NCBI GenBank assembly: GCA_034440615.1
Contig: JAOTOM010004277.1
Coordinates: 186,001-250,000, forward strand
Source: Ashinkailepas kermadecensis
Lineage: Eukaryota > Arthropoda > Thecostraca > Neolepadidae
Length of the DNA: 64,000 nt
Reading direction: 5' to 3'
The notes under the pieces are model-generated. The model was given only the letters and a program-made list of their open reading frames with translations. It made no database searches and had not been told where the DNA came from. Position 1 is the first letter of the stretch. Each line of letters opens with the position of its first letter. The translations under genes were made by a program, and so were the position numbers. Shown here in pieces: positions 1-64,000 of the stretch.

Positions 1-14
1 CGGAACAGTCGGGG

Positions 15-200
15 AGTTTGTTTGTTTATTGGGTGGCTCTCCACACACTTTGTACACGATCACGGCTAATGGCGCCGCCCACTGTTTCGCCGGCGGGCCG
101 CGGGGTTGGGAAATGTCCCAAGTGGTGCGAGCGTTGAACCCGGGACCTTTGGTACCCAGAGCTTAAGACCCCAACCACTCGGCCATCCCCGCCCCGGAAA
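15..200 (-). mobile_element. SINE with tRNA-Leu-like head
   Basis: On the minus strand from ~199 the sequence has a tRNA-like start, GGGGATGGCCGAGTGGTT (A box TGGCCGAGTGG, as in tRNA-Leu), then CTTAAG at the anticodon position and GGGTTCAACGC as a decayed B box. It runs into an unrelated body and ends in an AAACAAACAAAC-type tail near 15-30. The internal decay and the tail argue for a SINE rather than a tRNA gene. Confidence 0.7.
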
Positions 201-640
201 AGTGGGGGAGGCTACGTAGGTGGGGTCTAGGGGGTCATCATGAAATGGTCGTTCCCCTCCCACTGAACCAAATTCTGTTACGTCACTGGTTCAGCATGGT
301 CTGTCGAATATCTTGCTTCGATGATGAAGATAATCCTTTGCACTCATCCTGTAGGGCAGAGAGATATACCTATATCCTCACGTGATAATGGTTCCATCTC
401 ATAGAATTGCACCTAACGGTGCGCGGCACAGACATTTAGGTGGTAAACAGGCAGGATTGCGTCCAAGGCCATATCAATATACCTGTCATTAGAGCGAGTC
501 GAAAAGTTCTTTCTTGGGTGATTGACTGTGGAATCTCTGTATAGCCTTGCACTTTGGTATTCAGACATATCTGGTGTCTGCCCGGTGTTTGTGCACCGCG
601 GACCTCCACCTCTGCATCCAATTAGACCTGTCGTTCGTGC
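201..640. other. 5' flank of ATP6V1H, nothing recognised
   Basis: Non-repetitive DNA upstream of the start codon; it should hold the promoter and 5' UTR. No TATA box or clear initiator could be singled out. Confidence 0.4.
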
Positions 641-644
641 CACC

Positions 645-714
645 ATGGCCAGCAGGACGATTGGAGCTATTGAAGCTATCATGGCTAGTTTGCCGGAAAA
701 TGTTGTGTTGGGTG
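645..714 (+). CDS. ATP6V1H: ATP6V1H exon 1 (residues 1-24, start codon)
   Basis: The ATG at 645 sits in a strong start context (CACCATGG). The exon encodes [18 protein letters not shown] and ends at a perfect GTAAGT donor (715). It leaves one base (G), which joins the AA that opens exon 2 to make GAA. The segment GAIEAI..LPENVV resembles the animal subunit H N-terminus (G-A-V-D-A-A-V-P-T-N-I-I pattern). The start is inferred; the upstream frame is open to about 522 but has no ATG there. The long distance to exon 2 is the main doubt. Confidence 0.75.
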
Positions 715-3700
715 GTAAGTTCTCTGATGTAGTTTGGTTTGTTTGACCGTCCACTTTTTGCGACATAGGCTAGTTGCTAGCCAAAAACTAGTGCATGCTT
801 GCTGGTCAATCACTTGAATTTAATATTAGTTTGGCTTCCAATGCTGGACCAGTGCTATATGCTATTGCTATGGATTGTTGTGCAGATATCTGACTGTTTT
901 GCCCTGTCCTTTGTGCAAAATTGGTATTTATACAGAAGTCCCTGAGAACAAATCAGTAAAAATGATGTGGATTTGACTTGAAGCTTACATAGCAGCTTTG
1001 TCCCTAATCACTTTTTTTCTGGGGGTGAGGGAATTGCTCATAGTTGGTATATTCACCATTTAGAATAACTGCACTTGCTGCTGATATGGATGATGTAGCA
1101 GAAACAGTGACTGTTTCTGTGGCATGATAATTTATTTGTTTGTGCTACTTGTGAGCTTGCAAGAATAATTCATGTTTTATGTTCAGGATTTTATATATAT
1201 AGGTACATATTGGTAAAGAAGAAGCCATCAGGCCAAGTTTTGGTTTAAAATATTCTTTTCTGATGCTTTCTGATCTGATTTTAATGAATTTGTTATTCAT
1301 TTTTTTTTACATGCAACTTCTTAAGATATATGGGTCCAAGTTGAAGTACTTCCGTGTCAATTAAGCAGTTATTTCACCAAGAAAAGAAGATAAAAATTCA
1401 TTCAAACTGCATTCAAAACATCAGAAAAACATTTTTGACAATGGAAATACATATTATTCCCTCTCTCCAACAAAATGTGGGTCAAGTGTGGGGGTTTGGT
1501 TTGGGTGCATAGTATATAAGGAAGAATAATGCATAATTTCAAACAGAAAAGCCTAACTTAAACTACAGATGTGCGAGTAGCTAAAACCTATGGATGTTGG
1601 ATCATCCATATGGATGTTGGATGACCTAAAATATACTGATGCCAGATATTCCAAGATCTGTGAATCTGAAATATTTGGGTATTATTGCAGTTCAAGGTAA
1701 CCACAACACAAGTTATGCACATATTTTACCTCCATTAAGCATACAAAGGGCTTGGTTAAGTTAGGTTGGATAGCTTAGGTTTTTTAAGTTTGATTTTTCC
1801 CACAAAATTAAACAAGAATATAAATAAATTTTGGAAATTGTTCACAAAAAGTGGTTATGTTAGGTTGCAATGGTCTATGTTTTTTTGTTGTTGGAAAAAT
1901 GTTAAGAAAATAAACTGTATGCAATTATTCACTAATTTTTTTGATTTTTCTCGAATGGTAGGTTAGTCTATGTTGAATTATTCTTTCATTTGGGAAACAT
2001 GTCTTTTTATGCTATGTTACCTAACTTAAAGTCACTTTTTTAGTGTTATTTTGTTCAGAGGCTGAAAAACAAGAATTTACACATAGAATAAGTGATACCA
2101 TCATCTTAGCAACATATATAAACATTGCATTGGAGGGATAAATTATAAGAATTCATAAAGCACCTTAAACACAAACTTACAGGAATTTATTCCTTCCATT
2201 TCTTTCAGAAATATCAGGTGAGACTTTCAGGTATACAATGGAAGGGAGGGAACTGGATGTTATTGAAGAGGAAAGGGACTTAGGTGTGTTGGTTTCAAAA
2301 GACCTTAAAGCAGAAATACAATGTATCTCAGCTGGGAACAGGGCACTCAGAATGCTGGGACTCATTAATAGAAGTGTGATATATAAGAGCAAGGAAGTCA
2401 TGAAAAACTGTACTTAGCATATGTGCAACCCCACTTGGAATATTCTGTACAAGATGGAGTAAAAGATATAGATATGTTAGAAAGAGTGCAGTGCAAAGCA
2501 ACTAGACTCATCAGTGGAATAGGTAACTTAGAATATGGAGAAGGGCTTGTGGCATTATATATGTACTCACTCAAGTATAGGAGATTAAGGGGGACATGAT
2601 TGAAAGGTACAACATTGTTAAAGAACTAGATCAGGTCAATTTGAATGGTGCTCTTCAGTTTATCACATAGGGGTCATCAATTCAGGTTAGACAAGTTGAG
2701 GTGTAGGACAGTTAAGCGACAACAGGTATTCAGTCAAAGGGTTGTTGATCAGTGGAATGGCTGCCTGCTGATGTTGTGGGGAGTTCCTCATTGAATGTAT
2801 TTAAAAGTAGGGTGGACACATTTTTAGGCAGGAAAATCTTGTTTTTGAGTTCTAATTTGTGATGGATGGGGTGAGATTTATGTTAAGTAAGTGTGCACTG
2901 CACAGACCCCTTTAAGCAGGCATGGATGCAGTTTACAAATTATTAATAAGGCATTCAATCCACATGTGTTAATAGGGATCAGGGGAATAGGGCTGTATAG
3001 CTAAGGTAGATAGGCATTGATAGGTGTGTGGGATATTGGTGAACTGGTTTCTTCAGGATGTGGGATGGTTGGGGTGGGTCTTTTTAACAGGCTTATGGTA
3101 TCTTCCATTTACAGACTTAACTAGATGGGCCCTTGGGTTCTTTATTATGTCTAAACGCTTTATAACTTTATATAGGGTTCAGCATTGGATTCAGCACCTT
3201 CCTTCAGGATGTGATACTGATGAGATTGGCTATGGTAGCACAATGGGTATGATTGGAGGAGTTTGTAATTGTTGAGTGTGTTATGTAATATCAAGTGAAT
3301 GGTGCTAGATAGGCTGGGATATATAGCTCCCTAGGAACTTGAGGTAAGGGATTGATTGGGGTGAGAGTATGTACATTTCTATTATCTTTTCTAGATAGGC
3401 TTAACCCAGATGGGCCCCTATGGCTCTTATTAAGCCTTAGCACTTTATGACTTTATGACTAAATCACATATAAGCAAGATACTCACATTTAAAATAATAC
3501 CACTCGCTGTTGGTACTTCAGAAAAGCTGACTGCTTTGGTGATGTCATGATGGATTTTTTGCTACTTAGAATTTGTAAGAATAATTCATGTTTTGTGCTT
3601 ATAATTTTCGATATTTATTTTCATAAGTTTATGTACTTTGTTGATTGAATGATGTAATTCAAATATTATTTATAGGTTCACAATATTTCTTGAATATTAT

Positions 3701-6700
3701 ATTGAAATATCTAAATTATATTCACATAGGGTATTATTCTGCACATTGTTCAGTAATGTGCATTGCACCATTTCCAATCCCTTCTGGAAGTGAGAATCTC
3801 CAAGTGAAGCTGCTTTTAAGCTATCTTGGTTCTAGGTAATGTTCTATTGCAGTGCCTTTGCAATTTCCAATAAGAATAACAGACATTCTGTTTCTTTCAT
3901 GGTCACTGTGTTACATCATAGTATCACAAGTCACCATAAATGGTGAGTTGTAATAAATATGTCTAATAACACATTAACCACCACCAATATTTGGTAAGTT
4001 TGCAGTTCAAGGTAATTTTTTATTTCTTGAAATTTATTTTTCCAATGCAATATTTATAAATATGGTTGACATGATGTGACCAGTCATTTCCTCTGCAAAT
4101 GCATACTTTTTAGTTGGGAGGCAAAATTACACCCCAAAATGGGCTTGGTTTTTGGTAAAATAGCACAAAAAGTAATGTTCAAAATATAGAGAAAATTGTA
4201 ACATAAACCAACCTATTGGAGCTCTAGTGCACTGGCAGCCAATGCCAGGGTAGGTATGCTCTGCAATGAGTTAGGTTTTACTTTTGTTGACAAGCAGTGC
4301 AGGTTTTATGGCTCATCTGACCTCTATCAGAGGGATGGCCTGCATTTCTCTGAGAAGGGGGTGCAAGTGTTAGGCAAAGTATATGAACATGTCCTTCAGG
4401 GAAACTAGATAATGGGGTGGGGAGGGAAGAATTGGCATTGCCATCTCAGGGATATCCCAATAGTGACAGCATAGGCAATAGAACCTCACAGTCAGCAAAT
4501 AGGGGTAGCAGTAGATCTTGGGGCAGAGTGGTAGCTCATCCAGAGATGATAGAGCTACTCAACATGAAAAAGCCAAAGAGGGTCATGGAACTTTTGTTAA
4601 GTGTATGATGCTTAACGCTCAGAGCATTCGATCCAAATTTTATGAGTTCAAGTGTTATGTTGCTGAGGAGAAACCAGATTTTGTTTGCATTACTGAGGCA
4701 TGGGTCAGTGAGGGATATTTTGGGGATAACTTGCAGGACTATGAGATCCAGGGATACAATATGTTTTCATGCAATAGGGGTCCAGCAGTGAAAGGGGGTG
4801 GTGTAATGCTGTATGTGAATAGCTTATACAGTTCTCAAAAAGTAGCAGATGGGGTAAAAAATGTGTCTGTGGAGTCCGTTGCTGTGGGAAAAGGCAACAG
4901 CAATAAACTGAGGATAGGAGCTTTGTATCGATCAGGAACCTTGCCACATTCTCAGCAACTGGAGCTCGATAAAGTGATTTGTGAGGAAATCAGTAGAAAC
5001 TTTCAGAGGAAATGCCTTATTCTTGGTGACTTTAATCTAAAAAGATATGAAAATGTTGGTGTTGGCTCCCCATCATGTAAACTGTTTAGGAAATGCCTTG
5101 AAGAGGACTTGTTCTTACACCAGTTTGTAACGGAACCAACCAGGCAGGGCTCATTCTTGGACCTTGTCTTCTCATATTTAAGTGATTTAGTTCAAGACTT
5201 GACTGTAGGAGAAACTCTGTGAAGAAGTGACCATAACATAGTGAGATTCAAGGCACAGGTAGCAGGGACAATCAAGGATAATTTGGCAAATATTCCAAAT
5301 TTTAACAGGACAGACTTTGACTGCATGAGAGAGGCTTTAAGTGCCATAAAATGGGAAGAAGAATTCTTTGATTTAAATGCCTGTAAAATGTGGGAAAAGT
5401 TCAAATCTTACTTGAGGGAAATTCAGATTAGACATGTCCCCCAAAAGCAAAGGTGCAAAAGAAGGGTAGGAAAGCCAGCATGGCTTACACGAGATATGAT
5501 GAAAGCAATTAAGGCTAAGAAAGATGCATTTAGAGTATTTAAGGAAGCTTCAAATATCGTAAATCTAAGGTCGTATCAAAAATCTAGAGATGCTGTGAAG
5601 CAGAAAATCAGAGCAGCAAAGCGAGCAAAAGAATTGGATTTGGCTAGGAACTGTAATGGGGACAGTAAAAAGTTCTTTAGTTTCTACAAGCTAAGTAAAG
5701 TTTCAAGCACAATTGGTCCACTGGAAGTAGATGGGACTATATTGAGTGAGGATGGTGAGATGGTTGAGGAGTTGAGCAAGCAGTTTAAATCAGTGTTTAC
5801 AGTGGAGGATGTGACTAATCTGCCAACCGTGAACCACAGTTCAGTGACAGGTGATCAGATACACCATGTTCATTTCATTGATAGTGATATTGTTTTCAAT
5901 TATATTAGAAAAATAAAGCCAAGCAAGGCAGCAGGACCTGATGGAATTTATGCTAGGGTATTGCGGGAAGCTGAAGAGGAAGTGACAATTCCACTTAGTA
6001 TAATATTTTGTAGATCAGTTTCACAAAATGAAATTCCAACAGATTGGAAAAGGGCAAATGTAGTTCCTATTTTCAAGAAAGGAGAAAGAGGGAAAGTTGA
6101 AAACTATAGGCCAGTAAGCCTCACATCCCTAGTCTGCAAGGTACTCGAATCAATTATCAAGGATATAATAGTTCATTTTCTGGAAGGAAACAGATTGATT
6201 CAAGATACTCAACATGGGTTTAGAAAAGGGCGATCGTGTCTCACAAATCTCTTGGACTTTTTGAATTTTGCTACAGAACAATTTGATCAGGGATATTAGG
6301 TTGATGTAGCATATCTTGACTTTAGTAAGGCCTTTGACAAGGTACCCCATTTATTTATTTATTTATTTATTTATTTCACAATACATGCCCTCCACGTATA
6401 GTGGCTATTATGGACAGTCTGGGTATAACTCAGATATATACAAAGAAAGGATATATTTGTGGTCAATAGTGGGAACACATGCACAACAAACATTCATACA
6501 CCAACATAATACAATACCCATGTCACTCTGCACTACACACACCGTGCTTGCAACACGAGCTGTAAACGAGTAGTTTATGGACGTGATATGAAAGCGATGG
6601 CCTAAATGTGAGTGCATGGTGTACACAAATCTATTTTGTAAGTTTTTTTGTGACTAGTGTTGCTCGTGGAGATAAGCTCGTACACGCTTCTTGAAGTTAG

Positions 6701-9700
6701 ACAGCTTCAATGTTTTTGTTTCAGTAGGGAGTTTGTTGTAGTGGAAGACAGACGAGTAGAGAAATCTCCTGCGGCCCGCCTCTCTGTGTATGGCTGGTAG
6801 GTGCAGGTGGTTGTCTGCACGCATATGACGGTTTCGCAGGGTAGAGTTTGCAAAGATTTGACCGGCAATGTGCGTTGGCTCACCCGTCAGAATGATCTTG
6901 TGGAGCAAAGTAAGGCTGTGAAATAGATGCAGATCAGCTGCGGTGAGAAGACCCAACTCGTTACGGGCATCAGAAATATGATCAAATTTCCGTAGACCTG
7001 ACACGACTCTAGTGGCGAAGTTAATGATTTTGTCTAGTCTGTGGATGTTTGCTGCCGACCCGTTCCCATAAACAGATATGCAGTATCGGATATTGGATAT
7101 AACTAGGCTATTGACTATAGTGAAGAGGGTGCTGGTTGGCAGATGGTGACGCAGATGGTTCAGGGCCATAAGAAATCCAGTGCACTTGCGGACCACGACA
7201 GCTACATGGGAATCCCACGACATGTGGCGATCAAATGTCACCCCAAGGTTCCTACACGAATGACTTTCATATATCACAGCGTCCCTAAAGCACACTCGTA
7301 TCGGGGTAATATTGCGAAGATTCTGACGCGATCCGAACGTGAGAAGCTGAGTTTTGGTCGGGTTTACCTTCAAACCGTTATCCAGGAAGTAGTCGTATAG
7401 TTGGTTCAGACATGTCTCCATCTGATTTATCAGATTTGGGAGATCAGATTTGCGACCGGAGATGAGGACCTGGGTGTCGTCTGCGAACTGAGTGACGTGT
7501 GCTACCGGGACGTGCAAACTGAGGTCGTTCGAAAAGATGCAGTAGAGGAGTGGACCTAGTGATAAGCCTTGAAAAACACCTATGTTGTTAGGAAGAAAGG
7601 AGGAGAGATGCCTGTTTCCGCGTTGATCTGAGATGCTAACAGCCTGCGTGTGACCTCCCAGATTGCCTTAAACCAGTCAGTATCAATTCCATGGAGTTCT
7701 AGTTTAGTGAGCAGTTTGGTGTGATCTATTACGTCGAAGCATTTACTGAGGTCCAGAATGCAAAGGAGAGCTACTTCCGAACGGTCCATTGCTGCTAGTA
7801 TTTTGTCCGAGACTGAAATCAGAGCGGTTTCCGTAGAGTGGCGTGGTCTGAAGCCGTGCTGAGTTTGGGCCAGCAGATGGTTTGCGTTCAGGTAGTGATA
7901 GAGTTGCTTCTGCACTACCCTCTCTGTGATTTTGGCGATAACCGGAACCAATGAGATGGGCCTAAAATTCGAGGGATCCGAAGGATCTCCTGATTTGTGA
8001 ATGGAAGTTACTATTGACTGTTTCCAAGTGGAGGGGATATCAGCTGTAGTCAGGCATGTGTTTATAATGTCGAGCAGCACTTCTCCGATAAAAAAGAACA
8101 GAAATTTGATGACCTTAATACAGATCCCGTCGGGTCCGCAAGCACTTGTGCTCCTCATATCCATGACAATTTTGGTTAGCTGTTCGAGGGATATGGGTGA
8201 TACTTTATAGGAGCTGGTAGAGACGCGCGATAGCCGGCAACTGGGAGGTGTGTGTTCAGACATGTTTGCCTGGCGTTTGACCTCTGCTGATACCTTAGGT
8301 CCGACACTAACAAAGTATTGATTTAGATGCTCAGGTAGGACCTGGGGTTGAACTCTATGAGAGCCTTTTTTGGTGTCGATAATGGGCTTAATAGCACGCC
8401 ACGCAGCTGATGGGCCTTTCTGTGATATCTTTCTGCTAATATCGTCCCATAAACGGTTAATGATGCAGCTTCAAGTCCATGGTATTGCAGGTAGCATCCT
8501 AAAATGGATAGAGTTGTGGCTTTCAGATAGACAGCAGAGAGTGATGCTAAATGGTACAAAGTCATCATGACAAAATGTTCTCAGTGGAGTCCCCCAGGGG
8601 TCGGTACTGGGGCCGCTATTGTTCATTATATATGTGAATAGCATTGAATGTGGCCTAAGCAGTAAGGTTTTGAAATTTGCGGATGATTTGAAGATCTTTA
8701 GGGCAATAACAGGGCTCAATGAGCAGGTTTTGCTGCAGAAAGACTTAGACGAGCTAGTGAAGTGGTCAGAAAAATGGCAAATGAAGTTTAATTTTGATAA
8801 GTGCAAAGTCATGCATGTAGGTAGGCAGCATATGAAGGCTCCATACTTGATGGGTGGCCAAGTACTATCTGTGACTCAGCAGGAGAAGGACTTAGGTGTT
8901 ATATTGAACACAAAATTGGGGGCATCAGAACAGACCAAAGAAGCCAGGAAGAAGGCACTAAGAATGCTTGGGGCAATACAGAGGAATGTGTCATACAAAA
9001 GTGAGGAGGTCATCAGGAAGCTTTACTGTGCATATGTCAGGCCACATTTGGAATACTGTGTCCAAGCTTGGTCCCCTAGTTATGAGAAAGATTGTTGGCT
9101 TTTAGAGAGAGTACAAAAGAGGGCAACAAAAATGGTAAATGGTATAGGCAACCTGACATATGAGGAAAGATTGAAGAAATTGAATATGTTTTCACTTAGA
9201 TATAGAAGGCTGAGAGCAGATCTCATCGAGGTTTTTAAATTTGTTCATGGTCAGGAACAGGGATATCTCAGGGAAATGTTTGAATTTAACAGAAATTATG
9301 CAATTAGAGGTCATCAATTCAAAATTAAAGTTAATCACACCAGGACAAGGTCTTTCTTCACCAAAAGGGTAGTAGAACACTGGAACCAACTGCCAGGAAC
9401 CATTGTCAGTAGCAAAACACTGAACATCTTTAAAAACGGCACACACAATCATTATAAGAATAGGGGGCTTGTTTTTCTGTATTCCAGGGAGGGTTGATCG
9501 ACAGGGAGGAGATGGGAGTTGGGAGGAGTTTGTAATTGTTGAGTGTGTTATGCAATAGCAAGTGAGTCTCTTATTAATTCTAAACGCTTTATAACTTTAT
9601 ATAGGGTGTACCTAGCAGTGGATTCAGCACCTTCCTTCGGGATGTGATACTGATGAGATTGTCTATGGTAGCACAATGGGTATGATGGGAGGAGTTTGTA

Positions 9701-12700
9701 ATTGTTGAGTGTATTATGCAATAGCAAGTGAGTCTCTTATTAAGTCTGAACGCTTTATGAATTTGTGTGGGGTGTGCCTAGCAGTGGATTCAGCACCTTC
9801 CTTCGGGATGTGATGCTGATGAGATTGTCTATGGTGGCACGATGGGTATGATGGGAGGAGCTTGTGATTGTTGAGGGTGTTATGCGGTAGCAAGTGAGTG
9901 GTGCTAGATAGGCTGGGGTATATAGCTTCCTAGGGATAAGGGATTTATTGGGGTGAGAGTATGTACATTTCTATTACCTTTTCTAGATAGGCTTAACCCA
10001 GATGGGCCCCTGTGGCTCTTATTAAGCCTAAATACTTTATGACTTTATGACTTTACCTGGCCTAACCTTCCATGCAAGAAAACAAATTATTATTTTTGAA
10101 TGGGAAATTAAAAAGGTGCTTTGCTAAAAAAAATTAAACTTACAAAAATATAAATAAATTTGCAGTTTAAGAAAATTTCTTATTTCCTGGAATTTCTTTC
10201 TCTAATGCAATGTTTATGAATGTGCTGAACATGATGTGATCATTTATTTCTTCTGCACATGTATGCTTTTCAGTTGGGAGGCAAAATAGCACACACAAAG
10301 GGGCTTGGAGTTGGGTAACATGGCATGAAAATAATGTTCAAAATAAAGAAAAATTATGTAACATAACCTAGCCTAACCTAGCCTAACGGGCGCAAAAAGA
10401 CCCTGGATATCGACGCGCTCCTAAACTCCAATCCACCACCACCAGCACTATGCAAGAAGGCAAATAATTTTTGTATATGAAACATTTGCAATACATTTTT
10501 TATAGACAAAATCCAACTTAAAAAACCTAGCCTAACCTAACCTAAGCTAGCCTGAACTGTTTTTGAAGAAAAATCCCATTTTTGTGGAAAATTTCCAAAA
10601 CAAAATTGACAATTTTTCTGATTTAAAACAAAGCCCTATACTAACCTAACCTAACCTAACCAAACCTAACCTAACCAAATCTAACCAAACCTAACCAATT
10701 TGTATGCTTCATGAAGGTAAAATGTGTGTAAAACCTGTCTTGTGGTTGCCTTAAACTGCAATAATACCAAAATATAATGTAGCTTAACCAAGCCTGGGCT
10801 GTTTGTGAAGAAGAACTAGTTATTTTGCTAATACTTCTTTTAAAAATCGACATTTTTCTAACACAGAACAGAAGCCTAGCCTAGTCCAACCAAACCTAAC
10901 ACATTTGTTTGCTTTATGGAAACAAAATGTGTGTAAAGCTTGTCTTGTGAACACCTTAAAGCATGATAATACTGAAGTTCCTAGATAAACTTCATCAAGT
11001 TCAGCCCATGCATCATCAGTATGTTTTAGACAATCCAACATCAGCAGGCTTCATGTGATCGAACATCAGTAGGCTAGGTTGGCTATGCTTTTTCATAGTT
11101 TTCCGTTATTTTTCAGAATATATTATGTACCCCACAAAAACACCACAGGTGTCCATATTTTGTTGGGGAGAGGGAATAGCATGTAACTGCATTGTCAGAG
11201 AGTTTTTTTTGGCACATTTGAATGTTATGTGGATGAATTATATATGTTCTTTTCTTGGTGAAGTGACTACTTATTGAGATATAAGTACTTCTACTTGAAT
11301 TGCTTGTGTCTAAAAACATTTGGATTTCCCAAGGAAATGAATGTCACATTGCTCCAAATCACATCAGAAAGCATTATAACAATACATTTTCACCAAACAT
11401 TGACATTCTTCTATTTTGTTCGTGAATAATCAACATTTTTCTAATTTTGTGAAGTAATTCAATAGTTGGATACTCTTCCACTCGTGGCCAATCAGCGTCA
11501 GAGATTTGCGACGCTACATGACTCAACGGTCGAAGTGTCGTAAAGCCAATAACCACCACCATCAATAGTTGGATGATTCAATCCATGTGGTTCAGTAATA
11601 GATATGATTGCCTATAGTTGCTCATGCTACCTCCTTAGGTATGCACAGTTTTATACATTTTACTGGCCCCCTTACCAGTAAAAAATACACGAGATGAAAC
11701 AAGAGATTTTAAGATTTTCCCCATGCAAAACCAGAAATGTTCGTTGTACGAATCCTGCCAGAAGAGGTCTCTTTCGTAACATTTTTTTGGTCAGGCCCCC
11801 TTTAAGAAAATCCTGGTCGTGCTCCTAAGGTCCTTCTCCATTTGTTGGAAAGGAGGAATAATAAATGTTCATGGACTATAAATTAAGGAAACAAAGTTAA
11901 CATGTTTTTCATACTTGCATTGAAATCGTTATCAATATTGAGTGCGTGCCCATTGGGTGCCATGCACCTGACACATGCAGTATGAAAGCACAAGCATTAT
12001 GGGCGCAAAATGACCAACGTAGTCGACGCACCCTAAAACACAAATCCACCACCACCATGAAAACACAAGATTGAGGATGAAGCATCATTGTGCAATTTGA
12101 AACGGATATAAATCAGCTCCCCTAGGCTGAAGTCCTCAGTAAAAAAGGAAGCCTCAGTCGCCCAGCTGCTTTCTGTCTCACACTGACTGTTCAGGCAACA
12201 GGAACAATGTATGTCCAAATGGAACAGTAGAGCCCGTCACTGGGGTCGATTCAACAATCCAACGTTCGTACCAGATCTTGATCGGGTGCGGTGACACGAA
12301 GACTACGTGTGGAGAAAGCTCCGTGACGTGGGCACTACGTACGGATCCGATGCAGCGATATGGTGATCAGTCGAGTGGACGACGGCTTCCGTGTGGGGTG
12401 GCATAATTATTGCCCTGTATATAATACGATCAGGCTGTATGTGGCGGTTTTGCTGTGGCTTTTGGTAAGTCACATTTTATGTGTGGGCGATCTCCGTAAA
12501 GGCGACGCTTCCCCATGTATGTGTAGCCGACTTCCCTTTATACAATATCCTCTTTCCTACATGGATAGGCACATACGAATCTAGAAAGTTGGAGATGTCA
12601 TGGGTCATGGACCCCAGTGGCCATGTCCTGAGCTCGCCATTGTTGGATTCCGTAGACGACCCACCCGGCCATAGAATGCTCGCCGAGGTTGGTCGCCGCT

Positions 12701-15700
12701 GAACCCACGGCTTGTGGGCGACGAGTGCTACACACCCGGAGACTGCACAGCTGTAGCTTCAGCAGCGTACCGTCGATCCGGTGTGGAGTGGACACCGAAG
12801 CAGCGAGAGTGTCGGCGGCTCTGAATGGTAGCGCCCTTCCCCCGGCCAAAGTCCGGCCTGGACTGCGGTCCCGCAGGGGAGGACTGCGCGTGGCTGTTGG
12901 ACATCGATTGGCGCTCGTGTGTGGCCTCGACGGCGAACAACAAAGATACGCTTTTTGCGTAACGCCTTTGTGTGGCCTATTGGACACTGGCATAGGAGAG
13001 ATGTAATTGAGAGGGTGCTATCTTGGTCCAGTGTCCGCTGTAGCCAGCTATTAGCATAAAGTCATCAATATTTATGGCTTTATAAACGTCACAGGGGCAT
13101 TCTGACATCAGCTTATCAACGGGAGATACCATAGGAAGAGAAAACCCTAACACGCGCGATATCCTAAATTATATAGACACTATCAATTCCATTGTGATGC
13201 TATGACCAATTGCATGAGCATCACGTTAACCGAAGGTCGGTACTGAATCCACCATCAGGCGCACCTGCTACTAGTATAATTCCCAATTTATGAGCATGTT
13301 TTAAGACATAGAAGTAAGTAGGTCCAAGGCCACCAAAAAAAAACAGAGAGCCAACCCTGAAGGGAACTGCACAGTGCACACCTACTGGCATGCATCTCAC
13401 GACATCCCCACATCCACCCACAATTCTCCCATGTTGCACAGCACAACAAGATACCTATGTCATATATCCATGCTATATTTAAATACATTCAATGCGAGGC
13501 TCCCCACTACATCAGTAGGCAGCCTATTCCATTAATCAGCCACACTGACTGCAAACCTGTCGGCATTTAATTGTCATACACCTCGACTTGTTTAACCTGA
13601 ATTGATGATCCCTATGTTCCATGTAATTCATAAGTTCTGTGTGACCAATGAAATCGATGCGCCCTGAAGCCCAGAGTCCCTAAGGTGAAGAGCATGTTTC
13701 GGATTGACCTTATCGGATTGACCCTTTTGCTATGTTAAGCACATCGAAATCATATAATCGAAATTTTCTATGCTTGAGTGTGTACATATATAATGTCATA
13801 GCACGATACTGTTAGAAATTAGATATGAAGACTTCATGAAGACACGTCACGAATCACGATGTCGATACTTCGTTGGGAGGGATGTCGATTCGGTGCTTAG
13901 AAGATGGTATATTCCACCCTATTTCACGAATAATTTATCACGGTGTTAAAGTCTCCAAACAACAGTTGCATGCCATGCAGTCTCTGACATCTCTTCCTGC
14001 ATCAACCTATCTGGTTCTTTTCTTTGCCCACGGTACATTCTACTTCGTCCCCCATGACCTGCCTAGCTTCCATGTCCCTGCACAGCTGAGCAGGGGTCCC
14101 TGGTGCCTACCACCTAGTAGCTCCACTCATGGGTGTTTTTTTTTTGGGGGGGGGGGCAAAATACATGATGGAAATTGGCAAGCCCAAATGGATTAGAGGG
14201 CACACTCCACAGGGTTACATGTTAAAAATTGAAATTATTGGGGGGCAAAGCCAACATTGAGGATGCATTTGCCCCCTTAAAAGTATGTAAAACAGCACCA
14301 CTGGTTCCACTCCCTGCTTGTCAAGATAAACCCCATCAAAACATGAAGTTTCCCAATCTCCGTATCTGTTGTCGCGAATGGCATTGAGTATGTGGATGGA
14401 CTGTGGACCCAGATAGTGCGTTGCCGTTCTGAAATGAAAAGCGTGTTGACGTGTATATTTGGGAAGTGCATCAGTCGATGCACGAGGGAAGAACGTGTTA
14501 ACAACTGAAGTCCTTAGTTCGTTTTGTGTAGTGCCTGCGCGAAGACCACAAGAGGGTCGGGATGGAAGTGGCTGGAGGTACCGATGTTATGGTGTCACGT
14601 GTTCACGGAGCCGTGCCCAGAAAACGACTGGAAAACATTCGGCCGATGCAGCATTCGAAACCACCAAGACTACCGTTTACTGCCCATTGCGGCGAAAATC
14701 TCATCAGTCGGGTTCGAGCGAACCGCGAAGAAGAAGACAGCAATGGAATTCGGCCTGCCTAGAATTATCGAGCTTGTCGAGCAACACGACATGTATGATT
14801 GGTTTTGTCGGACAAGTAAGTGAAGCTGGCTGTGTTTCGTCGAACAAGTCTGACTGCGTCCGATAAATCAATTAATCATTCAATGAAGTTAACTGGTTCG
14901 TAGTTGCATTGCCTGTCATTCATTAATTCAGTTCCATGCCTGTCATTCTACATTATTCATTCATGTGCATCATGTTGGTTGGTTATTTGGGCTTAGGGGC
15001 GCATCGACTGCGTTCGTCATACAGCGCCCATCATGTGCAGCATGTAAGTGGTGCATTTGGGTAGCGATTATCTCGTTCTTGTTTCTTTGTTCTGCAAAGA
15101 ACGAGTGCATCAAAGCAAAAGCTCATATGTCATTGTCTAATGGGTGATGTTGCATGTTTGTGGGTGATTATGAGCCTAAGTGTCGGCAGGTTATTGATTT
15201 ATCAATTGCTATTTGGGATCATTCACTTAATTTTAGCTGCTTTGCCTTTTTCATTTGTTGAGTATTTCGAGGTTATTTTAGCCCAATATCTGATAATTCA
15301 ATGTCAGTTTTTACCATGGAACATGTTGCAATAGCGCATGACCTCTGCAGTCGATGCGCCCCTAAACCCCTAAGTTTCTTGCTCCGTTATAACGTTATAG
15401 GTGACGTAAAGAACGTGACCTGATCTGAGCCGTTTTTAATTTTGTCGATAATGCGACTTACGATGTGTCGATTGCATCATAAGACACGACAGCTTTAGTT
15501 GTATGTAACTTGTAGTTTTCGTTTTATTATATTATGGATTAATTGAACAATTCTCTTTCTCAGAATCGAATTTTGACGCGACTTGGAAGGTCAATCAATA
15601 ACATAAGTGATACAAATGATATGTCAATCGTGAGATCTTGTCACAAGCGACACCTTTGTCTTTATTCGGTTTTTAAGGGCGATCCGTTTGGAAAAGCTAT

Positions 15701-18700
15701 AAAGCTGGACTATATCCTGCATCCATCACTGGCGAAGGTGTCAAAATGGTGCCCGTCAGCCAGAACTATTTGCTGTTATTCGTGCAGATTATTTCCATGT
15801 AATTGTGTGAGTTTTGCGACCGTTTTTTTTCACCGTTGCTCTAAACTGTATGCATAAAGAAAGCTCATAGTGCATATCTGGTGTTTTTTGGGGTTCTATT
15901 CTCGCTCATCCAACCTATTATGTATGGTCATCCACAGTGTTAAAGTAGTGGTTTTTCGTTAGGCGTGGGATATCGAAGCAAGTACAGTAGGATGTAGAAA
16001 TATGTTATGGAAGCATGCCAATTAAAATATCGTTTCAGTTCTTCAAGCTCCATTTGAGCCAATAGTGCGCTCATCAGTGCATGTTTTTGGTTTAATTTTG
16101 GAGACACCTAATAATATATGGATACCTATGTTAACAATGACGATTGCAATGCCATGTTATCAGCAGATCGCATTGTTTAGCACACCAAATCATAGATAAT
16201 CTCTGTATCTGGAATTGTGTCACGAGATGCTTGTGTAATCATTCCGTAATTATGAGCAAAAGCATGCTACTTATCCGCGAAATACTCTTAGGAACGAGTC
16301 ATGGAGACTTCATAAGCACACATCAACAAGCGCGATGTCGATACGTCCTTGGAAAGAATGTGTATTCAGTGCTCAGAAAGTGGTATATTCCATCCTATTT
16401 CACGAATAGTTTATCGCTGGTCGTCCATGCACCCAGTTTGTTATGAATGTCTGCATCTAGAACTAACACAAAATAGGTGAGTCGATGGCTGGTGGATTTT
16501 TCCTCGTTTTTCTTATATGTTAGAGGCGAGTTAGCGTGGACTTGGCTCCGATTGGTTTGATCGACTTCACTCGTGCGGCCGTGCCCGATCTCACTCAGCG
16601 CCATGGAACGCCAAAAGCTCGTATATGTGTACAGTCGTCATGTTACACAAAAAGCAAAACCTAATGGTAGATTTGCTGGCATTTTTACATTTAACCTATG
16701 AAACCAATGCTGTACGTTAACTGGCATTTCGAATCCGGTCAACAGCCGAGGCTTTTTGGTGGTGTTGCCGTGCATGTGCTGATGCAGATATCATATTTGT
16801 TGCGGATGTGCATTTTCTTCGGTTTTCCATTCTCATTTGTATTTCTTACCTGGATCCCTCATACATCCTTTTGCATTACCTATGCGTGGAATATGGCGTA
16901 AATGGAACGGTTTCACTAATTATTTGCAGTGTACGTGCCATGGACATAATAACTCCTTGTACAACTATGACAACTATTGAATAGGCTTGCTCTGTTCTCG
17001 AAATATAGAAGAAATTGGCAGAAGGGTATGATTACATTATGTGATCATGTGCTCTACGGCGTGGCTCATTGTTTTATCGAAATTTATTGCGTACGTTTGC
17101 TGGGGTGGTTGTATTTAGCAGGGTGCTATGCCAAGCAAGGCTCATTACTTGGGCCCTAACCTTACCACCTGATCTGGGAATTTCAATTGAAAGAGTAAGT
17201 TAATTAAGAATATAATTTGCTGGGAGTGTATTGACACAACTGCTCCGTTGTCAAGCCGAAAACTTCATTTTGTGTTCGTTTGTAGGCGAGCTGTGGACGT
17301 GCGTTGCGCGGAAACCTGACGAACATCTTCTCCTTTGTTCTTTTCCATGTATCTGAAGACAACCTTCAGCTCATTCATTTGCTGCTACTGACCTATGTTT
17401 TGTCACCAAATCATTTATTTTGCGCCATGGCATAACTAATCGCGCCAAAATAGATTCACCCCAGTTTGGTGCGTCTGGTTCCGTGACCGGAGATTCCGGG
17501 TTGGGTCTGGACTCCCTGGTTGGGTACCCTGCTAATGTTAGGTTGTCATTTTCCCTATTCAATCTGAGAATATGTCTTGAAATAAGGACTTCGATCCCCT
17601 GGCTTCGTGATAGATCTCCAGCCCTGTCTGCTTCTCTCGAATTATCATCATTTCACGGTTTCCATGTCGTATCTCGCCCTAGCCAGATCCTCAGCCTTGT
17701 CCCACCTGAAAGGCGACGCACCGCTGCATCATGCACTCGCCACAAATGATACGTCGTGCCTGTGGTCACAACACACATGAATAACCTTACTGCTGTAAAT
17801 ATCCGTGTCGGCGTCAACAAGGAGTACTTGAGATTGATTTATGTGGTATGAGGACACGTCAATGCTGGAAATACATTCATATCCCATCTGTTTTCAGAAT
17901 GCACCGGTCTCCTGCAGGCCCAGGCGGCTGAGATCAGGTCTAAGGAGATCAACTGGCTGTCGTACCTCCAGTGAGTAGAACTGCCGTCAGCAGTGCTCGC
18001 TGGTGGTAGTTATTTCCTGGCGTGTTCGGAAGGCAGGTGTCTGGCAAAATGTTTGATGTCGTGTGTTGTGAAGGTGTCTGTGTCTTAAGATGTGATTTCA
18101 CGAGAGGTAGAAAATAGCTGAATTAATACGTCAACTAAGTCTATCTGGCGTGATATCAGAAGTGTTTTTTAGGTTGTTGTCATGTTATTTTTTAAGTTTT
18201 CATACACTGGTTACTATTTTAATGGAGCTCAAGGGTCGTCAGCGATACGTCAGGGGCTTGTTCTGTAGCTCTATGAACCTCAACTAAATCTAACTTGATG
18301 TTCGTCAACTAGACTAATCTGAGGAAGGTTTGTGCTATGCTAAAAACATCTGATTGTTTGGCAACTAAATTTAGAATGTTGTTGGTCAGCAAAATTTACT
18401 ATTTCGATAGTTATCATTTATTTTCATTGTAACTGACTGAATGGATTATATTATCTCATTTCCATAGCGCGAAGCTTGAGTATGTGCGATTCAGTGAAGT
18501 TAGTCGAACCATGGAATACACCTCATACATTTATATATCATACATCTATGTACTTATTTTTGTTTAATGCTAGATACTTCCGTATACGTTTGAAGCAGCA
18601 TCAGCCGACTCCTCACGAGACACCACGCCACGCTACCCTACGAAGCGGTACACCGTGTGACGTCACAGTCGAATTACGTCACCCCGCGTCACGTTGCGCC

Positions 18701-21700
18701 ACGGCACGCTGCGGTCCGGTACACCGTATGACGTCATAATTTCGTCACGTCACCCCGCGTCACGTTGCGCCATGGCACGCTGCGGTCCGGTACACCGTAT
18801 GACGTCATAATTTCGTCACGTCACCTCGCGTCACGTTGCGCCATGGCACGCTGCGGTCCGGTACACCGTATGACGTCATAATTTCGTCACGTCACCTCGC
18901 GTCACGTTGCGCCACGGCACGCTGCGGTCCGGTACACCGTATGACGTCATAATTTCGTCACGTCACCTCGCGTCACGTTGCGCCACGCCGTGGTGTGAGG
19001 GTAGACACTTGCCCTCTCATCAGGTCGCAGATGATCAGTCAGGAGGACTACAACTTCATCGTTGCCTACGGCAATGTGCTGAGCGACTCCAAGAAGCGTA
19101 ACGCGCTGGTGCAGGAACATAGTCATCAGTGTGCCAAGACGTTCTTCAACCTGCTCGGACACATCTGCAAGGACCAGACGGTCCAATACCTGCTGGTGCT
19201 TATTGAGGATATGCTCTCGGTATGTCACACAACGGCAAAAGTGAGGGGAAACGTGGACTGTGTACCTTACGACTGGAGGAGGCAGAGCGGGGTGGGGATG
19301 TACTTCATGCCTGGAAAACAGGGGCTGGACGGGAACTGTGTAGCTGACGGTTGGCGAATGGCGATGGACTGAGTTCTTGTGCGTGGTAGGCACTGCTATC
19401 AATGCACCGAAACAGTAGCATTACGCCGTAACGTATTTGTTGATATGCAATTCACCTTCCATATTATTTTACCTCTACGCATATTTTATGGGATAAAACG
19501 TGATTAATGGACTATAGAGAAAGTTGGTATGTATAAAAAAAAAGGTGAACAAAACACTGGTCATTGGCAGTATAGATCTCATGCTCATGTCATGCTCGAT
19601 GACCAGTTATCGGTGTTCTGAGCTCGCCTCTGGTCACCAGGACAAAGAGAACGGCCGGGTGTTTCGCGACTACGCGCGCCGTAAGCGCGAGAGTGTGTGG
19701 GCACCGTTCCTGAACCTGCTGAACCGTCCGGACGACATCAGCGTCAACCTGACCGCCTGGATCGTGGCGCGACTCGCCTGCGACGGCGGCGAGCTGATGG
19801 CCGGCTCTGACCTGCAGCTCTACTGCACCTGGCTCAAGGACCAGCTACAGAAAACGGTCAGTCGCCGATAAACCTGCAGCTCTGCCGCACCTGGCTCAAA
19901 GACCAGGTCCAGAAAACGGTCAGTCGCCGATAAACCTGCAGCTCTGCCGCACCTGGCTCAAAGACCAGGTCCAGAAAACGGTCAGTCGCCGATAAACCTG
20001 CAGCTCTTTCGCACCTCTAGCTCAAACGTCAGCTCTGGAAGACGGCCAGTCACGGGGAAACCTGCACCTGGCTCAGTCAAGGAACAGCTCCGGAAAAGGT
20101 CAGTCACTGGGAAACTTGCAGCTCTACCGCACCCGGCTCAAAAACCGACCATATCCGGAAATTGGTCAGTCACGGATACACCTGCAGCTCTATCGCACCT
20201 GGCTCAGGGACCAGCTCCAGAAAACGGTCATTCGCGAGTAAACCTGCAGCTCTACCGCACCTGGCTCCTCGATGTCCTGTTATTGCAATTACTTTATTGA
20301 TGCGTCTGTATTATATTGCTGCATCGACTCGTCTATGCTAAAGCGACCTAACTGACGTCTCCGTATTGTGACTTCCTGCGACTCGTCCATGCTGTCACTC
20401 GGCCAGCCACTCCTGCACGCTGCACACTGGCCACTCTGTGGCACACTGCAAGCACCCGTATTCGTCCGAGTGGCAGGAGTACAATGATTCGGGTGCGCGG
20501 CCTGTCCAGATGCGCGCCTTCAGCAGTGACGCCTACGTACCCTTCTTCGAAACAGCTGGTGAAGTCGCGTGTGGTGGACTTCACCTTGGTTAAGTCGCGT
20601 GTGAAGCTTAAGGAAGATCTTGAAGATTGTCGACTGTGCTTACGTCAATGACCTGATGAGCAATGCCACTGTCAATATTGAGATATATTGATATTTGATG
20701 CATGAATACATTAGATAAGCTCAACAGCAACAAGATGTTCCAATTACTGCACTGACTGTTCTGCAGCGTCACTACCGTGCTGACTGCTCTGTGACGTCAC
20801 TACCGCACTGTCTGTTCTGTGTCACTTTCATATTGATTGCTCTGTGGCGTCACTACCGTACTGTCTGTCTGTGGTGTCACTACCGTACTGACTGCTCCGT
20901 ATTGTGCTCCTCGGCCTGGTCACAGGACAACCAGTACCTGCCGACGGTGGTTCGCTGTCTGCAGCTGCTGCTGCGTATCGACGAGTACCGGTACGCGTTC
21001 TTGCACGTGGACGGTGTGGCGACCATGCTGGCCGTCCTCTCGTCCGGCGTCAACTTTCAATCGCAGTATCAGCTGGTGTTCTGCCTCTGGGTGCTCACCT
21101 TCAACGAGGAGATCGCCGAGGAAATGAGCAAGTGAGGGCGTGTGGCAGCAGAAGACTTACCGTTTCTGTAGTAGTGACAGGCCTGTGAACGCTTGGGACA
21201 GTTTATGTGATAGCTGTGCTGTGCTGTCACCACAATATCTGAATAGCATCTGCCCTCAGAGGGTGGACACTACTCAACCATAGACACACACTTAGCATGT
21301 CTTGCAGCTAGCATCGACTTGTGCGTAGACCAAGCCTGCGCTGTTGAGCGGTCTGGCGTCGGTACAAATGGCTTGTGTGATGTGCTCCTTCTGTCCGAAG
21401 AGACGACCACGGGTGGGATGTGCTCGATGTACGGATGTGAAGGTGTCCGGTGGCTGTATCACCGATGGTGGTGTGGCTCTGCCTGCAGGTACAGTCTTAT
21501 CCCGATGCTGTCTGACATTCTGATCGACACGGAGAAGGAGAAGGTGGTGCGCATGTGCATCGCTACATTCCGGGTGCGTGCTTCTCCACTCACCACTGGC
21601 ATTGCGCTGTGTCGAGTTCTCACGTTTCCACTGCGTATCTCCCGACTGGCCTGTTGCCAACTACCCGACGCTCATCTGTGACGTGTCGACAAACCACCGT

Positions 21701-24700
21701 CATGTGTCGAGTTTAGTTTTCGGCTTAGCTGTTGTGTGCCGGCGTGTAGCTTTGCAGCAATGCCAAACATTGAGGCACCTTGAAGGGAGTTCATTTCCAG
21801 TTCCATTCATGTATTATATTTTCGGCGCGGCATCCATTAGCTATGGTTATGGTTGCCTTCATCCATCCACACCCCGGCGGGACTCGATTGACACCGCCGG
21901 CGTCTCTGACTCTTGTCTACATCCACGACCACCACTTTCGTGCGAGGTGAACGGAGGTGAAGACAGTGATAATGGGATGGCTGTGTATGGCTCATTGCGT
22001 CTGTCCCACAATTTTTAGTCATGTCATTCCTCTCTCAATCATGTTCCGCCTGTCTCGGTCCTGTCCCGCTGGTCTTGGTCCTGGTCCGCCGACCTCGGTC
22101 TTGACACGCCCGTCTCGGTGCTGACTTGCCCGTCTCGGTCTTGACTGGCCCGTCCCGGTCCTGGTTCGTCCGTCTCGGTCATGACTCTCCAGTCCCGGTC
22201 ATGACTCCCGTCCCGGTCCTGACTCTCCAGTCCCGGTCATGACTCTCCAGTCCCGGTCATGACTCTCCAGTCTCGGTCATGACTCCCGTCCCGGTCCTGA
22301 CTCGCCCGTATCTGTCCTGACTCGCCCGTATCGGTCCTGACTCTCCAGTCCCGATCATGACTCCCGTCCCGGTCCTGACTCGCCCGTATCGGTCCTGACT
22401 CTCCAGTCCCGGTCATGACTCCCGTCCCGGTCCTGACTCTCCAGTCCCGGTCATGACTCTCCAGTCCCGGTCATGACTCCCGTCCCGGTCCTGACTCGCC
22501 CGTATCGGTCCTGACTCCAGTCCCGGTCATGACTCCCGTCCCGGTCCTGACTCTCCCGTCCCGGTCCTGACTAGCCCGTCTCGGTCCTGACTCTCCAGTC
22601 CCGGCCATGACTCCCGTCCCGGTCCTGGCTCTCCCGTCCCGGTCATGACTCCCGTCCCGGTCCTGACTCGCCCGTATCGGTCCTGACTCTCCAGTCCCGG
22701 TCATGACTCCCGTATCGGTCCTGACTCTCTCGTCCCGGTCCTGACTAGCCCGTCCCGGTCCTGACTAGCCCGTCCCGGTCCTGACTAGCCCGTCCCGGTC
22801 ATGACTCCCGTCCCGGTCCTGACTCGCCCGTCTCGGTCATGACTCTCCCATCTCGGTCCTTACCCACTCGTCTCGATCCTTCCCCACCCGTCTCAGTTAT
22901 TCCCCACCCGTCTGAGTCATTTCCCGCTCTGCCTGGCTCAGCCAACTCTGACCAGGTGCACCGTTGCTGGCAGAACCTTGTGGACAAGGTGAAGAACAAA
23001 GTGCTGGCACGAGAGAACGCCATCCAGATGGTGCAGTGCAAGGTCTTACGGCATTTAGAGTTGATCAGCCAGCGATACAACGCTGACGAGGACCTGCGAG
23101 CCGACGCCGAGTACCTCACGGACAAGCTCACCCTCAGCGTGCACGATCTCAAGTGTGTTGCTCACCGCGCAATGTCTAACTTCGACCAGTATCTAACTAG
23201 AGGACCATCACTATATTATTTGTAAACATAGCTATGGGCGCAAATGACTACGTCGAGTGTCATTGTTCGCCATGACGGTGGGTTCGGCCTGAAATGTGAA
23301 GTATTATAGACGACGTCGCTAGCGAAATGTTCGGCTTGTCCTCTGTATACATGTGAGTATATCTCCGTGGTGCAAACGTTGTGTGCTAGTGAAGAAGCAC
23401 GGTGTTCTATGAATCCCATCTTTACATTGTAGATGATCTACTCTGATACTGTGTTTACAGTAATGTTGAATCCATATTGTTTTGTTGACTGTTGTATGCA
23501 GGAAGGTCCCATGCCCTATTGCAGCTCAGTTTTGAGTATGAGAAAACTCAGGAGTGATGCGTCGATTCACATATCTCCCAGCAATGCCCGTCACTGACCT
23601 AGTCTATATCTGTGTGGTGTCTTCACCTCGTTTTATCCAGGACACCAGTTGTATGTCCGTCCGCGGGTCACTTAGCCGATAATTTGGCGTAGCTGGACTG
23701 ACCCGCTGCTGGTTAGTCGCCTAATGTTATTAACCGCGGCCGCTGGTTGCAGCTCCCTGGACGAGTACAGCACGGAGGTCAAGTCGGGCCGACTGGAGTG
23801 GTCACTGGTCCATAAGTCCGATAAGTTCTGGCGCGAGAACGCCGAGCATCTCAACGACAACAACTACCAGCTGCTCAAGATGCTGGTGGGTGCGCCGCCT
23901 GGTAGTCAGCGCTATTCTGGCCCTTGACTGTGTTAGTTAAGCAGCACTGTTGTACTATGCAGGTCGGCCTGTCGCTGCTCTATTGGTTATCTACAGCACG
24001 TCTGGCTAAACGGCGAGAATGAACTGTGCTGGTTAGAATATTCCGCACCACTGTCGGCAGCTCTTATTATCATTTGTCACGTGCATGACTGGTTGCATTC
24101 TGTCAAGACAAGATGAAGGATTAAGTTCCAGTAATTACAACGGTCATGCCATATCGCACCCCGGTATGGAGTGCTGGATGCCTTTAGCGGCTGTTGATCA
24201 TCGGTCTCTGACGCGGCTGTTGCTGCTCCACAGATTCACCTTATTCAGACCTCCAAGGACCCCCTCGTTGTCAGTGTTGCCTGCCACGACATCGGGGAAT
24301 ACGTTCGACACTACCCCAGGGGAAAACGGTACGTACATCCGAGACAGTTCCTCAAGGGAAAACGGTACGTGCGTCTGGGACAGTGTCCCAGAGGAAAACG
24401 GTGCGTGCGACTGAGACAGTGCCTCAGGTGAAAACGGTATGTCCAAGCAGTGTCCTGAAATTCTGAAGTTTGAGTGGAGACCTTCACTTAATGACAATTG
24501 TTTGATGTCACTTCCGTTCATTTTGACATTAGGTTCCACTTATGCTATTTTAGTCCAGTTTTTATGAGTGAGCCTTGGGTGGGTCTTTAAAGGGGTTCGT
24601 GACCTATGGCAGCAGTACTGTCCACTGGTAAAGGCAGCATGTACACTATTGGCATCATCCCCGTCATGAAACAATCAACAAGGGTCATAGAAAGTCACTC

Positions 24701-27700
24701 ATGAATAGGCATTACCCATACATGTTTGCACTTTTTAGCATCAGTTGGCCTTTTTACATCACCCCTCTCCCCCTCCACTACAAAATGTTAATTTCAGGAC
24801 CCTGTGTCCGAAACACTACTCGCCTCGCTCCAAGGGAAAAGGGTAAAGCATGTCCGAAATACCGCCCAAAGGGAAATGGCAGTACGTTGGGCCCTACTCG
24901 AAGGGAAACGATGTGTACCTCCCATTTTGCATCAGAATAAAACGGTACGTTCGGAGTAGTGGTGCATGGCGAGGAGGGCAGCGCCTCAGGAGTGGAGTAC
25001 GGTAGGCAACAGACTGCTGCGTCCTCCTTTAGTCTTCGCATGCTAATATTTATAAGAGAAGGATCGTGGCTTTTATAGCTAATGTGATTAATGCTGGTTC
25101 TAGAAGATCGAACTTCAGACCAGGTAGATCACGGTGGATTGAGCGAGAGCCACGGGGGCCATGACATCCTTTGAAGTTTCCAGAACTTTGCGCTTGGTGA
25201 GGGAAGCTGAGGTTCCCATGAAAATCAGGTTAATTTAGTCTGCGTTCGCCAAAATCGAACGGGTAGATCGGCCAGTGAACGAGGTGAGGTGCTTTTATCT
25301 GGTGGTGGAATGCACTGCTGGCTCGCAATGAACCTCTACCTTTACGGACTATTATCATCACAACATGATCTTTTTCACCACCCGTTTGGCTGTGCTTTAT
25401 CGATATCGTGCTGCTGTCAATTTGCTATTATCTGTCCCACCACTCCAAAACAGACACTACTGTTTTGGAGTACTAGGTCGATGCTACGGACAGATAAATC
25501 GTGTCAGTGGTACGGACTGCTGACATAGATAGCGGACCAGTGGTACGGACCGACATGAGTCGTGGGTCTCTGATAATGGCCGACATGCCGACATATCACG
25601 GTGGATGCGTGATAATGACTAACGTGGGTCGTGGGCATTTGCCGGTTTTCGTGGGTATTTGCCGGTATGGGTTGTGGAGTGATGATAATGGCTGACGCGG
25701 GTAGTAAACGGGTTTGATGATGCGGCACCCGGTTGCAGCGTGCTGGAGAGTCTGGGCGGCAAGCAGCGGGTGATGGAGAAGATGCTATCTGAGGACCCCA
25801 ACGTGCGGTGGTGTGCCCTGCTGGCAGTACAGAAGATCATGGTGCACAACTGGTGAGAGAGCAGCGGTGGTCCAAGAGTATGCAGTTGGGCAATAGTCGG
25901 AACAGGCCGTTACGACACTGAGAGTTTGTGGTAGAGGGAGGAGTCTTGATGTCGGACACAGAACGAAATTAATTGCATGGTTGGCGCTGTGTTCTCGAGG
26001 TCTTCTCCAGATCGGTGTTAGCTGACGAAACTAGTTGTTGAAGGGGTGTAAAGCTTGGGAAGAGACAAATAGACGTTAAAAGGCATATTCTGTCAGCATA
26101 ATATCCATGTCAAAATTAAGCCTCTTGATAGTTCAATAGCAGTTGGTGGCCAATGCCATCAAATTCGTCAACAAAACCGTAAGGGATGAGCAAAAGTGAT
26201 CATACCACGAGTAGTGCGTTTGAATGGCATCGGTTAGGATATGCCAAATTGGTGTCACTGGATATCTGGAGGTGCGGATGCGTATAGGGTGCCGAGGTTT
26301 ACTCCCACCATCGACAGTCAATGGTCGACGGCGGAGCTGAACCGTCCAGGCAGCCATATCTATTAGGTCAGCCATCGCAGTGAAATATAATTTTCTACCC
26401 TCAGTGCGAAAGGGGAGGGGGCATTTTGATCCCGTACCAATTTTTGTTCTGAACAGGATAGAGTGCGGTAAACGGCATGATGTAGCTCCATCCTGGAGCC
26501 TTCAGAGTTACTCTAAATATTTTGTGTACCTTTTTTGGTTGACCCTCCAGGCATGTTAAGCAGTTTAATGTCGGAGACAGTCGCTTTCCCATATTCGCCG
26601 TAGCTTGCGATTTCGTGCTTCAATATTGATGATGTGCAAACTGAAGACTTAATCTAACACTATATATGATGTGTCCAAAAGTCAAGGTCACCGGTCTCGT
26701 CAAGGTCAAACACCTGAAAATATGTGATGAACTGTTCAGGATGACAATTTTCGAAACAGATGACGCTTGGGAAAATTCCATGAGTAGCAATAAAACAAAA
26801 CGAAATGTTTTTAACTATGTTTGAGAGTCACCCCCCCCCCCCCTCCATCACTACAAAGACAGTTTGGCATTTAACACCGAAAAAGTCTAGGAAAAATACA
26901 AATGTTCATGTCGAATTCAGGGACACTAGTTGCATCAGAAATGAAAGCGCCAATGAAATTGGCGCGCAAAATTACCCCGGTTTAGCTACTTCTTTTTCGC
27001 AATAGCCGTATTTTAAGTCTCAGAGTGTCTGCATTCATATACGCTCGCTGAATTTCAGGTCATATGTCGGTGAACTGACCAGATATTGATATGAAGCTTC
27101 GCATACGTTTAGAGGATGTAATTTACCCCACATACATTCCGTTTTTACTCAAAAACACTTTAGCCACACAGTTATACACGAAATAATGTTATTTTACTTG
27201 AAATCTTCATTTCGCCTTGTGAGCTGACCCTAGGTCACATCTTGTATTTTTGCATTTTTCTTCTATTTGTTTATACACCGACATTTCACTTTGTGATTAA
27301 TCAAAGACTGGTCGAGGCCCATTAAAGCCCAAACAACACCAAACCACATGTCACTTTTGGCAGTATATTGTATGGTTTGTTTATGAGCAATTATTTCAAT
27401 GTTCGCATAAAAACCGTACTGAGACGAAATCGTGGTCTGACTTTGACCTACCCTCGCTCCGATATTTTAAAGGTTGAAACTCAATTGTTCGCACAACGTG
27501 CGATCATCAATTGTCGTAAGGTATGCCAAACTTCAAAACAACATATTGAACGGTTCGAAGTTGGCTCAGAAAAACCGGAATAGAGGTCGAATTGACACCA
27601 CCCCGCGCACTGCGACCGTTAGCTGTTTTGTGCCGCTTGTAGAGGTTACAGGCCGCCGACCACTAATCCAGCAACGAAACGGTCCATGTGCCTCATATGT

Positions 27701-28000
27701 CACGTAGTTATGTCCCAAGCGCGCATGGTACGAGATGGGTGGTGCACTAATCGATTAACACCACAAATAAATTTCATGGAGTGGCCAAATATTAAAGTTG
27801 CTTTTACATTTGCCTTGGTGACATGGGATATATTTCCCACACACTGAAGCCCCTGTGTTGTTCCTGTCTGCATTTCGTCTGTCTGCTGTCTGAATTGGTA
27901 TTGGTGGTGGCACAGGGACTACCTATCCAAGAAGATGGCAAGAGAAGAGGCGGACAGCAGTGAGACGTTCATGAAGAACCCACTGGGCTCGCTGCAGTAG
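645..28000 (+). CDS. ATP6V1H: V-type H+-ATPase V1 sector subunit H (11 coding exons)
   Basis: Joined exons: 645-714, 17898-17970, 19024-19219, 19641-19856, 20926-21131, 21489-21573, 22974-23152, 23753-23885, 24234-24328, 25739-25852, 27916-28000. All introns are GT-AG and phases fit, giving 1452 nt (483 codons plus TAG), the usual length of animal subunit H. Family knowledge: subunit H is a cytosolic peripheral V1 subunit that activates ATP hydrolysis in the assembled pump and silences free V1. It has a large N-terminal HEAT/ARM-like domain and a C-terminal domain. Seen: [13 protein letters not shown] early, [14 protein letters not shown] (exon 3), [15 protein letters not shown] and [11 protein letters not shown] (exon 8), [15 protein letters not shown] (exon 9), [11 protein letters not shown] and [11 protein letters not shown] (exon 10). 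Intron 1 is 17 kb of transposable elements; later introns are short with tandem arrays. Donors of exons 4 and 9 are tandemly duplicated. No premature stop or frameshift is seen. Exon 1 is the least certain part. Confidence 0.95.
1060..1200 (+). repeat. AT-rich dispersed repeat, also at 3490-3615
   Basis: Both copies share the order: CATTTA.AATAA, CTCGCTG/TTGCTG, a GACTG..TT stretch, then GTAAGAATAATTCATGTTTT or close variants. Unknown family. Confidence 0.5.
1205..1700 (+). repeat. AT-rich repeat family R1, copy 1
   Basis: Shares ordered blocks with 34960-35665 (+) and 10990-11290 (-): CCAAGAAAAGAA, TATTCCCTCTC..CCAACAAAAT, and a terminal CTGATG/GGATGTTGGAT satellite-like part with CCTAACC motifs. 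No coding capacity seen. It could be a non-autonomous element; the type is unknown. Confidence 0.6.
1700..2180. other. AT-rich intron DNA, nothing recognised
   Basis: AT-rich with scattered GGTTAGGTT motifs; no open frame of note. Confidence 0.4.
2180..2940 (+). pseudogene. Decayed LINE, 3' end of reverse transcriptase ORF
   Basis: In broken frames it reads [62 protein letters not shown] and [12 protein letters not shown], the C-terminal thumb and tail typical of CR1/Rex1-group LINEs. Stops and small indels are frequent. It is related to, but more diverged than, the LINE copies at 4.2, 32 and 34 kb. Confidence 0.85.
2941..3465 (+). mobile_element. LINE 3' UTR with two stacked 3' ends
   Basis: A first 3' end (ACTAGATGGGCCCTTGGGTTC...TTTATAACTTTATA) finishes near 3175. 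A second stretch (3176-3465) matches the 3' UTR of the LINE at 9.6-10.06 kb and ends GATGGGCCCCTATGGCTC...TTTATGACTTTATGACT. Confidence 0.75.
3490..3615 (+). repeat. AT-rich dispersed repeat, second copy of 1060-1200
   Basis: Shares ATTTGTAAGAATAATTCATG and the preceding blocks with the first copy. Confidence 0.5.
4000..4218 (+). repeat. AT-rich repeat family R2, copy 1
   Basis: Homologous to 10165-10385 (+) and 33720-33890 (-): blocks AATGCAAT.TTTAT.AATATG, CATGATGTGA, TTTCCTCTGCA.ATGCA, GTTGGGAGGCAAAAT and AATGTTCAAAATA occur in the same order. It ends at a CCTAACC-rich edge. Type unknown. Confidence 0.65.
4226..4408 (+). pseudogene. LINE copy A ORF1 remnant, SGNH-esterase-like C-terminus
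   Basis: The frame ending TAG at 4406 reads [53 protein letters not shown]. The DGLHFSEKG motif matches the Asp-x-x-His catalytic block of SGNH esterases. Esterase ORF1 proteins are known in the CR1 group. The 5' part is missing. Confidence 0.7.
4605..6350 (+). pseudogene. LINE copy A ORF2, endonuclease and first half of reverse transcriptase
   Basis: From ATG 4605 it encodes an AP-endonuclease-like domain: [26 protein letters not shown] and, after the stop, SDHNIVRF. The RT domain follows: [56 protein letters not shown]. In-frame stops: TGA at 5220 (just before the SDH motif) and TAG at 6297 (CAG in copy B). The nested LINE interrupts it at 6350. It is defective. Confidence 0.92.
6351..8445 (-). 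mobile_element. Nested, 5'-truncated LINE of a second family (copy E)
   Basis: Inserted into LINE A with CCCAT target-site duplications (6346-6350 and 8446-8450). The 3' end is on the left, shown by a (TTTA)n run at 6351-6376, which is (AAAT)n in its own sense. It is 2095 bp, truncated before the RT core. Its RT differs clearly from LINE A, so this is a distinct family of the jockey/CR1 superfamily. Confidence 0.92.
6654..8445 (-). pseudogene. LINE copy E ORF2: reverse transcriptase with one frameshift
   Basis: Minus-strand reading, in order: a linker ([20 protein letters not shown]), [45 protein letters not shown], motif [16 protein letters not shown], then a frameshift near 7580, motif [13 protein letters not shown], and motif [10 protein letters not shown]. 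The C-terminal tail ends [16 protein letters not shown]. Catalytic Asp residues remain. The frameshift and 5' truncation make it inactive. Confidence 0.9.
8446..9497 (+). pseudogene. LINE copy A ORF2, second half of reverse transcriptase
   Basis: Resumes exactly where the RT broke off: [33 protein letters not shown], then TGA at 8568 (TGG in copy B), [23 protein letters not shown] (motif C), [33 protein letters not shown]. It ends at TGA about 9495. The nested insert plus duplication is 2100 bp, so the frame is kept. Confidence 0.92.
9521..9960 (+). repeat. 166-bp tandem repeats in LINE A 3' UTR
   Basis: The block GGGAGGAGTTTGTAATTGTT recurs at 9521, 9687 and 9853, exactly 166 bp apart (about 2.6 copies). 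Each contains a CAGTGGATTCAGCACCTTCC segment and a LINE-3'-end-like TCTTATTAA.TCTAAACGC motif. Confidence 0.85.
10165..10385 (+). repeat. AT-rich repeat family R2, copy 2
   Basis: Same block order as 4000-4218. It ends in CCTAGCCTAACC. Confidence 0.65.
10386..10440 (+). mobile_element. Short SINE 3'-domain copy
   Basis: Reads GGGCGCAAAAAGACC...ATCGACGCGCTCCTAAAC and a CCACCACCACC tail. It matches the short retroposons at 12001 and 14976. No clear target duplication. Confidence 0.6.
10525..10700 (+). repeat. Interstitial CCTAA telomere-like repeats
   Basis: CCTAACCTAACCTAACC at ~10640 and degenerate neighbours (CCAAACCTAACC). CCTAA/TTAGG is the common arthropod telomere repeat. Shorter runs occur near 31545, 31775, 33520 and 35460. 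Confidence 0.7.
10990..11290 (-). repeat. AT-rich repeat family R1, copy on minus strand
   Basis: The reverse complement gives CCAAGAAAAGAA, GCTATTCCCTCTCCCCAACA and then CTACTGATGTTCGATCA/CTGATGTTGGATTG, in the R1 order. Confidence 0.6.
11472..11561 (+). mobile_element. SINE family S1, 5'-truncated copy with 13-bp TSD
   Basis: Flanked by identical TCAATAGTTGGAT at 11459-11471 and 11562-11574. The body has CCAATCAGCGTCAGAGATTT, GCGACGCTACATGACTCAAC, then GTGTCGTAAAGCCAATAACC and CACCACC. It matches the 3' half of the copies at 48625 and 54347. Confidence 0.9.
11575..11980. other. Intron DNA, nothing recognised
   Basis: No coding signal or repeat that I could match elsewhere in the window. 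Confidence 0.4.
12001..12056 (+). mobile_element. Very short retroposon (SINE 3' domain) with TSD
   Basis: 56 bp, GGGCGCAAAATGACCAACGT then AGTCGACGCACCC and CCACCACCACC. Flanks are ATGAAAGCACAAGCATT (left, ~11982) and ATGAAAACACAAGATT (right, 12057), an imperfect target duplication. Confidence 0.75.
12057..13440. other. Intron DNA, GC-richer middle, nothing recognised
   Basis: 12600-13000 is GC-rich and open in several frames, but no family or splice-consistent exon could be supported. Confidence 0.4.
13475..13622 (-). pseudogene. LINE C-terminal fragment
   Basis: The reverse complement reads [19 protein letters not shown], then [12 protein letters not shown] and ALNVFK-like text in broken frames. 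It parallels 2660-2830 ([22 protein letters not shown]). Old fragment. Confidence 0.7.
13635..13680 (+). mobile_element. Short SINE 3'-domain copy, degenerate
   Basis: TGTGACCAATGAAATCGATG then CGCCCTGAAGCCCA aligns with the 3' domain consensus (TGACC..CG.AGTCGATGCGCCC.TAAGCCCA). Confidence 0.5.
13829..13943 (+). repeat. Direct repeat, copy 1 (partner 16305-16420)
   Basis: The two copies share GACTTCAT.A..ACAC, CGATGTCGATAC.TC.TTGG, and GGTATATTCCA.CCTATTTC with ACGAATA.TTTATC, in the same order 2.48 kb apart. Confidence 0.75.
14140..14290 (+). repeat. Dispersed repeat R3, copy 1
   Basis: AAATTATTGGGGGGCAAAGC, CAACATTGAGG.TGCATTTG and CCCCCTTAAAA recur at 29870-30000 and, more diverged, at 55365-55470. 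Confidence 0.65.
14291..14970. other. Intron DNA with one unexplained open stretch
   Basis: A frame open to 14823 ends at a strong donor-like CAA|GTAAGT (14817). It encodes [20 protein letters not shown]. No family is recognised and ATP6V1H needs no exon here. Confidence 0.3.
14976..15028 (-). mobile_element. Very short (53 bp) retroposon with TSD
   Basis: Flanked by CATCATGT at 14968-14975 and 15029-15036. Minus-strand sense: GGCGCTGTATGACGAACGCA, GTCGATGCGCCCC, then AAGCCCAAATAACCAACCAA as a tail. The TSD shows it inserted as a discrete 53-bp unit. Confidence 0.85.
15333..15378 (+). mobile_element. Short SINE 3'-domain copy
   Basis: GCGCATGACCTCTGCAGTCG then ATGCGCCCCTAAACCCC. No clear TSD. 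Confidence 0.6.
15379..16304. other. AT-rich intron DNA, nothing recognised
   Basis: No repeat partner or coding pattern found in the window. Confidence 0.4.
16305..16420 (+). repeat. Direct repeat, copy 2 (partner 13829-13943)
   Basis: See copy 1; shares GGTATATTCCATCCTATTTC. Confidence 0.75.
16421..17897. other. 3' part of ATP6V1H intron 1, nothing recognised
   Basis: Unique-looking DNA; no transposon protein or array found before the exon 2 acceptor. Confidence 0.4.
17898..17970 (+). CDS. ATP6V1H: ATP6V1H exon 2 (residues 24-48)
   Basis: Acceptor TTTTCAG ends at 17897; donor GTGAGT starts at 17971. It encodes [20 protein letters not shown], which matches the conserved N-terminal helix of subunit H. 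It ends with CA, completed to Gln by the first G of exon 3. Confidence 0.93.
18590..18990 (+). repeat. 71-bp tandem array with CRE palindromes (intron 2)
   Basis: ACACCGTATGACGTCATAAT recurs at exactly 71-bp steps (anchor ACACCGT at 18650, 18721, 18792, 18863, 18934). Each unit carries TGACGTCA (18658, 18729, 18800, 18871, 18942), the CREB/ATF consensus. Copies 2-5 are nearly identical. Confidence 0.95.
19024..19219 (+). CDS. ATP6V1H: ATP6V1H exon 3 (residues 48-113)
   Basis: Acceptor CTCATCAG; donor GTATGT at 19220. It encodes [13 protein letters not shown] through [20 protein letters not shown], the first HEAT repeats. A 71-bp tandem array ends just upstream of it. Confidence 0.96.
19641..19856 (+). 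CDS. ATP6V1H: ATP6V1H exon 4 (residues 114-185)
   Basis: Acceptor GGTCACCAG; the chosen donor is ACG|GTCAGT at 19857. It encodes [20 protein letters not shown], then [20 protein letters not shown] and [15 protein letters not shown]. The last ~45 bp and the donor are repeated downstream in tandem. The first donor is chosen because the next frame runs into TAA directly after it. Confidence 0.95.
19812..20262 (+). repeat. 62-bp minisatellite seeded on ATP6V1H exon 4 donor
   Basis: The exon end (CCTGCAGCTCTACTGCACCT through CAGAAAACG) plus the donor GTCAGTCGCC is repeated. Exon-edge equivalents end at 19856 (real), 19918, 19980, 20044, 20098, 20164 and 20226, with a partial eighth copy. The first three copies are the most alike. 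An in-frame TAA follows the real donor, so use of later donors would truncate the protein. Confidence 0.95.
20768..20905 (+). repeat. About 27-bp tandem repeat before exon 5
   Basis: GTCACTACCG-type units begin at 20768, 20796, 20821, 20849 and 20876, each followed by CTGACTGCTCTGTG or a variant. Confidence 0.85.
20926..21131 (+). CDS. ATP6V1H: ATP6V1H exon 5 (residues 186-254)
   Basis: Acceptor GGTCACAG; donor AA|GTGAGG at 21132. It encodes [20 protein letters not shown], then [20 protein letters not shown]. It leaves AA, completed to Lys in exon 6. Confidence 0.95.
21489..21573 (+). CDS. ATP6V1H: ATP6V1H exon 6 (residues 254-282)
   Basis: Acceptor CCTGCAG; donor CGG|GTGCGT at 21574. It encodes [20 protein letters not shown] and RMCIATFR, aligned to the family's YNIIPVLSDIL-like segment. 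Confidence 0.94.
22035..22925 (+). repeat. 18-19-bp tandem array, ~48 copies (intron 6)
   Basis: Variants of CCCGTCCCGGTCCTGACTC and TCCAGTCCCGGTCATGACTC alternate for ~890 bp, with higher-order patches of 2-3 units. It stops ~50 bp before the exon 7 acceptor. Confidence 0.95.
22974..23152 (+). CDS. ATP6V1H: ATP6V1H exon 7 (residues 283-342)
   Basis: Acceptor GCTGGCAG; donor AA|GTGTGT at 23153. It encodes [29 protein letters not shown] and a [15 protein letters not shown] segment at the end of the N-terminal domain. A ~0.9-kb tandem array lies immediately upstream. Confidence 0.95.
23753..23885 (+). CDS. ATP6V1H: ATP6V1H exon 8 (residues 342-386)
   Basis: Acceptor GGTTGCAG; donor CTG|GTGGGT at 23886. 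It encodes [20 protein letters not shown] and [20 protein letters not shown], the hallmark start of the subunit H C-terminal domain. Confidence 0.96.
24234..24328 (+). CDS. ATP6V1H: ATP6V1H exon 9 (residues 387-418)
   Basis: The acceptor CTCCACAG is preferred over an AG 15 bases downstream because [10 protein letters not shown] keeps the family spacing. It encodes [20 protein letters not shown] then RGK; donor ACG|GTACGT at 24329. Three further 36-bp copies of its end and donor follow. Confidence 0.94.
24316..24440 (+). repeat. 36-bp tandem copies of ATP6V1H exon 9 donor
   Basis: GGGAAAACG plus a donor recurs with exon-edge positions 24328 (real), 24364, 24400 and 24436. The donors read GTACGT, GTACGT, GTGCGT and GTATGT. 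The first two extra units stay in frame (12 codons each); TGA appears before the fourth donor. Decayed relatives (AAGGGAAAAGGG, GAAGGGAAACGA, AAAACGGTACGTTCGG) lie at ~24830-24960. Confidence 0.92.
25739..25852 (+). CDS. ATP6V1H: ATP6V1H exon 10 (residues 418-456)
   Basis: Acceptor GGTTGCAG; donor TG|GTGAGA at 25853. It encodes [38 protein letters not shown]. The last Trp codon is completed by exon 11. Confidence 0.96.
25853..27915. other. ATP6V1H intron 10, nothing recognised
   Basis: Mostly AT-rich with a short C-run near 26830 and several AAGGTCA-type motifs. No coding or matched repeat. Confidence 0.4.
27916..28000 (+). CDS. ATP6V1H: ATP6V1H exon 11 (residues 456-483, stop)
   Basis: Acceptor GGCACAG; encodes [20 protein letters not shown] then NPLGSLQ and TAG at 27998. 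The C-terminal tail beyond DYLSKK is variable in the family. No AATAAA was found in the ~900 bp after the stop. Confidence 0.9.
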
Positions 28001-29280
28001 GGCGTCTGTTGTCCCATCTCCGCCGCTGCTCGCCGCACGGTTTCGTCCCCGTCAGGTGGCAGCTGGATTACATTCGACCAATTTGTATGCTCACTAGCAT
28101 TCTAGTAGTTGCCAGTTGAGCAAGTGGTGTGTCCATCTGAATGAAAAGCACACACTGTCTGTGTTCAGATCTTGCTCTTGCAGCACTGCACAGTGTATAT
28201 GTATATATATATATGCGCTATTCAGTCAATTGGTGGTGTGCACCGGCAGATAGTTGCAAGTTTAACGTGAAACATTTTGAAGAACCAGAAGCATGTAGAT
28301 GTTGATAGAAACATGCAAATCCGATTTGTGATCGGTAGTCAGAGCCGAAATACAGGGTGCACCACATGGTGTTGCTCTGTGGGTTCTGGTGTGTTCATCA
28401 TCGGTGGAGGTGCGAAGCTCGTTTATCAGTGTTGCCATCTGCACAGACCGCGAGTATGCCTGCAAGAGGTGGTGGTGGTTTGCGCGTGCTGCGAGTTTAA
28501 CGATCCTGCGTTGGCGGCTCTGTGCCAGTGGTTCTGTGTTCTGGCCATGTCTCTTCCATCTTGTGATCGGTGCGTGGTACAGAAACTCGTCTGTTTGCCT
28601 TGTGTGTGGCAGGATTGTGGAGAGCACTGCGACTGCACGGCTGGTCGCGAGATGACCATTGCTGTGTCACGGCCTGCCAATGCCAACCGAATTCGTGCCT
28701 CGCTTTCAGAGCGATGTACATTATTTACTCGATATCTCTATTATGGTACATTTTGTGGAGAGGACGAATTTTATATTTCATGTTTATCGGGTATGTCGGA
28801 CAGGAAGGTTTTAAACAGGTCAGATAACATTCCACTGGCTAGCGGTGGAGACTGGTGCTTCAACATTATATACAATAAGCTTACATCTTAACGTAGCTCG
28901 TACGATCAAGGCCGTCCATGTCATAGCTCTCGTCATATGCAGAGTTTTTGTGCTTATTGTGCATATTGGGAGTTTTTGCGCCTGCAGGCGAAATATAATC
29001 CGGTCGTGTTCATCGTCCAACTGAATCTTGAGCAATGTGCGCCAAGCTGGGTTGTGGTGAAGACTGAAGAGTGTGCCCACACAAGAGCCAGCCCACACAA
29101 AAAAAGTGTATGAACGAAATAATAATCACTGTTCCTTTCGCCAAGTGTGGGTGGGCTCAGCAGGGATTGCTTTTCTGTCGGGGATGGCCACTCCAAGGAC
29201 AAACCTGTATTGGAGGGAATTGGGGGCGAAAATTGGTGGACAGCGACTTCTGACTATGCTTCTGATCCGAGATCGGGTCT
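28001..29280. other. 3' flank of ATP6V1H
   Basis: Holds the 3' UTR, whose end I cannot place (no AATAAA seen to ~28.9 kb). A long open frame at 28.3-28.9 kb has no recognisable content. Confidence 0.4.
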
Positions 29281-29290
29281 GACACACATA

Positions 29291-29336
29291 CAGAGAGAGA
29301 GAGAGAGAGGTATATATATATATATATATATATACA
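29291..29336. repeat. (AG)n and (TA)n microsatellite
   Basis: An AGAGAG run followed directly by a TATATA run. Confidence 0.9.
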
Positions 29337-29684
29337 TAATTGTGTGTGGGTCGGGTAGATTTTGCCATCTCTGTGGGTTTCTTTGAGTGACGTAGCTGCG
29401 TGTTTTTTTGGGACTGGGGACGGCCTCTATGGATGAGCCACTTCCACCAGTAATCTATGCTGATGATAAGCCTGGTAATCTGGTCAGATTTTGGTGCGGC
29501 CTCGTGTCTGTCATCTGCGACAGTCACGTGTGGCAACACCCTTGTTCATGGTCAATCCGCACTCATTCGTAAATGCAAAGGACCGTGCGAGTTCGTGCGG
29601 GCCGCGGAAGTTTGTAAGGTCCGGTTGGCGCCCTTATACGTTCGTATGAGAGCCAACAGCATATATATATAAAAACATTATGCC

Positions 29685-29826
<142 letters not shown>

Positions 29827-29869
29827 TATTGATTATTACACTATGGATTATTGCGTGCAAAATACATGA

Positions 29870-30000
29870 AATTAATGGGAAGCCCGACATCGATAGGACG
29901 CATGTTCTATGGTACCCAATGTTAAAAGTCTAAATTATTGGGGGACAGAGCCAACACTGAGGGGGCATTTGCCCCTCAAAATTATATCAAAGAACACCTC
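29870..30000 (+). repeat. Dispersed repeat R3, copy 2
   Basis: CTAAATTATTGGGGGACAGA, GCCAACACTGAGGGGGCATT, TGCCCCTCAAAA; matches 14140-14290. Confidence 0.65.
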
Positions 30001-31640
30001 TGGTCTAGGCGCATATGAATGAAAAATGAAAACGATCCTGAAAACCAGCTGCAGGTTCCGTATCTGCACATGGGTGATAAGGGCGTGACATTCCAACCGG
30101 TATCGGTACCTCTGCCGGTAGCCTAAATATAATGTTGGCTCCTTTTCCTGGCCGGAGGGGTACCACGTTCCCATGGAAGGCACATGCCCCCCGGTGCCCC
30201 CACCCTTGTTTACACTCTTGCACCGAGTGGAGACGAATTATGTTGCAACAGTTATCTCTTACTTGCTCCTACCCCTCCTTACCAGCCGTGATCTTCAGTT
30301 GGCCTGTCTCATCATGCTGCTACTACCCGTGGCACCGCGCGATTCCTGCGGCGCTCGACATGAATGCAGTCAGCGCGGATCCAAGCAAAAAGTCGTAGTG
30401 TTAGGGAAAAATAAGACTCATATTCGCGGACAATATTCTTCAAGCTTTCAAATAAATCCGATTTTGTCCCCTTTTGACGGTATTTAAGGTCGGAAATGAC
30501 GTGTTGAAAACACGGAAGTTTGGCTGGAGCGCCTACGGGACTGAGCAATTGTCCAGCCCATGTGACGTCACCGGTTGCCAAATGATATTGGACCCCCGAC
30601 TTGACCGCCCCCCGGTCTGGACCAGTCTGGACAGAGTATATTAAAGAACGGGTACAACCAAGTTTAGTATATTCTCAGATCTGGTATATACCGTGCCTTG
30701 GTGACGTCACAGCTCGAATATGCGATATTCTACTAGAATGTGGTGGACATCTGGCAGATTATAGAATCCTATAGTAGAATATTCCGAATCTAGCAGATTC
30801 CTGGCAATTTCATTTAGCAGCAGCTTCCTTTTCTGTCGAGGCACGGCGCACGGCTGGCCTTGAGGGCCAGCTGGTCGTCATGGCAACGACTCTAGGCCCC
30901 GCCCTCCGGGAGTCGGCCGGCCGGTTTTGTGTAGTGTCCTCGTTTACCGACAAGGAAACATACTTTTTCGAGGCGATGCAAGTAAAAGCGTTCCAGATTC
31001 GTATGTAGAATTCTTCAGGCATTCGCATGATGTCAAATTTGCCTACATACAATACACATTTCCTGCGTAAAGCCGTGGAAAATATTGGCCGTTTTGGCTT
31101 GATATTGCACGCAAGGTGCTGCCGAGTATCGCCTTGGCTACGTCACAGGCCCGGAACACTTGGACCCCCCCGAGTCTGGACTCAGTTGTCTTGGTCGCGG
31201 GGAGTGGTCGGAGTGGGTTGGTCCGTGTGGTTAGAGGCTGGGTTTGCGGTGCTGGATATTTGGCTGACAGAGAATATCTGACGGTTCTGTTCCCTGGTAG
31301 CAGAGCTCGAGTGTTGACTGGTGGAGTGTTCTTACCTATTGTAGAACCTCAACCTGGGTCTTATGCATTATTGCAGTTTAAGATAACACCAGGACAAGTT
31401 TTACATGCATTTTACCTCTATGAAGCATACAAAGTGGTTGGGCTTGGTTGCTAGGTTAAGTTAAGCTTTTGTTGTCAGAAAATTGTCAATTTTTAAGGAA
31501 TTTTTTATCGCAAAAAAAATTATTCATAAACAGTTCAAGCTAGCTGAGGTTAGGTTAGGTTTTTAAGTTGCAAATTTATGAGAGAAATATTTGTTTGGAA
31601 ATTTGTAATCTAAAATAATGAATTTCCTTTTTGTATGGAA
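30001..31640. other. Intergenic DNA, nothing recognised
   Basis: Contains two TGACGTCA palindromes (30563, 30702) and short CCTAA-type motifs near 31545. No coding pattern. Confidence 0.4.
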
Positions 31641-31647
31641 GGCTAGG

Positions 31648-31950
31648 CTTTACCTTTCGGCCAACACATACTGCCAAGGGTAGTGATTTGTAAAGAGTTG
31701 CCTATACAATGTCGCATATATTTCATGACGTCATGGCCAAAAAATTGGCTTCGGAGGATTCTGTTTTTCCAGTTAGGTTAGGTTAGGCTAGATTATATTA
31801 TGCTATGATACATTTTGTATATTATGCTACATTATCCTAGTCTAGGTTAGGTGGTAATCTTTACCGACACCCGACTCCTGTGACGTCACTTCCCTGACTC
31901 CTGTGACATCACTGTTCCCCACTGTACACCTCTACAAATCACTAACCTTG
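31648..31950 (+). mobile_element. MITE copy 1, ~50-bp terminal inverted repeats
   Basis: Starts CTTTACCTTTCGGCCAACAC, then ATACTGCCAAGG.TAGTGATT and TGTAAAGAG. It ends with the inverse (CTCTACAAATCACTAACCTTG), with the outermost ~25 bp lost. The interior has GGTTAGGTTAGG and two TGACGTCA sites (31726, 31881). It is the reverse complement of MITE copy 2 along its whole length. Confidence 0.88.
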
Positions 31951-31995
31951 TCCGTGTAATCTTTACCTTTTGGCCGACACATCAATACTAAAATA

Positions 31996-33246
31996 AATTA
32001 TCAAGGATAGAATAGTTAGTTTTCTGGAAGGAAACAGATTGATTCAAGATACTCAAAATGGGTTTAGAAAAGGGAGATCATGTCTCACAAATCTCTTGGA
32101 CTTTTTGAATTTCGCTGCAGAACAATTTGATCGGGGAAATCAGGTTGATGTAGCATTTCTTGACTTTAGTAAGGCCTTTGACAAGGTACCCCATAAACGG
32201 TTAATGATGCAGCTTCAGGTCCATGGCATAGCAGGTAGCATCCTAAAATGGATAGAGTTGTGGCTCTCAGACAGACAGCAGAGAGTGATGCTCAATGGTA
32301 TAAAGTCATCATGGCAAAATGTTCTTAGTGGAGTCCCTCAGGGGTCGGTACTGGGGCCACTATTGTTCATTATATTTGTGAATAGCATTGAATGTGGCCT
32401 AAGCAGTAAAGTTTTGAAGTTTGCAGATGACTTGAAGATCTTTAGGGCAATAACGGCACAATGAACAGGTTTTGCTGCAGAACAACTTAGACGAGCTAGT
32501 GAAGTGGTCAGAAAAATGGCAAATGAAGTTTAATTTTGATAAGTGCAAAGTCATGCATGTAGGTAGGCAGCATATGAAGGTGCCATACTTGATGGGTGGC
32601 CAAGTACTATCTGTGACTCAGCAGGAGAAGGACTTAGGTGTTATTTTGAACCCAAAATTAGGGGCATCAGAACAGACCAAAGAAGCCAGGAAGAAGGCAC
32701 TAAGAATGCTTGGGGCAATACAGAGGAATGTGTCATACAAAAGTGAGGAGGTCATCAGGAAGCTTTGCTGTGCATATGTCAGGCCACATTTGGAATACTG
32801 TGGCCAAGCTTGGTCCCCTAGTCATGAGAAAGATTGTTGGCTTTTAGAGAGAGTACAAAAGAGGGCAACAAAAATGGTTAATGGTTTAGGCAACCTGGCA
32901 TATGAGGAAAGATTGAAGAAATTGAATGTTTTCACGTAGATATAGAAGGCTGAGAGGAGATCTCATCGAGGTTTTTAAATTTGTTCATGGTCAGGAACAG
33001 GGATATCTCAGGGAAATGTTTGAATTTAACAGAAATGAAGCAATTAGAGGTCATCAATTCAAAATTAAAGTTAATCACAGCAGGACAAGGTTAAGACAGT
33101 CCTTCTTCACCAACAGGGTAGTAGAACACTGGAACCAGCTGCCAGGTACCATTGTCAGTAGCAACACACTGAACATCTTTAAAAATGGCATAGACAATCA
33201 TTATAAGAATAGGGGGCTTGTTTTTCTGTATTCCAGGGAGGGTTGA
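31996..33246 (+). pseudogene. LINE copy B reverse transcriptase fragment, two frameshifts
   Basis: Contains [64 protein letters not shown] 2-base deletion near 32455 shifts the frame, then [13 protein letters not shown] and RPHLEYCGQAWSPSHEKDCW. A second small deletion near 32930 precedes [19 protein letters not shown] palm motifs are intact. It reads through the positions that are stops in copy A. Confidence 0.92.
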
Positions 33247-33346
33247 TGGACAGATTTGGTGGGCAACTGGTTCAGTGTCCAAAGTGCAACCAAGAAGGGC
33301 CCTTGTGGCTCATAGTGGCACTGATCTTTTATGTCTTTATGTCTTT
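31996..33346 (+). mobile_element. LINE copy B (same family as A), 5'-truncated
   Basis: Starts inside the RT domain (homology from AATTATCAAGG) and ends in a 3' UTR different from copy A: AAGGGCCCTTGTGGCTCATA then TTTATGTCTTTATGTCTTTA. It is inserted in MITE copy 2. Confidence 0.92.
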
Positions 33347-33719
33347 ACATACTGCCAAGGTTAGTGATTTGTAAAGAGGTGTACAGTTGGGAACAGTGAC
33401 ATCACAGGTGTCAGGGAAGTGACGTCACAGGAGTCTGGTGTCGGTAAAGATTACCACCTAACCTAGACTAAGATAATGTAGCATAATATACAAAATGTAT
33501 CATAGCATGATATAGTCTAACCTAACCTAACCTAACTGGAAAAACAGAATCCTCAGAAGCCAATTTTTTTGCCATGACGTCATGAAATATATGCGACATT
33601 GTATAGGCAACTCTTTACAAATCACTAACCTTGGCAGTATGTGTTGGCTGAAAGGTAAAGATTACCCCTTGGCAGTATGTGTCAGCCAAAAGTAAAGACT
33701 ACCGCCTAGGTTAGGTAAG

Positions 33720-33890
33720 GTTGTGGTACATATTTGTCTTTATTTGGAACAATATTTTTATGCTATATTACCAAATTCCAAGCTCCTTTTAGGGTGATAT
33801 TTTGCCCTCCAACAGAAAAGTCTGCATTTGCAGAGGAAATGAATGGTCACATGTTTAGCACATTCATATACATTGCATTAAAAAAAGAAA
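33720..33890 (-). repeat. AT-rich repeat family R2, copy 3
   Basis: The reverse complement has TTTAATGCAATGTATATGAA, TTTCCTCTGCAAATGCA, GTTGGAGGGCAAAATATCAC, in R2 order. Confidence 0.6.
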
Positions 33891-33997
33891 GGTGATGCAT
33901 AGCAACCATATCTCTACAGTTGGCATGCTCTACATTGCATATTCCAGCAGATGCCATCTGGGCAAAATGGCATTGTTGATTAAGGCGTTTGGTACTA

Positions 33998-34665
33998 AGA
34001 AGGTACTAAGAATACTTGGGGCAATAAATAGGAATGTATCATACAAAAGCGAGGAAGTCATCAGGAAGCTTTACTGTGCATATGTCAGGCCACATTTGGA
34101 ATACTGTGTCCAAGCTTGGTCCCCTAGTTATGAAAAAGATTGTTGGCTTTTGGAGAGAGTACAAAAGAGGGCAACAAAAATGGTTAATGGTATAGGGAAC
34201 CTGGCATATGAGGAAAGATTGAAAAAATTGAACATGTTTTCACTTAGATATAGAAGGCTGAGAGGAGATCTGAAGGTCTTTAAAATGTGTTCATCGTCAG
34301 GAACAGAGATATCTCAGGGAAATGTTTGAATTTAATAAATGATGCAATTAGAGGTCATCAATTCAAAATTAAAGTGAATCACAGGAGGACAAGGTTAAGA
34401 CAGTATTTCTTCACCAACAGGGTAGTAGAACACTGGAACCAGCTGCCAGAAACCATTGTCAGTAGCAGCACACTGAACATCTTTAAAAACAGCATAGACA
34501 ATCATCAGAATAGAGGGCTCGTTTTTCTGTATTCCAGGGACGGTTGATCAACGGATTTGGTGGGCAACTGGTTCAGTGTCCAGAGTGCAACCAAGAAGGG
34601 CCCTTGCGGCTCATAGTTGCACTGATCTTTTATGTCTTATGTCTTTTACGTCTTTATGTTTGCTT
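33998..34665 (+). mobile_element. LINE copy C, strongly 5'-truncated
   Basis: Begins GGTACTAAGAATACTTGGGG (copy A position ~8955). It encodes [40 protein letters not shown], then a frameshift near 34290 and [20 protein letters not shown]. The 3' UTR is of the copy B type (AAGGGCCCTTGCGGCTCATA), with a TTTATGTCT-like tail. Confidence 0.92.
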
Positions 34666-34959
34666 TCTGTACAGGTGGTGGAAAAAGAAATTCCAATAAA
34701 TCAGATATTTCCTTAAACTGCAAATTTATTGACATTCCAGCTTCTCTCTTTACAAAAACAAACCAAATAATATCTAATCTATGCGAACACTACATGGGGC
34801 ATCATTGCATTTCAAGATTTTGTGAGAGCTGATGCTGTGGTTCCTTTTGCAGATGTGCCTAGTGTTATGCAAAATTTGCAGTAGAAAAAGGCAAAACATG
34901 ACAAGCAGTCCAAGTGCCCTTGAAACTCAAGTAACAAACTGACTGAGTAGAAAAGGGTA

Positions 34960-35665
34960 TCACTGGATTGGGTAAATATATAGAGAAGCACCTAGGTCAA
35001 TTTTTGGTCCAAAATGTGCTTTTCTGGTGCTTTCTAACGTGATTTGATTTCATATCATTCTTTTGGAAACAAACTTAAATATGTGAGCAATTCATGTCAA
35101 GGGTGCTCATGTCTCCAGTAGGTTTTTGTCAATTTTTTTCTTTATTAATGATGTTACACATTGACAATCTTTCAGTTGCGACACAATAGCACACAGTACA
35201 CAAGTAGTAGTACACACAAGCTATTTATCTTCCCATACTCTCACATTTGCATAGTCGCCATGCCTCCAGTAGTTATTTACCAAGAAAAGAACATCAAGTT
35301 TGCTAAAAATGCATTAAAAGCACCATAAAGGCATATTTGATAATGTGGATATATGCCATTCTCTCCCTAACAAAATATAGGAAAAATGTGGAGGAAAAAT
35401 GGGTTTGGATGGGGTAGTAAATAATGAAGAATAATCCAAAAGTGCCAAAAATAATCCAACCTAACCTAACCTACTGATGTTCAATTCCCTGAAGCCTAAT
35501 GATATTGGATCACCTAACACCTACCAAGGTTGGATTGCCTAAAACCTATGGATGTTGGGATCTAAAGCTTATTGATGTTGGATTGCTTAAGACCTGTTGG
35601 ATCTCATAAAACTTACAGATGTTTGATCATCCAAAATGTGTGAGTGTTGAATCACCTAAATTCTG
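34960..35665 (+). repeat. AT-rich repeat family R1, copy 3, with satellite end
   Basis: Ordered homology to 1205-1700. The end (35460-35665) is a run of degenerate units around CCTAAAACCTATGGATGTTG. Confidence 0.6.
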
Positions 35666-36630
35666 CCCATACCTGATAGTCTTAAAACCTTCATATCTAA
35701 AATGTTGGTAGTGTTTAATGTACTGCTAGACACACTTGTCAGAACTTACCAGTTGTGGAAGCACACAGTGATCATGAAATAAATGTAAAACATTGGTAGC
35801 ATTCTTGTGAAAAAAATTGCAAAAATACTGCAATGGAACACAGCTTAAACCAAGGTAATCAGTAGCAGTTGATGTGACCCCAAGCCCAAAGAACCAAGGT
35901 AACTTGAACATGGCTTTACTTGGTAATTTGTGCCTGCCTGAACAAGATGGAAATGCCCACAAAATGGTGGGTCTGAGGGATCTGTAGGGAAGAACCAAAA
36001 AATACCCTACAATAATGCTGAATTAAAATGTAAAATGATCAATGTGATGCATTAAATAGGTACTATTTAAGTAATGTTATCTGATCAGTAGTTCCCTTGA
36101 TGAATTCCCAAACCAGTCATGGAGTACAAGTACAAAGTACAAAATAAATCATGATGTTACAGAAACAGTTTAATTTGTATGCCATGTTGACTGTAAGCAG
36201 CTTCACTTCAAATGGTGGATATTTTTATACTATGTAATTTCCCACATAGAGTTGCTTTCCCTAGAAGTTGCTAGGCGTGCTTCAACAAGTCCAATCAATA
36301 CATTTTTTTCTGATCTGAGCTCAGGGGCTTCTATATAAATATCTTTGATAAATCAGTTCCTACTGCTTATATAGAAAATGAATTCATAGGAGGAAGTAAA
36401 TCCTAATGGTTTTTTTAATGCTCACTGTCCAGATTCAAGCACCACATCATATTTGTGGCATGTTCTGTGACTGAATCAATGTGCTGGCACAACATACTTC
36501 ACATTGCTGATGCTATCATAGTAGGTAGCACAAGCATGTACCAAAAATGGAAGCCAATCATTTTGAGTGATATGCCATCTACAGGTTTTAGATAGTCCAA
36601 CATGGTTTTAGACAATCTACCATCTGTGCG
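35666..36630. other. AT-rich intergenic DNA, nothing recognised
   Basis: No repeat partner or coding signal seen. Confidence 0.4.
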
Positions 36631-36639
36631 TAGCATTGT

Positions 36640-36850
36640 ATTTGTGTTTTGTATTCATTGATGTGAAGAGGGAATGTTTGGGGCAATTTAATACAGAGAG
36701 GATATTTTATTCCAACCTGTGATATTGGGGTCTCAGCTTGCACTTCACACTGAATCTTGAACACTTTATTACAGAGCAGTTTATTGTCAAGTAGCACTGT
36801 TTGATCTCCAAATGGGAAAAGTGGGAGGATAATTGCTTGGAAAAGATGAT
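36640..36850 (-). repeat. Dispersed repeat R5, copy 1 (partner 48975-49170)
   Basis: The reverse complement aligns along ~190 bp with 48975-49170: TTTGACAAT.AACTGCT, AATAAAGTG.T.AAGAT, GAAGTGCAAGCT.AGA and AAAATATCCTCTC. A parallel open frame (DN.LLC.KV.KI...VQA) exists in both. Confidence 0.75.
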
Positions 36851-36926
36851 GTTCTGTACGTGAAAAATATAGAAATAGTCAGTTTTGTAATGACATTGGT
36901 GGGTATCTGATCTTAAATATTGTACC

Positions 36927-37855
36927 TTAACACGCGCACTGGAGGGGGGACCAAATCCGCCCACCCCTCCGGTTTTTCGCAAATAACTGCAGATTTTACC
37001 GGTCGATATACGCGATTTTCTGCGTACCTGCTTAGAAATGAACGGCGCGTCGTTTAAAACAAGAAAAATGGAAATCGACCGAAAATTTTTCAAGTTAGGG
37101 GCCGCTAAAGTAAAAAAAAATTCCAGCGCCAGACCACAAAAATCGGCGCTGATGCGCTTCCCGTATACTCGCAAAAGGGAAGTGTTCTTGGCAACACTAG
37201 CGACTTGTTTGATGTATATTGATATGCTATATAGTTTCAAGGTCATGTTAGGTCACCGAGGTCAAGTCAGGTCAAGTTCATGACAGGTTAATGGAACCAA
37301 ACATGATCAACTGGAATGTTGTCATAAATGCACAACTGTTTGTCATTTGTACTGTTTGTCATTGCGTTTCCATACTTTATTCATGCACTTCACTCCTTTC
37401 TTCACGAAGCCGATTGCTCCGAGCTGCCCGACGGAGCAGTCGGGTGGGCGGCCCGGTTTCGGTAACTGGAACAGGTAACTGACCTGATAAAGTGGTGCTA
37501 TATTAGTAATGTGGTAATATATTAGTAATAATAAATAAAAGTGGTGCATCATTAGTAATGTCCAAAACATCATTGATGCCCATTTTTGAGCATTTAAACA
37601 CAATCACAGCGATCCATAACGATGACAAGCCAAGCCATGCAAAACCAGAAAATTTTGCCAATTTGACCTCAATTGACCTTGAAGATATTGACCTAAGGTC
37701 ATGAAATTTGCACACAATAGAGTTCACTACCGTACCCATCCACCCTGCGAATTTCGTTCCTCCAGCTTTACTAGGAGCCGAGATCTTAGGGGGGCGGAAT
37801 CCGCCCCCCACCCCAGTTCGCGTAATTTTCAGAGGCCCTCCAGGGCGCGTGTTAA
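36927..37855. mobile_element. TTAA-flanked, piggyBac-like non-autonomous element
   Basis: Left end TTAACACGCGCACTGGAGGG at 36927; right end CCCTCCAGGGCGCGTGTTAA at 37836-37855. The TIRs match at 15 of 16 bases inside TTAA on both sides. Subterminal C/G runs (CCGCCCACCCC; GGGGTGGGGGG on the other strand) also mirror each other. No transposase frame. Confidence 0.75.
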
Positions 37856-37859
37856 GACG

Positions 37860-38384
37860 TTGATTAATTTTTGCTTTAGGACTGAGATGGCATTTCAAGA
37901 AAAAATGTACAAGGAAGCTTCTGAATGAGATTAAGATGCGACCATGCATTCCTGCAGGAAATTAGTACTTTTCACTTGGTGACAAACTATTGAATCATGC
38001 CTAGCCTGACCCAACATAACCTAGCCTTTTTGGTATTTTTTGCATGAAGCCTGATGTGCCACTTTCAGGAAGAACAAAAATGTAGAAACATGTTTCTGAA
38101 CATCTTTAGTCTGTTTTGCTCCTTTTTTGGCATCAAGAATGTATCCTTGCACAATATTGGTTCATATTTATTGTTCCTCACCATGGCACTGAGGTAATTC
38201 TTTGAAGGCTCTATATGAGAAAGTTTGGCTTTGACAATTTGCTTTATTGAGATGAGAAGATGAATGATTACCTTTTCAGGCCAGCCACCAGGCTCTATTT
38301 TGATTTAAAAGAAATCACTGTATTGGTAAGACATGCTTAACTCAGCTGTGATCTGTCATGTAACCAGATTGTCTTGCTTTACAG
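37860..38384. other. AT-rich DNA upstream of FKBP8
   Basis: Presumably promoter or 5' intron of FKBP8; no core promoter element is clear. Confidence 0.4.
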
Positions 38385-38421
38385 ATTACATTAGCACCAT
38401 TTTCACATTCCTTAGCCAAAT
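38385..38421 (+). other. Probable 5' UTR segment of FKBP8 after a 3' splice site
   Basis: A pyrimidine-rich TTGTCTTGCTTTACAG ends at 38384, 37 bp before the ATG. It looks like a good acceptor, so a non-coding first exon and promoter may lie in the AT-rich DNA upstream. Inference only. Confidence 0.4.
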
Positions 38422-39546
38422 ATGTCGGAGGTCCGCCCCATGGGTGATAACGGAAAATTATCCGGGCCACCGTCTCCAGCACAGGATGCACTGGAAGTTG
38501 AGTCAGCACTTCGTGATGAAATGTCAGAGGTGACAAAGAACCCTGCCACTCCGAATCCTGTTGCGACCAAGAAGCTGACAGAGGCATATGGTCCAGTGGC
38601 GGCATCACTCTCACAGGAACCGACTGTAGCAGTAGCTGCCCACACTGCTGCTGCTGAAATGGTATCACAGCCGCTGCATGACTCCACGGCGCCCCCGGCT
38701 GCTGAGGTCTCTCCACAGCCAGAGGCGGTGCCTCCAGTGGCAGCGGTTTCCTCGGAGTCAGAGGGAGCACCTCTGGCGGCTGAGCTCTCCCCAGACCCAG
38801 AGGCGGCACGTCCAGCGGTAAAGGTTTCCCCGGAGCCAGAGGCAGCATCTCCGGTGGCAAATATATCTTCAGGACCAGAGGCGGTACCTTCGGCGGCAGA
38901 GGTTTCTCCAAAGCCAGAGGCAGCACCTCTAGCAGCGAAGGTTTCCCCGAAGCTAGAGGCGACACCTCCAGCGGCGGAGGTTTCCCCGAAGCCAGAGGCG
39001 GCACCTCCAGCAGCAAAGGTTTCCCCGAAGCCAGAGGCAGCACCTCTAGCAGCGAAGGTTTCCCCGAAGCTAGAGGCGAGACCTCCAGCAGCGGAGGTTT
39101 CCCCGAAGCCAGAGGCGGCACCTCCAGCAGCAAAGGTTTCCCCGAAGCCAGAGGCGGCACCTCCAGCAGCAGAAGTTTCCCCGAAGCCAGAGGCGGCACC
39201 TCCAGCGACAGATATTTCCCCGAAGGCAGAGGCAGCACCTCCAGCGGAAGGGGTTTCCCCGGACCTGACGGCAGAGAAGGTTTCCCCGGTACCGACGCCG
39301 GCTCCGAATGGTGGCGGCGACGACTCTGGCTGTGAGGTGGAGCCGGAGCCGTCGGCCATGTCGGAGCGAGCCGGGCCGGACATGGCCGACGTGGAGCAGC
39401 TGGCGCGCTCGGTGGTGAGCGACACGCTACTGCGGGCCAAGCAGGACGCCAAGCTGCAGGCGGAGCTGGAGCACCGCGCCAGCGACCCGGACGCCGATGC
39501 TGACGGCTGGCTCGACATCGTCGGCAACGGCCAACTGAAGAAAAAG
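38422..39546 (+). CDS. FKBP8: FKBP8 exon 1: repeat-rich N-terminus (residues 1-375)
   Basis: ATG at 38422 (MSEVRPMGDNGK...). A possible 3' splice site (TTGCTTTACAG, ends 38384) just upstream suggests a non-coding first exon elsewhere. From ~38697 to ~39290 a 39-bp unit repeats about 14-15 times, encoding variants of VSPKPEAAPPAAE. It ends with ADGWLDIVGNGQLKKK, which is the FKBP8 pre-FKBP motif. The donor AAG|GTCCGC at 39547 is weak, but the intron is needed because the frame stops soon after (TAA at 39571). Confidence 0.88.
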
Positions 39547-42500
39547 GTCCGCGGCGGCGCACACTTGTGCTAAAGGCAGAGCCTGGTTTTATTTTCGTGG
39601 TTGTCCGATTGCATTCTGTTCTATGGGAGTAAAAATTGCAAGCTGCTAGATGATATTTGACTGAGAAAGTATGTTAATTAAAATACTTGACATGCTGGCC
39701 ATGGCGCACTGGCGGTCGTTGTAATGTATGACGTCCCCGCAGGTGGAAAATGCCGACACGGGCTAACGCGCGACACTTGATGACGTCACTGGTGTGCCCG
39801 CAGGTGATCACGGGCGGTCGTTGTATCCCCTCCAGATAGCAAAGATCAGCACGGGCGGCCGCGCGACACTTGATGATGTCACTGGTGTGCCTGCAGGTGA
39901 TCGCGAGCGGCACGGGCGGTCGTTACAATTGAAGATGCCGCTGGAGTCCCACGTGTGGGTCAGCACGGGCGGTCACGCGACACTCGATGATGTCACCGAT
40001 GTGCCTGCAGGTGATCACCGCCGGCACGGGCGACCGGGAAAGTCGGCCGAAGCGCAGCGAGGTGGTGACGGTGCGGCTGAGCGGGCGGCTGGAGGACGGC
40101 ACGCCGGTGCAGTGCGGCCCTGACCGGCTGACGTTCGGCCTGGGCGACGGCGAGGTGGTGACCGGTCTGGACATGGCCGTCGGCCTCATGCAGCCCGGCG
40201 AGAAGGCCGACGTCTATATGGACTCGAGGTGAGCGTCCGCGGGCTGTTGGTTCTGGCATGTGCAGTGCATCGAACTGAGCACGGGCCCGCAGTAGACGGT
40301 GTAGGCCATGTAGCGAAGTAAAGCCCTATTGGTACAAAGTAAGCCTCAGCTCGCTACGCGGTCTAGGCGGGGATATACTTCAAAGGGTCTGCATGGCAAG
40401 TTTCCTCGCTGCGCTAACGGTGTCCCTTTGTAGAAGGAAGAACTAGTGCTGTACCATGTGATGCACATTGAATGCAGTGACATCGGTTCATCAGTTGCTC
40501 TGCACGTACCTGGATGAGCGGCCGCGACCGCATTGGATACTCTGGCTGGATTCCTCTGTGTCTGCGTGTTCGCTGTATCCCATGCTTGGGCGGCGAGCCT
40601 GTTCACTGCTGGCGTATCGTAGTTCTGTAGTCTGTGCGATTATTCTGAGGTGCGCGGTATCGTTCACCTGCTCTCGCCATGCCACTAGTTGCGATGCCAT
40701 GTCAGAACCTGAGTTGTTCTCGTGCGGTGTTATGCGGTTTGAGAGTTGAAAGTTAAAAGGGCTCTCCAGAACACTGCTAGATAATTTTGAACCCATTATG
40801 TCACGCTTATTGGACAAGTGCACTACCAACTGTGCTCCCCTTTTGCAACTAGCACCTCAAAGTTGTTTTCTTTCGATGTGGTACAGCAAGGCTTCCTAAA
40901 AGCCTGAGCCATAGTGTGGATGCATGCAAATACTCTGTAGAGATGTAAGTAAATCGAACACCAGCTATGATGCAGGCTAACTGAGACGTCGGTCTCCACC
41001 ACGTGCTGGATCGACCCGGTGGAGACGGCCGATGCCACTGACGTCGCCATGCTTATGTGCACGACAGGTTTGCATATGGAGAAAAGGGCCTGGAGGACAG
41101 CATCGCGCCGAATGCCAGCATCATCTTCACGGTCAGCCTGGAGCAGGTGCAGCCGGCCCCCAAATACGAGGAGATGTCGGCTCAGGAGCGGCTCAAGATC
41201 GGGTCAGTGCCGCCCATCGACTGCCGTCCAGCGCCTGCTGTTGGTGTGCGTGCCGTCTCAGCCTCATACTGCCATAAACCATGTCAGCGACACATGTAGC
41301 TGAGTGTGCTCATTCGTCACAAATACTCGACACTCCAATTTGCAGTGATGCAATTGTTTTCTGCAGTGTACCACGACTGTGAGGTTACAATCAATGTGTA
41401 TGTCAGGTTCCGAGTTTGTTTGTACCGTCCCATCCATGTTCACATGGGTGCGAACTTTCATCGTGCCAGGTGTCAGTGAAGTTGAGTGGAGAAGCTGAGG
41501 TACTTTTACAAACCACTTCTTATAATGCTGTTTTTGTATTACATTTACCTACATCTCACGTGCACGTTGGTTTTGACAGTGTTACTATGCCGACTCTTTG
41601 ACGCACCTCCGTTTTGCAACTGAGTTGCCACCACACTTAGTTCAACGCCAATGGCGACATATCATGTACGAATTAATCGAATAGATGTTGGCCTCATGCA
41701 ATCTTCACCAAGACCGCTGATATTGCCGCTGATGAAATCGAGTTGGATTCAATTTAGTTCTGTTCCAAGAATTGAGCTGTAGATGGAGCTTTGTTATTGT
41801 TCCAGGAGTGAGAAAAGAGACCGAGGCAATTGGTGGTTCAAGCGAGATGACTACAACCACGCCATCCAGTGTTACCGGCGCGCTCTCGACTTCTTCGACA
41901 ACGAGAGCGACGAGTTCACGGTGAGATCCCCAAGAACAGAGCTGATCCCCTTATACAGCTGATTTAAAGCTCCCGAGTTCGCAGCCCGGCCGCTTGGTGC
42001 CATGCTTATTTGCGTTATGCAAGCCCGGTTTTTAAATGTACGAAACTTCACTAAGTGCTAACTAACACTACGGGCGTACATACTGACCTGATGCACATAT
42101 TTACGCGAGGTCTGCGGGCTTCTGGGGACTGAACTCCTGCCATAGGACAAGTTGAATCTTCCGAGGAGTTACACATCGAAAGATGAACGCAAGGGAACGC
42201 AGAAAGTTTGCGACACTTTGTGACTCGTGTTTATGTATCATGAGGATGGTCTTGGGACATGTTTCCAAGCAAAATGCAACTTACCCTTGAAGTTCAGAAC
42301 CACCGCGTTTCCTGGAGTTGCATGGGTACGGTGACTGCCATGCTGCACCAGGGTATCGACCTCGATTTATGTCGAGCTTGCCAGCCGCTGTGCGGTGTCC
42401 TGTGAGGCCTACTGCCTGTGGCTGATGGTGGCATTGACTACACCCTGGCGCTGTCGGTTGGTCTGCTCCACCTCGTCTTCATCCGTCCTCAACAACGGCC

Positions 42501-45500
42501 TCGTCCCCATCCAATGGATGGTCTAGTGTGGACTTTGGTTCACCGTCTACACTCGGTATGCCGATATAATCGCGCCATCAGTTTCCATCTCTATGTTTCC
42601 TAATCCCTGGAATTACAGTGTTTCAACAAAGAGTAACACGTCTTTTGTGATTTTCAGCGGCACTCCGTGCGCTTCTTCCTTGATTCCTTATCGTAGCGTT
42701 TCGAAGGAGTTGCTTCCGATCGTGTATCGCCCTTAACTGACATACACATCATGGCCGGCTGCACCCTGCGGGCCAATTCCTACGCAGATAACTCGCCATC
42801 AGCGTACATTGTAACAGTCGGTTACCTAGTTTTTCAAACACCCGCCATTCGTTTCAACAGGCCAGCTTCAGCTCATTGAAATGCTTATGACTACAACTCC
42901 TGGAATTCACCTGTGAACGTGTTAGAAATGGTTCAGCTATTTGTTCGTCGCTTGCAATGACCCATTTTATTCAGGAACTTTGCATAATCCTTGATGAAGG
43001 TGGAGCTGCGAAGCATTTCATTCATCAACTGATGTATTCATAAATCCACATCTTCGACAGTTAAGCATCAAAAGTTAACATTTCGCCCCTTTGAACCTTG
43101 CAGAATCTGGCCTCGAATGTGTGGTACCTTGCGACTAAGAAATATCGAACATGCCGACATAATTCCGTGGTATTCTTATCCACTCCGATAATCTGGTGCT
43201 GGCTTCTCACACAGTAAGGAATACCCAGAAAACTAAGCACTGGGTTTGTTGCAGGCTCATCAGCAGGCAGTTATTGAGGTTTACACCCATGATCGCCTGT
43301 AAGCCGAGGCTTTACGTCTGCTTCGACGGAATACATAGCCCCTTATCTTGCTTGGTTAACCGTCTGATTGGAACTGAATCATTTGATGACGTTTTGCGGA
43401 TTTCCTGTAACATACGACTATCCCCCGTCCCTATTTGCCCACACACTGAGTAAAGGTAATGACGCCGCTGCAGAGCTGGATGATGCCTCAGTATCTGGCT
43501 GGACAGTTGCAGGCACCGCTCCGAAAGCTGACCACATCAGCATTGCAGCACGTCAACACAGCCGAGGCAATGACCGGTACTGACCTGGCGGTGCCTACAC
43601 TGGCCTGGCGGTGGCCAACACTGACCCGAGGGCTGACCACATCAGCATTGCAGCACGTCAACACGGCCGAGGCAATGACCGGTACTGACCTGGCGGTGCC
43701 TACACTGGCCTGGCGGTGGCCAACACTGACCTGAGGGCTGACCACATCAGCATTGCAGCACGTCAACACAGCCGAGGCAATGACCGGTACTGACCTGGCG
43801 GTGCCTACACTGGCCTGGCGGTGGCCAACACTGACCTGAGGGCTGACCACATCAGCATTGCAGCACGTCAACACAGCCGAGGCAATGACCGGTACTGACC
43901 TGGCGGTGCCTACACTGGCCTGGCGGTGGCCAACACTGACCTGAGGGTCGACAGTGACCTGATGGGTGTGTACGTTGACCTGACGGTGGTCGATACCATT
44001 CCAACACTTACCTGATACTGTCGACCGTGTGTGCCGCCAGGGCCTGCCCGACGACGTGCACGTGCTGTTCGAGGAGCGGCTCAAGGTGCACAACAACCTG
44101 GCGGCGGCACAGATGAAGCTGGAGGCGCACGACGCGGCGCTGCGCAGTCTGCAGCTGGTGCTCAACTGCCAGCCCGACAACGTCAAGGCGCTCTACAGGA
44201 AGGGCAAGGTGCTGGCCGCGCAGGGTCAGCTGCCGGAGGCGGCCGAGGCGCTGCGGCTGGCGCTGGAGCACAGTCCCGACAACCGGACCGTGCAGGCGGA
44301 GCTGGCTAGACTGACGGTCAGTGCCCCCGCCTCAGTCCCGACAGCCGGACCGTGCAGGCGGAGCCGGCTAGATTGACGGTCAGTGCTCCTTCCTCAGTCC
44401 CATGCATGCGGATCCGGCTAAACTGATGGTCAGTGTCCCTGCCTCAATCCCGACAAACGGACCGTGCATGCCGAACTGATCAAGCTGACTATCAGTGCCG
44501 GCCTTCCCCGATCACGATACATGTAATCTACTGACATGCGGCTTCATTGTTGTGTACATTGATATTGCTTGTTTTATTTGGTGACTTAATATCCCACATG
44601 TTCTGTGTTTTTTCTTCAATTGGAGTTGATTAAACGATGGTGTTGTGTTGTGTGACGATTGATTGTAAAAATGTTGTACTGTACGATTATATTGTGTTGT
44701 TTTATTGTTTATCGGTTTATCATTTACGTTTTAAATTAGACGATTGGCCTGGCTATCGCTGCGTGTACCGCTCGAGGGTATATCTGACCACCACCGGAGG
44801 GCATATCGGACCACCACCGGAGGGTATATCTGAGCACCACCGGAGGGTATATCGGACCACCACCAGAGGGCATATCGGACACCACCGGAGGGCATATCTG
44901 ACCACCACCGGAGGTATATCTGACCACCACAGGAGGGTATATCTGACCACCACCGGAGGGTATATCTGATCACCATCGGAGGGTATATCTGATCACCACC
45001 AGAGGGTATATCTGACCACCACCGGAGGGTATATCTGACCACCACAGGAGGGTATATCTGACCACCACCGGAGGGTATATCTGATCACCACCGGAGGGTA
45101 TATCTGATCACCACCGGTGGGTATATCTGATCACCACCGGAGGCGATGTCTGACCACCACCGGAGGATATATCTGACCACCACCGTATGGAATATCGGAC
45201 GACCACCGGAGGGTATATCGAACACCATGTGATGGGTTTTAATCCAACATTTCAGTGTGGTTGTATCGTATGGTTCTTGAGGTTGGAGTAATCAAGCCGT
45301 CCATCGTCTGCTCCGTTTGCTTTGAAGTACAAGATAGTGGTGGTTAACACGAGTAGGTTTTCGTGACGTGGCGTGGTTACTCGGGGCGTGTTTTGCGACG
45401 CTCCTGCCGTGGCTGTGTTTGGATCAATTGCCAGGCATTCTAGCCGCTTCCGTTGCCGCTCTGGGCCCCACAGCACGCGCCCGCTGATGTGACCTCGCTC

Positions 45501-48500
45501 TCTCAGGCACGCCAGCGGAAGGTGGCGGAGGAGCAGAAGAGCCTATACCGGAAGATGTTGGGACTGCCGGCGGTCGAGCCGAAGCCAGCCGCGCCCAGCA
45601 AGGTAAGCCTCCGCTTGTCCCTCCCCAGCCTGCACGCTAGAGCATAACGTGGGTTGACATTGCTTAATCCAGTCCGATTTGGATCCATGGAGGTCAATCG
45701 GTATCCAATCCAAGTCCATTAAAACCAGAGCCACGGCAGTCCAAGCCATTCTGTTTGGAAACATGCCATCTGTTGCAGCGAGCAGCGCAGCAATATAGCT
45801 TCGATATCAACCCTAGATCCAATCCAGATCTGAAAGCTTTGTCAAAATGATGTGCAATCCGATCCTAGTCCAATCCGATGCGGCATCCATACGGATAGCT
45901 CGATATATGCTGTTTTCTACCGTCCTGCCATCGTCTCGGTTGATGAAGGGTTGATATCCCTCTGTATCGGCTACTCCCTCCCCTACCCCACCCCGATGCA
46001 TGTCTGTCCTGTTCAGCGGTGATGTCCAGGTGCTCGCCATGAACGTACCTGGTACGGACGGCATGCCGTCGCTACCGTGTGTGCGCCTTGACGCCCCGAT
46101 AATCAATCTGCGAGTCACCTAGCGGGCAACGATCCGGCCGACTCGGCGACCAGGGCGAACCGCTGATTGTGCCGCAGATAAGATCACACTCGGTGTGCGG
46201 TGCGGATTATGTCCGTCGACCCTTGGAACCGCGAACGGGTTTGGCTGAGGCTACGGCTTTGCGACATATCCTGCCTGTTAAAAAGCTTGCAAGGGGTCAT
46301 TGGTGGGTTCGGTGGTGCCAATAGTCGCTCAGTTTGGCTCCATTCGAAATGTCCCGGAGTGCATTTGAGGTAAAATAGATCATGGGTCATCACTGGCTTA
46401 ATTTGACGGTGGGGTGGGGGGAGTCCGCTGGTCTGGCGGCATGGTCTCGGGACATTTACAACTGATGTCAATCATCTAGATATGTTTGCTGCAGCGAAAC
46501 AGACGCGGGCACTTTTGGCAAGGCGTTATCCCTTGTTCCGGTTATTAAGTTATGAATCACTGCCAATCAACGGATCAATGACTCATTCAATGCATCCAAC
46601 AATCACGCCAAGTAATGAAACAGTAAGTTGCAAGAAGTTATATGAAGTTAAGAATCACCAAGTACGTCAAACGGCGACGTGTCTCCGCACGCTGGTTTCT
46701 GATGGCTTCGACAAAGCCTCTGGAAGTGACAATAACACGTTAAATATGCCTGACATCAGATTAATGACATTGACCCATCCGAAAATTTCGATATGTGAAA
46801 AAAAATAGCTGCTTTAGCATGCAGGTTTCAGAAAATATGTTGGGCCCCAAAGAAAGTTGTAAGCGAAAGCCTTTTTTGGGGGCTGCCATGCAGCCTGACC
46901 TACTCAGTGATCTGACATGACCTGCGGTAAAAATCTGTACAGCATATGTCAATTGATGGACGAAAATGTACGCAAAGTTTTGAATGCACTGCACCGTCTT
47001 GTTGGCTCGAAGGCAGTGCCGTATGTCTTCGTACCTTTGCTACTATGTTGGCTGCTATGGTTGCTGTCAGTACCACGTGTCCATGTAGCAACGATGTAAT
47101 TTGTAGTAGCAATAGTGTTGCACGTAGTATCACTATATTAAGTGCATCCCAAGGCAGACAGACGCACAGTTCCCTGACATAAGAAATGCAAAGTAGCTTC
47201 GATACATTCCCCTGGGGCTGTCACATGGTGACCGGTGCTAACACGACCTCAGTCTCATTGCCATATGACACTGCCTTGTCCTGCCCTGACCGGAACGTGG
47301 GGGCAACGATCCCATGCGACTCATTATGAACAAATACAATGGTGGCGCGTACCTGACAGCCCAGCGTCGAGCTGGAATGTGACGGCAGCTGTGGCTCGAT
47401 TAGAAATGCATCCGTGTCGACGGTGATGGCTGCGCTATGGATAATTTCTAAATTCGGCTCTGCAACAAGCGCCAGGCTCAGACACCGGCCACCACCTGCC
47501 CAGGCAGTCGGCCCCCTCGTCTCTGGTGACAGTCTGGTCAATTACCTGGGGGGTTCTAGCGCTGATGGCCGAGTGCGGGCCTGCTCTTCGCCCGCTCTGC
47601 CCGCTCTCGAGTGGCGAGGGTCAGCGTTGCTGCATGAACACAACGCGCAACACCATTGCCACTATGGGCATCCAGAGAAGCCATCCTAGCATGTGGCGTT
47701 TTGGCACGTTTCGCACAGCCATAGCCAAAGGATGGCAATCAGACCTGACATATGACATCTTTTTCTTGACGACACATGGCTGGGAAGTTATCTGGCGATC
47801 TGAAGCACCCGTTCAGTTTGCCTGTAAAACCATTTCCTTTACTTCTGGCACTTACCACAAAATCAAGGTATTTGCACCTACCTTTTAGCATACGTTTGTT
47901 GCGGTTGATATTCAGGTCGTCGGTAGCTCAGTGGCTCAGCTGATCGCCTGGCCTGCCAGAGGTACGGTGCCTGCCCTTCCCCCTAGGGTGAGAGGCAGGC
48001 GACGCCATACAGCCGCCGCTGCTGAGTGCGTCATAAAGCCACAATCAACAAAACCAACCAATGGTTGATAGCTGGATCCTTTGACTGAGGGCAGATGTGA
48101 TGTAAAGCGAGTTTTGGTGCAATCAGTATTTCTCTGTCGTGTTTCGATCCGCCGCATTCCCGCCAGAGATGATGTGGGATTGCGAAAGTTTCTTTCTGGG
48201 CTTTGTGGAGCGTTGACCTGGTTGTTGGGTATATTTGTAAAGCATCTCGCCCACGCACATTTTGCCACCTTCTCCAGAGCATGTGGGGGAGGGGTTATAC
48301 AATAAATAACCGATACCCACTTGACATGCCTAACACAATATTATTCAGTGCATTGGTATGTTACCATGGTGTGATATGTTGCATTTCGGCCTATAGGTCG
48401 AGGGTCAGATGACCTGAAAGGATGTGTTGACCTCGTTTTTGGAATCTTCGGAAATAATGCTAAGAAACACTATTTTCTTACCCAGGGGTGGAAGTGAGCA

Positions 48501-51104
48501 CCAAGTTCAGCTTCAGCCTCCAAGTTCGCCTAATAATGACAAATAGACCTTAAAAGGTCACCTGAGGTCAATTTGGCCCAATCACCTCGAATGAACACGG
48601 CAAGGTCAATGACCTATGTAAGCGCGATGGTTATTGGTTTTTACGACACGTTGACCGTTGAGTCATATAGCGTCGCCAATCTCTCACGCCGATTGGTCGC
48701 GGGCGAAGAGTAGCGACAGGTGAGACTCGAACCCACAATCGTTCGATTATGAGACGAGCATCTTACCTATGTAAGCACGTTAACTAAGTTGTTCATCACC
48801 CTAACACATCCAGCATTGACAATTTGGGAGCAATAAGTGAGATTAATTGCCGATAATTCACGATCACGACGAAAAACAGCCGATATGCTCCCTGCTATGA
48901 CGTCACAATCAGGGTTGGGAAAATATAGGCCGTTTCGGGTTTTTGGCATGATCCTCATTATCCTCACATTATCCTTCCCAGAAAATTATCCTTTAATTTT
49001 TATAATTTGGAGGTTGAATGGTGCTGTTTGACAATGAACTGCTTTGTGATAAAGTGCTGAAGATCCACTGGAAAGTGCAAGCTCAGATTCTGACGTCACA
49101 GGCTGGAAGAAAAATATCCTCTCGGTGTACGACTTCCCCAAATTCTCCTCTCCACACTCAGCATTACAAACCATAAATCCAATCCTGATCACAGCTCAGT
49201 GACGTGTTCAACACGTGTTCAATTTTATATTCTAAAATTTGTATGCCGATATCAGCGAAATATACGCCATAAGTTCCATGAAGTGGCCACGCGCTAACGC
49301 GTGCCGTGGTCACGAGCAACCTTAGAGGGGGGGGGGGGAATCAACCTTGTGCGGGAAAGGATTAAGCTAGATCTGTCCATTACTGGAAGGGATTTGGTGG
49401 TATGAAAGCGATTAATTGTTTTATGGTGTTTTCGCAGCGACCCTGATGAATGAAAATGATTCTATGCTGGTTACATCACAGTTGACTTCATACCAGAACT
49501 TTTCTGCACGTTTTGGAGTTCGCAGCGACCTGGGCGGCGTAGAATCCTTGTGTCGTCACATAGCATCTAGGCCGGACGCATGGAATCCTTTTCCCGTACT
49601 TGTCGAAATTAGACACACATGGCGAAATATTTTTCAATGTGTACTTCGCTAGTTTGCATGGGAAGCAAACATATCTATCGATGACATTGCTGGGCACATG
49701 TTAATCGTGAATGCCTTTGATTGTGGTGAGCTACCTGTGAATAAAAGAAAATCGGACATGCCTAGGGAGAGCGAAGTAAATACCGCAGCAAATGAACTAT
49801 CCAAGTGTTGTACTGTGCGTGAGTCAACATTCCAGCACATTCCAGCATTCCAGCTCTAAAACAGAATGCCCACCAACCGCTGCACCAGTGCAGTGGCCGC
49901 CAGCACCGCGACGAACTCTCGTCGAATGGTTGGTGGCTATTTGGGCTTGGGGGCGCATCAACTGCGTGGGTCATGCAGCGCCCATGGTCTCGTCGAATGT
50001 GCTATACTTTTTCATCTGACCGGGCAGGTTGCACAATTCGGCGGATTCGTTCCTGAATGCGGTATCTCAAACTGGGGTTGGGCGTTAGGATGGAAAACCA
50101 GGGATGGAGTTAGGCATTAAAGGAATTAAATTGTTAATTGAATATACGTGGGAGTATCATAGTCTATTTTATCTGGGTAATTATTATCTAATTGTGCAAT
50201 TGTCTAATTGTGTAATTGTCTTGTCCGCGAAGTTATTGTCAACAAGTTGCCGTGCTTATAGACATAAAGATTAACCTGCTGCGAACACACCGACAACAGA
50301 TTCTGCATGACGTCACCCAGAATAGAACAGTCTGTGTCCGTTGCGAAAACGCCCTTAATGTTGGAATGCTTTAGTTGCATATGTTTCTTTTAAGATCGTC
50401 ATACAAAATACCATTATCAGATACACGAAAGCATTTGCCCACCAACGATAGCCCGTTTTTTTTTTATTGCAAGTGAGCCGAACATATTTCCGGAGCATTC
50501 AAGAGAACGGCGGTAGAAAATGTGTGTGCCTTGCTTCAGATGAATGCTGCATATGCTTGCATGCCTAGGATACATTGACGCGTTGGCGCCAACCTATCAT
50601 GGAGCTAACTCCCGAGGCTTCCGGCATTTCCTAGCGCTTTACACTAGCAACATGAGCGTTCTGTTGTATTTTAGGGGATATTTTCCTCTCCAAGGCTCGC
50701 TTGGCTGTCCAAACTAATTGGTTTGCTTGGCCACAATGCTACTAAATGCTGTTTTCGCATTTGGCGGGCCTATTATGAACAGTACTGAAGCCTAAGAATG
50801 TAAATAAGCTTAAAGATATGTACCTACCAACACAATATGCGAACAATTTTCTCGTTGCGACTGTTTTCCCTCTCTGTCTTGGCGCATCTTCCAGCTGATA
50901 TATGTTGAAGCGATGCGTGGTTTGTCGGGGTGCGAGTGTCCTGACGTGATCGGCTGTCGGCAGTCGGTGACGACCAGGCTGCTGGTGCTCGGCGAGTGTC
51001 CTGACGTGATCGGTTGTCGGCAGTCGGTGACGACGAGGCTGCTGGTGCTCGGCGTGGCGTGCGGCCTGGTGGCCATTGCGCTCAGCCGGCTCAAGGTGTT
51101 CTAA
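38422..51104 (+). CDS. FKBP8: FKBP8-type peptidyl-prolyl isomerase/TPR protein, tail-anchored (7 exons)
   Basis: Joined exons: 38422-39546, 40011-40228, 41068-41202, 41806-41920, 44041-44316, 45507-45602, 51024-51104. Phases agree, giving 2046 nt and 681 residues. Order: a repetitive Pro/Glu/Ala N-terminus (to ~350), WLDIVGNGQLKKK (~363-375), an FKBP domain (~376-485, with LTFGLGDGEVVTGLDMAV and FAYGEKG), TPRs (~490-625, with NNLAAAQMKL and KALYRKGKVLAAQG), a linker with SLYRKMLG, and a C-terminal hydrophobic anchor (RLLVLGVACGLVAIAL). Family knowledge: FKBP38/FKBP8 sits on the outer mitochondrial or ER membrane, binds HSP90 through its TPRs and handles BCL2-family and mitophagy partners. It is much longer than the ~410-residue human protein, mainly because of the repeats. 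Acceptors of exons 2 and 7 and the donor of exon 5 are tandemly duplicated. Splicing around exon 7 is ambiguous. Confidence 0.92.
38697..39290 (+). repeat. 39-bp coding minisatellite in FKBP8 exon 1
   Basis: About 14-15 units of 39 bp (AAGGTTTCCCCGAAGCCAGA, then GGCGGCACCTCCAGCAG) encode 13-residue repeats. As 39 is a multiple of 3, all six frames stay open, which explains two ~370-406-codon antisense frames here. Confidence 0.95.
39731..40035 (+). repeat. Tandem copies of FKBP8 exon 2 acceptor
   Basis: GATG(A)TCAC...GTGCC.GCAG|GTG followed by an exon-start-like sequence occurs four times. AG-adjacent starts are at 39743, 39804, 39897 and 40011 (real). Copies 39804 and 39897 share GTGATC and CACGGGCGGTCG, but hit TAG or TGA within 12 codons. 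Confidence 0.9.
40011..40228 (+). CDS. FKBP8: FKBP8 exon 2: first half of FKBP domain (residues 376-448)
   Basis: Acceptor GTGCCTGCAG ends at 40010; donor AG|GTGAGC at 40229. It encodes SEVVTVRLSGRLEDGTPVQ and LTFGLGDGEVVTGLDMAVGL then PGEKADVYMDSR. The acceptor region is the last of four degenerate copies; this one is chosen because only it reads on into the FKBP domain. Confidence 0.93.
40932..41067. other. End of FKBP8 intron 2
   Basis: Nothing beyond the exon 3 acceptor. Confidence 0.3.
41068..41202 (+). CDS. FKBP8: FKBP8 exon 3: end of FKBP domain (residues 448-493)
   Basis: Acceptor CACGACAG; donor GG|GTCAGT at 41203. It encodes FAYGEKGLEDSIAPNASIIF then TVSLEQVQ, followed by EEMSAQERLKIG, which starts the TPR region. 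Confidence 0.93.
41806..41920 (+). CDS. FKBP8: FKBP8 exon 4: first TPR (residues 493-531)
   Basis: Acceptor TTGTTCCAG; donor ACG|GTGAGA at 41921. It encodes SEKRDRGNWWFKRDDYNHAI then QCYRRALDFF, a TPR helix pair (W/Y..A...Y..AL pattern). Confidence 0.92.
41921..43480. other. FKBP8 intron 4, nothing recognised in its first 1.5 kb
   Basis: No transposon protein, SINE or array recognised. Confidence 0.4.
43527..43950 (+). repeat. 105-bp tandem repeat, 4 copies, before FKBP8 exon 5
   Basis: GCTGACCACATCAGCATTGC starts at 43527, 43632, 43737 and 43842, exactly 105 bp apart and almost identical. The unit holds its own GGCGGTG..CTACACTGGCCT duplication. A unit length divisible by 3 keeps a false antisense frame open. 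Confidence 0.97.
44041..44316 (+). CDS. FKBP8: FKBP8 exon 5: TPR 2-3 (residues 532-623)
   Basis: Acceptor GTGCCGCCAG; donor ACG|GTCAGT at 44317. It encodes VHNNLAAAQMKLEAHDAAL, LNCQPDNVKALYRKGKVLAA and LPEAAEALRLALEHSPDN. Asn and Lys/Arg positions typical of an HSP90-binding carboxylate clamp are present (NN; KALYRKGK). Three tandem degenerate copies of the exon end plus donor follow. Confidence 0.95.
44270..44500 (+). repeat. 62-bp tandem copies of FKBP8 exon 5 donor
   Basis: CAGTCCCGACAACCGGACCG through CTGACG|GTCAGTG recurs with edges at 44316 (real), 44378, 44428 (with a 12-bp deletion) and 44490. TGA appears in frame before the second donor. Confidence 0.93.
44771..45225 (+). repeat. 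23-bp tandem array, ~19 copies (FKBP8 intron 5)
   Basis: Units of GAGGGTATATCTGACCACCA plus CCG with small changes (GAGGGCATATCGG, GATCACCACCG). Confidence 0.95.
45507..45602 (+). CDS. FKBP8: FKBP8 exon 6: linker (residues 624-655)
   Basis: Acceptor TCTCTCAG; donor AAG|GTAAGC at 45603. It encodes RQRKVAEEQKSLYRKMLGLP then a Pro/Ala-rich stretch. SLYRKMLG matches the family's conserved linker before the anchor. Confidence 0.92.
45603..47902. other. FKBP8 intron 6, first part, nothing recognised
   Basis: No coding or repeat family recognised. Confidence 0.4.
47911..48062 (+). mobile_element. tRNA-headed SINE family S2 with TSD
   Basis: tRNA-like CGTCGGTAGCTCAGTGGC (A box TAGCTCAGTGG), a degenerate B-box area, then a body ending GCGTCATAAAGCCACAATCA and ACAAAACCAACC. 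GGTTGATA flanks both sides (47903-47910, 48063-48070). The tail resembles that of S1. Confidence 0.75.
48420..48611. other. AGGTCA-rich stretch
   Basis: Several AGGTCA/TGACCT half-sites within ~190 bp (AAAAGGTCACCTGAGGTCAA). It may be a MITE piece; similar motifs occur near 26690, 37670 and 61780. Confidence 0.35.
48625..48764 (-). mobile_element. SINE family S1, tRNA-Met-like head, with TSD
   Basis: Minus-strand sense: GTAAGATGCTCGTCTCATAATCG-like anticodon arm (CAT), GGGTTCGAGTCTCACC (B box), the S1 body and TCGTAAAAACCAATAACC. Flanking ACCTATGTAAGC at 48612-48623 and 48765-48776. Confidence 0.9.
48975..49170 (+). repeat. Dispersed repeat R5, copy 2
   Basis: See 36640-36850. The shared frame here reads FDNELLCDKVLKIHWKVQAQ. 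Confidence 0.75.
49171..49916. other. FKBP8 intron 6 DNA, nothing recognised
   Basis: Has a G-run at ~49327; otherwise no feature. Confidence 0.4.
49929..49987 (-). mobile_element. Very short (59 bp) retroposon with perfect 12-bp TSD
   Basis: TCTCGTCGAATG at 49917-49928 and 49988-49999. Minus-strand sense: GGGCGCTGCATGACCCACGC, AGTTGATGCGCCCCCAAGCC, CAAATAGCCACCAAC. This is the best-preserved target duplication of the short family. Confidence 0.9.
50932..51051 (+). repeat. 60-bp tandem duplication over FKBP8 exon 7 acceptor
   Basis: Two copies (50932-50991, 50992-51051) differ at only two bases. Each holds CTGACGTGATCGG.TGTCGG, CAG|TCGGTGACGAC.AGGCTG and CTGGTGCTCG. The acceptors are at 50963 and 51023, in the same frame. 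Confidence 0.96.
51024..51104 (+). CDS. FKBP8: FKBP8 exon 7: C-terminal membrane anchor (residues 656-681)
   Basis: It encodes SVTTRLLVLGVACGLVAIAL then SRLKVF and TAA (51102). About 17-19 hydrophobic residues near the end fit a tail anchor. Acceptor CGGCAG ends at 51023. An equally good acceptor lies exactly 60 bp upstream (exon would start at 50964) and is in frame, adding 20 residues. Which is used cannot be decided here. Both acceptors have poor pyrimidine tracts. Confidence 0.82.
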   Translation, partial: SVTTRLLVLGVACGLVAIALSRLKVF

Positions 51105-53030
51105 CGATCGGTGAGCACACCTGGCGATCGTCGGCGTCGGTGACAAGCCTGCCGCGAAGCGTGCTCTGGGGTGCGCTCGGCTGGTGGGTGGCTGCGAGGT
51201 GGCTCCAACGGCCTTACAATTACTCTAGCGGCCATGAAGCTGCTTCTCGAGTTGTTTCGAGTGTGCTTGAGCTTCGCTGCAGCCGCTCTGGCTTCTTGAG
51301 GCTGCTCCAGTGGCGTTGTAGCTGTCGTAGCGCCGGCCTGTGTCCTCGGCTTGCGTGGTCATCGATCCGGGTGGGCCATGCGTGTGTTGTGGCCCGACCG
51401 GTCGACGTTCTCCGTGGCACCGGAGCGGTTCAGGTGTGCGTCGTGAGTGTTTTCCTCTGGGAGAGTGACGTATCAGAAGTGATCTTCGGCTGGGAGGTTG
51501 CGTGCCGAAGCTATCGTGCTGCGGCGGTGAGCACAGAAGTGGCGACTGGCGAATCGTGTGTATCTTGCGTCCGATTTAACTCAGCGGTGGCCGGCGCACC
51601 AGCTCAGGCCGGGCTGGTGCAGGGCCGCATCGGTGGTGATTGGTGTTGAGCCAATCATGTGGTGGGAGTGGCGCGCCCCGTGGCGAGAGGCGGCCAGCAG
51701 CGGGGCCGAGTTACACGTTGGGGCGCAGCACTCCCACCAGACTCACCACCCAAAGGACCAATTGTTGATTGCTGGTGTATCATGTTTTGCCGCTGTGAAC
51801 TGGGCTGTCACGTGCCAGAAGAGGTCAAGCTAATATATCTAGTCGAAAATACGAAATTTTTTCGGCTTCTTCAAACGCTCGTCGACGAGTATTCTTATTT
51901 TGACACCGCCGAACGCTGAAATTGAAACATGCATGTACATTTATCGTGTTCATAATAGCCGGTCCAGGTAGCTGTACCAGTATCCGACTGTCTTGCACAT
52001 GGGCGGCCTATGGCGAGTTCCGATGAGAGTGTCTCCTTGGGTCATAGGGGCAAAACGGAGAAGGCTGCCCAACTGCGGCCAGCCAATCTAAATACAGATG
52101 CTGTGGCACGGCTGAGACGTGCCACTGATGGGAGCGCTGCCAGACTAACTGCCGCTGGAAGCTTACGGTATCGTATACCATACGATGGTACGGCCGAATG
52201 AATTGCGGTCACCCTGCGTTCTAAATACGTCCCCTGGACATGCAACTCATCCCGGATTTATGTGTGAATTCCGCCCTACGTCAGGACGTAGCATACTAGA
52301 AGCTCAATTTCGTTGTGTCGGAAGTTCTCTTTATCGTGTGAAAACAATAAACAGAATAAGTTATCAGTCATCATCAATCGGTTTTCATCCGTATTCCTTG
52401 TCTATTTGCACAGATCTCCTTGTCCATTCCAAAAAGGGGCAGGCTCCACTAACATGTTAAGTACAGGTTTAAGCATCAATTAACATGTACCTATGGACAG
52501 CAATGTGCAACCTTTGAAAAAAAACGTGTGATCAAAGTCTGATATACAGAATATAAAGACTAAAGAGGTGCGACATAACGAAGTTCGCGTCCCTTAAAAG
52601 TAGCTGCACTGACGCCGAAGAAGTCAGTGGCCACGTGACATCTACAAGCGAGTTTGCTGACTTCGGAAGTCGGCACAGGAGACCTGAACGCACTTTCAGC
52701 TCGTACATATGGCACAGCAAACAGCTATTGTGCGGGAATTGATCTGGATGGTGCATGCAAAGAAGATTGGCTGAAGAGAATTAATCAGTCCATATTCCCC
52801 GATAATATTTTCTTCAGAAAAAGGAGATCATATTGGGTTCTGCGAGGTTTAAGGAATGGGATTTTGAAGTGGCGGCTAATAATGTCATAGGAGGACGACG
52901 AGGCGATACCTGGGGTATGGTGGGAAAGCCAGATAAGAACTTGTGCTGCGTATGACCAATCCGCACACTGTCGAACTTGCCACACCCGTCCACATATCAT
53001 TGCAATATTATAAAATGAAACACACATTGG
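51105..53030. other. 3' flank of FKBP8, nothing recognised
   Basis: Contains a candidate AATAAA at 52346, rather distant from the stop. No gene or repeat family recognised. Confidence 0.4.
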
Positions 53031-53405
53031 TAGAATAAGCTGCTGGGAGTGCACCACGACCGAATGCATTCTTCTTTGGGCCTCTCTGGAATAATTCGAT
53101 GAGCAAGCGCCCCGATAGCTCTCCTCACGGTATCTGTCACGTGAGAAGAAGTCGTTTTGCTATCTGATGCGGCACCTAAATCTCTAATTTCTTGCAATGT
53201 ATCTAGTTCTTCGTGATTCATGTGACATTTTGTCTGGACGGGTGCACGCCTGAGGGTCATCGTAAACGATTTGCATTTTGTAGGGTTTAATTCCAGACCC
53301 CATTTGACAGCCCACTCATGCAAGCAATTGTGGTCTCCCTGCAAGAGCAGTCAGTCAGCTGATAATATAATTTGGCGGAATATTTTGACATCGTCTGCGT
53401 ATTAA
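53030..53405 (-). pseudogene. LINE reverse transcriptase fragment, third type
   Basis: Minus strand: YADDVKIF (motif C, ~53385), then a TGA, LQGDHNCLHEWAVKWGLELN, PTKCKSFTMTLRRAP, IRDLGAASDSKTTSSHVTDT. It resembles the jockey/R1-like thumb and differs from LINEs A and E. Short and broken. Confidence 0.8.
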
Positions 53406-53924
53406 AAGGATGTGGACTAAATGCCTTTTTGTGAACTGAAGGCGATGTGTGTCCCCTGCACTTCGTATATATCCATTCCATGCGTGACTTCCGGAAGAAC
53501 AATACCACTGCCTGCGGCGCCAACCAGTCGTGTACAGCGCCGCTTGTGGGCGGTCCGCACACCACGAGTTTCATTGATCGGACACCAGGGGTGGTCTCCA
53601 CACAATGCGGACCTTTGACACTGTCGGCGGGAGAGGTACTTACGATTACCAGGTTCCCGAGCCCGATCAAGATTGGAACTTCAATCTTTGTGCATGGCTC
53701 TATTCTTGAGGTCAAGAGGTTAGGAACCCTGGTAAAAAGCGCCACACCAACATCATGTATCCCATAAGGCCAATGACAAGGCTCACGATAATTGATAGGG
53801 AGGGTATGGTCCCCTATTGTACAACCATGCGTCATGCGCCTGTCGACACAGGGGCATCTCTTAAGATGCATTAAAAGAAGAAAAGTAGAATAAAATATCA
53901 GAAAGCCAGCTGCGAATTGTGGGG

Positions 53925-55300
53925 CCCTGGCGCGACTGGTTGGGCCCCCAGTGTGATTTTGAAGGACAGCAACGCGACTTTTTTTGGGTCTAAGTGCGAT
54001 ATTTTGTGCCCCATCGTCATTTGTTGGGATCCCTAGCGCAAGTTTTAGTGGTCTCGGAATGTTTTGGGGGTTCAACACGTTTTGGGTGCTTTGGAGCGAT
54101 TGTTGGGATCCCAGAGTGATTTTCCACGTCCGGACTGTTTTTTTCGTTACCCCGGCTGGCTTCCTTTTTTGGGTGGTCCCGATGAGGCTTCTGGGACCCC
54201 GGTACGACCTGTCGTGCCCCTGCATTATTTTGCATTATTTTCAGGGGCCGGGGCGCGATTTTTTGGTACCCCCAGGCTCAGCGTGATTTTCAGGGACCTC
54301 GGCTCGACCTTATGGGGTCCCTGTCGTGATTTTCAAGAACCCGGCAGGAGACGAGTAGTCTAGGGGTAAGTTGCCCGTCTCATAATCGAAAGATTGTGGG
54401 TTCGAGTCTCACCTGTCGCTACTCTCCGCCCGCGGCCAATCGGCGTGAGAGATTGGCGACGCTACATGACTCAACGGCTACTCGATGTGTCGTAAAACCA
54501 ATAACCAACCAAGAACCGCGGCAAGGTTTTTTTGTGCCTCAAACGTTATTTTCAGGTGCTCAGGCCGTCTTTTTGGGACCCATTGTGATATTCAAGGACC
54601 TCAGCCCGTCTTTCTGGCCCCCACCGTGATTTTCAGAGACTCTGGTCCGACTCGTTTGAAGCCACAGCAAGATTTTCATGAGCCCGGTGCGATCTTTTGG
54701 GCCCCAGCATGATTTTACGGTGCCTGGACCGTCTTTTGGACCCAGCATCATTTGCAGGGGCCACGGCGAGACTTGTTGGCCTCCTGCGTGATTTCTAGCG
54801 GCCCCGACCTGACCTTTTGAGGCCCCAGTGTGATCTTTGGGGGGCCACGGCGTGATTTTTCGGGGGTCCCGGCGCGAATTTTTGGGCCCCAGCGGTATTT
54901 TCAGTGGGCCCGGTTCCACTTTTTGGAGCCCCCAGCGTCATTCTTAAGGGTCTCGGAACAATCTTCGGGCCATCGATGTGATTTTCGGGGGCCTTGGTGC
55001 GATTTTGGGGGCCGCAGCGTCATTTTCAGGGGGCCCTGCGCGACTTGTTGGGTCCCGAATGTGGTCTTTAGTTATCTCGCCGCAAGTTTTGTGGGCCCCC
55101 AGCGTCATTTTCGGGGGCCCCTGCGCCACTTTTTGGGCCCCAATGTGATTTTTAGGGGCCCTGTTGCGATTTTTTTGGGGCCAGCAGGATTTCTAGGGAG
55201 ACTGACGCAATTTTTCCGAACCCCGGCGCGATTCTTGGGGGCCTCACGACCTCTCAAGGGGGGGGGCTGCTCCCAATGCTCCCCTTTCGGTACTTCACTG
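53925..55300 (+). mobile_element. Element of degenerate ~21-bp repeats, copy 1 (with SINE inside)
   Basis: Built of half-units like GCGTGATTTTCAGGGGCCCC and GCGCGACTTTTTGGGGCCC. It is colinear with 57770-58872: the same landmarks (CGTCATTTGTTGGGATCC, AGCACGTTTTGGG, GATTGTTGGGATCCCA, CCCGATGA, CAGGCTCAGCGTGA) in the same order. The right ends share CTCTCA.GGGGGGGGGCTGC and TTCGG.AC..CACTG. Conserved order implies duplication of one element, not two separate satellites. Confidence 0.85.
54347..54510 (+). mobile_element. SINE family S1, near-complete, tRNA-Met-like head, with TSD
   Basis: 164 bp. GAGTAGTCTAGGGGTAAGTT (A box region), GTCTCATAATCGAAAGATTG (CAT anticodon arm), GGGTTCGAGTCTCACC (B box), then CCAATCGGCGTGAGAGATTG, GCGACGCTACATGACTCAAC, TCGTAAAACCAATAACC. 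Target duplication AAGAACCCGGCA (54335) and AAGAACCGCGGCA (54511). The uninterrupted site is seen in element copy 2 near 58190. Confidence 0.93.
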
Positions 55301-55364
55301 GTAATGATTACTTACATTACTACACTACTGCATTACCATTGGTAACGGCATGACGTGGCAATCT

Positions 55365-55470
55365 GAAAATTATTGGGAGCACACACCACATAGGATCCCA
55401 TGTCAAAAGTTTCAATTATTGGGATGGCATAACCAAGATTGGAGAGGGGACAAATGCCCTCCAAAAAGCA
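55365..55470 (+). repeat. Dispersed repeat R3, copy 3 (diverged)
   Basis: AATTATTGGGA..GCATAACC and GGGGACAAATGCCCTCC align with 14215-14285 and 29925-29990. Confidence 0.5.
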
Positions 55471-55528
55471 AGCAAAGCTACACCCCTGGCCAATTGCTCA
55501 TGTTCCGAGAGTTTGCGCAGTTGTCCGT

Positions 55529-55725
55529 CTGGCAATGGCGTATCTAGGGTTTGCACTAGGGGGGGAGGGGACCGATTTGGAGGGGGCCACTGGCTCCCAT
55601 TTTTTAAGTCCCCGGATTTCGACCACTATTTTTCAAAGACTCATATTTGTTTTTTAAATAAAATAATTAATGCCGAGCTTAATTGTCCTGTGTAGGGAGC
55701 TCAATCCACCACCATCATTTCCAAA
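55529..55725 (+). mobile_element. CAGTGGCGTA-type element end, copy 1
   Basis: GGCAATGGCGTATCTAGGGT, a G-run, then CCGGATTTCGACCACTATTT, an AT-rich part and CTGTGTAGGG. The same order occurs at 62690-62910, where the first bases are CAGTGGCGTACCTAGG. Confidence 0.7.
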
Positions 55726-56199
55726 TCATCAGATTTCAACCCTAACTCCCCCCATCCTGTTCGAAGGTTTTTCTTTTGGCATCCGTTGATAAGTCACCTC
55801 ACACTGCTGAACTTGCATCTGTACAAATCACTTAAAAAATATATTTTGCAATTTCAGGTATTGCAGTCAATAACGCCCGGTCGCCAAAACGGCAACGTTC
55901 ATGCACGTGTACACCCGCCTTGCGCATTCGTCGCATTTGCAACACTTCATGCGATTCTCCGGTTTCTGCTAGGCCTCCTACGTTTTGCTAATTGCTGCTA
56001 CATGATAGTATTGTGCCATATTTGACTGTGGAATGCTTCTGATGGGGGTTCGCTGGGAAAATTAGATGAGTTCAATTCGATGATTAGTTCTCTTGTTGCC
56101 ACATTTTCTGGTGGTTAAGAAATCCGGATACTCGCTGAGCTTTGATGCACCTCATCTATTTGGTTAACTACTCTCCCAGATTGGCTACCGAACTGAAGC

Positions 56200-57435
56200 C
56201 GTAGCCAGGTGTTCTTATTTTTCGGACCCGATGCGTTTTTTTCGTAGTCTATGAATACGTTTTGTGTTCCAGCCAATTTTTGCCAGGGACCTGGCATATT
56301 TTTTAGACCCTGGCTCTATTTAGGGTTTTGTTGCTTTTTTGTGCAACGACGACATTTTTGAGGTTCCCGCGCGTTGCTGAAGACCCCGATGTGTTTATTT
56401 AGTGCCCAGTCCTTTTGTTCCTTTTAAGGACCATGCCGCTTTTTGAGGGCCCAGCCTGTTTTTGAGGCCCATGCGATCTCATGGCCTCGATGTGCTTTGA
56501 GGTACTCGGTTGTGTTATTTTTAGAACTCCAGGTTTGTTAATTTTTAGACCTGCAACGCATGTTTTAGGGCCCTGCCGCTTTTTTGCGAGATTCTGTATG
56601 CTTTGGAGGACCCGGTGATTTTTCGGCCTCCCGTTGTACTCTTAGGACCCCACTGTGTTTATTTGGGGCTCCTGATGTACATTTGTGGGACCCGGTACGA
56701 TTTTGTGGGCTCCGATAAATTTTCTCGGGGTTTCGGCGCGACGTTTCGGGCTCAGGCGCGTCGTTCCGGCTGGACCCGGCACAAGTTTTCAGAAGCCACT
56801 TTTGGTCACTTCTGAATTTTTAAAATCCGAGTCCCGGCCTGATTTTTGGGCCCCCGGCGCCATATTTTTGTCCCCCCGCAATTTTTTTCGAACTCCGGTA
56901 CGTTTTTTTTCGGTGCCGCACGCGATTCATGCCTACATATGATGGTATGTTTGAGGCACCGGAGCGATTTTCCTTGCTCGGACATTTATTTTTAGGAATC
57001 TCTTCATATTTTGGAGGGCTCTGGGTTGATTTTTGTCGGGTCCCGACGCGATTTTTGTGGTCACGCTGTGCTTATCTGGGACCAACGACGCCAATTTTTG
57101 GGAGCCCCGAGGGGAATTTTTGATGCCCCGACCTGAATTTTTGGGACTACCGACGGAAATTTTGAGTCCAGAGCGCGATATTTTGGGGCTTGGCAATAAT
57201 CCGCGGGGCTCGTTGTACTTTGCTGGGCCAGAGCGCGACTTTCGCCGACCCCGGCGCAAACCTTTGGACCCGGCGCGAGTTTTTTGGTGCCCGCTGTATT
57301 TATTTAGAGTCTCCTACGCGATTTCTTGAGCCCCGACGCGGATGTATGGGCCCAGAGCGAATGTGGGGATACCGGCGCGATTCTTGGGAGCCCACCCGTT
57401 CAGGAGGGGCCATTTTTTTGCTTCGGTACACCACT
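56200..57435 (+). repeat. Related degenerate ~21-bp repeat block
   Basis: Half-units such as GCGCGATTTT.TGGG..CCC continue, more diverged, and end in CTTCGGTACACCACTACGG, like the two full copies. Colinearity with them was not seen. Confidence 0.65.
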
Positions 57436-57769
57436 ACGGCTGCTCAACCAGCTTTCTTTTTTATCCGATGGCACTTTTCAGAGTAGAAAGGCACTTCCGA
57501 GAGCTTTCTTTCGGGACATTTTCTGAATTTTCCGGTGCTCGGATATATTCGATGGAGTCCCTTGGCGATTTTTTTTGGTGGAGTTCTATTTTTGTAGGCC
57601 CCCGTGCAATTTTTTTTGGGCCCAGTATAATTCTTGGGACTCCCGGTGCATTTTTTCATGCTACAACACGCTTCTTTTCCGGGGCACGACACGTTTCTTT
57701 AGGGGGGGGGGTCTTTGACACAATTGTTGTGGCCGCAGTGTGACATTCCGTGTAGGAATTGATTTTTGG

Positions 57770-58872
57770 GGAGCCAGCTGCAACTTGTGGTGTTCCGGCG
57801 CGACTTCTTGGGCCTCCAGTGTGATTTTCAAGGGCAGCGATACGACGTTTTTTTTAAAAATCTAAGTGCGATTTTTATCCCCGTCGTCATTTGTTGGGAT
57901 CCTATCGCGAGTTTGAGTGGCCTCTACTTGCCTTTGCGGACCCAGCACGTTTTGGGGCTTTTGGAGAGATTGTTGGGATCCCAAAGTGACTTTCCATGTC
58001 CGTATTGTTTTTCGTTCTCCTGCTTCATTCTTTGGGTGCTCCCGATGATACTGTTGGCGCCCTGGTGCGACCTGTCAAACCCATAGCGTGACTTTCTGAG
58101 GTCCGGGCGCGATTTCTTGGTACCCACAGGCTCAGCGTGACTTTCAGGGGCCCCGGCCCGACCTATTGGGGTCTCCGTCCTGATTTTCAATAACTCCAAC
58201 ACGACTTTTTGGGGCCCTCAGCGTGTTTGTCAGGGGCCAGGCGCGAACGTTTGAGACGCCCAGCGTGATTTTCAGGGACCCTGGTACGACTTTTTTAGGC
58301 CCCAGCGCGATTTTCAAGGTTCCCGGCCTGATCTTTTGGGCCTCATCGTAATCTTCGGGGGCCCGTTCCGTCTTTTTGGGGTCCTCATCGTGATTTGCAA
58401 GGACCCCGGTACGACTTTTTGGCCCCCAGCGTGATTTCCAGGGTCTCAGGTGCTAACTTTTGAGGCCCCCAGCGTGATTTTCAGGAGCCCCGTTCGGACT
58501 TTTTGCGGGCCGGGCGCGATTTCCATGGGCCTGGCCCGACCTTTTGGGCCCCAGCGTGATTTTCGGTGGCCCCGGCGCGACTTTTTGGTGGTTCCAGCGG
58601 TATTTCCAGGCCCTACTTTTTGGGGCCCTCAGCGTCACTTTTAGATGCCCTGGTAATATTGTTTGGACCCCCAATGTGATTTTCAAGGGCCTTAGTGCAA
58701 TTTTGGTGGCCCCCAACGTCATTTTCAGGGGGCCCCGGCGCGATTTTTTGGGGTTCCACCGTGATTTTTAATGAGCCTGGTGCAATTTTTCCGAACCCGG
58801 CGCGATTCTTAGGGGCTCCATAACCTCTCAGGAGGGGGGGGGCTGCCCCATTGCCCCCCTTCGGCACACCAC
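57770..58872 (+). mobile_element. Element of degenerate ~21-bp repeats, copy 2
   Basis: About 1.1 kb, colinear with 53925-55300 but without the SINE. Ends GGGGGGGGGCTGCCCCATTG then CTTCGGCACACCACTG. Confidence 0.85.
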
Positions 58873-58996
58873 TGCCGTCTGGCGAGCCCCATTCCCGCGC
58901 CGTTCCGACACACCACTGTCTCTCAGATTGGGATCTTCGCTGAAACCGTGCTCTGCAGGCATCCTTAGGCGGCCCCATTTACTGACGGAACAACTG

Positions 58997-59305
58997 CGCC
59001 GATCAGGAGGGTGCAACCGCGCCGATCAGGAGGGTGCAACCGCGCCGATCAGGAGGGTGCAACCGCGCTGAGCAGGAGGGTGCAACCGCGCTGAGCAGAA
59101 GGGTGCAACAGTGCCGATCAGGAGAGTTCAACAGCGCCAATCAGGGGGGTGCAACGTTGTCGATCAGGAGGGTGCAACAGGGCCGATCAAAAGGATGCAA
59201 CAGCGCCGATCAGGAGGGTGCATCAGCGTCGACCAGAAGGATGCAACAGCGCTGATCATGGGAGGGCAACAGTGCCGGTCAGGAGGGTGCAACTTCGCCT
59301 GCTGC
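58997..59305 (+). repeat. 23-bp tandem array, ~13 copies
   Basis: GCGCCGATCAGGAGGGTGCA-AC units, near-perfect at first and decaying to the right. Confidence 0.95.
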
Positions 59306-59719
59306 ACACAGTCTTGAAACATTCACTTCCGTGCATCCAGATTGCATCACTTTACCTCACATCAATTAAAAATAAACGGTAATAATGTAACTACGTGATC
59401 ACCGTACGACTAATGTGATACCAGTCAGTGATGTCACTCTGTATGTGATACAAATGCGTAAGTGCAGGATGTTTGGTGGTCCGGTCTTGTACATACACCT
59501 GCCGCCACCTGCAGCGGTGGGTGGCAACAGCTGCTACACCGATGAAGGAGTGGACGGCGTCGCGCGCCAGTATCGACCGACCGTCGGCGGTGGGCGTCAC
59601 GGTATCTTCGGAAATTGCGTCATCTCGTCTGCCGTCTGCCGTCTGCCGAGCCACCACGTGGCGATCACGTGGGCACTGATCAAGCATCGGCCACATAGGC
59701 ACCTATCATGGGAACCTGT

Positions 59720-59830
59720 CATTTGGGGATTAGTCAGGGGACACTTGTCACAAGGGGATTAGTCAGGGAAGTCTTGTCACAGGGGGATTAGTCAGGGGGA
59801 CACTTGTCATGGGGGACTAATCAGAACACC
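59720..59830 (+). repeat. ~29-bp tandem repeat, 4 copies
   Basis: GGGGATTAGTCAGGG...ACTTGTCA units start at about 59725, 59755, 59783 and 59812. Confidence 0.9.
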
Positions 59831-60129
59831 GCTCACTTTCATTCAGATTATCGGGGGATTTATTCAGGGTGCACTTCAAGGATGGGGCTGAAAAGTGAGA
59901 TTGATGGATTTTAACACAGGAAAATGGGCACCAAGTGACTTCATTCGTGACATGCCCTTAAATCCCAACTGATCTTGGCAACCATCGGAAAATATACATT
60001 CAAACACAAATGCGCTCATCTTGATGCTGGGATCATTCATTTACCGTCAGTATTTTCCAGTAGCGTGATGTGGAATCACCATGTCCACTTTGAAAAGTCA
60101 GAATGTTTGGTGGGACAGTTTGCAAAGGT

Positions 60130-60300
60130 GGGCGCGCCGCTGAATTTTGGTACTTGCGCCCGCGCCCCTGCGCCGGCGGCGATGCCCACCTGCGCCGGCG
60201 GCGATGCCCACCTGCGCCCGCGCCGCTGCGCCGCTATTTTTGGCCCCTGGAGTTGCGCCCCGCGCCGTTGCGCCGCTGCGCCGCGCGCCGCTATTAATTA
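60130..60300. repeat. GC-rich island of TGCGCC/GCCGC repeats
   Basis: Short units (CTGCGCCGGCGGCGATGCCC twice, then GCCGCTGCGCCGC variants) in a sharply bounded island within AT-rich DNA. A related GTTTGCCGCGTCGG doublet lies at 60952-60985. Confidence 0.7.
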
Positions 60301-62600
60301 AGTATGCCTATACAAAAACTATGTGCAGTGCCAAAGTTTCTACCTATTTAGCCCCCAAAAAACCAGTTTTAGGCTATAAAAAGTAATTTGTATTGAAAAT
60401 ACAACTTATAATTGGCATCACAGTTACCTATATTCACATTAAAGATTAAACTATGGCCCATAAGCTATATTGCTCGGCCGGCGGTAAATTTAGCCAGATT
60501 GGCCCAGCCCACTGAGTCTGAGTCTCTGTCTCTACTCATCCTTCTACTCAATATCCTCCTCCTCCTTGTCCAATGTCCAATGTCCAATGTCCTCCTCCCT
60601 GACAACCCTAGGGCGCCATTAGGAGCAATTTCTTCTATTTATTTCTGAAGGATTGCAATGAACAAAACTGAAGTTTATGTGGGGTGTTGCCTTTACAATG
60701 GCACCTCAATTACTTTTTTATTACCTTTTTTCTATTAAAAAAAAATGCAATGTCTGAGTCTGTCTCACTCTGAGACCTGTCAGATTACCCTATAAAGTCA
60801 AAACGCTATCATAAGGTTTTAAAGGTTTTAAAGGTTACTAAAAGTTTTAGTAATGTATATAGAACTTTACAGGTAGTTACTTTTACTAATGTATATGGTT
60901 AGTATAATTACTTATAATACTACACGTAACAGGTAGTCAAGTACATATGTGTTTGCCGCGTCGGATTCGGATGTTTGCCGCGTCGGCGCAGTGGCGCAAT
61001 TTGCGTGCGCCGTGCCCACGTTTGACAGTTTGTCGCATCCAGATCCTGTGCCAGAGAGAGCCAGCGTGAACGCTAATCCTACGATCTAATTTGGGAAAAG
61101 AGGTTAACACGCGCGCCTCAGGGCCTGTCGCACGACACGCACTGGAGGGGTCGAGCTAGAAGCACAAAATGTGGTGGGTAGATGGAGGCTGTAGTGAACC
61201 AGTTGCAGTATGCATTTCATGATCCTAGGTTAATGCCTTCAGGGTTAAATGAAGTCGAGATCGGCCGTCACACAGCGCCGCCTCGCCACCACGCCGACGG
61301 AACCTTCGTGACCTTGAACGCTCGACGGCTGGGCGGTCGGCCGTTCGTCGTCTTTGCACCCGGCAGTTCCTATGTATATTTACAAACGGATTTCACAAAC
61401 AAGTTTGTTTGTTATTTGGGTTTAATGGCGCTTCGACCAAAGCGTGATCATTTAGCGCCAAGGATTTCAACAAGTATTTTGCATAGTATGCACTATCAAA
61501 TTTGAAGGAAGTTCAAAGATCTTATTGCAATATCTCTGCTCGTTTATGAGATATCGTCGAAAACAGGTGTGGGCGAATTGCGTCCTCCCTCTGGTGTGCG
61601 TATTAAACGCAGAATTTAATCTGCGAGTTTAAACTCTCGCCGGACAGGGGGCGGCTCTCAAGATCCCCGTCCCTGAAGTTTTTCCTGGATAGCGGCCGAA
61701 TGAGTAGGGGCAGATACAAGAATCTTTCAGTGCCTTCTTATGCATCTGCTTTACATATATCGTATGAATTTCAGGTCAAGGTCATCAATGGTTATGAACC
61801 TGGGTCGGACCAAAGAGAACAAGTTTCCAAAATACTCAAAGTTCCATTCGAAGCCATTGCAACATATCAATACCAAACTCAAACACGCCTCTCTTTCATC
61901 GAGACGAAAAATTATCCTGTCTCGAAATTTTCATGAAGTCAAAATTACCTACTGACATGAGGTCGCATCAAATTCGTCGTCTTTTATCATATTCAGGGAG
62001 GAAAATTGAATTTGGGGCAATTTGTAATGACTAATGTGATAAAGAACATGGAATATAAGCATACTGGTTTACAATATGGCAATGGTCAATGACATACAGT
62101 GACGTCAAATGTCATATATATTCTACACGATGCAATCTTATGCCAACAAAATGCTGCTCCCTGCATGGTTATATCTGAGTTCGGTTCCAGTGTCCCCTAC
62201 GTCGTGCGAATTGCTCTTGGGTGGTGAACCAATGACCTGAGATGATCTTAACTCGTGTGATCGGACATTGTTTGACCTGCTTTAACCTTTCTATCTTTCT
62301 ATGGAATTACTTTCCAAACAGTGTACTTATTCGAAGTCTGAAGTAATCGTTTTATCCATATTTATGTATGTTGTTCCATCGTGACCGAATGTCAGGTTAC
62401 GAGGTCAGAAGTTGTACAGTTTACAGAAGTGTTTTGGTATCAAATATCTGCTTCAGATCATTTTTAAAGCTTCAAAGATGATGTACCGGAAGTGTTCAGG
62501 CTTGGACCTACTTGGCCTGACTATGTAGGGGGATCTGACCTGATCTTAAGATTCTTGGATATCAAACAGATGTACATCTTTTGCTCGTATGCTTCTGTTT
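60301..62600. other. AT-rich intergenic DNA, few features
   Basis: A second TTAACACGCGC end at 61104 resembles the TTAA element at 36927, but its partner end was not found. Otherwise nothing recognised. Confidence 0.4.
61398..61462 (-). mobile_element. Short SINE 3'-domain copy, degenerate
   Basis: GTTTGTTTGTTATTTGGGTT then AATGGCGCTTCGACCAAAGC and TTTAGCGCC. It is the minus-strand form of the short retroposon family, with a tail like the SINE at 15-200. Confidence 0.55.
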
Positions 62601-62689
62601 AAAAAAAATATGGGACCCACTGGCGGATCTAGCCCACCGGTTTGGGGCGGCCAACTTTCGGTTTTCGGCGTCAGCCCCCCCCCCCCCTC

Positions 62690-62910
62690 CCCCAGTGGCG
62701 TACCTAGGAATTGCATCAGGAGAAGGGTCGAACGGATTCGGAGGATGCCCATTCTCCCACTATTTTTGGTTAAAAGCACCGGATTTCGACCACTATTTGG
62801 CAAAGGGGCCCATTTTAAAAATAATAATTAAAATTAAAATAAAATAAAAAGTAAAATGATAGTTGACAACATAATTTCCTGTGTAGGGGCCCCAGCCTAC
62901 CTCCACCCTT
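62690..62910 (+). mobile_element. CAGTGGCGTACCTAGG element end, copy 2
   Basis: Starts CAGTGGCGTACCTAGGAATT; contains CCGGATTTCGACCACTATTT and CCTGTGTAGGGGCCCC. Partner of 55529-55725. Confidence 0.7.
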
Positions 62911-62999
62911 TCTATGTTACCGGATTTTTGTTCTTGTTTACCAAAACGTTCACGTTCACGTTCAACGTCTTGTACCACGTCAACGTTCGTGCACGTGGA

Positions 63000-63304
63000 C
63001 ACTGGCGGATCCGATTTTGTCAAATCTTGCTGTAAGCAGAACTTGATCAGCATGGAACCTCGATGTGTGTCAGAATCTACTATGCTACTATACTGGCTTC
63101 CAAACAATTATATATAAAATCCTTTAAAATTGGAGATTCTTTCATCCAGACGCTATTTTTTAACCTCGACAAAGGTTACTGCATTTTAATTTAGTTGACT
63201 TCTGTTGGTTTCGGGGGGGGGGGGGGGCAAAAGACACTATGGCCCCCTTTTAAGCGCTTCGGGGGGCATGGCCGGAATGGCCCCTCCCTGGATCCGCCAG
63301 TGCA
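63000..63304. mobile_element. ~304-bp MITE with CACTGGCGGATCC termini
   Basis: Left CACTGGCGGATCCGATTTTG, right CTGGATCCGCCAGTG. The interior shares CTTGCTGTAAGCAGAACTT, GTCAGAATCTACTATGCTAC and AAAATTGGAGATT with 63700-63990. A further CACTGGCGGATCTAG end stands alone at ~62618. Confidence 0.85.
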
Positions 63305-63699
63305 TGAGGGTATGTATAAAACTTGTCTCGTAGATACCTTAAACTGCAATAATACCCTTAAACTTTGATAGCCCGGTCCTACCACCCGAATCTCCCCTAC
63401 ATGCAAACCCACCAGTTATCTCTTATTCAGGATATAAATACATACCTCTCCTGCTATCTTCTTGAACAAATCAGTCAATGTAGCCTGTCTCTTCATCTTA
63501 GCAACCCTAACACCTATATGGCTATATGGCCTTGCCCCAACACCAACATACGAAACGTGCTGCTCAACTGCGGTCAACTGGTCACTCGCACAAAACATCC
63601 TGTTCAAATTCCGCTTCCGAAATCTGGCTCACTGGGTCCGCTTTCCCGTTACTGGCTAAACAAACTTCATGAACCTATCTGACGAAGGATTAATGAAAC

Positions 63700-63990
63700 T
63701 GCTGATTTCGTCATCTCTTGCTGTAAGCAGAACTTCAACAGCATAGAACCCTCGATGTGTCAGAATCTACTATGCTACCAGATTGTGCTTCCAAACAATT
63801 GTAACAAAATACCTTTAAAATTGGAGATTATTTCACTCGGAACGCTATTTTTAACCTCAGCAAAGGTTACTGCATTTTAATTTAGTCTACTTTTGTTGGT
63901 TTGGGGGGAGGGGGGCGAAAGATACTATGGCCCCCTTTGAAGCGTTTGGGGGCCATGGCCGGAATGCTCCCCCCTGGATCCGCCAGTGAC
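63700..63990. mobile_element. Second copy of the CACTGGCGGATCC MITE
   Basis: Interior matches 63020-63304 closely (CTTGCTGTAAGCAGAACTTC; AACCTCAGCAAAGGTTACTG) and the right end is CTGGATCCGCCAGTG. The left terminus is decayed. Confidence 0.82.
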
Positions 63991-64000
63991 GAGACCTATA

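Follow-up and report, generated by a model that had tools for sequence, protein, structure and literature searches.

Introduction

Minisatellites that include a splice site are already known, from the human gene 6-16/IFI6 (G1P3). According to Turri et al. (1995), as cited in PMC4526556, the repeat lies there at the exon end and offers several donors, downstream units being used. In human segmental duplications, De Grassi and Ciccarelli (2009; PMC2812944) describe variable internal tandem repeats at exon-intron boundaries, with 162 alignments containing boundary repeats and 27 intron modifications after inspection. Among the literature matches listed, at the level of titles and abstract openings, none dealt with barnacle splice-site arrays or with a genome-wide rate of tandem-copied splice sites, and no absence is claimed from this.

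We analysed a stretch of 64,000 nucleotides of barnacle nuclear DNA (Ashinkailepas kermadecensis), called here the window, together with other loci of the same genome. Two properties of the IFI6 type were found: the repeat unit contains the host splice site at 5 of 32 sites in the window and at 8 of 84 sites elsewhere, and the copies retain the splice dinucleotide in 76 cases out of 78.

Results

The two host genes

The window, part of a 907.7-Mb assembly with 4689 contigs, holds two gene models, ATP6V1H and FKBP8, both on the + strand.

645..28000, + strand: ATP6V1H gene, 11 coding exons, open 483-aa model, GT-AG introns
645-714, 17898-17970, 19024-19219, 19641-19856, 20926-21131, 21489-21573, + strand: ATP6V1H exons 1-6
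22974-23152, 23753-23885, 24234-24328, 25739-25852, 27916-28000, + strand: ATP6V1H exons 7-11
38422..51104, + strand: FKBP8 gene, 7 coding exons, open 681-aa model, GT-AG introns
38422-39546, 40011-40228, 41068-41202, 41806-41920, 44041-44316, 45507-45602, 51024-51104, + strand: FKBP8 exons 1-7
38717..39261, + strand: in-frame coding array in FKBP8 exon 1, 39-bp unit, 14 copies, 13-residue P/A/E-rich repeat

The ATP6V1H draft model is 84% identical to the V-ATPase subunit H of Pollicipes pollicipes, the best among the matches listed, and aligns with PDB 6xbw_P at E 4e-145. Without its N-terminal extension, FKBP8 shares 77% identity with FKBP8 of Pollicipes pollicipes, again the best among the matches listed. 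Both draft models can be aligned with barnacle proteins, and among the matches listed no protein was identical. The coding array of FKBP8 exon 1, the sole large coding array in the window, sits in a low-complexity, P/A/E-rich N-terminal stretch; a similar low-complexity stretch is present within the N-terminal extension of Amphibalanus FKBP8 (P0123).

By eye, broken and putative LINE-like reverse transcriptase fragments were noticed by their motif at 4500-9500 and 32000-34600, and sequence resembling tRNA, in both orientations, at 48700-48770 and 54347-54425, where it may form the head of a tRNA-derived SINE. A long stretch at 53900-59300 contains degenerate GGGGCCCC/GATTTT-type repeats (periods of 43 and 209 bp) and a 23-bp array.

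Five splice sites of the window have local copies

For each of the 32 splice sites, the surrounding 50 bases were searched for copies within 700 bp on either side. Five sites gave a local copy, with scores of 44 to 90, the best of the other 27 sites scoring 24. They are the donors of ATP6V1H exon 4 (score 85) and exon 9 (44), the acceptors of FKBP8 exon 2 (64) and exon 7 (90), and the donor of FKBP8 exon 5 (71), which are exactly the five exon edges that the original prediction, made from the letters of the window, had named as carrying tandem copies. The unit sizes given there were also recovered, 62, 36, 62 and 60 bp, with an irregular spacing (61, 93 and 114 bp) at the FKBP8 exon 2 acceptor.

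19810..20267, + strand: array of 62-bp units across the ATP6V1H exon 4 donor (19857), 47 bp of exon and 15 bp of intron per unit, 7.4 copies
24317..24445, + strand: array of 36-bp units across the ATP6V1H exon 9 donor (24329), 12 bp of exon and 24 bp of intron
39730..40040, + strand: FKBP8 exon 2 acceptor, copied irregularly, AG before 39743, 39804 and 39897, exon start at 40011
44271..44499, + strand: array of irregular 62-bp units across the FKBP8 exon 5 donor (44317), which is copied at 44379 and 44429
50932..51054, + strand: tandem duplication of 60 bp across the FKBP8 exon 7 acceptor, which is copied at 50964, exon start at 51024

The copies of the FKBP8 exon 2 acceptor, being too irregular, went undetected by TRF. 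In the four arrays that TRF reported in the window, the splice site lies within the repeat unit, which straddles it. The units had been expected to start on exon edges, and this has to be corrected: the four arrays extend 47, 12, 46 and 31 bp into the exon, and because the exonic part varies (47/62, 12/36, 46/62 and 31/60 bp), they begin inside the exon and not on its edge.

In the array of ATP6V1H exon 4, GT is kept in 5 of the 6 extra copies of the junction. When the 641-bp region containing this array was searched against the same genome, skipping common words, no other match was found. The donor of ATP6V1H exon 9 is copied at 24365, 24401 and 24437. Degenerate further copies of its motif were seen by eye in 24800-24950, about 500 bp downstream of the main array, with an exact 12-bp match at 24939-24950. 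In the array of FKBP8 exon 5, a further copy, at 44491, is without GT. Judged by their sequences, the border arrays are separate events.

The two copies of the FKBP8 exon 7 duplication are identical at 58 of 60 bases; the duplication is recent-looking, and its 123 bp amount to two units plus 3 bp, consistent with very short end homology. Alignment with barnacle proteins favours 51024 as the start of this last exon. Upstream, a pyrimidine-rich and better-looking acceptor at 50895 opens a frame that runs through both 60-bp copies into exon 7 (+43 aa), making 50895-51023 a possible alternative start of the exon, absent from the four barnacle proteins aligned. This acceptor had prompted us to consider the duplication as wholly exonic, a reading that was rejected, the barnacle alignment favouring 51024 instead. 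A kinship of the two 62-bp units, those of ATP6V1H exon 4 and FKBP8 exon 5, was likewise considered and rejected, the units being unlike (score 19).

The architecture recurs in other loci

Other loci were obtained by Pfam searches of the same genome with chaperonin (PF00118) and kinesin (PF00225). Thirteen gene stretches were taken from the match lists by exon density, their sequence being unseen at the time of choice. Of 49 junctions, 42 were located, which amounts to 84 splice sites in 12 loci; the other seven had a gap in the profile match, and locus L032 contributed none. The position of these sites rests on profile matches and consensus instead of transcripts.

Local copies were present at 8 of the 84 sites, spread over 6 of the 12 loci. 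The copying of splice sites thus recurs beyond the two genes of the window. In total, 13 of 116 splice sites had copies, 8 donors (of 57 sampled) and 5 acceptors, in what is a small sample (116 splice sites, 57 introns). In all 13 cases the extra copies are on the intron side, downstream of donors and upstream of acceptors. Units at the sampled borders measure approximately 30-80 bp, and the exon overlap of the 11 border arrays detected by TRF ranges from 10 to 50 bp, with no fixed breakpoint.

In one kinesin gene, the exon end and its donor are repeated in seven extra copies. This array was found on two contigs (loci L026 and L033, contigs C4390 and C325) with 98.9% identity over 1239 aligned bases, and these are probably two haplotypes. 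Some repeat variants appear by eye to stand in a different order in the two, and other apparent duplicate contig pairs were seen in the same way among the chaperonin and kinesin exon matches.

Other arrays in the introns

The further intronic arrays that had been announced are also present in the window, and five of them terminate 28-93 bp before an acceptor. No strand is assigned to them.

18646..18987: 71-bp intronic array, end 36 bp before the ATP6V1H exon 3 acceptor
20751..20897: 28-bp intronic array, end 28 bp before the ATP6V1H exon 5 acceptor
22046..22913: 20-bp array (58/78-bp higher order), end 60 bp before the ATP6V1H exon 7 acceptor
25629..25666: 20-bp two-copy repeat, end 72 bp before the ATP6V1H exon 10 acceptor
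43527..43947: 105-bp array, 4 copies, end 93 bp before the FKBP8 exon 5 acceptor
44774..45227: 23-bp array, interior of FKBP8 intron 5

Counting window and other loci, 13 of 27 wholly intronic arrays end at most 105 bp before an acceptor, where uniform placement predicts 3.4; the same test gave 8 of 19 versus 2.7 expected in the other loci. The limit of 105 bp was picked after the distances were seen. After GC matching, the ratio of arrays at 50-150 bp before acceptors was 2.0, a ratio given without P value. In the other loci, the position of intronic arrays within the intron did not differ from uniform (KS P 0.32), and for arrays of at least 100 bp the same test gave KS P 0.02.

The word CTGAC, which we take to be branch-point-like, was above its shuffled expectation in 5 of the 7 window arrays tested (20751-51054), although tandem repetition by itself inflates such counts. 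It occurs 20 times in the 20-bp array, 12 times in the 105-bp array, 9 times in the 23-bp array, and 3 and 2 times in two others; it is absent from the 71-bp array and the 20-bp two-copy repeat.

The excess at exon borders depends on the null

Random DNA was represented by 18 stretches (174 kb), which may contain genes. The proportion of positions with a local copy was 17.9% in these stretches, 16.4% in the gene spans of the window and 16.8% in the other loci, and TRF coverage was 16.4% in random stretches versus 20% and 14% in the two window gene spans. Judged against coverage, splice sites showed no excess, neither in the window (5 observed versus 5.1 expected, 31 of 32 sites being kept after the donor of ATP6V1H intron 1 was dropped) nor in the other loci (8 versus 11.9 expected, 84 sites), and at acceptor junctions there was a deficit. 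This null is length-biased and too generous, because a site is counted once while an array counts every copy, and it was retained as a bound only.

Once arrays are collapsed, about 2% of positions lie in a unit. With one count per array under a uniform null, and with ATP6V1H intron 1 left out of the TRF analysis (leaving 30 of the 32 window sites, hence 114 borders), TRF arrays lay over 11 of 114 borders, versus 2.3 expected from random DNA (P 3e-5) and 1.6 from introns (P 9e-7). Outside the window the count was 7 of 84, versus 1.7 (P 0.002) and 1.0 (P 8e-5), respectively, and for window and other loci together the excess was about fivefold. Under a lenient placement null, in which an array may fall anywhere in its own intron with at most one unit in the exon, 11 of 37 arrays were at borders versus 4.4 expected (P 0.0013), and 7 of 26 versus 3.4 in the other loci (P 0.03). 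Up to 25 bp from donors, collapsed arrays took up 11-12% of bases, compared with 0-2% at distances of 50-500 bp.

The uniform nulls ignore GC. Array seeding in random DNA was 0.4-2.5% below 55% GC and 6-8.5% above, and exon borders average 56-58% GC. With GC matching, which we judge the fairest of the three nulls even though GC-rich random DNA may itself hold genes, 11 borders were observed versus 5.5-6.5 expected (P 0.03-0.08), 7 versus 4.2-4.7 in the other loci alone (P 0.13-0.21) and 4 versus 1.4-1.7 in the window alone (P 0.05-0.10). Acceptors showed no excess (3 observed versus 2.9-3.4 expected). Donors did, with 8 observed versus 2.6-3.0 expected (P 0.005-0.014), and 5 versus 1.9-2.2 in the other loci alone (P 0.05-0.07).

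The assertion that ordinary minisatellites have no reason to lie at exon borders therefore stands against the uniform null and falls against the coverage null, and under GC matching it is kept weakly for donors and lost for acceptors. For most of the association a special border process is unneeded, since GC matching lifts the expectation from 2.3 to 5.5-6.5. These results suggest that the association with borders is mostly an effect of GC, and that a process aimed at borders would act at donors only. Of the AGs that follow a branch point, the spliceosome tends to choose the first. Fewer copied acceptors than donors would fit, because an upstream acceptor copy may do more harm.

Predicted effect of the copies

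In ATP6V1H exon 4, each of the five GT copies, if used, would lead to a stop at the fifth codon past the normal exon end. Use of the two GT copies of FKBP8 exon 5, or of the three upstream acceptors of exon 2, would likewise give early stops. At ATP6V1H exon 9, copies 1 and 2 would add 12 or 24 aa in frame and copy 3 would lead to a stop, and the copy acceptor of FKBP8 exon 7 would add 20 aa in frame.

The 13 extra donor copies of the window match the consensus at 5-8 of 9 positions (7 in 8 of the 13), and the 16 real donors at 6-8 of 9. Over window and other loci, GT or AG is kept in 76 of 78 extra copies, so that the credible splice sites attributed to the copies are indeed there; 68.4 of 78 would be expected from non-CpG dinucleotides in the same arrays. 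This retention is a hint and not a proof of selection, because copies share ancestry and the search was centred on the junction. The extra copies are potential decoy splice sites, predicted to be approximately as strong as the real ones.

Discussion

We consider it probable that these arrays are GC-rich minisatellites of the ordinary kind, in a barnacle genome that is rich in minisatellites and has GC-rich exon borders. Short tandem duplications would arise mainly in GC-rich DNA, and exon borders here are such DNA. When a unit happens to span a splice site, the extra copies would be intronic to the outermost functional copy, that is, the first donor or the last acceptor. Provided that this outermost site is used, the protein is unchanged, and the duplication can therefore survive and expand, while duplications within ordered coding sequence would be purged. 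Array coverage is indeed 0-0.6% at 50-100 bp inside exons versus 15-18% at 50-400 bp into introns. The architecture of the arrays, their recurrence, their dependence on GC and their placement on the intron side are observed directly. Survival would be due to selection, expansion to slippage or unequal exchange, and we infer from the conservation of the proteins that the outermost copy is the one used. Three points speak against the explanation by GC-rich minisatellites: the donor excess, a weak remainder that it leaves over (8 versus 2.6-3.0), the crowding of arrays before acceptors (13 of 27 versus 3.4) and the retention of dinucleotides (76 of 78 versus 68.4).

It seems rather unlikely that a local process duplicates preferentially at exon ends and so creates competing donors, for instance through breaks or template switching linked to transcription or splicing, or through exchange that a highly polymorphic genome restricts to its conserved exon islands. 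The uniform null (11 of 114 borders versus 1.6-2.3), placement within the own intron (11 of 37 arrays versus 4.4, P 0.0013), the donors after GC matching (8 versus 2.6-3.0) and the concentration of collapsed coverage within 25 bp of donors (11-12%, versus 0-2% at 50-500 bp) would all agree with it, as would the extreme diversity in coding regions reported for another barnacle, Balanus improvisus (PMC8270832). Yet acceptors have no excess after GC matching, and in the other loci alone the donors are borderline (P 0.05-0.07) and donors plus acceptors not significant (P 0.13-0.21). Nor is the breakpoint at the splice site, as a border-targeted process had been pictured, the 11 arrays running 10-50 bp into exons. 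Selection might instead retain arrays of splice signals, redundant donors, acceptors and branch points buffering splicing, a proposal that the kept dinucleotides (76 of 78 versus 68.4 expected), the consensus match of window donor copies (5-8 of 9, real donors 6-8) and the abundance of CTGAC in 5 of 7 window arrays would favour. We find it improbable: in 3 of the 5 window arrays every tested copy would, if used, end the reading frame early, CTGAC is missing from two of the seven arrays, concerted evolution makes copies non-independent, and tandem repetition inflates word counts.

There is very little chance that introns are being gained here through an exonic AGGT segment duplicated in tandem. 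Intron gain by duplication of this kind, acting on splice-like sequence, is described as an accepted route (PMC3443670), and one intron of 504 bp, in locus L025, has arrays at both ends, but these two share no sequence (score 16 versus a shuffled mean of 15.6), and the four TRF border arrays of the window each lie at one end of an intron far longer than themselves, 658-5329 bp from the other end. Assembly artefacts are more doubtful still. Highly heterozygous barnacle genomes are reported to be hard to assemble (PMC8270832), and apparent duplicate contigs were seen by eye in the exon lists; however, copies within the window arrays differ, several by 10-20% or more, and an artefact is unlikely because the kinesin donor array occurs on two contigs (98.9% identity).

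A tentative proposal, which we regard as possible though doubtful, is that tandem duplications form or persist preferentially across donors beyond the effect of local GC, in which case an appreciable share of donors genome-wide (8 of 57 in our sample) would have a tail of decoys, roughly equal in strength to the real donor and with their dinucleotides kept. If this donor preference is true, the genome is a natural experiment in splice-site competition. If about 1 in 9 splice sites is tandem-copied, as in our sample (13 of 116), it also offers a ready test of the choice of the spliceosome between near-identical neighbours, and of the cost of new splice sites. Gene annotators should be warned, because copies this close can mislead exon prediction. 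A more general trap lies in the statistics: judging by coverage hides a border excess, a uniform count overstates it, and most of the answer turns on GC matching.

Several described systems resemble these arrays in part. Splice signals are multiplied as in the model of intron gain by tandem genomic duplication described in PMC3443670, but the barnacle introns keep their existing ends and no new intron was seen. In C. elegans, CeRep25B is described as a minisatellite linked to regions of splicing choice near alternative exons (PMC4039745); it is a named repeat found in many genes, whereas the region of the exon 4 array had no second match in the barnacle genome, common words being skipped. The human repeats of PMC2812944 are likewise minisatellites at exon-intron boundaries, where they alter gene structure; they are reported from recent paralogues with RNA support, and the present ones are from barnacle housekeeping genes and known as DNA only. 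The likeness to 6-16/IFI6 is in an array at the exon end that offers several donors. In the human gene, the copies are reported to be used in mRNA, while the barnacle copies are known from sequence alone; on the other hand, the barnacle arrays have units of 36-62 bp in the window, occur in several genes, and involve acceptors as well as donors.
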